DNA from: Chondrosia reniformis | Taxonomy: Eukaryota; Porifera; Demospongiae; Chondrillida; Chondrillidae | Assembly: GCA_947172415.1 (NCBI GenBank) | Contig: OX359200.1 | Span: forward strand, 1,118,501 to 1,182,500 | Direction: 5' to 3' | DNA: 64,000 nucleotides | Shown: piece by piece, positions 1 to 64,000 of the stretch | How positions within the stretch are numbered: position 1 is the first letter of the stretch | Layout: each line of letters opens with the position of its first letter | Program-made: the position numbers and the translations under genes | The notes under the pieces: model-generated | Seen by the model: only the letters and a program-made list of their open reading frames with translations | Told to the model about the DNA's origin: nothing | Database searches by the model: none

Positions 1-3000
1 CAAAGATGTACAAGTGTTCCAAGTACTTCCTCTCCAAGGACTGGTTCTCCTCCTTCCCGGAGAGGGGGATTAGGCCCTCCAGGAGCTGACAGGATTGAAC
101 TATGAAGTTGCACTCTAATAGGGTCATCTTGGAGATCAGGCTGACTTTAGAGTAATTATAGATGTCTTGGTAGGTGGCGTCATAGAAACCAACCAGAGTA
201 TCTGATTCCATGTGAGTAATGAACTTTTCCCTAGACTTCTGGAGCAGCCAGCCCTACGAGGATGTGTAATAAGCCATTTGTAGACTGTAAACATAGTTAA
301 CTTTTATTAAGGTAATTTGTACTATAGCATAATGATATAGTGGATGGATAGATGGATGGATGGATGGATGGATGGATGGATGGATGGATGGATAGATGAT
401 GGATGGGTGATGGATGGATGGATGGATGGATGGATGGATGGATGGATGAATGGTGGATAGATGATGGATGGGTGATGGATGGATAGATGATGGATGGGTG
501 ATGGATGGGTGATGGATGGATAGATGATGGATGGGTGATGGATGGGTGATGATTGGGTGATGGATGGATAGATGATGGATGGGTGATTGATGGATGGATG
601 GATGGATGGATGGATGGATGGATTGTGGATGGATGGATTGTGTAGATATATGGATCATAATCCTACTTGTAGTATTGGTCTCCAGTCTAAGGCAGAAGAA
701 CTCATGAAGACCATACCATTCCTTGATACTGTGGCGGGTGAGGCATTGTCCACATTGTCTGGCTCAAAGATAATCTTGCAATCTGGAGCCATGGGAATGC
801 GATCACCGTTAGCCAACGTCAGGGTCTTGTTGTCATCCAACACACTGTTCAGGTTCTCTATCCACAGAGTATCCACAGGTCCATCTAATAACAGCCAGAT
901 GTGTTCTCCTTTCTTAACCTTTAGTGTACGCCTCCACAGAGTGGAGAAGATGCCATCAGTCCAATCATTAGTAGCAACATCAAGCCTTCCAAACATCTGA
1001 GGAGCTATGAAAAGTTATCAAACAGTATAGTATTGTAAATACTCTGATTCATCAAAACTGTGAATATTAGATTACCAGTGATGGCTTTTGGGTTCATTCT
1101 CATTTCTCTGTGAGGACTTCCACAGTCTGTCATGGCTTTCATCAGCATGTGAATATTGCAGGTCTTTCCTGCTCCAGCTGGTCCCAGGACCATCATGCCA
1201 TGACGGACTCGCTGTGTCTCAAACAGTTGGATAAGCTTGAGAACCCACGGAGGATGGTTGATCAGCCCTGCTTCATCCACACGCTTAGCAATGGCCGCTT
1301 CCAGATCTGGGTAGCTACCTTTTTCTTGCTGGATTCCGGGGAACAAGTCATCAATCAAGCTCAAAAAGAGTGGCTCATCTTCGTCTACCAGTTTAGAGAG
1401 ATTCATGTCTTTGAGGACTCTCATGACAATCTTATCTTCATTGTCAGTAGGATTTGCTCTTTTGACGCCTCCTAAAGTTCTCAAAACTGAGAGCATGTTT
1501 CTCAGTCCAAAGTCATAGTGAACCTGTTTGGACAACTGCTCCTCACAGAGCTTGTAAAGAGTGAAGAACTTCTCTGCCAGAACAACGTTCTGCAGAAATC
1601 CACAGCTAGCCAGCTTAACTCGAATGATTATCTGTGAACAGTAGTGAATACCTGATATGCATACAAATACATACACACAATGTACATGCATACATACCTT
1701 TCTGTCTGGAACCATCATAGCCACAGATCTGAAGTTTATCTTCAAATTCTCTGGTAACTCTTGGCGACCAGCATACCCTGGATTCTGAAGGCATTGCATG
1801 TAACACAGACATGTTAAGGAGTGGCTTAATCACTCAAATAATGCTTTTGAAACTTACCATTGTCAAGAAGAGCCCAAACTCAGAATTCATATCAACAATG
1901 TCTCCATCTAAAAAGACAAATTGTGATTTTCTTTCTTTCTTGCACTGTAAAATGATAGCAATCTGTTGAGCAGCTACTGACAATACCGGAAGCTCAATCC
2001 TGTTGAACTCATCAAAGCAGCCCCAACTTCCAGACTGGGCTAGCCCCTTGTAGATACGGCCCAGACCACGGAAATCCATCTGATCAGAGCAGTTGAACAC
2101 CACCACGTACTTCCCAAGTGCCTTTCCCATATCCTTAGTGGTCTCTGTCTTGCCAGTCCCAGCAGGTCCAGCTGGAGCTCCTCCAAGGGCCATACCCAAA
2201 GCCTGAGCTAGAGTGATGTAGCACCTGTCTGTCAGTGGAGTGATCACAAGACGCTCTGTACAACCAACAAATTCATTCTGGTAGGTAAAATCCACATCTG
2301 TGATGGAAATGAGGCAGTGATCCTTCTCTTCTATATAGTAGAATCTGGTCTGTTTCAGCCACTCGAAATCTTTAGGTGTCTTAACATTCTTCTTCACAAT
2401 GTCATCAAATATGTCCCTTTGGTGGACATGGATGGTGATCAGCGTCTCATATCTGATTCGCATGATCTTTGTGAGATCGTGAGTGGTCATTTCAATGAGA
2501 TTGTTGAGGATTTCCAAAAAGTGGTCATTAGTTTGTGACATGATCTTTTTGTCACTGCGAGCATTTTCCAAAGCTGATTCTGAATCTCTGGTCCAAATTA
2601 CTTGCAGCCCAAGAATACTAACCTGTGCCGGGTATTCCCCCAAAAACTCCATCAAATTGAAGTTGGGATCGTCAATGACAACAGAGGCCTGACGAATAAT
2701 AGTGTGCACTGATTGGAAGACCATTTTCATTAATGCTCCTAACCAGGTCTCTACGTTACCGCTAGCAACAACAGGGCTGTCCAGCTAATGAGAGAAAAGG
2801 TGATAAAGGTTTTTTACATTCAATTGTAAGTTGTCTTTAATAAGATGCGTGATATTCTACCTCTATAGTTTCGGGTTCTCTGGAATTAATTTTCAAAATT
2901 TTATCATATTCCTTCTCGTGAAATGTGACAGTCTTTACATTGTCAAACAAACCAAGAAGGTGAGCCTGTGGAAGGAACATACGTACGTACATAATATATA

Positions 3001-6000
3001 TATGTACGTACAATATACTGTGAGTCATACATAATATGTGATTGTAATATAACCCTATGTTTTATGCATCAAAGATCATGTTAAATAAACTACAGTGTGG
3101 TGAAAATCTTACCTGAATGGAATGAGAATCACTGGCCTGCCCTAGAATCTCCAAAAGACCTGTGTCAGACACAAAGAAGAACCTCGGAAAGAGAAGTCTC
3201 TTCTTCTCCAAGTAGCCACTGAGTGACTTCTGACATAGTTCAAGCTGCTCCAGTAGGTGGGGAAGGAGTTGACCGAGGGTTTCATCACCAACACAGCACT
3301 GAACTACGTTGGGGAACTCGTGAGCTCTTGTCATTATCTTCTGCCAAGACTTGTCAATGTTTCCAAACCTCTTAGCTTCCTATAACACCACACATATTAC
3401 GTAATAACATTAAATAGCCACATGCACTGAATCACAAATGATTGTGGTTTACTTTTGGGAGTTGCTTAGCAATGTCACCTCCAACAAACACAGCCTCCAA
3501 GTATATCCATAGATTTTGCACAACCATCCATTTTTCAATAATATCAGTGGAATTTGAGAGCTTTTGAACCCACAGTTGAATGTCCTTCTTAAAGGGTGCA
3601 TTGTACCTGTGTTACACCGAATATAATTTACAACTAAAATGGATACTAAAAGTCAGTATCACCTTGTATACAGTATATACCTGTTTTTTAATATATCTTA
3701 TCTGAAAACGTAATATGTATATAAGCACAATTTATTGATTAATAAGTTATTGCTTTTTCAATGACAATATTGTCTTTGAGATGGTTCATCTTATAGTCTT
3801 TTGAGCATCTAGAGACGCAGTTGTTTCTTTTAGGAACGTTTCGACCCTGGGGGTCAACGGGGTCAACGCTCAAAAGGCTAAAAGATGAACCATCTACAGT
3901 AAAAGATAAGTTTGGTGCAGTTAGAAGATATTCCTATCATCTAATAAAATATTGTCGTATATGTATACCTGTTGGACATTAAAGATCCTAGTACCATGAG
4001 AGAATCTTCCATTAAACTGACTGTTTCGGACACATCATCTCCCTTTAGGAGAAGTTCACCCCGACTTTTAAAGTTACCAAAGGACAGGTTACGTGTACTC
4101 CAATCCGCAATGACTTGTTTCAGCTTCATCTCGATATCTTTCTCCTTTACTGCACTTATACATATATCCTACACATACATATCAATATAAATTGTGTTAC
4201 TACGTATATTATATAAATGATTTGGGAATATTGATTACAATTAAAACCCAAAATCCATATCAATTTGAGATATAGTGGCAAAATAATTGATTAATGTTGT
4301 AAATATTCAAAGATGTTATATAAAGAGCAACCTATGTACGTATGTGTGCATACGTATGCATACTAAAGCAGAAATCTTAAGGTAAACCTACTGATTAGTT
4401 GAATGATCTAGTGAAGGGAAGTTTAGGAACAAACGTTTGATATATTTTGGATTGTGGAAAATATGCCTAAAGTTATTTTACGTATATACTTGGGATTTAC
4501 CCCACCCACTCATGTCTCTTGAGGAATGCAATTGGTTTAGAGTTTTTGCATCATTCAACCCAAACATCACGTTGTTACCATGATCAGCTTTCCAACAGCC
4601 TATGCTTGGTGGTTACGTACCTCTATGTCTTCCTTGTTTTCAAGGAGGGGAGCCTCCATGATGTTCCTGAGGTAGAAGGACTCTGATTCCACATCAAACT
4701 GACACTTTGTTACTTCCTCAAGTCTCTTCCAGTGTCTGTCCTTCATGGCTGGGTTTGCCATCATCTCCAGGAGAGGACAGGACTCGTTGAAATCATCTAT
4801 TCTTTTCTTCAGGTCGTTGAAGGCCTGCCATTCCTTCAAGGCTTTTGGAAGCTTGCGGCATCTGCAGAATGTAGTATTACATAACCACTGTATTAGAAAT
4901 TATAATATTCCCTCAAGGAGCTTAAGGCTTAAATATATTATAGCAAAATGAAAGGTGTGTAAGTAAGGACTAAAATAAATAACTTACTTGTTTTGGAAGT
5001 CCAATATTTCATTGTTAATCTTATCAATGTCCACCTCCTGCCAGAGGATGTCATTGTAACCATCCACGCTGTCCATCACCTGATTGTACAACTGGTAGAG
5101 TTTCTGGAGGAGATTGAGTTCCTTTTTGATCCGATGCAGTTCAGTATAATCTGTGACTGGAAGACCAAACAGCTTCTCTCCATCAGAGAAGATTTGGTAC
5201 TTATTCCACAAGTCATCAAAGGAAGCCTGGAAGATGCCTAGTCTACTAGAGGCCTCCTTTGGGGAGATCCCCTCTTCGTTTGGACCAACTGTGGTGTATT
5301 GAGTCACAAAGGTGGTTGCATCCTTTGAAAATACGGCTGCGTTGGTCAAAAGGGTCTCCTTGAACTGAGGCTGGATTGTCATGAGATGGTCTTGGACCTG
5401 AACCTGATTGAACAAAGAGAAACACTTTATTATCACATGTGGACAAGGGAGCCAATAAAGCACTTCATTACAGATTCATATCAATGGGCTAGATTGTGAA
5501 ATGTGCTTGCCCCGCCTCCTGAATATAAAGAGCAAGCTGCATCCTTTGCATATGATGCAAGACACTGCACATCATTGGTTACTACTTACAGCTAGGGACA
5601 AGAGTTTGTCCCATTCATAGCGAAGAGTGTCTACTCTTTCAACTTCTTCTCTTGCTATTTGGATCTGGAACCGGTTTAGCAAACTGTATGATTCCTATAT
5701 GGATGAAAAATTATACTTTTAAAAATTGCATAAAATGATGGAATTATACAAACTTCATAGCAATTGCAAATACATTTAGACAACTGATAATATGTAGCTC
5801 CTACCTCTACAGGTGAGAGAGCCATGTCAATTTTTATTTCATCATTTTTGAGTTCCTTCAGAGCACCCATTGCCGTACGAATGTCATCCAAATCCTTAAT
5901 GGGTCTGCCAAGTTTCTTTGACCATTCCTCAATCTGTTCAAATATCTCCTCCATCAATGTCCTGTAGGTCTCATTCATCTGCCTTCCCAGAGCAACCATC

Positions 6001-9000
6001 CAGGCCTTGGTCTCAGCACACAGAGAAATCTTGAGATCATCTGTAAATGTACAGTATGAACGTATGCGGCAAAAGAGTCACTTTTTCAAAGGAGAACGAT
6101 ATATGTAGCTAAGAGTTACCCACTCGTAAGTAAATAAATATACTTAACTCTATAATTAGTTTGTCATTTCAAGAATCATATATATATATACGTATATGAG
6201 TTCTTGCAGTAGAAATCACAGAAAATGGCACCACATACACCAGCACCAAACCCAAATTTTCTTCTAACAAAAGCCTACATGGCCCTTAGAGAACATGTAC
6301 ACCAAGTTTGAGTGAAATTCTCTTCTTTACGAAGCAGATACAATCAGTTAAAAGTATGGTACTACATACGTATGTACATTTCTAAAACCTATGATGGCCA
6401 TTTTCACTAAATATTATGTGGTGTTTTTCTGTGATTTTTACTGCTGGCATTCACATGTAAACTTATTGTATCTTAAGGTCTGTGCTAAGTGAGTCTCTGC
6501 TCAATTGACAAATCACATTCTCAAAAATTAATATAAAACGTGATTCAGTATGGAATATAAAAACTACCAACCAACCAGTTTGCAGGGCAATGGCTCCAGC
6601 AATCACAGCATCAGGCTCCTCCATTATGAGTCCTTCCTGGCGCTCATACTTCCTGATTTCAATCTCATAATCAGAAAGAAGGGGCTTAGTGGCTGCAAAT
6701 CCTTTCAGCTTCTCGTCTCTGTCAACTGTCCACAACTCCTGAAATTTGTTGAACTGTCCCAGAGCATCCATCACCAGCTTCTTGCTTGAAGTGACTGTTG
6801 TTGAGAGAAGAGACACTAGTTTCGCAACCTCCTTATTTTCAGAAACTAAACGGTAAAAATTCTTCAATTGCTTAGGGGGAGCTTCGACATTAGGCTTGCT
6901 ATGTCTGTTGAGAATGTGGGACTGGGTGGCGTCTTGGGGAGGTGGGTTTAAGAGAGAGCGATCTTCATCCCACATGTAAACCTGCTTGTGCACACCTAAG
7001 ATAGTCTGTATCACTGCTGAAATAGTGTTTTGAATGTCTTCAAGGCTAGGCTTCATGATGATGGAGGGGATTGCCAGTACAACCTTTGCACTAAAGACAG
7101 GGGATTGACTTTTTCTAAAGTCTTTAAGGGTCTCATAGCCCAGAGCAGTGGATGAGCTCAGTCTCTTCTTAATGGTCTCCAAAGTGTGTCTTGTTACTTT
7201 TACAAGGGCATCAAGGTTCTGTCTGGTAAAGTGCTCGATGAGGAAGTCTCCCTCAGTGACCATTTCTTGTCGCAGCATTCTTCTGCGAAATTTAGTGAGG
7301 TCTCCTGGGCTCTTAGGAATAAAACTCACGGAAGCTCTTCTTGCGCTTGCAGCTGTTGGTGGGACAGGTAGGGGGGACAGGGTATCTTCTGGTATCTCAG
7401 CATCTCCCCAATCCAACAGAAGATCTATCAGTTCATGGACAGCCTTTTCAATCAAAACTGTCTTATTATCCAAAGTAATTGAAGCTGCTTTGCATAATTC
7501 CTGAAAAAAAATAAAAAATTCACAGGTTAACAATGAAATTTAAGATTTTACTATCTTACTGTTGTCCTGGAAACAAGCTCTTCAATAGACCACTGTTCAT
7601 CAGCTGGAAGTTCACAGAGACAGACAGTCTTGATTTCTTCCAAATTTTGGTTTATTCTACAGTCTAGAATGTCTTTACATCTACTCAACAGAAGCTTCAC
7701 CACATCCAAGGCCTCTTGGGCTGACTGCACAAAAGAAGGAATGTTCATGGAGCTCCAAGTGATGATGGTGACGCCCTCGTCCAGCTTAACATCCACTTTA
7801 TTGAGGTGAGGGACAAGGAGGGGCTGGTACAGCTCTGGGATAGAACTCTTAACGCTGTTATAGGACTCAAGCAGTTGCTAATAGGAAGGAAGGGGGATTA
7901 GGCTATCAAAAACTTACTAACTTACAGAAAAGTACCCAAAATAAGGGTATCATATGTAATATATTGTAGATACGTATATGTATGTAATATAGTGTATGTA
8001 CGTATGTGTCTTTCTGGAATGACATGGATTCAAAAAAGAAAAAGAAAAAGATTCCCAAGGATCACTGACGAAGGGCAGAATTTCCAGAAACAGCTGTCTG
8101 GCCCAGTGGAGCAAAAGAAGAAAGAGAAGACTCTTGTATCCTCATCCCAAGTTTTTTCCAGGTTTAGTTCGCTATAGGCTTTTTAATTTACTACAGAGTA
8201 GGCATAGCATGTAGGAAAATAATTGTTCATGGACACTACAATCTACCTTGACCAGATTGAAGTTGGCTGTGATGGCTTCACTTCTGTCCAACAACCTGAG
8301 CGCTGCCTGCGGAACATCAAAACCCATCCTTCTAAAGTGGTCAGCTTCTTTCATAAATTGAAATAGGGACTGATCAAAATTGACATAAAGCTTCTCAGTG
8401 CCAGGCTGACGCACTAGAAGGGATACAGTTAGGCCAGAGGCAGCTGATTCCACCTGAAATATTACGATAGAATTCAAAATAAGCAAAATAACATACAGTA
8501 TGTGGCGTGAATCATATACGTAGCATACGTATATATACAGATTTTGCAGTTAAGTAATTTGAAAAGCAATAATGTTCAGATAACATGGAAATAAATTGTA
8601 AACAGCTATCAATTTTGAAAGTAAATATATAATGTAAAGCATTGTGCAATAATATACACTAACGTAGATATATATACTTAGATTGTGAAATGGAGTATAC
8701 ATACATGATTAGTTCCCCTATAGGCTTTTTTACAGAATAGGCATTATGCCGCATAGCATATAGGAAAATGGTATATTAGACTTTTCATGATGTATACGTA
8801 TATGTACCTCGGCACTCCAGCCCTGGTGATAGAGCATTTCATACTCCACAAATACTCTGGCCAGCTTGTTGTAGCCTTTAATAGCTTTCTTGGCCTGTGG
8901 TGTTGACATGAAGTCTGGAAAGTCTTGAAACACCTGGGTGAAGCAGAAAGGAAACTACACATGGAAGCTTTATTAAATGGCCGTTTAAACAATGCAGAAA

Positions 9001-12000
9001 AGGCAGGATAATAGCTCCATGTACTGCATGCTCGAAATTCATACAAAGAAGAGCTTTCAAGGACTCAATTCTATAAACACAAGTATACATACACACTGTC
9101 ACATGTGTGCCTGTCCAATCATGTGACTCCTAAATGGCATCTCATAGTTCAACAGCTGATGGGCAGGTTACCATAGAGACTACTTTTATGGTAACTATGG
9201 AAACTGATTTTACTAGTGAGGTGATTGTCCTCCGTGCTCACGGTTGCTATGGAGACTAACTTTGACAGGTGAGGTAATTCTCCTGTAGAGCTGCCTGACC
9301 CATGCAATCCTTCCAGTGATGGGAGGCATACTACGAGGAAGAGGAGGATTTTCTTTGGACTTGTTGTACATTTGCTGGACAAATTCCATGTCTTTTACAA
9401 AAAGCTCAAGAATGAGGATGAATTGACCAGCAATATCAAGGCAGGGAAGCTTCAACCTACACACGGAAAGGACCAATCAGATCACAAAATTTTCAAATTT
9501 AACAATCAGAATGATAATCAAACCACAGCTGTTGTCATTTTTAATGAAAAATATTAATTAGCTGAGGATCAATCTCTGCAGCCACCTGTCTGATTCAAGC
9601 ATATACATATCTTTCCTCAATGGTGTACCTTTCAAATCGTTTGAGGAATTGCAGAGCTGTCTCGACAGTAGTCAGCTTTTCAAATGTTTGGCTCATGTGA
9701 AGTTGAAGCTGAGTCTAAAGAAGAGAAGACAAGACCTTCTACATACATACAGTACTAGAGCCCTCTAGAACTAAACGAGCACTGCACGTGTTTAGGTCAT
9801 TTTAATCAGTACTGTATAACTATGCGAAGAAATGAGACGTGAGTGCATGTTATATATATCACTGAACTAAAATACTTGTGTTTTGTTCAGTTACAAGTAA
9901 ATGCCTGTTTTATCTTTACTTCACTGAGAAGGACCAGATCTTGACAGCATATTAGTGAAGGTATACAATGTAAGCGAGACACTTATAAAGGGTCAGCTGA
10001 GAACATACTGCTTATGGGGGTGGTTAGGTAAGCTGATAGTCTTACATTAATATCATTTAGCTGTCTCTTAAAGTCATCATAGTCCATGTCAAAGTCTGTC
10101 TTCTTGTGGTCTAGTAGATCATACTGTTTCTTCTTCAGCGTTGTCACAGAAACATTGAATCTTTGATTAAAGGTATCAATGCCATCCAAACGAGAGAGAC
10201 TAAGTGTTTCATAAGTTGCAGTTGTTTTAAGAAATTCTGCAATCTTTTCCAATCTATTGAAAGAACATGATTGAGGATATATATATAGGATCAGAATAAA
10301 TAATTATAAAGTATACTGATCTCTCACCTTGTACAGTGAAGATTGAATCGGCCAAAAATGTACATCTCAGAGAAATCAAATGGTTTCTCATCACTACTAG
10401 CTGCGATCCTGTCCTTTGTTCTTTGGAAAACATTCTGATACTCGTCATTTAGTCTCCGACAAGCAATTATCTTGCTCAGGACAAGGTTCCTGTCTTGATC
10501 CCAGATTTTTTTGTATCCATCATCCGTCAGGTAGGCCTTGCAGGCAGTAATCATCTGATTGGTCACTTTGACCAGAAGGGCTGTCATCCTCTCCGAAGTG
10601 TTGTAGAAGCGAGAGTAGTTATTGATCATTCGGATTGCATTCATCAGCCCTGGTATGCTGTCAAGCATTGACACCTAAACACAGAAGAATGGAACAACAG
10701 GCAATCTTCATCCAAAGCTCTACTCAAACACTATAATACCTCCAGGGTAAACGTTAAATTAATCCATTGTTTTTCTTTATTTAAATTAAATGTAGGTTAA
10801 AAGTTTTCGATCTTATAATTATATTTTCTGATACAGATGTTACGCAATAATGAGAGACGCATTTTACGCTAGACAGCGCTGACGAAATCTAGCGTACGAA
10901 ACAAATGGACGTAAAACTGATCGAAACCGTACGTAGCCACCAGGCAATTTACAATTTCCTGGGGAAAAGTATCAAAGAACGAAATAGCGCAAAGGAAGCC
11001 GCTTGGAAAGAGATTGTTAAAGCAACGGGAATGTCAGGTATATATGTATATATTAATATGGGAAGAAGACCCCCAGGGTCGAAACGTTTGGCAGAAAGAA
11101 TCGAAAAAAACTGCGTCTCTAGACGCTCCTAAAGTCGAAAGATGAACCTTTACAAAGATATATTTATATTATTTATTTATATTACATTAGATTACCTTAG
11201 TATATTGTAACTTGTACTGTATATTTGACAATGATATACTGGCTAGACAAATATTGTCATTGATTAATTTTGATATATAGTCGAAGAGGCACAGAAAAGA
11301 TGGAAAACTCTAAGAGATCGATATACAAGGGAAAAGAAGAAGAAGGAGACCAGTGGAATAGGCAGCAAGGATGAGACTGGCACTAAATGGGAGCATTTTG
11401 ACCGTCTCTCCTTTTTAGGACCTTTTGTTAAGCATCGACAGTATGTTACCTGGCGCATTCCTGTATCTCAAGAGAACACAACCGTCGCTTGACTGCACTA
11501 CTGCATGTTGCACACTCTCTCATGACTGACCAATCAATGTAATATATAATCATATTAATGCTAAATTCTATTATTATTTATAGAATCAACAAAACTGTCT
11601 TGGCTGATGATGTTCACAAGGAAGCTGGGAGGAAAAGTGGTTTACCTGAAAAATCAGTTACAGAGCCTGGTCCATCCATTCCTTCCACAGGCAGGAAGCG
11701 TAAACCTTCCCAGAGGATTGATGATGATGCTTACAAACAGAAAGAGTCACTAAAATTCCAGAAAAACTGTAGTGAATCAAGACCTGATCAAAGAAAGACT
11801 TGCTCTTGCCAGCTGGAAATGGATGTTGAGAAGCAGTTTGGCCAAACTGTTGCAGCTGTATTGTACAAGCTTACACCAGAGGATAGGCTTCAGTGTAAAA
11901 CTAAAATTTCCAACATCCTACACAAATCGAAAGACTCGGATGTTGAGGATGCTGAGGACGGGTTTGGCCAATATTTTACAACCAACAATGACCCTTTTTT

Positions 12001-15000
12001 GTCACCACCTGGTCCATCCATTTCTTCCACAGGCAGGAAGTGTAAACCTTCCCAGAGGATTGATGATGATGTTTACAAACAGAAAGAGTCACTAAAATTC
12101 CAGAAAAACTGTAGTGAATCAAGACCTGATCAAAGAAAGACTTGCTCTTGCCAGCTGGAAATGGATGTTGAGGAGCGGTTTGGCCAATATGTTGCAGCTG
12201 TAATGTACAAACTTACACCAGAGGATAGGTTTCAGCGTAAAACTAAAATTTCCTACATAAACATCCTACATAAATCGAGACTCGGATGCTGAGGATGCTG
12301 AGGACTGCTTTGGCCAATATGTTACAGCTAACAATGACCCTTTTTAGCCAATCATGGAATTCTGAATCAGCTATAGACACTTTATAACTTTTTGTAAACA
12401 ATAACAAAATCACAGACATTTTATCATACACACACCTGCTTTTCTCCCACCAGGTTTGTGTATTTATTGCTGTATGATACCAGTGATGAAGACAACTGAA
12501 TAGTTGTCGAAACGTTTGGTTATATAATTTCAAACTTTGGTTAGTGTCGTGCTCATATATACAAAGTAAAGATAGATTGTCCTAGTACATGGTGCAGAGT
12601 GGCTTGGGATGGCTAGGCTCCGGCTCCATATTCATTTCAAAATCCCAATGAATGGCCTAAATAAACTTTGATTCAAACAATTTTGCCTCCAGTTTTTCAA
12701 CCACTCTGAGTTAGAGACAGGCAATCTTTTATATTGCATTGGAGAAGATGTACACCTATCCTCCACAGACATCTCTGCAGTGAACAAGAAGCATTACTCG
12801 GCTGTAGTTGGTTAGATCAACATTACCAACTTATAATGGTTGGAATCGAAAGAATCATTGCTATAATGTTTAATAGCCAACCTAGAACCCTATAAGTATT
12901 TCATGAACTTGATCATTATTCCTGCCGAATATCCAAGCAGAATCCTTTGTTGAAGGCATCATATAGGCAGTCTACTGAAAGATATACTTACAAATAATGA
13001 ATATCTGTAAGCAGGGATGGTCAGATAGACAATAATGCACAGAAGATCTATTGAAACATTGGTAAAGAGGAAGATTACCATTCATGACAACCTTTACCAA
13101 TACTTGTAAGAAGAAATATTATTGTTTCACCATTATATTATACGTAATTGCATTACATAAGCAGTTGTGAATTAGCTTTAAGCATCAGTCATTTAGTTTA
13201 ATGCAATACAGCAGAATGATTGAATATTCGTATATGTTCCATGTACTGAATATACACACATATACTCACAGGATTGCACTTGTAGAGAGGCTCTGAATAT
13301 TTCTCCAGTGTGTACAGGAACTTGACATTATCCTTGGCCTCATTGGTGCAGTCTGTGATTTGGGAGTCCAACTCCTTCCAAGTCTGCATGAAGACAACCG
13401 AAAATATAGAACTAGCCACCAAAATATGTCTGTGATGAGCAGACCTTTAATATTCAGTGATTATGCACATTGCATATTATAAATGTATCAGTTAATCAGC
13501 AGTGTTATACATACAAACCTAATGAACAGTGTTATATACAAACCTTTAATACTTTAGACTTGGCTGCTACCAAGATGGCTACTACAGTCCTACACTTGTG
13601 GCTCTTGATGCACTTAGTCAGAGAGTCAAACTTTGCCAATCTCTTCTTCCAGTGTTCTAGCTCGACACGCGGTCCAACATCATCTGCTTCCTTCCTCATC
13701 TGTTCTGATTCAGTCAAAATCTATGTGATGGGTGGAATAAAACGGCATTCCACATTCCCTGATTATCCATTGACTCACTTATGTCCTAATACAAACTGCT
13801 CTAAATAATAAACTTAGTATAGTACGTATCCAAATTTCCTTATCATAATTGGTTGCTAAGTGACTATAAAATGATTTTCAACTAAGCTACAACAGACAAG
13901 CTACGTATAATCCAAACTACAGGTTTGTTTACTTGTTCAATTTCTTTGCACCATGCTTGAGCTTTGGATTCGACCATTTCAAGTATCTCTAAATTGCCAG
14001 CTGCACCCATTATTTGAGCAGGGGTTGTGAAGTTTTTCACATCAATAGCCTTAAATGAGGATAGCTCTGCCCTGTCTCTAATACTAGCTCTAGCATTGGA
14101 TAGTACAGATACAAAAGTGTTCAGCTTTGAGAGGAACTCAGTTTTCATTTTGTCTCCCTTGGAATCAGTGGAGAGTGTCCCCCAATTGGATTGCTGCTTC
14201 AGAGCAGGAATAAAGATGGATGACAGCAATGTCTCAAAAGCTTCTAGAATGCCACCACCATTTGATTCCAAGACACCAAAATTGACTTCCTGTAGGAATC
14301 ATTTATAGGATCAATTATACGTACATGACAAAAGAGTAGCAGGGAAGTAACCACTTATATTTCTTCACCTGGGCAATATTGCTTGGAGTGATTGCTTTAA
14401 CTATTGTGCGTAAGAAGAACATTCCTAGTCCAGGGAAGGCCTCCTTAGTTCCATCAGTCAAGTAAAGATGCTTTTGGGGAGGTTTCTTGCTGTCTGGAGG
14501 AGGAATATTGTTGTAGAATTGTAACTGCTGCAGATATATATCAAACCCAGAACCTACCTTCCTTATCTGGAATTTCTTCGTAATAGAAGAGCAGACTTTT
14601 TCTTCCATTTGCAGCAAAAAAGTCTTCCATCCTCTCCAGCTTTAAAGAAGTGGGAGAAAGTAAACTATGAATCCGATTAAGAACTACAATATTCTTTAAA
14701 CTGTATTAGGTATTCATATTACGCAATATTAGAAACCAACAATGAATATCATTAACAACCACCCAATGATTTATATGTATTTGCTACCTGATCACCATCC
14801 AATAATATTTCCTCCACTTCTTCTGCTTGCATGTTTATCTTTGATACCATGGCTCCTATAAGGAACTGATGTCTTGCATCCATTAGTGACCGCTTTGCCT
14901 CTCTCTCTTCCTTCAGTTTCTATATTTACCAGTTTGAATTATAAGTAAAAAGACCAGTTAGAATTATAAGTAAAAAAACCCTGCTGTTTTTGTAATTTTA

Positions 15001-15220
15001 AATAATCACTCAATATAGTTTCAATACAGACGTGGGTCGACAATACATATTAACAAGTCGGTGGTCGTATTAGAGTGATAATGCAGTCTACCTGGAGTTC
15101 CTTATTAGCATCTCCTGTAATAGCTGTAGACTTCTTGTGAAGCTGTCCCCGGCGAACATGCTTACGGGCTTTGATCACCTTACCCGAAGTATCAGGCAGT
15201 GCGCCAAGCTTATCCGCCAT
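1..15220 (-). CDS. DNAH5: Axonemal outer-arm dynein heavy chain, DNAH5/DNAH8 type (5' half, runs off left edge)
   Basis: Motor subunit of the outer dynein arm; it hydrolyses ATP to slide doublet microtubules in cilia and flagella. The start codon is at 15220-15218; the first exon (15092-15220) ends in frame at a GT donor. More than 20 exons follow leftwards: N-terminal tail (stem) from 15.2 to about 6 kb, linker region about 5.5-2.7 kb, then the AAA1 P-loop GPAGTGKT (2146-2169) followed by the CFDEFNR segment, and the AAA2 P-loop GPAGAGKT (1161-1184) followed by [12 protein letters not shown]. Stretches such as [21 protein letters not shown] and YLEKKRL match the DNAH5/DNAH8 (Chlamydomonas gamma chain) class rather than other dyneins. 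AAA3-AAA6, stalk and C-terminus lie beyond the window. The intron 10675 to about 13268 hosts a nested antisense gene. I see no frame break. DNAH5 versus DNAH8 cannot be decided here. Confidence 0.95.
340..632. repeat. TGGA-rich tandem repeat in dynein intron
   Basis: Imperfect GGAT/TGGA tetranucleotide array with interspersed 'tagatgatggatgggtga' units, between two dynein exons (about 1-252 and 655-1000). Open frames reading MDGW or HPSI across it are products of the repeat. Confidence 0.9.
3770..3952. mobile_element. Fold-back MITE family 1, copy 1
   Basis: Near-palindromic element: left arm reads ctttgagatggttcatctt, right arm aaaagatgaaccatct, and the centre carries 'tctagagacgcagtt' and 'aacgtttcgaccctggg'. 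Followed by a conserved tail (gataagtttggtgcagttag). Lies in a dynein intron. Other copies sit near 11048, 29965 and 31245. Confidence 0.75.
6204..6448. mobile_element. MITE-like element with about 17-bp terminal inverted repeats (family 4)
   Basis: The left end 'cagtagaaatcacagaa' is the inverse of the right end 'ttctgtgatttttactg' with one mismatch, about 245 bp apart, in a dynein intron. A related but partial sequence starts at about 28186 in a PRPF4B intron (shared 'cagtagaaatcacagaa' and 'ttggtgtacacattctcta'-like interior). Confidence 0.6.
8022..8216 (-). mobile_element. MITE family 2, copy a
   Basis: About 200-bp non-coding repeat in a dynein intron. Recognised by 'ggatcactgacgaagg', 'cccagtggagcaaaag', 'ctataggctttt' and 'taggcatagcatgtagga', which recur at 8700, 15800, 22246, 22876, 31010 and 35368. 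The short open frame inside it (7992-8177) is not a gene. Confidence 0.75.
8700..8795 (-). mobile_element. MITE family 2, terminal fragment
   Basis: Only the terminal part of family 2 is present ('cccctataggctttttt', 'gcatagcatataggaaaatgg'), in the dynein intron just left of an exon at about 8810-8930. Confidence 0.65.
10905..12292 (+). CDS. MADF-BESS domain protein nested in dynein intron
   Basis: Three exons join in frame: 10905-11037, 11281-11440 (donor gtatgt) and 11584-12292, giving about 333 aa. Residues 1-95 form a MADF (Myb/SANT-like) DNA-binding domain: [14 protein letters not shown], then [10 protein letters not shown], then [16 protein letters not shown]. The C-terminal half has two BESS-like segments ([17 protein letters not shown] and [17 protein letters not shown]) lying in a 342-bp (114-codon) internal tandem duplication (11666 versus 12008). 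A short deletion in the second unit (tcgagactcgg against tcgaaagactcgg) shifts the frame so the protein stops early; the older frame would end NNDPF-stop near 12345. MADF-BESS proteins are transcription factors, often lineage-expanded. The gene is antisense to and inside the dynein intron. Intron 1 contains a MITE family 1 copy. Domain call is firm; target genes unknown. Confidence 0.8.
11048..11166. mobile_element. Fold-back MITE family 1, copy 2
   Basis: Carries 'cccccagggtcgaaacgttt', 'ctgcgtctctagacgctc' and 'aaagatgaacct', matching the centre and right arm of the copy at 3770. It fills part of intron 1 of the MADF-BESS gene. Confidence 0.65.
12293..13200. other. Remainder of dynein intron, no gene seen
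   Basis: AT-rich sequence between the nested MADF-BESS gene and the next dynein exon (about 13270-13384). The first 60 bp are the out-of-frame remains of a third partial repeat unit of the nested gene. A motif 'gtcgaaacgtttggt' near 12508 resembles the MITE family 1 centre. No further coding signal. Confidence 0.6.
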
Positions 15221-15481
15221 GGTACAGGCTCGATACCTGGGGAACCGGATGAGTACGATGAACGGAATGTGTCATAACCATGTGGATATTACAAAGTCAG
15301 CAGTCTGCTAAGACAAACCTGTTAAAAACTGAATGTTAAGAAACTGTCGATCTCTTGTTGAGGAACCTTCCTAGCTTAAAAGGTTATTGAAGGGCGTTAC
15401 CTCAGCAACATGGCCACTCCCAGTTTACGATATAGCTGGATGATGATTGCGCAACCATTTGAGTTTGCATCAGCCGAGAAA
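15221..15481. promoter_or_regulatory. Divergent intergenic promoter region, dynein / eIF2-beta
   Basis: Only 261 bp separate the dynein start codon (minus strand) from the eIF2-beta start (plus strand), so both promoters must lie here or inside first exons. No TATA box is obvious. Inferred from gene positions. Confidence 0.55.
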
Positions 15482-18400
15482 ATGGCGGAGGACAAGGACG
15501 TGGATCAGGCTTTAGTACGTTACCTACTCTAGGATATTTTTATCCGCAGGTTGCGCTAATTTATTGGACCTAATTTATCCCCAATTTGGTTTATTTCGAC
15601 ATAGAAAAATGAATTGATGAAAAGTAAGAAGAAGAAAAAGAAGAAAATAGACATTGAGGCAGCTACGGCCGATTTACAGGAAATCGCTTTAAAACAGAAT
15701 GACGAGGTAGGAGCGCCTGAAAAGGAAACTATAAATCAAGAAGACAAGAATGATAACGAACTGGTAAGTAACACAAAGAAGGAAACGCAGTTGTTTAATC
15801 ATGAAAAATCTAAGATACCATTTTCCTACATGCTATGCCTATTCTGTGAAAGAGCCTATAGGGGAACTAATCATGAAGAGAGCTTTGGATGAAGATACAG
15901 GAGTCTTTTCTTCCTTCTTTTCCCTTCTTTCATCTTCTTCTCCACTGGGTCAGACAGCCGTTTCTGGGAATTCCACCCTTCATCAGTGATCCTGGGAGTC
16001 TTTGTCTTTTTCTTAATCTTTTTCTGTCTAATTAACCTATATATGCTAGTAATGATTACCTTTCTAATCCAGTGACAGTCCTACTGGTGACAATATAAAC
16101 ACATTTTTCAGATGTTAGACTTGAAGGGTAAGAAGAAGAAAAAGCCGAAGAAGAAGATTGATTTGGATGCTGATGTACAACAGTTGACCACAGGAATACA
16201 AGAAGTCAAACTGGAAGAAGGTGACAATGTGGACAAAAGTAAAGAGGCATCTGCTGCTGAGGCTGTTGACAAAGGTAGTCTCATGTGTGTCTAGAGTGTC
16301 TCAAAATCACTCTGTATGAGAAAGCTTCAGTTCCTAGCTTCTGTCTGTAAGAAAGAGATTCAGGTCCTAGCTTCTGTCTGTAAGAAAGAGATTCAGGTCC
16401 TAGCTTCTGTCTGTAAGAAGGAGATTCAGGTCCTAGCTTCTGTGTGTAAGAAAGAGATTCAGTTCCTAGCTTCTGTCTGTAAGAAAGAGATTCAGTTCCT
16501 AGCTTCTGTCTGTAAGAAAGAGATTCAGGTCCTAGCTTCTGTCTGTAAGAAAGAGATTCAGGTCCTAGCTTCTGTCTGTAAGAAAGAGATTCAGGTCCTA
16601 GCTTCTGTCTGTAAGAAAGAGATTCAGGTCCTAGCTTCTGTCTGTAAGAAAGAGATTCAGGTCCTAGCTTCTGTCTGTAAGAAAGAGATTCAGGTCCTAG
16701 CTTCTGTCTGTAAGAAAGAGATTCAGGTCCTAGCTTCTGTCTGTAAGAAAGAGATTCAGGTGTTAACTGCTTTTGTGTGTTAAGTTAGAAGAGAGAGTAG
16801 TCCATCAGAGCTGTCTTGTATTTCTAAACTTATTAGGCACTTCCATCCTACGTTCATACACGCTATCACAGATAATATATTTTGAGTGACTTATGTTATG
16901 TACTGTATAAAAAGTCCCCCATAGTATATTCAGGCTCTCCAAGACTTGGCCAGTCTGTATATTTGTGTGGTATTCCTCACATGTCTATTGTTCTGTTTGG
17001 TGTCACTTGTGTTGTGAGGGTGTGAGAGATACTTGTTCCGTAGATCTACTGGACCAGCTGAAGGGAAAGAAGAAGAAGGCAAAACCAAAAGTTACTGTAA
17101 GCACAGTTCTTTGTGTGATTGACTTGTGGTCCAATACTGAGTGTTAGATTATCCTTTATTATATATACGTACTCTGCTACCCTCAGCTTAATTATATTCA
17201 TAGGTTATTAGGCAGAAATGGCGTTTAAAAAATTAATTATGTATAACAGTATCTTAAAATAATATTTTTGTAGGTTTTTAGATTTACGTACTTGACTGTG
17301 AAATTGTTTCAGTATGTATTTAATACTAATCTAAGGTCTAATGAACAGTATATATTTGATAGAACCTATATAGTAATAATGTCACTGATACAGATTGATA
17401 TATACGTACATATACATAGTTAAAACATGTATTGATAATTTTTATTAATGTTAGCCCGTTTGTTGTGTATAAATATATTCCTGTAGTTTGAGGGATTTGA
17501 TGCAGTGGAAAGCGAAGAGAAGGTCTCAGCTTCTGGATCCCAAAGCTCAGCTCTGTCTGCGCTGTACTATGAGTTACCAAAGAAGAAGAAGAAGAAGAGA
17601 CCAGTTAGTTTATAGAAGTAGATAAATATAAAGCTGTCAATGTAGACCTAGTCAGGACTTAGCTTTGTGTTGTTAGCTGATTTACTCTTTTTTCATTCAT
17701 TTCCATGGTAACATGTTCAGCTAATGCTGATATAAACAGTAAGGGACCAAATTACAATAAAATAGGGGAACTTTAAGAACTAAAGTCAATCTTAAAGCAT
17801 CGATATCATCATCTAATATCCAGAGTTCAATGATGATGATACAATGCAATAACACAATATTGAGACAATTATCAGAACAATCATGTAATCTGTAATCTTG
17901 TCTTTACCTTTGAAAATATTAACATACATACGTACGTAATATAGATAGTGCTTTGTAGACATAACAGTAACTCAGCTGATATAATCATTCAGTGACTTAT
18001 TCAGTGACTCAAAATACGTACTTGTTGCATGGGGAGATTGAAATGCAATAGTTTTTGTACCTTCTTGATCTGCATAGGATTCTTATATGTAACTAGTATA
18101 GATATGGTGTTTCAGTTTGTTCTAATTTTCTGCAGAATGTGACATTTGAAGGCTTTGACATTCAGGAGGTGGAAGCTGAAAGCATTTCTGGTTTGTTACC
18201 ATGGCAGCACCATCTGATCTAGCATAGAATCCACGATTAAATACTAATAATTAGAATAATAATATAAATAATAATAAATGTTCGTTACCTAATTACCATT
18301 ACTATATAGTAAAGATCACTCTTATACCTCGTAACCATGGTAATTTCATACTGTATACTAAAGGTCACTCTTTATACCTCGTAACCATGGTAATTCCATA

Positions 18401-19435
18401 CTATACACTAAAGGTCACCACACTCTTTAGTCTATTATTTGTGACATATGCTTTCAGTTGCTTGACTTGTTTGTATGTGGTAATCTCTCTTCTGCTAAAC
18501 AAGTCTCCCTTCCTTCTTGTCTCCCTGCAGCTGAGCCACAATCTGAAACACAGGACGAAGAACTGGAGGAACTAAAACAGAAGATGCCGTGGTTGGAGAC
18601 GGACAGAGACTATACTTACGATGAACTGTTAAACAGAGCCTTCCGATTGATTACCAGGAACAATCCTAACATGGCAGGAGGGCGTGGCAAGCTCGTCATG
18701 AAGCCCCCACAAGTTATCAGAGCGGGAAAGAAAACATCCTTTGCCAATTTTACTGAAATATGCAAACTGTGAGTACAATTACACCATACATATGGGCTAC
18801 AGTACGTAGGTGATATGATAATCGCCTATCCAAATTATCGCGATAATATCGTGGCACTTATAATTATCGCCAGTATATCGCCCACCCCTAAATTGGCCAA
18901 ATTGAAAGGTTTTGGAGTGTGCAAAGTTTTCATTTTGCGTTTCTTTACACAAATGTTACTTTATGAAGTAAAACATCATTGTGTAGGCTACACAGAGAAC
19001 CAAAGCATTTAATGGCCTTTCTGATGGCTGAGCTAGGTACCAGTGGCTCCATTGATGGCAACAATCAACTTATCATTAAAGGAAAATTCATGCAGAAACA
19101 AGTGGAGTCCGTTCTCAAGCGATATATTAGTAAGATGGATAATATTTCTGCGATAGTAATCATTAGTAGGACACGCATGTGACAATTTGTCTCCTTGAAT
19201 TTAGTGTCACTCTTTTGTTGAGTGCCATGACTTAATGGTTGTGGTTTTGTTATCTTCTACAGAGGAGTACGTGACCTGTCACACCTGTCGGTCACCTGAC
19301 ACAATACTTCAGAGGGAGAGCAGACTGACATTCCTACAGTGCGAGAGTTGTGGCTCAAGGTGCTCCGTTCAGAACATAAAGAGCGGGTTCCAGGCGGTTA
19401 CCAACAGAGCTCAGATGAGATTAAGACAGAACTAA
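15482..19435 (+). CDS. EIF2S2: Translation initiation factor eIF2 subunit beta
   Basis: Subunit of the eIF2 GTPase complex that carries initiator Met-tRNA to the 40S ribosome; cytosolic. Nine exons join in frame: 15482-15514, 15605-15763, 16112-16274, 17044-17096, 17487-17603, 18136-18190, 18531-18768, 18987-19129, 19263-19435. The N-terminal half has lysine-rich K-boxes, which in this family bind eIF5 and eIF2B-epsilon; there are four here ([39 protein letters not shown]), each on its own exon, and the motif VTFEGFD occurs twice. The C-terminal half is the typical eIF2-beta/eIF5 core ([29 protein letters not shown]) followed by a C2-C2 zinc ribbon (CHTCRSPDT and CESCGSRC). Intron 3 holds a 33-bp minisatellite and intron 2 a MITE. 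The stop lies 94 bp from the convergent URI1 stop. Confidence 0.97.
15800..16025 (+). mobile_element. MITE family 2, copy c
   Basis: Nearly full-length family 2 element in intron 2 of eIF2-beta: 'atgaaaaatctaagatacca', 'catgctatgcctattctgt', 'cactgggtcagacag', 'cttcatcagtgatcctggga'. It ends shortly before the branch/acceptor region of exon 3. Confidence 0.75.
16316..16770 (+). repeat. 33-bp minisatellite (about 13-14 copies) in eIF2-beta intron 3
   Basis: Units such as 'cctagcttctgtctgtaaga' followed by 'aagagattcaggt', nearly identical. The period is a multiple of three, so one frame stays open (repeat peptide [11 protein letters not shown]), but no splice join to eIF2-beta is needed or supported. 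Each unit contains a donor-like gtaaga and an acceptor-like ttcag/g. Confidence 0.9.
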
Positions 19436-19529
19436 TCTCAAATTGTGACATGATTATTAATAATTTAAATATTCGTGCACATTTTTTCAAAGACAGCCAT
19501 GTTTATTAAAAAAGTAGAAGATAAAAAAA

Positions 19530-21697
19530 TCATTTCTGTTTATTTCTATTAGTTTTGAATTTGGAGACTTTTTTAGGTGGATCCTACGTACGTATAAAAC
19601 AGTAATAGAATAAAGATTGAGTTCATTAAACATTTCTGGTGGTGTATACCTGCTGAGAGGAGGGACCTTGTAGAGTGGGCGGAGTAACTGTGGGTCCTGA
19701 GGATGTGGTTCGTTCTAAAACAACACCAGAGAATGCCTATATGGAAATATACAGATTTATGAAAGTTCAATCAAGGGGGGCTAAATCTATGTATTTCTAA
19801 TCCTTTCATGCAATCTCAGATTCCCTGACATATTAGCAATTACGTATATGAGAGTGTCTCACAGTCTGATCCATTTCTTTAATAACTTGTTCCTTAGTTT
19901 CCGGTTTGCTATTCCTAGGAGATATAGGTCTGACTTCTTCAATGTCTTTACTCCACTTCACTCCTTTCTTCTCGGGCAGTTTTGTGGGAGACAAAGAGTC
20001 ATCACTATTGTTGACCCTCGCTTGAATTTCTTCTGATTTTTCTTCCACAGATGGCTTGTAACACTTTAAATAAATGTCAGCAGGTGATTTTGGAGAAGTA
20101 TATTTTTGATTTAAATCTTCTGTCTGTTATTAAATATGAAAAATGTGAACAAATATCGTCTTGCAAAGAAATTGTAGCTTACTTTAGAAATATCACTTGT
20201 AATTTTTGAATGCTTGAATGTTATTTTTTGAGAAACTGTTGATTCACTTCTGGTGGATGGAAAGCCTTTAGTATGGGAATGGGATTTTGGATCCATTTGA
20301 GAATGGGTATCTGAATCTGTCAAATAATATTTCAATAATGATCCTTCATCATATCCATTTTGTCATTAAAGACAGTGTACCTTCTTCCATTTCCTGTTTC
20401 TCCAGTTGTTCTAATCTTGCCCATAACCTTGCATCTTCGCTGTCCTGTTTTATCTCTGTTCTCTCTGTCCCTTTCTTCTGTTCGGATGCACTTGCCCATT
20501 TTGCTTTGTGAGCCATTCTTCTCCGTTCCCCAGCAACATACTGGTAACCTAGGTAACCATTTCAAATAAGTACTATAAGTGCATCAATTTTCTCCAAACA
20601 AATCCATCACACCTTCATCACTGTCTTCAACATAGTCCTCCTTGATTTCAACAAACTGAGATTTCTCCTGTGAAGAAACCCAAAAATGAGACAATTGATC
20701 TATTTTAATACATTTAAATAAAGCTCACGCTTGTAGCCCGCTTCGTAAAGGATTCTTGTTCCTCTAAATGCTTTAATTCCACTTTACAGGCCTCAATATT
20801 CTCATTAACAACTATTACCAACAGATTTGGATATACGTATACATGAATGTACACATCAAAAAAATGAGACAATGAGACAATGGCACCAAATACACCCCTG
20901 GCACCAAAGGACCCTCACACTAGAAGAGACCTGTTCCAAGTTTACTTAGTAGTTTCATACAACTCTTACAGTCCATTCTTCTGTTAGCAATTCCCTTTGC
21001 CTGGACAGCCGACCTCTCTGCAAACCAGTTGTCTCCTAGCAACACCAGAATCTCATTTGTGTGGTACAAGCGACCAGGCATGAAGGCCAGGGGACCAAAT
21101 GGTACCTGACAATACGGTGCAACAGTCAAATGCATTCTTCAACACAGTAGAACCTTCACACAATATACTATACACATGCATACATAGACATATACAGTCT
21201 AGTCCTGTGGAGCCAGACCCTTTCCTTAACTGAAAACAGAAAAACAGATAACATTTTCCTGAAGTGGTGCTATCCATCAGACCCTATCCCAACTGGGGTG
21301 TTCCCATTTCCGGTTATGAAGCAATTGGGGAAAAGGGTCAGGTCACACCCACTGTATACTGGGGATTACTGGATTACTGCACTGCAACTAACCATCACAT
21401 CATGCGTAACTTTATCCGCCAAATGGTCCAATTTGGTGGAAAGTGTGTCATACTCGTCGTACAGTTTCTGCCTACCCAAAACAGCCAAAGAATATAAAAT
21501 AAATTGATCTTTATATTAAAGACATACCAGTGTTCTAGACGCCCTCTGCTTTTCTTTAAAAGCTACAAAAGACAAAGACGATCCTGTACTACTGTTATCA
21601 AGCATAGAAAGAACACAAAGCAGGTCGAACATAGTCTCTATACTTTTGCCTGCTCCTCTTTTAATCTAACATAGTCGTCTTTTGGTCGGTTCGCCAT
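19530..21697 (-). CDS. URI1: Unconventional prefoldin RPB5 interactor (URI1/RMP)
   Basis: Prefoldin-like scaffold of the R2TP/PAQosome, binding RNA polymerase subunit RPB5 and linked to polymerase assembly and nutrient signalling. Start codon at 21697-21695 (MANRPKDDYVRLKEEQAK). Early exons join in frame to give RLEHWQKLYDEYDTL, then VPFGPLAFMPGRLYHTNEI and VLLGDNWFAERSA, the hallmark prefoldin-alpha segment of URI. A charged, low-complexity middle follows (VKWSKDIEEVRPISPR). The end has AFSGVVLERTT (19650-19736) and the last exon 19530-19583 encoding KKVSKFKTNRNKQK-stop, matching the conserved URI1 C-terminus. About 9 exons; exact borders of the middle ones were not all fixed. Divergent from MRPL3, convergent with eIF2-beta. 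Confidence 0.9.
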
Positions 21698-21778
21698 GTA
21701 TGAGGGAAGTACCAAGTACCGAGCTTTACATTAAACTTCGGCCATTTTTAATAAATTGCGCAATTTTTAAGTCAAAAT
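21698..21778. promoter_or_regulatory. 81-bp divergent promoter, URI1 / MRPL3
   Basis: Two start codons face away from each other 81 bp apart. The gap is AT-rich with no TATA motif I would trust. A shared bidirectional promoter is inferred from spacing; transcription start sites may fall close to the start codons. Confidence 0.55.
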
Positions 21779-24266
21779 ATGGCCGCTGCTATTCTGCAAC
21801 GACTGCAAGCAACAGTCCACATCAACCGACAGTCCGCTATACTCCACACTAGATCACTGATAAGATGTCTAACCACGGACATTGAACCAGTAAAGGAGAC
21901 CACAGAATCTGCTGAAGGACTGAGTCCCAAAGGAATAAAGTTGGAGTCAAGACCGCGGGATAATCGCTCCAAGCGAACTGGAGTTTTAGCTCTCAAGCTT
22001 GGAATGACGCAACTGTACGATAAGAATGGCAAAAGAGTGCCAGTGACCTTGCTACAGGTTAATAAAGCAACAATGGAGCCATAATTACTTACACCAATAG
22101 TTAGCCAGCAAATGTTTGCATATTAATATGTGCCTTGTTGTCAGATTGTTACGCATTGTTGGGTCTGGTCGGTTATCTTACTAAAAGTTGATCCAATCAA
22201 ACCAATAGACTGTGTATACCCATAATATACATACAGCCAAGGATTCACAGAAGATCAAGATAAAGAAAAAGACAAAGACTCCCAGGATCACTGATGAAGG
22301 GTGGAATTCCCAGAAACGGCTGTCTGACCCAGTGGAGAAGAAGATGAAAGAAGGAAGAAAAGACTACTGTATCTTCATCTAAAGCTCTCTTTAGGTTTAG
22401 TTCCCCTATAGGCTCTTTTTACAGAATAGGCATATAGCATGTAGGAAAATGGTATCTTAGATTTTTCATACGTTACACAGTGTATATGTCTATCCTATGA
22501 TATGCCTAACTGGTCGGCTTGGTAGCTTATGTCTTAGGTGACCTTTGACCTCTGCAGGCCATAAGTATTGCTATGTAATAATTTAAAGGATATTTATGTA
22601 TCTCTATAGCTTGTAAACAATCAAGTTGTCTATGTGAGGACAAAAGAGAAGGAGGGATACTGGGCACTCCAGGTGGGAGCAGTCAACCATCCCAAACCTC
22701 ACAGGGTAATGATAAAATAACCTTAATAATAATAGTAATAATAGACGTAGTACTCAATTACATACTTTTTGGAATTAATTGAATCCTAATCTAATTCTGT
22801 ACCTACTTGCTGGACTAAGTACATATCATCAACTCAGTGACTCATTGGCACAAATTAGTCAAATACGTACATCTTTATGCATGAAAAATCTAAGATACTA
22901 ATTTCCTACATGCTATATGCCTATTCTGTAAAAGAGCCTATAGGGGAACTAAACCTGAAGAGAGCTTTGGATAAAGATACAGGAGTCTTTTCTTCCTTCT
23001 TTTATCTTCTTCTCCATTGGGTCAGACAGCTGTTTCTGGGAATTCCACCCTTCATCAGTGATCCTGGGAGTCTTTTTCTTTATCTTGATCTTCTGTGAAT
23101 CCTTGGCCCTTTCCTTTGCATGCATCGCTGTAATAGACCTATTGTTATTATTATTATTATATATGCAGGTTACCAAACCTTTAAGAGGACATTTCAAAAA
23201 AGCTGGCGTACCTACCAAGCGCAAAATAGTGGAGTTCCGTGTCTCAGAAGATGCTGTTCTACCAGTAGGAACAAGACTATGTGCAGCTCATTTTGCAGTC
23301 GGACAATTGGTGAATGTGTGTGCTAAAACGTAAGTACAAGTATATATCTTTATCTTTGTTGCATTAACTACTATCAAACTGTATCACTAAAACAATCATA
23401 ATATACGTACATAATGTCATTTATATATCTTCCATACAATTGAATGATACAATTAGATATACATACATACACATACACTCTCTAAACACAGCATAGGTAA
23501 AGGATTTCAGGGAGTGATGAAGAGACATGGAATGTCAGGCCAACCAGCTTCTCACGGCGTTAGTCTGACGCACAGAAAGATGGGAGCCACTGGAGGTGGA
23601 CAGGAACCGGGAAGAATTTGGCCCGGAAAGAAAATGCCTGGGAGAATGGGAGGAAAGATGAAACCAGTTCAAAATTTACAGGTATAATTAAGACTGCCAT
23701 GATTCCATATCATGTATTTGGTAACACTTTATTAATGCGTTATAGTGTGTATATTATGTATAATATATGTCATTAATATATAATACATATATGACTCTAC
23801 TTAGATAAAATTGAAACCCGTCTTTGAAGACACCTAAAATTTAGTATAGATTATCTCAACCTATGTGTAGTCTGTTTATAAGAAAGAAATATTCAAAACA
23901 AAGGGTAACACAAAATGATGATTAAATATATTTGGTTCCTTAATTACTGGGTTTCACTCTATGTACATATAGTTTCCCTTATATATGTATATGCCATATC
24001 TCACTGTTCCCATACAGGTGTGTCGTATTAACCACAGATATAATGTGTTGTATGTAAAGGGAGCAGTACCCGGGCATGACAATCAGTACATTAAGGTGAT
24101 AGACACCATCGCCAGGAAACCTGCCATACTGCCTCCTTTTCCAACATACATTGATGATGCAAATGAACCATTACCAGAAGAAGAGTTTGCAGATTTCATA
24201 CACAAACCATTTGAACCTTCTCTTGAGTATCCGGATAAATCACTGCAGCGCAAGAAAAACACTTAA
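21779..24266 (+). CDS. MRPL3: Mitochondrial large ribosomal subunit protein L3 (uL3m)
   Basis: Core protein of the mitochondrial 39S subunit, placed near the peptidyl-transferase centre. Five exons join in frame: 21779-22057, 22610-22705, 23169-23329, 23492-23681, 24018-24266. The first 40 residues are basic, with Ser/Thr/Arg and few acidic residues ([18 protein letters not shown]), typical of a mitochondrial presequence. Then come the uL3 signatures [33 protein letters not shown], and the glycine-rich hook [19 protein letters not shown] followed by [11 protein letters not shown]-terminus is rich in Pro and acidic residues. Length about 275 aa, a little short of the vertebrate protein. Exon 2 lies between two opposed MITE copies. 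Confidence 0.96.
22246..22475 (-). mobile_element. MITE family 2, copy d (inverted)
   Basis: Full family 2 element in MRPL3 intron 1: 'ggatcactgatgaagggtgg', 'cccagtggagaagaag', 'ctataggctcttttt', 'catgtaggaaaatgg'. Opposite orientation to copy e at 22876. Confidence 0.8.
22876..23100 (+). mobile_element. MITE family 2, copy e
   Basis: Full family 2 element in MRPL3 intron 2: 'catgaaaaatctaagata', 'ctataggggaactaaacctg', 'ttcatcagtgatcctgggag', 'cttgatcttctgtgaatcc'. It is the reverse complement of copy d across most of its length. Confidence 0.8.
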
Positions 24267-24765
24267 TCCACTATTCAACAATTTATAAAATCATAGCAGT
24301 CCATTTTTTAGATTTATTGTAAACTCTCTCTATACATACACTTATTATGTATTCCTTAATCACTGGATATGTACCAAAGAATATGTGGAGTAGTACTGAT
24401 GGTTGAGGCTCTATCACATGGTTGTCAGGTGACATGGTAATAGGTTGGCTCCATCACATGACCATCATGTGACTCACTAGTCCAGCTAATAATAGAGAAA
24501 ATTGACAATTGGGAGTATATATATATATAGAATACATGTAACACACCATTTGAAAATATCACATATATCAATCAATATATATCTTACAGATATAGTAACA
24601 TACGTATATATATACCTATGTACTGTACGTAAATGAACACTTGGATGCGAAAATGCAACAATCTGTGTGTAGTTTGTTAGTTTGTTTTGCTGAAATTAGA
24701 TTTGTAACTTAATGCTGCCTCAGTGTCAGTTGAGAGTAATAAATAGTCACAAATGCTTGACCTAG
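24267..24765. other. Convergent intergenic spacer MRPL3 / PRPF4B
   Basis: About 500 bp between two facing stop codons. AT-rich, with a direct repeat around 'catcacatgaccatcatgtga' near 24450 and short TATA runs. It must contain both 3' UTRs. No gene seen. Confidence 0.6.
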
Positions 24766-30664
<5,899 letters not shown>

Positions 30665-30876
30665 TTTTAGAAACGTTTACGTTGCGATTACGCAACTTCA
30701 AGTACGCCTGATAATAAACCACAAGTATCGTAATATAGCTAGGAGGCGTTTCATTAGTAACCCAAAAATGAACCAATGTATATACACATACAATAAAAGG
30801 GCTGCATGGCCCACAAATTACATGTACTTATTTATTTAGTTAAAATTTTGAATCATTTTTTCATTTCTCCACATTC
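30665..30876. other. Short spacer between DHX35 stop and PRPF4B start
   Basis: 212 bp separate two minus-strand genes. The PRPF4B 5' UTR/promoter and the DHX35 3' UTR share it. An 'aataaa' (30791-30796 region, plus sense 'caataaaagg') is on the wrong strand to serve DHX35; no clear element found. Confidence 0.45.
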
Positions 30877-33800
30877 TCAATCTTTTTTCCTTTTTGACGC
30901 AGATTCAGCTATTTCTCTATCCTGAGAAAGAGAAATAGAAGCAAAGGTATGCAAGTCTCAACTTCCTCTATGCATGCGTAGAACAGCTTGTTTATTATAC
31001 AGCCTCAAATACTGGCCCAGTGGAGCAGAAGAAGAAAGAAAAGACTCCTGTGTTTTCATCCAAAGCTCTCTCCAGGTTTAGTTCCCTATAGGCTTTTTAC
31101 AGAGTAGGCATAGCATGTAGGAAAATGGTGTATTAGATTTTTCTAGTATACTCACAGTTCCATACTGATAGAAGTGGGGGGCCAACTCATACAGCCAGGC
31201 TGGGTCAATCTGCAGACATCAGGAGACATAATAAGCAATCTAAAACATATCTTTGAGATTGGTGTTTCAACCCTGGGGTCTTCTTCAATGACTGATGACC
31301 TCCAGGGTTGTAACATTCGATTCTCAAGAAACAAACTGCGTCTCTAGACACTCAAAAAAAGCCTAAAGATGAACCATCTCGAAGATAAGTTTGGTCCAAT
31401 GAGAAGAAATCTCTATCATCTAATCTAAAACATACTTCACCTAGCCAACCATAAATCTAAGTTTGCAGAGTAGATTACTGAATACTGTACTGAATTTTAG
31501 AGGTTTGGAGGAGAATAAGTACAATTCCTTGTCCTTTCTCAATTTAGCATTTGCTCTATTCTAGTTCAAAACGTACCACAGTCACATCACGCATCAGCAA
31601 TTTCGAGGTTTCAATCACTTCATTGTATACAACCCTAGCAAAAAGCAATAAAGTATAAAAGTGTACATATTATTATGTGTAAGAACGGTATAAATAATCA
31701 TTCATAAACTGAATTTATTCCAATAGTGTACACTTGTAAGTACCATTGCTAGGCAACCAACCATTCAGGAGGAACCTCTAGTGAGAAGATGACTGAAGTA
31801 GGGTGCAGCGACAGAGAATGTCCGCCTCTAACGGTCCTACAGTGTAACAACAAAGATGCTAACAGAAACTAACAAGAAATGACTCAGATAAATGACATTT
31901 GAAATTAGCAGTCACAACTTGAGTTGGGCCCCACTCACTCACACTTCTAATAAGATGAGCTAATGAGTGTGTGGATGGGTGTACGTGTAGCTAATGAGTG
32001 GGTGTACGTGTAGCTAATGAGTGGGTGTACGTGTAGCTAATGAGTGGGTGTACGTGTAGCTAATGAGTGGGTGTACGTGTAGCTAATGAGTGGGTGGATG
32101 TGTAGCTAATGAGTGGGTGTACGTGTAGCTAATGAGTGGATGGATGTGTAGCTAATGAGTGGGTGGATGTGTAGCTAATGAGTGGGTACATGTGTAGCTG
32201 ATGAGTGGGTGGAAGGGGCTAATAGTATGAATAATATTAGTGTGAGTCTTGGTGATATTCAGCTCTGCCAGTGAGCTATACAATTGCCACAGTAGTGCCA
32301 TGAACAAGTGTACGTAGTAGTAGATGAGGTTAGTCTCCAGTGATGTTATCAGGAGGAACTTACTGGTACTCCCCCAGGTGGTTGAGTTGAGCAGCATTTG
32401 AAAAGAACCCAGACACTATGCACTTCTGTATGGCAGTGGCATCATCTCCACAGGAAACCATGGCAACACCAAACCGGTGGAGCAATCTCTTCAGCTGTGC
32501 TCTTATTGTGACAGCATGTGAGAGCCCTCGATAGTTGAGAAAGTTCTGGTAGCACCAGTGAGGCTTCTTCTCATACTACAGAGACAATTTGGCTATCATA
32601 TCCAGTACAGCTAGCAGCATGAGGTGTGCTTGACTCACCTTCTCAAAGGCTCTGTATATGTTTAGGAATGTCAAATGGTCACCTTCATGAACCATAAACT
32701 TTCTCTTAGCTTTCTCCTGTTATAGAGCAAATTAACTTGATAAAAGAACTTGTGGCAATTAGGGAACATGAGACAGATGTATTGTATTATATTGTACTGT
32801 ACTGTACTGTATGTATTGTATTGTATTGTATTGTATTGTATTGTATTGTACTGTATGTATTGTATTGTATTGTATTGTATTGTATTGTATTGTATTGTAT
32901 TGTATTGTATTGTATTGTATTGTACTGTATTGTATTGTACTGTATTGTATTGTATTGTATTGTATTATGTGTATTGCACTGTATTGTATTATACAGATGT
33001 ATAACGAATGGATACTAACTGCTTCTCTCTTTTTGCCCATTGGAATATGGAAGACATTTTGAACTTGAAGCATGGCTGCTATGGTAACAGCTTCTTCAGA
33101 ACAACCAAATTTTTCTATCAAAGTAGCAGAATTACACAAATTAGACATTTCAGCTAAACAAGGTTGCAACCATAAGTTGAATATGGCTACAGTGGAAGGT
33201 TTAATATATCAGAGACGCACCAGATTCAAGCAACATTTTCGCAAACATAGGACTCAGGGGAAACTCGGCCATGTTTAATCCAAGTGGCTCTGTGAGATGA
33301 CATTCTTTATCTAAAGCTGCAACAGAAGAATAATATCATTCCATGAACAACACCTCTCTCCTAGATATGGTTGACGTCAATGTGAGGCTGAGGAAAATGT
33401 ACTTAGAATAGATTGCCAGACTCATTACTTGGGGAAACCCCTTTAGGATTATGTCAGCTTTGTTACTTACAATATATACCTTGCAATTCTAAAATGATGT
33501 TGCACAAAATGGCAGCCCATCATTGTGGTTTAACTAAATTGAATATTACTTAAGAGCGCTTAATAAAAATAACAGCTAGGTTTTGAAAAATGAGAATGGT
33601 TCTACACAACACATATACGTACCTCCCAGTGCATAGAGCAACTCCACACAATTAAGTAGAAAATCTGAAGGCGGCCTCTGAAGAGATACACAAAGATATT
33701 ATATATGTATTTAGATATACATACGTATACTATATTGGGTATATACAATGCATACATTCTGTCACTTGATGTTTGAGGTTTGGAGAGTGCAATTAGTAGA

Positions 33801-36800
33801 AAAACTAAATCTGCTTGTGAATTTGCTTACAGATATAAAATCAAATCTAACAATATTGTCAATTCCTAAAGCCTTCAACTGTAAGACTGCACTGGACAAC
33901 CCAACACGTTGCATCTCCGGAGGAGTGTTCTTCTCCAACCTCCCAAATGTGTCTTCTGTGTACAAGCGATATGTCTTCCCGGATCTCATACGGCCAGCCC
34001 TACCTGCCCTCTGAATAGCTGACGACTGTGATATTGGAACCACAATTAGAGATTCTAAAAAAAGGAGCAACAGCTCTTTAAAGGTGTACATATTATAGAT
34101 ATCCATTTTAAAAGTTAACCATAGGAACCATGGTAACCATGGTAACCATAGGAGGAAGCTGAAAGGTCCTACACAAAACATCAGTCAACACTATAAACTC
34201 ATCATGAACAGTCAACCTGTGATAACTAAACCACAACTATCTTCCAATTCAAGCAATGTGTTTACGTGGTGTAGACATTCACTTGAAAGTTGGACACCAT
34301 ATCTTGAGCATATTCAGAAGAGACATCCAACCTATGAATATAATTAAACTGAGCCAGGGACTCCAATGAGGATGCCTTTCTTTAAGTGGTCTCTACCTCA
34401 GGGTCACATAGTTCATTTACGAGTCCTTCCTCATCAGTGTTTGGAGTCCCTTAGTCTCAATATACACATGTATGCACTCAATGGCTCAGTTTAATTATAT
34501 TCATAGGTATAATTAGGAAATCATAATATACATATTGATTACCTATTCCTGTTTTAGGTGAAAATGCCTTTAACTTAACAAAGCCACTGTCAATAACTGT
34601 AGAGGAAAAGCAAGTGTATTCATAATTGAAAATAGCAGGAAACGGCAACCTCCTTAACCTCACCATAGACAATACCAAGAATAGTCACTGACGTTTCAGC
34701 TATGTTGGTTGCTATGACAACCTTTCTGGTACCATCTGGAGTACGACTAAATGCCTTAAACTGGTAAAAGAAGCAATAACAGCCTATCACAAAGCATGTC
34801 CATATATGGTCACTAACATATACAGTAGTTAATTGCATTGACTGTAGAAAATATTTTCAAATCAGTGATAAATTTGTATTGACTTAGACTGTTGTAGTCT
34901 GTTATGTATAGTCTATTATATAGAGGTAAGACTATTAGTGATTCCTGTCAAATTTGTATTGAGTCACATGAAACTATTTATTAAAATGTATTTCCATACA
35001 ATATCACAGACACGCCCACTAAGTCATGGGGGTACGCCCACTAAGTCATGGGGGTACGCCCACTGAGTCATTGGGGTACGCCCACTAAGTCATGGGGGTA
35101 CGCCCACTAAGTCATGGGGTATGCCCACTAAGTCATGGGGGTACGCCCACTAAGTCATGGGGGTACGCCCACTAAGTCATGGGGCCTACCTGATCCCTGG
35201 GGGGTAGGGCTCCATACAGTGGAACAGGCCAGAGACTAAGTTTGCTGTTCAAACTGGAAGAGATGTCTCTATAAGGAAGAGATGAGATAGTGACTGCAAA
35301 TTTTATGTTTGAAATAAATGAATTTTATTAGTAATCTGACTTGTACAGGCAAAACAGACTCATGCAAATGTAATACACCATTTTCCTATATGCTATGCCT
35401 ACTCTGTAAAAAAGCCTATAGGGAACTAACTGTAGGACGTATTACATACGTAGGTCTACCCTCAGGTGTTATAGTAGTAACTTTCTTTGGAGGTGGGGTA
35501 ACAATACAGTACATGTTTTCCTTATTTATAATAACCACATACAGCCGACTGTACATCATATCAAACCAGCCAAGATACGTAGGTCTTCTGTCACTTGGTT
35601 GGCTTGGGTAATAAATACTTTCCAATGATAATCTATTTCTCTATCATATCGATTAAATAAAAACCAAATTCTCAATTGTATGTACTTTAATTTCTTGACA
35701 GTCGTTTCCACTTCTTCTTGTCCAGTCAAGAATGCTAATATGTCCCCTTGTCTCTCTTCTTTATGGATAGTCAGTATTGTCTCTATGGTAGAGTCAATAT
35801 AACTGGGAACTGGCCTGAAGGTTGGCATAGAGAAACCTCATTAAAGAGAACTTATACATCTTTCTGTGATTTAACCAAAATATTCTACTTTAAAGTTATA
35901 CTCTAAGGCACTTTTTGTGACAAAATTTATATGTATGACAATGTTATGCAAACTCAATGACATTGGGAACCTACGCTAGTATATATTGTATGCAGAAGTT
36001 ATGAATTTAGAGTTTACAAATTCCCAATGTAAAGTAATGCAGAGAGATTGCAGTGCAATGGGATGTAATCACCTTTTAACGTGATAAATATCAACCTCGT
36101 ACATACGTCCGGGAATTGATAAAATGGCTGCCGTATCCTTTGACTTATCTTCTGTGGTGTTAGTTTCAAAGAAATCTTTGAAAAGCTACAAAAATAAATA
36201 CTTGCCATACTGGAAGAAATAATTAATAAGCATGTATAATGTTGATTATTTAAGTCAAAACATCCAAAACAACATTTTAAACACAGCGGTAGGCTAGTAC
36301 AAAGGATAAAACAGATGAAAGGATAAGGCCTGTTACCTTTGCATCCAAAGTGGCTGAAGCTACAATGATCTTCAAATCATCCCTCTTCTTCATTATCTGT
36401 AAACATGTTAGTTGGAATAGGGGAGAATTTCAACATCAAGATTTTAAGATCTCACTTTCTTAAGAAGACCGGCTAGAATATCCGTACATAGTGTTCTCTC
36501 GTGTGCCTCATCTAGCATAATCACACTACAGGGGCAAACATGCATTATTAGGCTGCAGACCTAGTGAATCTAGCATGTGTGAACCGCTTCAATCATTACT
36601 ATGAATGAGGTGGTAATCAAATCACAGTCAAGCATCACGGTGAGGGAAAACATGAAAGAAGTAATTGCTGGGTGTGCCACCGAGTTAAAATTATTACAGT
36701 AGTGCTATATGCCTTCCTCTTATGTATATTTATTACAAACTAAGTGGATAAAATTAGCTTCCATTCATTCTAATTATCTGCTCATCAGACAATCAGATTG

Positions 36801-38071
36801 ATTAAGGAGGAGAATTCTTTAGAAAAGATCACAGGGAGGGAATGTATAGGCAATAGCCTATTTCAATATTTTTTGACAATTGGACTTTCTTCATGGGGAG
36901 CGGGGCAAAATATTTTTTAAGAGGGCAAATACATCACCTAAACCTGACTACAGTACGTAAGAATATTACATTAATGTACACAATACTGCAGTCTCTGTTT
37001 CAGGCCCATTTTCCTCCATCCTGCTCAGCTCATGCGGAGATCTGTGGCCCCGCTTCTTACCAGTACATCTTCAATAAAGGATCTCTCATCATCTCCCTTA
37101 TCAACATTCCATCTGTCAGAAACTTGATCTTTGTCAATTCTGGGTTCCACTGCTCATCAAATCTTATTGCATACCCAACTTCACTCCCTACAACAGCACC
37201 CCTTTCTTCAGCCACCCTGTTGGCCACAGTTACCACGGCAACCCTTCGTGGCTGTGTCACACCAATCACACCTCCTTCCATAGTCCATCCAGATTCTAAG
37301 AGATACTGAATTGGAAACAATTGGAGTCAGGGAGAGGGAGAGAGGGAGGGGGAGGGGGAGGGGGAGGGGGAGGGGGAGGGGGAGGGGGAGGGGGAGGGGG
37401 AGGGGGAGGGGGAGGGGAGGGGGAGGGGGAGGGGGAGGGGGAGAGGGAGAGGGAGAGGAAGGGAGATCAATTTAAATTGATGAATTACTTGAGGTAATTG
37501 AGTGGTTTTGCCACAACCAGTCTCACCGACAATCACCAGTGTACGGCACTGCTCCATTAAATACAGAATGTGGTTGCGGAGCTACACAAGTTATAATACA
37601 ATCACATTGAATATGGAACCTATTAATAGAACATGGACCCTTACTTACATTGAATATGGGCAATCTTTGTCTCTGTTGTGACAATGATAAACTTCTATTG
37701 GGATTGTATACCACGCACGCGCCAGCTCCTTCGCCTCCCTGCTCATCGTTAGCTTCGCGTTCCACGTTCAAACTGCTTCCCGAAGAACCAGTTCCTCCTA
37801 ATGAGTTACGTATACACGTATTGCATCAAATATAATTACAAGTAACTTAGTTTAAAGTTGATTTCTTTGAACCTAATGTATAGGGTTCTAGCTAGTCTTC
37901 GCTTCTAACTAGCAACTATACGAGTTCAAATCTAATTCTCTACGAATTCGTTTTGTAGATATATCTAGGGATATTCCCGACAGATGCACGTAGAGTTCTA
38001 GCTATTCTTCGCTTCTAACTAGCAACTACGTATACCGCCTTACCAGGCTTTTGAAACTTCACTGCTTGCAT
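30877..38071 (-). CDS. DHX35: DEAH-box RNA helicase DHX35
   Basis: ATP-dependent RNA helicase of the DEAH/RHA group, found in spliceosomal complexes. Exon 1 is tiny (38044-38071, [10 protein letters not shown]) and joins in frame to the exon reading [20 protein letters not shown]. Motifs in order: [12 protein letters not shown] (about 37510-37545), [38 protein letters not shown] (DEAH at 36501-36512), [55 protein letters not shown], then the helicase-associated and OB-fold region and C-terminal ends [12 protein letters not shown] and [14 protein letters not shown]-stop (30877-30921). Highly similar to human DHX35 in order and spacing. About 20 exons. Introns carry at least four simple or minisatellite arrays and parts of two MITE families. 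No frame break seen. Confidence 0.94.
31010..31145 (-). mobile_element. MITE family 2, partial copy f
   Basis: 'ggcccagtggagcagaagaa', 'catccaaagctctctcc', 'tataggctttttacagagta', 'gcatgtaggaaaatggt'. Lies in the last DHX35 intron, ending within about 15 bp of the donor of the penultimate exon. Confidence 0.7.
31245..31425. mobile_element. Fold-back MITE family 1, copy 4
   Basis: 'atctttgagattggtgtttc' on the left, 'ctgcgtctctagacactc' in the middle and 'gatgaaccatctcgaagata' plus 'agtttggtccaatgagaag' on the right. DHX35 intron. Confidence 0.7.
31955..32215. repeat. 23-bp minisatellite in DHX35 intron
   Basis: About ten units of 'gtgggtgtacgtgtagctaa' plus 'tga', several with 'ggatgtgtagc' variants. 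Non-coding. Confidence 0.85.
32770..32995. repeat. (TGTAT)n pentanucleotide array in DHX35 intron
   Basis: About 40 units of 'attgt' with a few 'actgt' variants. Frames reading LYCIV or QYNTI across it are artefacts. It abuts the exon at about 33000-33180 (minus-strand reading [17 protein letters not shown]-like). Confidence 0.9.
35005..35190. repeat. 22-bp minisatellite touching a DHX35 splice donor
   Basis: About eight units of 'acgcccactaagtcatgggg' plus 'gt'. The array stops within a few bases of the donor of the exon reading [14 protein letters not shown] (about 35192-35270). Confidence 0.85.
35368..35435 (+). mobile_element. MITE family 2, terminal fragment g
   Basis: 'accattttcctatatgctat', 'gcctactctgtaaaaaagcc', 'tatagggaactaac'. 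DHX35 intron. Confidence 0.6.
37328..37465. repeat. (GGGGGA)n hexanucleotide array in DHX35 intron
   Basis: About 20 units of 'ggggga' on the plus strand, one with a missing G, in the intron just after the exon carrying Walker A. The transcript has the pyrimidine strand. Potential G-quadruplex or triplex DNA. Confidence 0.9.
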
Positions 38072-38199
38072 GCTTTTAATGCTATCAACAACTAGACTTC
38101 AATAACCACATCTAGTGACATCCATTTTTAAAAATCAAATAGAGATTATACACAAGTGTCACTGTCACATTTATAAGTTAACATTGGAATTGATGGACA

Positions 38200-40278
38200 T
38201 TAGACTTGAGAGAAAGCGTTGAGTGCCCTGGGAGGATGAGGAATGTTGTGTCCTCCTGGGGGAGTCATGAAGAGCACGGATGGGGTCTTGTGATATTGGG
38301 CATTTCTCTGCATCTGTTCTCGTTCATATTTCACTCTCTCCAGCAGTTGAAGATTTATAATATGGGTCTGAATGTTGTGCCTGTCGTTCTCTTTGACCTG
38401 TAGCACAAAGTGGTAGCATAATAATGGTACAAAATGGAAGATATTAAACACTCACCTCTCTTTCTGGAAAGCGTTTCAACTGTACAGGGAGGCCATCCTT
38501 AAGGACTTTATAAAATGGAAATAGCCACGCTAAACAGTTTTGTATGTCTGAAATCTCCATACCTACAGGTGAATAACAGAATCCAAGGTTTATAGCATCC
38601 CACATAATCTTAACAATCTCAACCTAAACAGGGTATTACCTGTCATAGCAGTGAAAAGCTCTAAAGTTGGGTTTATTATGTGATAGATGGCCGCAGCAGC
38701 CAGTATACTGGAGGAAAATTGGCGACTTGATATATCCAAAGTGCAAATATCAATAAGCTACAGACATGAATTGAGAATTGAGCAGTCAGTATGAGATTTC
38801 AAATCACACCCACTTACAGTCATAACTTGAATAAATTGATTGCCAGAATATTTTGGCTGTGTGAAGTCACAGCAGCTGGCTGCCCTTTGAACAGGAGGGA
38901 TGGCATGTGTTCTAGACACATTGTCTCCCAGCTGCATGAATGTGTTTACCCAATTGTTGATTGTAAAGCTTTTGGAAAGTCTCCAATCAAGAGCCTACGT
39001 GACCAAATGGATGATTTTAACAAGTCTACTTTTTAAAATTTCATCTTCTTACTTCACAAATCTTTAGTTCTTCAGTAAGCATATCTGCAGCACTACATGC
39101 ATTGTCTGTAACATATGCAAATTCCTTAACTTTAGGAGGATAAATTTCCTAAATGGAAATAATAGAAATTCAATTTTAAGACATCAGCTGATGAAACAGC
39201 TGTTGATGCTAAACAATAGTACATGACAGCTGAGTGTAGCAAAAGCATTATTGGTCAAATGTTGAACTTGAATGCAAACCTCTATTTTGGCTGCAGTAAA
39301 TAAGCAAGTCACTCCTACTCTCTGTAAGACATCTTTTGTTAATCCAAATTGCGTATCAAGGTAACGATCAAACAAGTCGATTGCCATGTGGTAGGTCTCT
39401 CGGTGAATAAAGTACACTTCACAAACCTATAAAGAGGTATATACCACTCACAATACATATTATCCATTACATACAAGACAATACTGATTCAATCTACCTC
39501 CATCATCCAGTCAAAGAGTATAGCTCTCATGTTAGCCGTTAGCCCGGGATGTTTCTGCTTTAAATCAGACTCGGGGGCTATTTTACAAGTTTCATTTTCT
39601 CTTAGCAAGTACCACAGTTTGTCCGAGTCCGCCCAGCTCAAGTTCGGAAGGGGAGAACTGATCTTTGCGAAAGGACTCCCAAAGAGTTGGTTTTCTTGCT
39701 GCGGAGTGTATTCTGAGAATGTCAGCTTTGACTGAGGTGGGAGGACAGAGGGGGTAGCCTGCCAGTGTTGGCGGATGGATGACGCTGTCACAGCTGGGCC
39801 GAATGGCCGGATGTTGCCAAAGGATGACAGAGGGACGTTCTCAGAATAGGTGTTGGATGGAGAAACCTTCACAACTGCTGTCATTCTCTGCAGAAGAGAG
39901 AGAAACCACCATTAGTGGTTTACGGATGCAGGATGCCCGCTCTTTTGGATTAATTGCTTGTGTCATGAATAACCATGAGGAAGGCGGTCTTTCCCACAAT
40001 CACCGCCATACGGTTTTGTAACGAATATGGTGGAAAAATCCTACCTCGGAATCGTCTACATTTATGGAATTCTTCTCCTTCAAGGTTTTCTTATCATTGA
40101 TTCGTTTGCTTCTTCTTTTCGCTCCACCGATCGTTTGAGGTGTCGCATTCTCCTAAAGTAGATCACAAACTCCTTCACATAGAAACTAAACAGTTGCAAA
40201 TGAACTTACGTCGTTAACTGTCTCCATAGCCTCTGGGCTCGGTCTCTTCTTTGATCTGCGTGTCCGTAATTGACTCAT
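38200..40278 (-). CDS. CCNE: Cyclin E
   Basis: Regulatory subunit of CDK2 for G1/S entry, nuclear. Start at 40278 ([18 protein letters not shown]); the first 40 residues are basic and carry KRRSKR, a probable nuclear localisation signal. Then a Ser/Pro-rich region and the cyclin E signature: [55 protein letters not shown], followed by [20 protein letters not shown] and [17 protein letters not shown]. After the two cyclin folds the tail reads [17 protein letters not shown] (as in cyclin E) and [19 protein letters not shown] matches the C-terminal phosphodegron position (LLTPPQSG) of vertebrate cyclin E. Stop at 38200-38202. About 9 exons. The stop is 128 bp from the DHX35 start. Confidence 0.93.
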
Positions 40279-40801
40279 TTTGCAACTTAAGAAAGTAAGG
40301 GGAGAATAACAAGGATGCAATAGCAACGATAGAATCTACTAAACAGTCATTCTGCAAATATTGGATCTATTACCGTACCTACTAATTAGAACTGCTTGTT
40401 AACACTAGCGCCAGGAACAAGATCTATACGAGACAGCTCTGACTGCACTTTTGACGACAGACTGAACGTGCTGCAGGCAAATCTACCGCAAATGTATGCG
40501 CGCTGAATATTTTAAACCCTATGCTATAATCTGATTGGTCAATTTGGCTTAAAATTGCGTAATCCTTTCCTCTAAAGTCTAAAGTCACGTGAAAAACAGG
40601 TGAGAATTAAATGACGAATGGCATGTAAACAAATATCTGGCGGTTCACTTTGAAAGAAATTGGGCCCAGTGGAAACCATTACCCTACAGTGGTATTTTAC
40701 CTCCCATTCGAAACCCAAAGCCCCTCCTACCTTCCCCCCATAGATTCACTGCCTGTTCAAGTTTCCTATTACTCTACGAGAAAGAAAAGAAATCCTTCAT
40801 A
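40279..40801. promoter_or_regulatory. Divergent promoter region, cyclin E / TP53INP
   Basis: 523 bp between divergent start codons. Contains an inverted CCAAT box (ctgattggtcaa, 40531-40542), GC-rich words 'aacactagcgccagg' and 'atctggcggttcac' that loosely resemble E2F sites, and a 'gcgcgc' at about 40500. Cyclin E is an E2F target in other animals; the sites here are inferred by eye. Confidence 0.5.
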
Positions 40802-41488
40802 ATGCTGCCTTACATCACCAATTGGATCTGGGGCTCTCCTTCCGATAATTCTGGTTCCACTGAAGAAGGCGTTCTTCCACAAGGCGCTACTAAAGCCTTC
40901 AAATCGATGGCGAGCGAAGAAGAATGGGTTTTTATCGAACAAACAGACAAGGGTGAGTAGGAAATTTATCATCCGACTGGGTTTCACTTTCCTCGCTTCT
41001 AATTTGTAGATTTGCCTCACACAGAAACTCTCCAGTCTCTCAGCAGTGGACACAGTTCGGATGGAGATGATTCTTGGGTGGTTGCTCCGCCTGCCTGCCT
41101 CACTAGGAAGGATTCTCTAAGCGAAATGGGTTCCCTTGAGAACCTCTTGATAGAGCACCCAAGTATGTCGGTGTACCGCGGGAGGACAGAAGACGCGGAG
41201 AGCGGAAAGGGGGAAGACCTTGTGCTTGAGAGACGGTGTCTTCTCGAGGGTCGCCAGACTCCCAGACCCTCCGAACTCACTAAAGTGACACCAAGTCACA
41301 GATCAGTGATTTCAAAGGGTAAGTCTACTAAAAGAAATTTCATTTCTTCAAGCAACAAGCAAAGGGAAGTTCGTCCCAAGATACCCAAATTGAGCAGAAA
41401 GGCTCTTAATCGTCATAACGCACATTCAGCCAGGCAGATTCCGCCCAACAGAAGACAATTCCGTCTCTTTCAACCCAAGAATCATTAA
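40802..41488 (+). CDS. TP53INP: TP53INP1/TP53INP2 (DOR) homologue
   Basis: Small regulator of autophagy and transcription; family members bind ATG8/LC3 proteins through an acidic LIR and shuttle to the nucleus. Exon 1 40802-40952 (MLPYITNWIWGS ... SEEEWVFIEQTDK) joins exon 2 41010-41488 in frame. Two family signatures are present: EEEWVFIE, equivalent to the LIR EEWILVD of vertebrate TP53INP1, and SLENLLIEHPSMSVY, nearly identical to the conserved MENLLIEHPSMSVY. A basic C-terminal tail (KLSRKALNRHNA) matches the RRQN-type region. About 209 aa. An internal ggtaagt at 41319 could be a donor, but the frame stays open, so I treat it as exonic. The last 200 bp are duplicated at 56632. Confidence 0.88.
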
Positions 41489-41772
41489 AGAGTTCCTTTC
41501 TTCATAACAGCCATATTATGTCATAGTGTTCTATAAGTCTCTTTTTAAGTTAGTTATTTAACAGCTACCAACTTTTTACAATTACATTTATTTATATATT
41601 AGCTGTAAAGTTTGTGTTGTGTTTGGAAACAAAAGGTTTACAAGTGATCATTCCTGTGCATATAGGTATTGAGTGTGAAATGATGCAATAATGCATGGAA
41701 GGTGACATCACTGGATATCCCAGTGGCATGCCTGAATAGTCTAACACACCATTCACTTTATTCTAATAAGTG

Positions 41773-42710
41773 TCACATGCTACATTCCATATATTGCATC
41801 ATTTTTGACATGAAATATTTTACTTTTATTGGATCAACTGGGTTATACCACGCGCCATTTTTCTTGAAATGTGACCCAATTATGTATGCATTGCCTTCTA
41901 CATACAAGTCCACATTTTCACAAGTAACTCCAGAGCCGAGAACTATAGGCAGCTTGACTGATTCAGAGGCTTTCTTCAAATCTTCTGGATTGACAGCATC
42001 ACCAGTTGATGAACCAGTGATAATTATGCCATCACTGCAGAAGAATTCGGCTGTTTTAGCAGTTTCTGAGATTGTTACATCAGCTGTCACTGCATGTGAA
42101 CTAGAGAGAATGAAAAGAGGACGATACATTAAACAGAAACCTGATCCTAAGTCAAGAAGACTATTTAGAGAGTTTGGATTATGTATCATTTTCACAAGCA
42201 TTAGACAAAGTTACACTTTGTTCTATAAGAGGAACTGGCAATAGACAACTAGGAATGTCTTATAGTAATAGTTTACAAGGTTCAAAGGTCACCATCATGC
42301 ACATTTTAAATAAAATGTTCAGGCAGTCAAGGGTCAGCTCCTATATATAACCACTAAATGTTCCCTTGTTGCTAACTGACAAGTGTTACATTATTGCTAC
42401 TAAACATAGAACAAATTAAAAGTTTTCCAGTAAAACCAAATATTGTGTGAACTTCCACTTAAGTTATGATAATGAATACATGACCAATTCATTATGAAAC
42501 ACCACATATATTACCATTCCTGACACTTCCTTTAATTTGAAAACAGTGTATATAGTCTTCAATTTAGCCACACTCCCTCAATACTTATGGCAAGTCCCTA
42601 CCTGTGTTTCTTCTTGATGTCTGTAAGAATGCCAACCTCCTCTGCTCCAATGCTCCTCCTGTACCTCAGGAGCTCCCCAGCACACGAGTCTGTGCAGCCA
42701 TTAAAAATAG
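41773..42710 (-). CDS. BtpA-family protein, C-terminal exons (copy A)
   Basis: Two exons, 42602-42710 and 41773-42100, join in frame (KKKH then SSHAVTADVT) and read GCTDSCAGELLRYRRSIGA, VGILTDIKKKH, then ETAKTAEFFCSDGIIITG and LPIVLGSGVTCENVDLY and IIGSHFKKNG. This is the BtpA/SgcQ family of TIM-barrel-like proteins, known from cyanobacteria (photosystem I accumulation), archaea, bacteria and some invertebrates (C. elegans F13E9.13); the eukaryotic role is not known. About 145 aa are visible of a usual 260-280 aa. The N-terminal 100 or so residues, with the GMVHL-type start, are not found to the right in this window, so the gene is either missing 5' exons or already a fragment. Confidence 0.7.
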
Positions 42711-44391
42711 CTGTGCTAAAGCCAGGGATGACTGTTGTAATAGGTTCTCTATAGTCCATTAACTATATGATGTTCTAAAACCATATAAGGGTAGCCCATT
42801 ATGAAGTTGTACTAGACAAGGAAATAAAACACATGATAGCTTGTGAGTGTAGCCATACTGTTGGGTTCTTGGTCTATCCTCTTTAGCAACTTCTTCTTGT
42901 TTACCTCTCCCTTTCTCTCTCTCTCTATCCCTCTCCCTCTCCCTCTCCCTCTCCCTATGTACGTATGTGATTGTTTTGAAACTGAATTAGAAATTGCTAA
43001 TCTCTAATGTTAACAATTTCATATTTTATCTTTGGTAACCATAGAAACAAGTGGATCATGCAATGTTTAGAGTAATATTGTTGACTAACTCAAGCTGATT
43101 ATATATATAGATATATTTCATTTACCTACAACTGCCACGTATCCTAAAGCATCCATTTTTGTTAGCCATTTTCTATATATTACTGTATACTTTTTATGTG
43201 GTAGATAGGATTGTGAGATTGGCAAATGATATTGATGTTGTGGCTATATATAAACATTCATTATAACATTGGATGGCCAACAAAACAACATAATGGAAGA
43301 CACACAATTGCGAGTATACCCAGGAGGAATGGATTTGATATCAGTAGGAGCATGCAGATGTAAGTTAACAGCCCCTTTTATGAGATTACATGACTTTAAT
43401 TAACTATATATCTTAGCCCAAATATTGTTATTTCAAGAACAAACATCTCAGCAGCTACTTACACTAGTAGTGGTTTATTTGGCCATATTGCAAGTTAGAA
43501 CATTATCTCTGCTCTTGTATTGAATATATTGCTACATTTGCATCTTGTAATTGATAAATGATAAGATTACATGGTAGGGTTGATAATTTTAAATCAAATT
43601 CCTTCCATCTTATCATATGCTATTTCAGGGACCATGCATGCAATGCATGCAATGTAGATCCCTTATCTAATTGGTTAGCACTAGTCTGATCATGAAGGAC
43701 ACATATATACTCCATGATGATGATGTTATGTTGATTGAGAACTCTTTTCTAATTGTGCATATTTTTAATTGGTCATTTTTAGGGGCTGCCACAGGCAGCC
43801 CCTTATATTGTTTTCATTTGCCGATTACGTTGTATGGCTTCATGTTACGGAAAGATATATATATATATATATATATATCTATATATATAATACGGGTTGA
43901 TACGCAACTATTATAACACTTTATTTATACGTCGATATATATTTAATACAGGTTCATATATACGCAACTATTATAATACTTTATAATACTTAATTTATAC
44001 ATCAATACATCGTTTTGCAAATGGCGGCGTTTAGGAAGCTTTAGTTAACGAAGCTTTTCTGTCGCTATTTATAATGTTCAGGACACTTAAGCGTCCTCAA
44101 TCGTTAGTATTACGAATATATATATTAAATGCCAACGATACGGCCAAGTAGTTCGAGTTAATTCGGGGGGCGGCAGCCCCACGAGTTTTTAAACTCGAAA
44201 TACTTGTTCATTTCCATGTAGCTGTGAGGCTCTAGTGTGATCAGCAAATAATAATAATAATAGTAATAGTATATGACCACCCAATGTTAGTGAATGTACA
44301 AAGTGTTTATATATAGCCATAACATCATTTTGGGAAAATACACAGGTAATTTTAATTGATATGGTCAAATTTAGAACTATTTTAAATTTAG
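42711..44391. other. AT-rich region, possible first exon, no confirmed gene
   Basis: Holds a CT-rich stretch (about 42910-42955) and the insertion at 43782. An exon-like segment at 43291-43360 (MEDTQLRVYPGGMDLISVGA followed by a gtaagtt donor) could belong to the gene starting at 44392, but its phase does not join directly, so an intermediate exon would be needed. In copy B that segment has lost 8-9 bases. Confidence 0.35.
43782..44206. mobile_element. About 400-425-bp insertion with GGGGCTGCC inverted ends, copy A only
   Basis: Present in block A1, absent at the matching site in B1 (about 59118). It starts with 'ggggctgccacaggcagccc', itself a hairpin, and near the right side has 'cggcagcccc' (to about 44180), the inverse of the left end. 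A further 'acgagtttttaaactcg' palindrome sits before the flank resumes at 'ttcatttccatgta'. Contains a (TA)n run. No protein coding. The exact right border and target-site duplication are uncertain. Confidence 0.65.
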
Positions 44392-45595
44392 AACTATGGA
44401 AACATTTAATGGATTTCACCCAGGATAATGACGTTACATGTTACAGAAAATATGCATGCAACATCAGTAAATTGCATGTAAGTGTATGCACATCATGTCT
44501 GTAGCTATTGTTTGAAGATATATTTGTTGTCATTTGATACATAATATCAGAATGACAGTGAGTTAGCTTGCTACCTGCTCCTTAACTATATTTAATTTCT
44601 AGCAAGAATTGATATACATACATATATACTGTATATAGCTTCTATTGCAAACTTCCAATTAAGACTGACGCGCTCAGATCAGTAAAAATACTTCAAAATA
44701 TTTGTACCTATATCAGTATGAAATATATGAGTTACATCTAGGTCTATATCAATTGACATTCTGCCTAAAATGCATATTCCATTTATTGCAAAATTGTGTT
44801 AAGGAGTGCAATTTTTCCTGAAAGATGCAGCTATAATCACTAAATCATCTGCAGACAGTAGTAGTAATAGTAGTAGTGTTTCTCACTAATTAGTTATAAG
44901 GATAAGAGAAGTGAGATGACAATCGCTTTGAAGAATTTTACATAATGCTTTCTAATTTTAGAGTAATTTTACAACTGCACATGTATATGTAGGAAATAGA
45001 GGGTTTAAGAGACTTTCAGAAGATTTTAGAGTAGTTGGTTGACAGAAAGAATCATAAAGATGGATTAGAAGACAAACTAAAAGACCGTTCTGATATTCAT
45101 GCAGTTATACAAGCTTTAATTGTTATATGTAGATACATGCATGTACCGGTATATTAGGGATAATTTATAGCATACATATACACGTAGCACCTATACATGG
45201 ATGATAAACTTTTAAACACAACTTCCTTGTATAGTGGATTTGAGTAAAATGAAGTCAAGACATAATTTAGAATGGAAAAGTCTGATTGCATGGTCAACAG
45301 AAAGAGAAATACTCCCAGTTGGACTCCTTAGCCAAAGCAATAGAATTTTGTGGTGAGCATGGTATAGCCTCATCATGATACATACATGCATACATATAAT
45401 CTGGCAATTGCTTATTTCATTTTTCTCTCTTTAGGATGTTTGAAAATTACTTGTGGTTTGATTATATCTGACTATTCATATATTAACCTACAATATTATA
45501 CATTATGTTTGTTGTATTCACCAATGTATAGGGTGGAAAGAGCTGCTCACAGTGCCTTGGCCAACGTGTCCAGCAGGCACTGTGCAAGAGTTTAA
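44392..45595 (+). pseudogene. Unrecognised helical-protein gene, copy A (in-frame stop)
   Basis: Four exon-like segments correspond to copy B at 59486: 44392-44477, 44993-45128, 45235-45352 and 45532-45595. Splice borders are kept, but the second has TAG at 45032-45034 where copy B has CAG (Gln), and the third has a 4-base gain and a 7-base loss, so about 25 residues are read in another frame. The final exon is open (VERAAHSALANV ... HCARV-stop). Probably decayed, unless an alternative start downstream is used. The product is not recognised. Confidence 0.6.
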
Positions 45596-45899
45596 AGCAT
45601 TTTACACTTACACAACTTGTCACAAGAATATTAATATATTCATAGATAATCATGTTACAATATTGTAAGAGTCATTCAAATGTCAAATAAGACAGTAACT
45701 GTCAAATGAATAACTTCAAGGAAACAAACTCCATATGCCATATACATAGACACAATTTGCATTTCACAAAATAGCTCAAGACACAGCAGCTCCATTATCC
45801 TACAGAATGAAAATACATGAAATATAATGATGCAATTAGATGTTTCATAACTTGAATAACACTTAACTCGAGAAAAATAGCTTGAAACTGGTCATGTAC
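45596..45899. other. AT-rich 3' flank, nothing recognised
   Basis: Noncoding sequence after copy A of the helical-protein gene, nearly identical to 60722-61025. No features beyond short AT repeats. Confidence 0.5.
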
Positions 45900-46479
45900 T
45901 TTTCTCAGCACAACTCAAGTAGAGCTGCCCCAGGGCACACCACGAGGAGGTGAAAGTACATCGTGCCCCACCCCACAGCGTTGACACTAACTATTGTGTA
46001 ACAGAAGCTGTAACTGCGCAGTAATCTGCACTCATGGAGTTACTAGCCATGACATAGGAATCGATCAGCGTTAGCCTCACTTTCAGCCTATGCCAAGTCC
46101 GACCCTCCCGAACCGCAAACTGCCCCGATGAGAATCAGTGTGTTGCCACACCTTTAACTCCTCAGGATCGGATGACTTCCTTGAAGTGGGGACTGGCGAA
46201 ACAACTGCCCAAATCAGGTGTCGACAACCGACTTCAACTTACATAGTTACGCGATTACCTCAATCTCCGTGCCGTCAGACCCCAGCCGAAGCCAGAGCTA
46301 GTGAGGACCAATCCCAAGCACCAACCCTCCCACTGAGTTCCTGATCAAATTGCATATCCAACATGACACCAGGCCGCATTCTCAGCTCGCTGGCGGAGCC
46401 GAGGGGAATCCTGGGTCTACTTGTCTAGCGCTTCGAACAGGACTACTCGGGATAAGGAAAGACCACCGTCAGGCACAGA
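45900..46479. other. GC-rich conserved block of unknown nature, copy A
   Basis: About 580 bp at roughly 50% GC inside AT-rich surroundings. By eye only two differences from copy B (61026-61604). Possible stem gggcac (45933-45938) with gtgccc (45963-45968). On the minus strand 'cctgttcgaagcg' resembles a pol III B-box. Small open frames (46138-46344 and another near 46370) end quickly and match nothing I know. I found no match to rRNA, 7SL, U1 or U2 sequences. Confidence 0.5.
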
Positions 46480-47561
46480 AACTTTAGCAATCACACGCGT
46501 CAAGTAAGCCACTGGGGGTAAACTGAGATTTTTCACACCTCGCCATCTTTTATATGGCCGCATTCCATTTTTCCCGCGCAAAATTCTTATTAGGTAATGA
46601 TGGTCACGTGTTATGATGACGTCAGCCTTAATTCTAGTTTCTTGACTCGCACCACTTTCGTAATAGATACAAAATGGCTGACGAAGTGTTAACCGTCATA
46701 ATTTAAGAGAGGCGCAGGAACGATATTCATCGCAGTAACTGGTGAATTTGATAACGTTACCAATTTGTGATGCATAAAGGAGTCGTCAGTCGAATCTCTC
46801 CGAAGCTTTTTTTAATCTCGCGCCAACCAGCAGTTAAACGTTAATAAATCTGTAAAACGATTAGAGCGAAGAAGTATAGGTTTATGAAGTGTGAATTCAA
46901 AATTGTCAACCCTAATTCACGAATACGGTATTTTAAATTAACTTACATCTTACATTTAGTCTGTGTAATTTGTATTCACCCGCTTAACATTAAGCAGCAC
47001 ATCCTTTACAGTCTCCATTACTTCAATTTGTAAAAAATCACTAATCTATAAAATCTACTAAATTAAAAGTCGCGTAAGAGTGATACAAAGCTGCATTTAA
47101 AATCCTGTACTAGAATACTAGACAGATCAAACTGCAGGTCATTCCATCCTAGGCCTGGATGGGTAGACAAACAACAGTGTACTCATCAGTCACTTGCACT
47201 TGTTCCAGACAGAACCAAGACTGAATACCTTCCTGCAGATCATCACACACCACCTCTGAGATTTGATATTTGTTGGAACAAGTGCCATCCCTACTTGTTG
47301 AATCATTTTTGAAATGTTTTTATTTAACTTTGTACTAATGTCTGCACACATTTCCCATTAATAAGCTTACAACTATTTTCAACTGAGTTAAAGAATACAA
47401 ATTGGTATATACAATGTCATATATACCTATCACACCACACTATACCTATCAAAGAAATGTTTGACAACACTCCAGCAATTCTAGCTGTATAGTGCCCTAT
47501 AGTAGCAGTCTACAAAAGTATATAACCTAAATAGTCCTTATTTGTTATAGCTACTGTTTTC
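46480..47561. other. Intergenic sequence without recognised gene
   Basis: AT-rich with one GC-richer patch at 46480-46720 that may be a promoter (the gene it would serve is unclear). A small inverted repeat, 'cacttgttcca' at 47207 and 'tggaacaagtg' at about 47273, encloses about 60 bp. This stretch has no partner in the duplicated copy. Confidence 0.5.
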
Positions 47562-49759
47562 CTATTTTCTAGGTTGTGAGTCCCTCAATATTTTCTTGCA
47601 TGCTCGGATTGCAAGAGCCACGGCAGTGAGTGTTGGGTTACATGCAGTGCCTGTTGGGATGACTCCACAAGATCCAATGTAGAGATTGTCATATCCCCAT
47701 ACTTTACTGTAGGTGTCTACCACACTTTCACCATCATTCTTTTCACCCATGCGAGTAGTTCCCTGGGTGAATTAGAGAATAAGACACTAAGTTGTGGTAG
47801 AAATTAGCATGCAATTTACATGTGTGAATAACTTGTGATATTAAATTTGAGCTGTAAGATTATAGCCGATATTATGTATACGTATGTAGCCAAAAATTAG
47901 GCAGGAACAGGGACTTTGATATATATTATGTATAGATTTATATGATTCATAAACAAGGTTGTGTAATCCATTTAAATATGGTATCACCTATGGGTCCAAT
48001 CTAAATAAACAGGTGGTCTTGAAAATTTGGGCCCACAAGTGGTCCTAATAGAGAGGTGGTCTTAAGCATATGCATGGCCATGGGTTTCACTGTATGTAGT
48101 GCAAGGTGTTCAATTCTAATGCAAACACAATCTGGTATAAACCCTTAAAATCTTAGTGAGACAGACAGTTAAATAGCAGCTGCAGCTATTCAGACTTTGA
48201 GTCATTTTCAGCTGTTTCTTGTACAGTTTTATATTGAAAGGGCAGAAATTTGTACACTTTGTACAAGAAATAGCTGAAAATGACCCAAATTCTGAATAGC
48301 TGCTATTTAAGTTTATACCAAATTGTGTTTACATGAAATTGTTACAGGAACATGTTAATAATAACATATTCTAAAAAACAATGCCTGAAGGTTGCATAGT
48401 GAAATGGTCTAAAATGTTTCCTAAAAAGATGTCCTATATGATAATGTCCTTACTGTAATATGGAGAGATAATCCTGGTTCCATGAATGATGGTTCAGACC
48501 CAGGAAGGAAGCCTCCAAGAGGAGCAGCGCACTTCAGCATGTCCTCCAGCATTTCGTGCTGGCGTTCAGTATCCTTTTTGGTCATCTCAAAGTTGAAGGT
48601 AGGTTGTGGCATGCCAAATGCATCAGTATACTTATCACTGAATGTAACACAATTCTCCTTCTTGGGTTCAATCCTCCCAAACCAGCGGAGGTCCACAATC
48701 AGTCGGTTGTCAACATTTGGAGTAACTCCTCCGTAGCTAAATGCATCACAATGGACTTGACAGTGCCATGGTCTTCCTTCAGATACAGGAATCCAGCACT
48801 ATGAAGTATGGCAGGTAGGTATATATTGCCAAGGAGAATCATATTAGTGGAATAGTGTTAGCTGATCATGAATGGCTGGATATATATAATACACAACACT
48901 GCTAGGTCACTAAGTTAAGTTTATGAATATGTACATATACGTACATCACATCTATACAGACATTGACAAATAACACATGCATGCAAGTTGCATACCTGAG
49001 GTGGCGGATCATCTATTGGGATAGGAATAGGATCATCAGGGTTTAAAGCTAGTTTCATCCTTTTTACACGTTTCTCTATGTCGTCCACAATTGATTGCAG
49101 AAGTACTATTTGACAGAAAGTCATTGGTTGCTCACAGAGATATTGCCCTAGGACAGGGGGACGGATGCCAGAGTTGAACAAGATTTGTGGAGTCAGCACA
49201 ACACCTGCTGCCAGAACATATGTTTTGGCTTTGATGACCAAAACCTCATTTTCCATTAGGTTCTGGACTTTGGCACCAATGATTGTACCTGGCTCACTCA
49301 CTAGTTTGATACATCGCCATTGAGGCTAAAAGGAAAGAGAATAATAAGTGCCAGCTTTGAGATCATGCAATTATGACAAGGTAAAATTTTCAATGATTAA
49401 CCTTCAATAGAAACCGCTTCTGTGTGGGATCATCTAGCATCTTTAGCAGCTCCTCACCCAAAATCACATCTGTACTACTCCAGTAGACAAATTCCTTGCA
49501 GTGTTGGTTAAGCTCTGCAGCTAGGGGCAGGTTGTTTGTCTCGTAACCCTCAGGTAGATTAGGATAGGTTTCCTTCAGTATTTTTCTTATGACTTTATTT
49601 CGAATAGAATTATCAAAGAGGTTACTATTGACCTTAAGAAGCTCCTCAGCTTCATTATAGAGCTTATCCCATTTAATGGTTTCCTCAGTTGGGTTATAAC
49701 GCTCAATTTCAGGATGTTGTCTGGGTGTAGCACATGTCCAGTGTACACCCATCCCTCCA
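47562..49759 (-). CDS. Pyranose 2-oxidase-like GMC flavoenzyme, C-terminal exons (copy A)
   Basis: GMC oxidoreductases use FAD to oxidise alcohols or sugars; pyranose 2-oxidase oxidises C2 of aldopyranoses and makes H2O2. Four exons join in frame: 49402-49759, about 48995-49326, 48454-48798 and 47562-47762. Reading order: [96 protein letters not shown], then GTTRMG and [21 protein letters not shown]. The HWT motif matches the histidine that binds FAD covalently in fungal pyranose oxidase, and LSLH and ACNPTLT supply the active-site His/Asn pair. The upstream exons with the FAD-binding GxGxxG are not found before 51.1 kb or later, so the gene is 5'-incomplete here. About 410 aa seen of roughly 600. 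Confidence 0.8.
48123..48330. mobile_element. Long fold-back (MITE-like) element in the oxidase intron
   Basis: Two arms of roughly 90 nt face each other: 'aaacacaatctggtataaac' on the left with 'gtttataccaaattgtgttt' on the right, and further in 'gtcattttcagctgtttctt' with 'caagaaatagctgaaaatga'. The loop is about 30 nt. Noncoding, within the intron 47763-48453. Confidence 0.8.
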
Positions 49760-50252
49760 CTGCAATAAGAGGCAGTGCTAGCTCTAAGTAGGGATGGCCA
49801 AAAAACATGTATACAAGAGAGATTGCTAGTGACATATATACACTGTGCAAATTTGTATTATGATTATAAATTAACCAATCAATAATTGTTTCAAATATTA
49901 TAAATATATGTATAACTATAATAAAAGATTGTTTTTGATTACAGTGCCTAGTTTATATACAGAAACCACACTGATAGCTGAAGTAGGATGACAATTATCT
50001 ACAGTGAGGGATATACGTATTTGGTTATATGAAATAATCACTATATACGTATATATAATTAATTTACAGCTGTTCATGCAATTAAGAGACGGCCTAATTT
50101 CAATTATTATAATAAACTTTGTAACACCTCTGACCTTTGCTTAATAATCCTGTCTATAAAAGCTCTGACTTGCTCCACATGTATTATGTGTAATTTCAGT
50201 TTCTTAATCCATAACTGTGCAGTCTAAAGAATCTAAGAACTACCATTCAGTG
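49760..50252. other. AT-rich spacer between oxidase exons and secreted-protein gene
   Basis: No coding signal. It is also duplicated (63241-63735). It should contain the promoter of the plus-strand gene at 50253 and either intron or upstream sequence of the oxidase. Confidence 0.5.
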
Positions 50253-51125
50253 ATGAGATTATCTATTAGTATAATAATCTTACTGCTAGTGCACTTTCAA
50301 GTGAGTTAAGTTAATAATATATAAACTGTATACCTATGAGCTATGTGTATACATATATATATATGTATGTTGGTAGATCTTTTATCCTGTAGTAACCTTC
50401 TTAAGTGTAAATATAATGTAAAAAGTTACGTATATATGCCAAAAATCGAATTTAAGACTTGTTTCTCTATATTGAATAATATGTAGGCTGTCTTTGGTGT
50501 GACACACTTACAAGACTGCTCTTGTGAATGCCCACGATTACTCTACACAAAAGTAATGGACCCAGATTGGTTGCTGGACCATGCCTCAGTCACTGGACTC
50601 ATAAATACTTCAAGTACCTTGCTTCACTTCAGAAATCCTCAGGCCAGCAAGAGATTGATTCGCATTCCACTCTTTCAAAAAGATGAGCTTTGCACAGATG
50701 ACATAGCTGTAAAAATAAAGCTATATTTTCAAGATCCACCAACTCGTGACTCAGATCCTATTATCATGCTGTGCGATAAAACCACCTGCAATGGTAACCT
50801 GATTGCAGATATCAACAATGTTGGTGTAGCCTGCTACTTCGTAAGCCTAACGCCTGGGAATACTTTCACTGGCACTCTTGGTGGTACCTGTGGGGGTCTT
50901 ACACAAAAAAGTAGTATTTCACCGAAAAAGGTCATTGTTACTCTTAGGCCTAAACAGCAATGGGGCTCTTTCCATCTTACGAAAGGTGGAGGCTTCACAG
51001 CTGCAGCTACTTTTACAACCAAATTGGATGTTAAGCAAGGCCTTTTTGTAGAGCTTTATGGCCCCGATGTAGAAGAGGAATATAAGTTGGAGTACATGGA
51101 AGTGGAGGTCACTAGGAATGACTAA
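50253..51125 (+). CDS. Secreted protein of unknown family (copy A)
   Basis: Two exons: 50253-50300 (MRLSISIIILLLVHFQ) and 50487-51125, joined in frame at phase 0, giving 228 aa. The first 20 residues are a clear signal peptide ending near AVFG. The mature part has a cysteine cluster at its start (CSCECP) and three more pairs (ELCTDD, LCDKTTCNG, GVACY, GGTCGG), a Gly/Thr-rich middle and an acidic end (GPDVEEEYKLEY). Alternating hydrophobic/polar residues suggest a beta-rich fold. No transmembrane segment after the signal. I do not recognise the family; extracellular function is inferred only from the signal and cysteines. The 5' part is duplicated at 63736. Confidence 0.75.
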
Positions 51126-53676
51126 TCATCTTCTGAAGAACTATCTCCATTTGTATGAACTTTGAATAAGAACTATAATACCTATTATACACATAATACA
51201 AAGATAATAGAAGAGAAACTGTTTAGTTTAGTTTACAGATTTAAGTACAATTCCAAGAATAATTTTGAAAATGATTGAAACACAAATATACACTGTTGAT
51301 AGGCTGACAGAACAATCTGTTTTGAAGTAGTCTATGTTCACTATCTGATAGACTCATTGTAAATAGCCATCTCCCGACATGAATGCATGGAGCTTCATTA
51401 TGAAATAGTGACTAAGTTAGCTGTCCGTAGTTTGATTCCCATTGATTGTCCTTTCTGGTTTAATAATGAATTTTAACGATAAAGCAGTTGTGGTTTGGCG
51501 CATAGAGAGGTTTATATATAGTTGTATGTTATTTCATATGAGGACCAGACAGTTTTTAACTTTTCAACAGTTATTTTGCGGACTACATGAGATAGCCATC
51601 TCCTGACTAATTCCGTGGAGATTCATTTAGTGATGAAATGGTGGGTAAAATGTCAGTTGTCATGTATATTCTTTCTGCTTTTAATAAGTTTTTTTTGATA
51701 AAGCACTTGTGATTTGGATAACACATCACTACTTAATATAAATGGGTGTGGAGAGGTGTGTCAGTTATCTACAGTTGGGAAATATATTATGGAATTATGA
51801 GTTTACCAGGAGTATCTTGTAAAACTGGTGGTGAGGTAGTGAACTTTCAGTTCGTATGGTTACTATGACTTCAGATACACTACCACAAGGAGGACATAGC
51901 ACCTTTGAATGGCAAGATTATTAGCTCTTTCAGCAACCTCAGAAGTCATTAGTCAAACTAATTAGTATAGGCATTTCTATGTATTACTAGAGAACAATAA
52001 AAATTTTCTACAAAAATAGTGAAGATGTAGGGATGGCACAAAAAGCACAGAAACAAGAAAGGGATGTTACACAGTGAAGTATTAGCTATATATGCATGAA
52101 TCATACAACACCCTTGCTTGTAGGATTCATGCATAGCTAATAAAAATCGCTCTCGCTTCTACAGCTCGGACAATTTGCAATAGTTTCGTTTAACATTTAG
52201 TCCAAAAGCTTATATAGTTTTTTAGTTATATATGGATGGCAAAGAAGAAGAAGAATATGAAGAAGACGAAAATGGGAATTTTTAAAGTTTATTATTTTGC
52301 CAGCGGGACATATCCGCTTGCCTTTAAGGTCTATTTAGAGTATGTATATTGTATATTTAGCTATACATAGCCTTGTTTTGTCGATTTTCGGCCTATTTCT
52401 GGATTTTGCTCCTATAACTAAAATAAACAAGCAGAGTAATTGAGAAAGTGGGCATGTGTGTGGATGTGTGGGAGGGGTGACAAACCATTTTGTATATCTG
52501 TCTACAATATATAATATAAATGAGTGTGGAGTGGTGTGTCAGTTATATACTATTGGGAAATAAATTTGTATGCAGGATTCACCAGGAGTCCCATATCTTG
52601 TCACATGCACAGATGATGAAGTAGTGAACTTTCAGTTAGTATGGTTACTATGATTTCAAATACACTACCACAAGGTGGACATAGCACCTTAGAATGGCAC
52701 GTTTATTGGCTCATTCAGCAACCTCAGAAGTCATTGGTCAAACTAAATAGTGAAGTTAGTTATATATAGTAACTTATATATTCATTTAATGAAGGCATTT
52801 ATATGCATCACTGTCAAAGTTGTTTAGTAATCATTTTAAACGTATCATATTGTTTTTTCGTGCTATATTATATACATACACATTTTATACAATATGGACT
52901 ATGTTCTATCTCTGTAAATGTACTAAAGTGACACTGTAGAGAGTCATTAGGTAGTCATTTTACTGCAAATTTGTATTTATTGTATAAATTAAAAATTAAT
53001 GTTGAAATATAGTAGCCTGTATGTTCATTTAATGAAACCCTATAAATACATCAGTGCCAAAGTTGTTCAGTAATAATATTTTTAATAATACTTAAAGGTG
53101 TCATATCGATTATTTAGGCATTTACATAGACAATATGGACTATTTTCTGTTGTGGCTTAGCAGCATTAGTTTGATTTCCAGTGATTGTTACCTTTCACTT
53201 CTTTTTCTTTTATATTTTGATGTGATTGCAAATTGAAATATTTTTGGTCTGATTATTAGAGTGTCTGTACACTAGTATTTATCATTGTATGCAAGTAAAG
53301 TTATACCTATTCCCATCTAAACACACATGTCACTGTTGAATTTATTTGGAATTAGTCAGGAAATGGCTGCCTTTCTCAGAATCAACCATACTTCAAAGCT
53401 GATTGCTTGTACATCAGCCCGCAGAACTTCATTTAGTGATGAAATATAAAAAGTCAACCGCATGTACTTGGTTGGTTTCTCATTGATAGTTATTCCCTTT
53501 TTAAAATGAATTTTGGTGATAAAACAGTTGTGGTTTGGCTATCACGTCATTACTAAATATCATTTCTTGAAGTAATGGATGAAATTTATTCCCTTTGCAT
53601 AATTTTAAGGGTTGAATTTTAAATAAGTCAACTTTAACTATTCTGCTGGCTACATGAGTGGTATATATACTAATTA
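51126..53676. repeat. Decayed repeat modules
   Basis: Non-coding. Two recurring modules can be traced. Module P ('gataaagcagttgtggtttgg' class) lies near 51340-51500, 51585-51720 and 53360-53560. Module Q ('ctatgacttcagatacacta', 'ggacatagcaccttt', 'cagcaacctcagaagtcatt') lies near 51770-51970 and 52530-52750. Part (51272-52316) is copied at 61605-62654. Confidence 0.7.
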
Positions 53677-53883
53677 ATGTACAGTGTTGAAGTGGTGATG
53701 AGAATTGGCAAGAGCAGTGCTGGAGAAACAACAAAGCAAACAACTAATATAGAAGTAATGAATTCCACTTTTGTACCCACTCTAAGATATGGCTGCAAAT
53801 TGTGGTGTTTATCAAAACAACAGGAATCGAGAGTGCAAGCCATACATTTGAATGTATTGAGGAAAATTGAAGGAGTACGTAAG
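53677..53883 (+). mobile_element. LINE reverse-transcriptase C-terminal remnant
   Basis: A 69-codon open stretch reads PTLRYGCKLWCLSKQQESRV followed by QAIHLNVLRKIEG. That is the typical end of non-LTR retrotransposon reverse transcriptases (VLPTLLYGSETW, then LEAFEMRCLRRI). No other part of the element is visible nearby. Dead fragment. Confidence 0.7.
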
Positions 53884-54816
53884 TAGCTTTGATACAGTAA
53901 GAAATGGGTTAGTCAGGTAGACACTGGGCAAGGAAGGTGTCCTTGATATTGTCATTGATATTTCAAATAGAAGATGGATTGATAATTTCAAATATTGGTC
54001 ATTTACTCTTTAGTTATATTATTTCTCTATTTTAGTATAGGTTTTTTCTTTTATACTTAAGGATGACCTTCAATATTGGAGACATACATCCATGGTAATT
54101 ATGATGATGCATGATGAATGAATGACAAATAGGTGAACTTTCAGTTAGTGTGGTTACTATGACTTCAGATACACTACCACAATGAGGACATAGCACCTTT
54201 GAATGGCACGTTTATTGACTCATTCAGCAACCTCAGAAGTCATTAGTCAAACAAATTAGTAAAGTAAGTTATTTATAGTAAGTTATATATTCATTTAATG
54301 AAACCATTAAAGCCAATTTGAAAGGTATTTAGTATAATCTTTTGCAAATTATTTTAATCATATCATATTGTGTTATTGTATATGCTATATTATATATGCA
54401 ATCACACAATATGAACTATGTATCTTCTGTCTGTGTGAATGTACTAAAGTGACATTGTGGAAAGTCATTAGGTTGTCATTTAAACAAAAAAGAAGATTTA
54501 TTTTAAAGAGTCCTAATAAAACTCAAGTGTATAAAACAAACTGTAACCTCCAAATCAAATAGAGATTCTGAAGGGTTAGGTAGCAATGCTGTGGCCGGGA
54601 TAAGGATGAGAGTTTTTATAGCGTTTGCCTCCCATAATCGAGAATGAAGAGGAAACACCAAAGAACTGATCATGAGTGAAAGAAGACGAAGAGCATGGCT
54701 TGGCATAATTTGAAGGAAGGACTTGAATGGGAGCCTATCAAATGTTTGAGTCTGTTCACACCATTTTATCAAATAAATACCTTCTGCTCTCTATGAATCT
54801 AAGGATCCTGATTAGG
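53884..54816. repeat. Repeat-derived intergenic sequence
   Basis: Contains another module Q copy (about 54125-54330) and AT-rich filler. No gene seen; a weak open frame on the minus strand (54503-54772) has no recognisable motif. Confidence 0.5.
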
Positions 54817-55017
54817 TGTCTTCAGTCAAACTGGACCACAGGGAGACGAAGACCATAAGTGACACCCCAAGACTCGATAGGTCACTTGCACAGGAATCTA
54901 AGAGAAGAAAGGTGGAGGCTGAGGCAGTTAGTGAAGATGGAAGCAGTTTAATGTCAAGGGAATTGTCTGAGGTAGAGTTACAAAGTAAAGGTCTTCTCTG
55001 GTGGATGAAAAAACCAA
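54817..55017 (+). other. Isolated exon-like open segment
   Basis: A charged open stretch (KLDHRETKTISDTPRLDRSL, KRRKVEAEAVSEDG, LLWWMKKPS) is bounded by acceptor-like 'ttag/gtgtcttcag' and donor 'gtacgtac'. KRRKVEAE could be a nuclear localisation signal. No partner exons found. It may be a true exon of an unannotated gene or a decayed fragment. Confidence 0.3.
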
Positions 55018-56629
55018 GTACGTACATGCCTAAATGTATGTACATAAGAGCGAACCACAGATTCACATTATCTTTCCGCTCCGTCATTCGCTTCTCTAGC
55101 TCAAAAAAAGTAATTGTTTACAACTTATGTCTATCAGCATAAGTTTGCATGTAGCAGTAGGTGTATGTTACAGTTGAATTTATGTACAGACACTGAGTTC
55201 TCAAGTAGTGTATATTCACTTGAATGCTTTGATTCTGATGGACTCCTTGTAAGGTAGCCACTCCGGACTGAATTCATGGAACTTTATATAATGGTGGCTA
55301 AAAATTCAGCACTCCTTGGTCCAATTCCCATAGACTGTTTTTTCTTTTCTTTCACTTTGAAATGACTTTTAATGTTTTATGATGAGGCAGTTGTGATTTG
55401 GAGATCATATCACTATATACTAAATATTCTTCCCTAAAATAATGGGTGTAATATATATCTCTGCATGGAGGTTTAAAACTTGATAATACTTATATATTAT
55501 TTTTTCACATGAGAACGACACTAACTGGAGTTTTAAATAAGTAAACTAAACTTCTCAGTAGCCATTATTCTGCACATCCGTGGTATATATATAAATGTGC
55601 AGAGGTTAGGTGTTGAGGAGAATATACAAGCAGAGTAATTGAGAAAGGGGCATGTGTGTGGGTGTGTGGATGTGTGGGAGGGGTGACAAGCCATTTTGTA
55701 TATCTGTCTACAATATATAATATAAATGAGTGTGGAGTGGTGTGTCAGTTATATACTATTGGGAAATAAATTTGTATGCAGGATTCACCAGGAGTCCCAT
55801 ATCTTGTCACATGCACAGATGATGAAGTAGTGAACTTTCAGTTAGTATGGTTACTATGACTTCAAATACACTACCACAAGGTGGACATAGCACCTTAGAA
55901 TGGCACGTTTATTGGCTCATTCAGCAACCTCAGAAGTCATTGGTCAAACTAAATAGTAAAGTTAGTTATATATAGTAACTTATATATTCATTTAATGAAG
56001 GCATTTATATGCATCACTGTCAAAGTTGTTTAGTAATCATTTTAAACGTATCATATTGTTTTTCGTGCTATATTATATACATACACATTTGCACAATATG
56101 GACTATGTTCTATCTCTGTAAATGTACTAAAGTGACACTGTAGATAGTCATTGGGTTGTCATTTTACTACAAATTAATTGCTAATATTTCTATCCTTTAG
56201 GTTATAGAAGCAAAGTAAGGAGAAATATGGTATAGAGGAGAGAGTGTCTATCTACTTGAAGTATGTACCACTTTTTCAACCTTGAAGCTGAAAGTTTCTC
56301 AGATTTGCAATTGCTTCTTACATGTATAGACTGTAAGTTTACTATAGCAATTGTCAATGTACTGTACATCACTTCAGTAGGGACCCTGATGTATTTCTGG
56401 CATACCCAAGAGTTATTTGTAGGAGATGGAACCAAAAGCATTCATTAAATCTAACATGGTAACCGCTACTGACCTCTTCTTTATTCTAACTTGATCTAGT
56501 ATGGCATCGAGGCATTAATTATGCTTCATTGCATATTCACATAATGCAGAAACCCCTTTTGGATAGCTATATTAGCTAGCCATTATGTCACTGAGGTTTT
56601 GAGCATAAAAAAACATGTTTACTTAAACT
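55018..56629. repeat. Decayed repeat modules, second set
   Basis: Module P near 55240-55430 and a module Q copy at about 55625-56165 that is nearly identical to 52430-52960 (about 530 bp, few differences), so a recent duplication. No gene seen. Confidence 0.65.
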
Positions 56630-56631
56630 GT

Positions 56632-56868
56632 GACACAAAGTCACAGATCAGTGATTTCAAAGGGAATTCTAAGTCAAGTCAAGGAAACTTCTGATCATTT
56701 CTTCAAGCAACAAGAATTAAAAGAGAAGTTCGTCTAAAGATACCCAAATTGAGCAGAAAGGCTCTTAATCATCATAACACACATTCAGCCGGGCACATTC
56801 AGCCGGGCAGATTCCGCCCAACAGAAGACAATTCCGTCTCTTTCAACATACCCAAGAATCATTAATGA
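56632..56868 (+). pseudogene. TP53INP 3' exon fragment
   Basis: Matches the last 200 bp of 41284-41488 (shared 'gtcacagatcagtgatttca', 'aagatacccaaattgagcag', 'gattccgcccaacagaagac'). It has no 5' exon, and an in-frame insertion repeats 'cattcagccgggca' twice. Not coding. Confidence 0.85.
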
Positions 56869-57176
56869 GTTTCTTTTTTCAACACCCACATATATTACAT
56901 ATGACATACAGTGTTCTATAATTCTATTTTTAAGTTTAATACCAATTTTTACCAGTACATTTTTTATAGCTGTAAAATTTGTGTTGTGTTTGGAAACAAA
57001 AGGTTTACAAGTGATCATTCCTGTGCATATAGGTATTGAGTGTGAAATGATGCAATAATGCATTGTAAGATGACATCACTGGATATCCCAGTGGCATGCA
57101 TGAATAATCCAACACATCATTTTAACTTTGTACTTTTAAATTATTCTAATCAATGTTACATTCTACATTCCTTTAA

Positions 57177-57486
57177 TCAGTGCATCATTTTTGACATGAA
57201 ATCTTTGACTTTTATTGGGTCAACTGGGTTATACCACACGCCATTTTTCTTGAAATGTGACCCAATAATTAAAGCATTGGCTTCTGCATACAAGTCCACA
57301 TTTTCACAAGTAACTCCAGAGCCGAGAACTATAGGCAGCTTGACTGATTCAGAGGCTTTCTTCAAATCTTCTGGATTGACAGCATCACCAGTTGATGAAC
57401 CAGTGATAATTATACCATCACTGCAGAAGAATTCGGCTGTTTTAGCAGTTTCTGAGATTGTTATATCAGCTGTCACTGCATGTGAA
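57177..57486 (-). pseudogene. BtpA-family exon, copy B (upstream exon lost)
   Basis: The last exon remains open (SSHAVTADITISETAKTAEF to FMSKMMH-stop) and differs from copy A at a few residues. The upstream exon present at 42602-42710 in copy A is missing here: at about 58041 'acttatggcactaaaaatag' joins across it. So copy B cannot make the same protein. Confidence 0.75.
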
Positions 57487-57639
57487 CTAGAGGGATTGAA
57501 AAGAGGACGATACATTAAACAGAAACCTGATCCTAAGTCAAGAAGACTATTTAGAGAGTTTGGATTATGTATCATTTTCACAAGCATTAGACAAAGTTAC
57601 ACTTTGTTCTATAAGAGGAACTGGCAATAGACAACTAAG

Positions 57640-57757
57640 AATATACAAAACTACAAGAAAGATACAGTCCTGTTGTATAATACAACACTGGACATCACAG
57701 GATAATTATCTTTCTTGTAGTTTTAGTGATGTCCAGTGTTGTATTATACAACTAATT
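57640..57757. repeat. Insertion with interleaved inverted repeats, copy B only
   Basis: Order a-b-a'-b': 'aaaactacaagaaagata', 'tataatacaacactggacat', then 'tatctttcttgtagtttt', 'atgtccagtgttgtattata'. Absent from copy A at about 42250. Confidence 0.85.
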
Positions 57758-59170
57758 GTAATAGTCAAAGGTTCAAAGGTCAAGGGATCAGGTCCTATAG
57801 CCAGCACTAATATAAATGTCCCCTTGTTGCTAACTGACAAGTGTTACATTATTGCTACTAAACATAGAACAAATTAAAAGTTTTCCAGTAAACCAAATAT
57901 TGTGTGAACTTCCAACTAAGTTATGATGATGAATACATGACCAATGCATTATGAAACACCACATATATTATTAGCTAATTCCCATTTCTGACACTTCCTT
58001 TGAAAACAGTGTATAGTCTTCAATTTAGCCACAAGCTCTATACTTATGGCACTAAAAATAGCTGTGCTAAAGCCAGGGATGACTGTTGTAATAGGTTCTC
58101 TATAGTCCATTAACTATATGATGTTCTAAAACCATATAAGGGTGGCACATTATGAAGTTGTACTAGACAAGGAAATAAAACACATGATAGCTTGTGAGTG
58201 TAGCCATACTGTTGGGTTCTTGGTCTATCCTCTTTAGCAACTTCTTGTTGTCTAACCCTCCATCTCCCTCTCCCTCTCTCTCTCCCTCTCACAGTACCCT
58301 ATGTACGTATGTGATTGTTTTGAAACTGAATTAGAAATTGCTAACCTCTAAAGTTAACAGTTTTGTATTTTATCTTTGGTAACCATAGAAACAAGTAGAT
58401 CATGCAATGTTTAGAGTAATATTGTTGACTAACTCAAGCTGACATTGAATAGCACTACATTTCATTTACCTACAACTGCCACGTACCCTATATATAAAGC
58501 ATCCATTTTTGTTAGCCATTTTCTATATATTACTGTATACATATGGTAGATATGATTGTGAGATTGGCAAAGTGATATTGATGTTGTGGCTATATATAAA
58601 CATTCATTATAACATTGGATGGCCAACAAAACAGCATAATGGAAGACACACAATTGTAGGAGGAATGGATTTGATAATAGAAGGAGCATGCAGATGTAAG
58701 TTAACCCCTTTTATGACTGTAGGAGATTACATGACTATATATCTTAGCCCGAATATTGTTATTTCAAGAACAAACATCTCAGCAGCTATTTACACTAATA
58801 GTGGGTGAATTTGGCCATATTGCAAGTTAGAATATTATCTCTACTCTTGTATTGAATATATTGCTACATTTGCATCTTGTAATTGATAAATGATAAGATT
58901 ACATGGTAGGGTTGATAATTTTAAAACAAATTCCTTCCATCTTATCATGTGCTATTTCAGGGACCATGCCCACAATGCATGCAATGTATATAGATCTCTT
59001 ATCTAATTGGTTAGCACTATAGTCTGATCATGAAGGACACATATATGCTCCATGATGATGATGTTATGTTGATTGAGAACTCTTTTCTAATTGTGCATAT
59101 TTTTAATTGGTCATTTTTCATTTCCATGTATAGTGCTACATGGAGCTGTGAGGCTCTAGTGTGATCAGCA
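57758..59170. other. Noncoding flank of copy B
   Basis: Collinear with copy A 42260-44245 minus the BtpA exon and the 43782 insertion. The possible first exon seen at 43291 in copy A is interrupted here (58639-58697). Nothing else recognised. Confidence 0.45.
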
Positions 59171-59370
<200 letters not shown>

Positions 59371-59485
59371 ATGGCCACCCAATGTTAGTGAATGTACAAA
59401 GTGTTTATATATAGCCATAACATCATTTTGGGAAAATACACAGGTAATTTTGATATGGTAAAATTTAGAACTATTTTAAATTTAG

Positions 59486-60721
59486 AACTATGGAAACATT
59501 TAATGGATTTTACCCAGGATAATGACATTACATGTTACAGAAAATATGCATGCAACATCAGTAAATTGCATGTAAGTGTATGCACATCATGTCTGTAGCT
59601 ATTGTTTGAATATATATTTGTTGTCATTTGATACATAATATCAGAATGACATTGACATTAGCTTGTTACCTGCTCCTTGGGCATGACTATATTTAATTTC
59701 TAGTAAGAATTGATACACATATGTATATACTGTATAGCTTCTATTGCAAACTTCCAATTAAGACTGATGCTCATGACCAGTAAAAATACTTCAAAATATT
59801 TGTACCTATATCAGTATGAAATATATGAGTTACATCTAGGTCTATATCAATTGACATTTTGTTATGCCTAAAATGTATATTCCATTTAGTGCAAAATTGT
59901 GTTAAGGAGTGCAATTTTTCCTGAAAGATGCAGCTATAATCACTAAATCATCTGCAGACAGTAGTAGGCTATCAAATTTTATCAGAGATAAATTTTTCTC
60001 ATTAATTAGTTATAAGGATAAAAAAGAAGTGAGATGACAATCGCTTTGAAGAATTTTACGTAATGCTTTCTTTTTATAATTTTAGAGTAATTTTACAACT
60101 GCACATGTATATGTAGGAAATAGAGGGTTTAAGAGACTTTCAGAAGATTTTAGAGCAGTTGGTTGACAGAAAGAATCATAAAGATGGATTAGAAGACAAA
60201 CTAAAAGACCGTTCTGATATTCATGCAGTTATACAAGCTTTAATTGCTATATGTAGATACATGCATGTACCGGTATATTAGGGATAATTTATAGCATCCA
60301 TATTTAAATACACGTAGCACCCATACATGGATGATAAACTTTTAAACACAACTTCCTTGTATAGTGGATTTGAGTGAAATGAAGTCAAGACATAATTTAG
60401 AATGGAAAGGTCTGATTGGTCAGCAGAGAGAGAAATGCTCCCAGTTGGACTCCTTAGCCAAAGCAGTAGAAGAGAAGGTTTTATGGTGAGCATGGTATAG
60501 CCTCATCATGTTACATACGTACGTATATATAATCTGGTTATTTCATTTATCTCTCTTTAGGATTTTTGAAAATTACTTGTGGTTTGATTATCTCTGACTA
60601 TTCATATATTAACCTACAATATTATACATTATGTTTGTTGTATTCACCAATGTATAGGGTGGATACAGCTGCTCGCAGTGCCTTGGCCAACTTATCCAGA
60701 AAGCACTGTGCAAGAGTTTAA
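59486..60721 (+). CDS. Unrecognised helical (coiled-coil-like) protein, C-terminal exons, copy B
   Basis: Four exons with good borders join in frame: 59486-59571, 60117-60252, 60365-60485 and 60658-60721 (TAA). The three junctions have phases 0, 1 and 2 and all keep the frame open, which is strong support for a real gene. Product about 135 aa so far: LWKHLMDFTQDNDITCYRKY, then EIEGLRDFQKILEQLVDRKN, then DLSEMKSRHNLEWKGLIGQQ, then SQLDSLAKAVEEKVLW and SALANLSRKHCARV-stop. Rich in Lys, Glu, Leu and Asp with heptad-like spacing, so mostly helical. Resemblance to BAR/F-BAR type helical bundles is possible but too weak to assign. 5' exons not found. Copy A carries a stop. Confidence 0.5.
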
Positions 60722-61025
60722 AGGATTCTACACTAATGCAACTTGTCACAAGAATATTAATGTCTTCATAGATAATCATGTTACAATATTGTAAGAGTCA
60801 TTCAAATGTCAAATAAGACAGTAACTGTCAAATGAACAACTTCAAGGAAACAAACTTCATATGCCATATACATAGACACAATTTGCATTTCACAAAATAG
60901 CTCAAGACACAGCAGCTCCATTATCCTACAGAATGAAAATACATGAAATATAATGATGCAATTAGATGTTTCATAACTTGAATAACACTTAACTCGAGAA
61001 AAATAGCTTGAAACTGGTCATGTAC
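60722..61025. other. AT-rich 3' flank of copy B, nothing recognised
   Basis: Matches 45596-45899. No coding or RNA signal. Confidence 0.5.
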
Positions 61026-61604
61026 TTTTCTCAGCACAACTCAAGTAGAGCTGCCCAGGGCACACCACGAGGAGGTGAAAGTACATCGTGCCCCACCCCA
61101 CAGCGTTGACACTAACTATTGTGTAACAGAAGCTGTAACTGCGCAGTAATCTGCACTCATGGAGTTACTAGCCATGACATAGGAATCGATCAGCGTTAGC
61201 CTCACTTTCAGCCTATGCCAAGTCCGACCCTCCCGAACCGCAAACTGCCCCGATGAGAATCAGTGTGTTGCCACACCTTTAACTCCTCAGGATCGGATGA
61301 CGTCCTTGAAGTGGGGACTGGCGAAACAACTGCCCAAATCAGGTGTCGACAACCGACTTCAACTTACATAGTTACGCGATTACCTCAATCTCCGTGCCGT
61401 CAGACCCCAGCCGAAGCCAGAGCTAGTGAGGACCAATCCCAAGCACCAACCCTCCCACTGAGTTCCTGATCAAATTGCATATCCAACATGACACCAGGCC
61501 GCATTCTCAGCTCGCTGGCGGAGCCGAGGGGAATCCTGGGTCTACTTGTCTAGCGCTTCGAACAGGACTACTCGGGATAAGGAAAGACCACCGTCAGGCA
61601 CAGA
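61026..61604. other. GC-rich conserved block, copy B
   Basis: Same sequence as 45900-46479 with one single-base deletion ('gctgcccaggg' against 'gctgccccaggg') and one substitution (gatgacgtcc against gatgacttcc) noticed. Its right end is the breakpoint of block B1. Confidence 0.5.
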
Positions 61605-62654
61605 TTGATTGAAACACAAATATACACTGTTGATAGGCTGACAGAACAATCTGTTTTGAAGTAGTCTATGTTCACTATCTGATAGACTCATTGTAAATAG
61701 CCATCTCCTGACATGAATGCATGGAGCTTCATTATGAAATAGTGACTAAGTTAGCTGTCCGTAGTTTGATTCCCATTGATTGTCCTTTCTGGTTTAATAA
61801 TGAATTTTAACGATAAAGCAGTTGTGGTTTGGCGCATAGAGAGGTTTATATATAGTTGTATGTTATTTCATATGAGGACCAGACAGTTTTTAACTTTTCA
61901 ACAGTTATTTTGCGGACTACATGAGATAGCCATCTCCTGACTAATTCCGTGGAGATTCACTTAGTGATGAAATGGTGGGTAAAATGTCAGTTGTCATGTA
62001 TTCTTTCTGCTTTTAATAAGTTTTTTTTGATAAAGCACTTGTGATTTGGATAACACATCACTACTTAATATAAATGGGTGTGGAGAGGTGTGTCAGTTAT
62101 CTACAGTTGGGAAATATATTATGGAATTATGAGTTTACCAGGAGTATCTTGTAAAACTGGTGGTGAGGTAGTGAACTTTCAGTTGGTATGGTTACTATGA
62201 CTTCAGATACACTACCACAAGGAGGACATAGCACCTTTGAATGGCAAGATTATTAGCTCTTTCAGCAACCTCAGAAGTCATTAGTCAAACTAATTAGTAT
62301 AGGCATTTCTATGTATTACTAGAGAACAATAAAAATTTTCTACAAAAATAGTGAAGATGTAGGGATGGCACAAAAAGCACAGAAACAAGAAAGGGATGTT
62401 ACACAGTGAAGTATTAGCTATATATGCATGAATCATACAACACCCTTGCTTGTAGGATTCATGCATAGCTAATGAAAATCGCTCTCGCTTCTACAGCTCG
62501 GACAATTTGCAATAGTTTCGTTTAACATTTAGTCCAAAAGCTTATATAGTTTTTTAGTTATATATGGATGGCAAAGAAGAAGAAGAAGAAGAATATGAAG
62601 AAGACGAAAATGGGAATTTTTAAAGTTTATTATTTTGCCAGCGGGACATATCCG
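61605..62654. repeat. Duplicated block B2 (partner 51272-52316)
   Basis: Near-identical, same strand; begins 'tgattgaaacacaaatatac' and ends 'cagcgggacatatccg'. Non-coding, includes modules P and Q. Confidence 0.92.
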
Positions 62655-63240
62655 TTGAACAAGATTTGTGGAGTCAGCACAGCACCTGCTGTCAGAACAT
62701 ATGTTTTTGCTTTGATGACCAAAACCTCATTTTCCATTAGGTTCTGGACTTTGGCACCAATGATTGTACCTGGCTCACTCACTAGTTTGATACATTGCCA
62801 TTGAGGCTAAAAGGAAAGAGAATAATAAGTGCCAGCTTTGAGATCATGTAATTATGACAAGGTAAAATTTTCAATGATTAACCTTCAATAGAAACCGCTT
62901 CTGTGTGGGATCATCTAGCATCTTTAGCAGCTCCTCACCCAAAATCACATCTGTACTACTCCAGTAGACAAATTCCTTGCAGTGTTGGTTAAGCTCTGCA
63001 GCAGGTTGTTTGTCTCGTAACCCTCAGGTAGATTAGGATAGGTTTCCTTCAGTATTTTTCTTATGACTTTATTTCGAATATAGAATCATCAAAGAGGTTA
63101 CTATTGACCTTAAGAAGCTCCTCAGCTTCATTATAGAGCTTATCCCATTTAATGGTTTCCTCAGTTGGGTTATAACGCTCAATTTCAGGATGTTGTCTGG
63201 GTGTAGCACATGTCCAGTGTACACCCATCCCTCCAATGCA
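62655..63240 (-). pseudogene. Pyranose-oxidase-like exons, copy B (decayed)
   Basis: Corresponds to 49174-49759. The middle exon is cut at 62655 by the duplication join. In the upstream exon a 7-base loss near 63001 and a 2-base gain near 63080 shift the frame, and the splice acceptor 'ttgcag/tgg' of copy A reads 'ttgcattgg' here, so the AG is lost. The peptide [13 protein letters not shown] is still readable. Confidence 0.85.
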
Positions 63241-63735
63241 ATAAGAGGCAGTGCTAGCTCTAAGTAGGGATGGCCAAAAACATGTATACAAGAGAGATTG
63301 CTAGTGACATATATACACTGTGCAAATTTGTATTATGATTATAAATTAACCAATCAATAATTGTTTCAAATATTATAAATATATGACATTGTATAACTAT
63401 AATAAAAGATTGTTTTTGATTACAGTGCCTAGTTTATATACAGAAACCACACTGATAGCTGAAGTAGGATGACAATTATCTACAGTGAGGGATATACGTA
63501 TTTGGTTATATGAAATAATCACTATATACGTATATATATAATTAATTTACAGCTGTTCATGCAATTAAGAGACGGCCTAATTTCAATTATTATAATAAAC
63601 TTTGTAACACCTCTGACCTTTGCTTAATAATCCTGTCTATAAAAGCTCTGATTTGCTCCACATGTATTAGGGGTAATTTCAGTTTCTTAATCCATAACTG
63701 TGCAGTCTAAAGAATCTAAGAACTACCATTCAGTG
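63241..63735. other. AT-rich spacer, copy of 49760-50252
   Basis: Near-identical to the copy A spacer apart from small indels; should hold the promoter of the gene at 63736. Confidence 0.5.
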
Positions 63736-64000
63736 ATGAGATTATCTATTAGTATAATAATCTTACTGCTAGTGCACTTTCAAGTGAGTTAAGTTAATAA
63801 TATATAAACTGTATACCTATGAGCTATGTGTATACATATATATATGTATGTTGGTAGATCTTTTATCCTGTAGTAACCTTCTTAAGTGTAAATATAATGT
63901 AAAAAGTTACGTATATATGCCAAAAATAGAATTTAAGACTTGTTTCTCTATATTGAATAATATGTAGGCTGTCTTTGGTGTGACACACTTACAAGACTGC
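63736..64000 (+). CDS. Secreted protein of unknown family (copy B, cut by right edge)
   Basis: Exon 1 63736-63783 is identical in encoded sequence to copy A (MRLSISIIILLLVHFQ, donor gtgagt). Exon 2 starts at 63968 (AVFGVTHLQDC) and runs off the window. Signal peptide and splice sites are intact, so this may be a second functional gene; most of it is not visible. Confidence 0.65.

Follow-up and report, generated by a model that had tools for sequence, protein, structure and literature searches.

The window analyzed here, a 64,000-nucleotide stretch of Chondrosia reniformis chromosome 12, holds several genes and gene fragments in its right-hand part. At the left boundary lies a TP53INP/DOR-family gene, represented by two exon frames on the plus strand (40802-41488; Pfam DOR PF14839, E 1.2e-13 with the frames joined). 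It is followed on the minus strand by a BtpA last-exon frame (41797-42078; PF03437, profile positions 158-253 of 254) and by a 5'-truncated copy of pyranose 2-oxidase (P2Ox; 47562-49782). This copy comprises exons at 49782-49402 (part of exon 2), 49325-48996, 48798-48454 and 47762-47562. The copy lacks exon 1, which carries the FAD-binding GAGPLG motif, and its score of 433.3 bits against TIGR02462 falls below the curated cut-off of 544.9. An intronless ORF of 189 amino acids lies on the plus strand at 50556-51125, within a plus-strand cassette (49972-51290) that has a paralogue on C1 at approximately 5952473-5953926. The ORF belongs to no recognized family: neither Pfam nor NCBIfam gave a match at E 10, the best PDB and PHROG hits have E values of 0.3 and 0.32, respectively, and a search of viral contigs returned no relative. 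Two repeats found elsewhere in the genome complete the region. The first, at 45900-46900, has 40 long matches covering 780-1001 of its 1001 bases, two of which fall in the array described below (best 40 of 444 candidates). The second is a near-palindrome of about 160 bp at 51982-52141, whose copies occur on many chromosomes and, among the matches listed, are mostly 94-99% identical. We considered RNA genes as mediators of rearrangement and rejected them: Rfam gave no hit reaching the gathering score in 40000-64000, and no tRNA was found anywhere in the window.

The initial annotation described three blocks, A1, A2 and A3, that recur further right on the same strand. BLAST alignments bear this out, with block boundaries good to a few bases. 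A1 aligns in five same-strand pieces: 41285-42256 with 56630-57642 (87.6% identity), 42355-42592 with 57813-58051 (88.0%), 42699-43780 with 58050-59118 (91.0%), 44215-44268 with 59139-59192 (96.3%) and 44247-46479 with 59345-61604 (94.3%). A2 (51272-52320 with 61606-62657) and A3 (49173-50519 with 62654-64000) match more closely, at 98.8% and 97.7%, again on the same strand. The E value is 0 for five of the seven pieces, and the two short pieces reach 1e-73 and 4e-18, which rules out chance. The copies were also said to be separated by small indels, but not all are small, as nothing in the window copy aligns to A1 parts of 98 bp (42257-42354), 106 bp (42593-42698) and 434 bp (43781-44214).

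We extended the self-comparison by BLAST over 184 kb, reaching past the window edge at 64000. All non-overlapping repeats of at least 800 bp (E 1e-50) lie between 41.3 and 87.3 kb on the window scale, where they form four partial units, U1-U4, on the same strand. At least two same-strand copies are thus adjacent on one chromosome, as in a tandem segmental duplication. In this comparison U1 (41285-56183, plus strand; blocks a to g) serves as the reference. U2, delimited by self-comparison and block distances, begins at 56184 on the plus strand, fills the window to 64000 and continues to window-scale 71556. It consists of h (56184-56629), a' (56630-57642) and b' (58050-61604), followed by an insert (61605-71554).

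This wider view changes the reading of block order, which had been taken as permuted. There is no shuffle, and the sequence past 64000 rules out a simple two-copy duplication with rearranged blocks. The insert instead contains a 3.15-kb module, blocks d+e (A3+A2 in the reference, 49173-52316, plus strand), repeated head to tail. The first repeat is left-truncated and retains block e only, the second A2 (61606-62657, plus strand); the second repeat, which begins with the second A3 (62654-64000, plus strand), runs on to 65807, and the rest is cut by the window edge. The order A1-A2-A3 is therefore that of a single unit with a templated insert inside, and it appears because the window shows just the left part of that insert. 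Likewise, the end of A3 at 50519 is an artefact of the edge, since the match extends to 52320 and 65807. Only the in-window copy lacks the segment 46480-49172, which is found again at 75153-77845, 11 kb beyond the edge. Block order near a window edge may look permuted when it is merely cut.

The joins around the insert share almost no sequence. J1 (61604-61606) connects reference position 46479 to 51272 with one extra base and no overlap, and J2 (62654) connects 52316 to 49173 with a 1-bp overlap. The 66 letters around J2 are identical to those at window-scale 65804, so two of the four joins are the same e-to-d junction. Overlaps are −1, 1, 1 and 2 bp, or −1, 1 and 2 bp for the three distinct joins. 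Thus, the joins have little or no homology and accompany an insert templated from a nearby locus, as expected for MMBIR/FoSTeS, whereas no distinct join lies within the long homology expected for nonallelic homologous recombination (NAHR).

Within the array, TP53INP sequence upstream of 41285 occurs in U1 only, and the other copies of block a begin inside its last exon frame. A truncated BtpA last-exon frame lies in U2 (57183-57461, minus strand; PF03437). In a PF03437 search of the sponge's own genome, only U4 yielded the upstream exons (profile 44-153), at window-scale 86840-90196, and profile positions 1-43 were found nowhere. The flanking genes are therefore fuller at the outer edges of the array and truncated inside it. 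P2Ox exon 1 was found in U3 alone when the genome was searched with TIGR02462, and a whole spliced gene lies beyond the window at 79276-76221 (578.2 bits, above the cut-off), the sole whole copy found. The second module repeat carries minus-strand P2Ox fragments at 63258-62883 (net 5-bp loss) and 62806-62654. For annotation, the P2Ox and BtpA pieces in the window should be treated as fragments of which fuller copies exist past the right edge. A scan of genome contigs with P2Ox returned no relative, and one with a two-row P2Ox alignment returned bacterial relatives. Our literature search found no paper joining pyranose oxidase, sponges and horizontal gene transfer, which is not proof that the subject is unpublished; a search for pyranose 2-oxidase and animals gave no animal enzyme by title among the matches listed. 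The word "pyranose" was absent from the searchable part of PMC4784904, and the available part of PMC11650716 contained none of "phylogen", "metazoa" or "sponge".

Substitutions between copies are unevenly distributed, from 7.0% at the left of A1 to 1.7% at its right end, and 0.4-1.2% in A2 and A3 outside the 189-amino-acid ORF. Two layers emerge from this divergence. An older duplication is visible as 4-7% in the left blocks, and a younger burst as 0.66-0.70% to either side of the join. To the left (b1-b3), U2 and U3 differ at 19/2718 sites (0.70%), compared to 99/2669 (3.7%) for U1 and U2 (p = 7e-15). To the right, U2 and U1 differ at 28/4232 sites (0.66%), counted in module M3 over blocks d2 (49783-50555), e, f1 and f2, with the ORF, 51123-51271 and d1 excluded. 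The nearest neighbor of U2 thus switches at the join, from U3 on the left to U1 on the right; in d1, which is comparable in all three, the switch is borderline (M3-U1 7/610 versus M3-U3 17/610, p = 0.06). The two young halves are equally diverged (p = 0.88), and distances in block e are star-like (e0-U1 5, e0-M2 8, e0-M3 8, U1-M2 11, U1-M3 10 and M2-M3 14 differences). Both observations agree with all joins arising in one event but do not prove it. Gene conversion, which can mimic nearest-neighbor switches, has probably also acted, because U1-U3 divergence drops from 5.4% to 1.4% along b1-c yet is 2.95% in d1.

On sequence grounds, we consider it likely that this is a real tandem array of approximately 46 kb (window-scale 41.3-87.3 kb), built locally in two layers of duplication. 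The recent rearranging duplication proposed in the initial annotation stands in outline, as one of at least two such layers. In the history that we propose, an older tandem duplication would have produced U1 and, to its right, a second unit (h a' b' c' P2Ox). One burst would later have placed approximately 9.95 kb (61605-71554) into the right-hand unit, using U1 d-e-f as the template and copying it as e, de and def in succession. The same burst would have duplicated approximately 3.2 kb of the target (43269-46479), leaving one copy on each side of the insert. The h-a joins and the position of the P2Ox segment between two copies of block a would belong to older steps.

How the joins formed is less certain. 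Because they overlap by 0-2 bp, we lean somewhat away from homologous crossover and toward template switching (MMBIR/FoSTeS-like) or microhomology end joining, within an array of two layers. In complex template-switch rearrangements of the FoSTeS/MMBIR type, homology at the joins is slight or absent, and an insert copied from a template is flanked by two copies of the target. The Chondrosia array shares both features, with switching read from the joins, but differs in having two identical joins, so a homologous step is needed too; the second e-to-d join would stem from it. A less likely alternative retains the array and its two layers and changes only the mechanism: NAHR by unequal crossing-over between U1 and the right-hand unit would yield a chimeric middle unit, in which separate deletions (J1 and J4) and a short tandem duplication (J2) followed later. 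Such an exchange predicts both the equal divergence of the two halves and the nearest-neighbor switch, the units could pair through the dispersed repeat at 45.9-46.9 kb, and a crossover followed by separate deletions yields the same final map. Unequal crossing-over is also a suggested mechanism, with replication slippage, in the available part of a sponge genome paper (PMC7385117). However, none of the three distinct joins has more than 2 bp of homology, although a scar-free exchange may have occurred inside block c, which is lost from U2. The NAHR route also calls for four events of similar age, compared to one burst plus one homologous step for template switching or end joining.

That the assembler placed two diverged haplotypes in series, as the initial annotation had allowed, is unsupported and very improbable. 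The genome is highly heterozygous (we calculate about 1.0-1.3% per base from the published k-mer completeness), and the difference between b' and b'' (0.3-1.6%) is within this allelic range. Block a, however, diverges by 7-11% between U1 and U2 and between U1 and U4, far above the allelic estimate, and there are four full-length A2 matches rather than two (best 40 of 1067 candidates). The 184 kb contain no N, the longest exact direct repeat is 628 bp whereas HiFi reads average 12.9 kb, and joins sharing at most 2 bp are unlikely to have been bridged by read overlaps. The assembly had also passed purge_dups and curation for haplotypic duplication. Even less credible is that A2 reached the second copy on a mobile element, which would have created the seeming permutation. 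A2 does include the dispersed near-palindrome as well as sequence akin to a C1 cluster, and one place on C1 matches A2 bases 39-713 of 1049 at 90% (among the matches listed). Yet the four full-length matches listed (best 40 of 1067 candidates) all lie within the array, and the insert passes from A2 into the remaining module through plain joins to U1 sequence. We reject A2 transposition on account of this confinement, and the modules in tandem also count against it.

Overall, this is an ordinary tandem duplication of a kind already described in sponges. As far as the available text of PMC7385117 goes, tandem duplication, replication slippage, unequal crossing-over and widespread segmental duplication are named in Ephydatia muelleri. 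The Chondrosia array resembles those duplications in forming a local gene cluster and differs in that its copies are mostly gene fragments and another unit, repeated in part three times, makes up one insert. In corals, non-syntenic regions with NAHR-driven tandem duplication are described in the accessible part of PMC12314368. Recurrent local duplication and hitch-hiking repeats are common to both, but the coral regions were compared between haplotypes, whereas the Chondrosia array is known from one assembled sequence, and its joins lack long homology. As a duplication it has little importance beyond annotation, though it shows neatly, in layers, how a gene cluster in a sponge expands. Within it, a perfect (AAT)66 tract occupies 59171-59369 (plus strand) in the U2 copy, at a site where the U1 frame has a short run only.

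The least ordinary part of the array, and the one a specialist might follow, is the localized divergence of the 189-amino-acid ORF. It is intact in three copies, one in U1 and two in the U2 modules beyond the window edge. These differ by 4-6% (dN 0.05-0.07), compared to about 0.8% in the flanks, and between modules the ORF differs 5-8 times more than its flanks do. Nonsynonymous change exceeds the flank rate in all three pairs (p = 2.3e-8, 2.8e-8 and 3.6e-13). Positive selection is unproven, however, as two of the three pairs also show elevated synonymous change (p = 0.034, 0.28 and 0.0011) and the two classes do not differ significantly (p = 0.25, 0.077 and 0.27). One could imagine the array as the birthplace of a sponge-specific gene, with copy number and protein sequence jointly driven, perhaps by a role in recognition or defense, and the broken oxidase and BtpA pieces as passengers; we think this improbable. 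Of 13 matches to the ORF, the comparison covered six: the three array copies, the C1 paralogue, one copy on C2 and one on C6, the last of which has two stops. Against the C1 paralogue, the ORF differs at 37/567 sites, hardly above the left flank (28/568). ORF states present in a single copy were seen/not seen in the C1, C2 and C6 paralogues in the ratios 4/14 for M2, 8/8 for M3 and 5/1 for S1, and one site has three states. With these counts, the ORF may have undergone conversion from unsampled paralogues.

The repeated sequence is an ordinary tandem array of four partial, same-strand units (U1 to U4) that continues beyond the window. Searched against its own genome, the window falls at C12:1118501-1182500, on a chromosome of 7,521,688 bases, in an assembly of 117,379,552 bases and 15 contigs; the available text of the Chondrosia reniformis genome report has a total of 117.37 Mb, with 14 chromosomes and one mitochondrial record, and puts chromosome 12 at 7.52 Mb (PMC12181767). 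We surveyed the window with 40 kb upstream and 80 kb downstream, 184 kb without a single N. Non-overlapping repeats of at least 800 bp (E 1e-50) formed 14 pairs, one of which sits within a satellite. All lie at 41.3-87.3 kb (window numbering, run past 64000), and the array is therefore a distinct local feature. Tandem and segmental duplication have already been described in sponges, in the part of that work available (PMC7385117).

We named blocks after U1 (41285-56183): a, 41285-43268; b, 43269-46479; c, 46480-49172; d, 49173-51271; e, 51272-52316; f, to 54746; and g, to 56183. With primes marking copies in later units, the chromosomal order is a b c d e f g / h a' b' / e / d e / d e f, then b'' c'' d'' (to 49782), the 5' exons of a pyranose 2-oxidase gene ... 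/ h a'''. Window self-BLAST recovers all three same-strand pairs that the initial annotation described: A1 (41284-46479), A3 (49174-50519) and A2 (51272-52316), recurring at 56630-64000 as A1-A2-A3. Its reading of them was half right. The duplication is real, and the second A2 corresponds to block e, from a module (d plus e, 3.15 kb) that is truncated on its left. The apparent end of A3 at 50519 is set by the window edge at 64000; the match continues, in a full module that starts at the second A3 and runs to 65807, with a further module from 65804. Likewise, the piece 46480-49173 is missing from the second copy within the window, but block c is present at 75153-77845, with 97.6-100% identity to U1 (500-bp steps, gaps ignored) and 1.35% substitutions overall.

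The genes at the array boundaries are each most complete at their own edge, which is the pattern of tandem duplication. The start of block a falls within a TP53INP/DOR gene, in its last exon frame; among array copies, this gene extends upstream in U1 only. The last exon of BtpA occurs in U1, U2 and U4, with upstream exons in U4 only (own-genome search); the U4 copy spans positions 44-253 of the 254-position profile.

Divergence, as substitutions per aligned columns, separates older from younger copies. U1 differs from U2 or U3 by 4-7% in a and b1-b2, and from U4 by up to 11%. The counts are 67/954 (U1-U2), 104/961 (U1-U4) and 69/992 (U2-U4) in a; 38/558 (U1-U2) at 42699-43268; and, for U1-U2, U1-U3 and U2-U3, 33/497, 27/497 and 8/500 in b1, 49/1193, 49/1193 and 8/1239 in b2, and 17/979, 14/979 and 3/979 in b3. 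U1-U3 divergence falls to 1.4-3% in b3-d1 (c, 36/2665; d1, 18/610), which suggests that conversion has homogenised part of the units and so weakens fine dating of any kind. Left of join J1, the nearest neighbour of U2 is U3 (19/2718); to the right it is U1 (28/4232 via the third repeat, M3, a count leaving out d1, the ORF and 51123-51271). These young halves share the same divergence (p = 0.88). Within the modules of U2 (truncated e0, then M2 and M3), d1 gives 7/603 (U1-M2), 7/610 (U1-M3), 2/603 (M2-M3), 17/603 (M2-U3) and 17/610 (M3-U3); d2 (49783-50555), 5/770 (U1-M2), 3/771 (U1-M3) and 4/770 (M2-M3); e, 5/1046 (U1-e0), 11/1046 (U1-M2), 10/1042 (U1-M3), 8/1052 (e0-M2), 8/1048 (e0-M3) and 14/1051 (M2-M3); and f1 and f2 (U1-M3), 9/1807 and 6/612.

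Could the assembler have produced these joins? J1 links reference 46479 to 51272 with one extra base and zero overlap. J2, 52316 to 49173 with 1 bp of overlap, is present twice, the same across the 66 letters compared, and J4, at 71555, links 54746 to 43269 with 2 bp. The available text of the genome report describes about 70-fold HiFi coverage (10.31 Gb, 0.80 million reads, hence a mean of 12.9 kb), and assembly with hifiasm, purge_dups, Hi-C and manual curation into 42 contigs within 14 scaffolds (PMC12181767). Exact direct repeats in 41000-90000 reach at most 628 bp, against that mean read of 12.9 kb, and the joins have 2 bp or less in common, so a false join seems unlikely. From the k-mer completeness in the same text, our own arithmetic gives a heterozygosity of 1.0-1.3% (PMC12181767), so the proposed young burst, with its ~9.95-kb insert of U1-derived blocks (61605-71554), could well be polymorphic.

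An intronless 189-aa ORF (50556-51125, 64037-64606 and 67185-67754) has 13 matches genome-wide and is assignable to no known family in Pfam or NCBIfam. Its copies (S1 in U1, and M2 and M3) show a local excess of divergence, 5-8 times that of the flanks between modules: 25/567 against 22/2568 (S1-M2, p 5e-8), 23/567 against 20/2572 (S1-M3, 1e-7) and 35/567 against 20/2573 (M2-M3, 5e-14). Compared with a C1 paralogue, the excess is small (37/567 in the ORF, 28/568 on its left flank and 1/142 on its right). In the same order of pairs, dN is 0.051, 0.049 and 0.069 and dS 0.028, 0.016 and 0.048; nonsynonymous and synonymous change do not differ significantly between these copies, and we do not claim selection.

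The array also carries a complete, intron-containing pyranose 2-oxidase in an animal genome. Beyond the window edge, on the minus strand, it spans 79276-76221 (C12:1197776-1194721), with five exons, four introns and 545 aa; the spliced product scores 578.2 bits (cut-off 544.9). A satellite-like array with ~169-bp spacing (81956-85349) adjoins it. The in-window copy (49782-47562) starts partway through exon 2. It has no exon 1, which carries the FAD-binding motif and occurs once in the own-genome search, and the exons that remain show no net gaps in alignment. In the module copies only portions of exons 2 and 3 are present, and one of these copies has lost a net 5 bp. From 118 relatives in total, 80 prokaryotic loci were kept; the closest of these belong to filamentous cyanobacteria, with Oscillatoria princeps at 47% and Okeania at 42%, then at most 35%, in a search whose patterns were built from an alignment including the Oscillatoria enzyme and so lean toward it. 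Among PDB entries, 9fl2, the enzyme from Oscillatoria, scores 520 bits, above the next group, 3bg7 and its kin (394 bits), which we take to be fungal.

Other repeats were noted. Sequence at 45900-46900 is a dispersed repeat: among the 40 of 444 candidates that were scored, at least 40 matches are long, 88-100% identical and spread over many chromosomes, counting the query itself and one array copy. A 342-bp tandem duplication (11666-12345) falls largely within an open frame of 249 aa (11543-12289) for which a Pfam search gave no match. A 33-bp minisatellite at 16311-16761 (13.7 copies, 97%) is open in a plus frame (16295-16780) and a minus frame (16284-16784). A coding 33/66-bp minisatellite (28805-29469), in a 443-aa minus-strand open frame (28531-29859), encodes a protein repeat of 13 letters. 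Finally, a piece of block e (51734-51986) has many copies over ~60 kb at C1:5494330-5554003, apparently another cluster.
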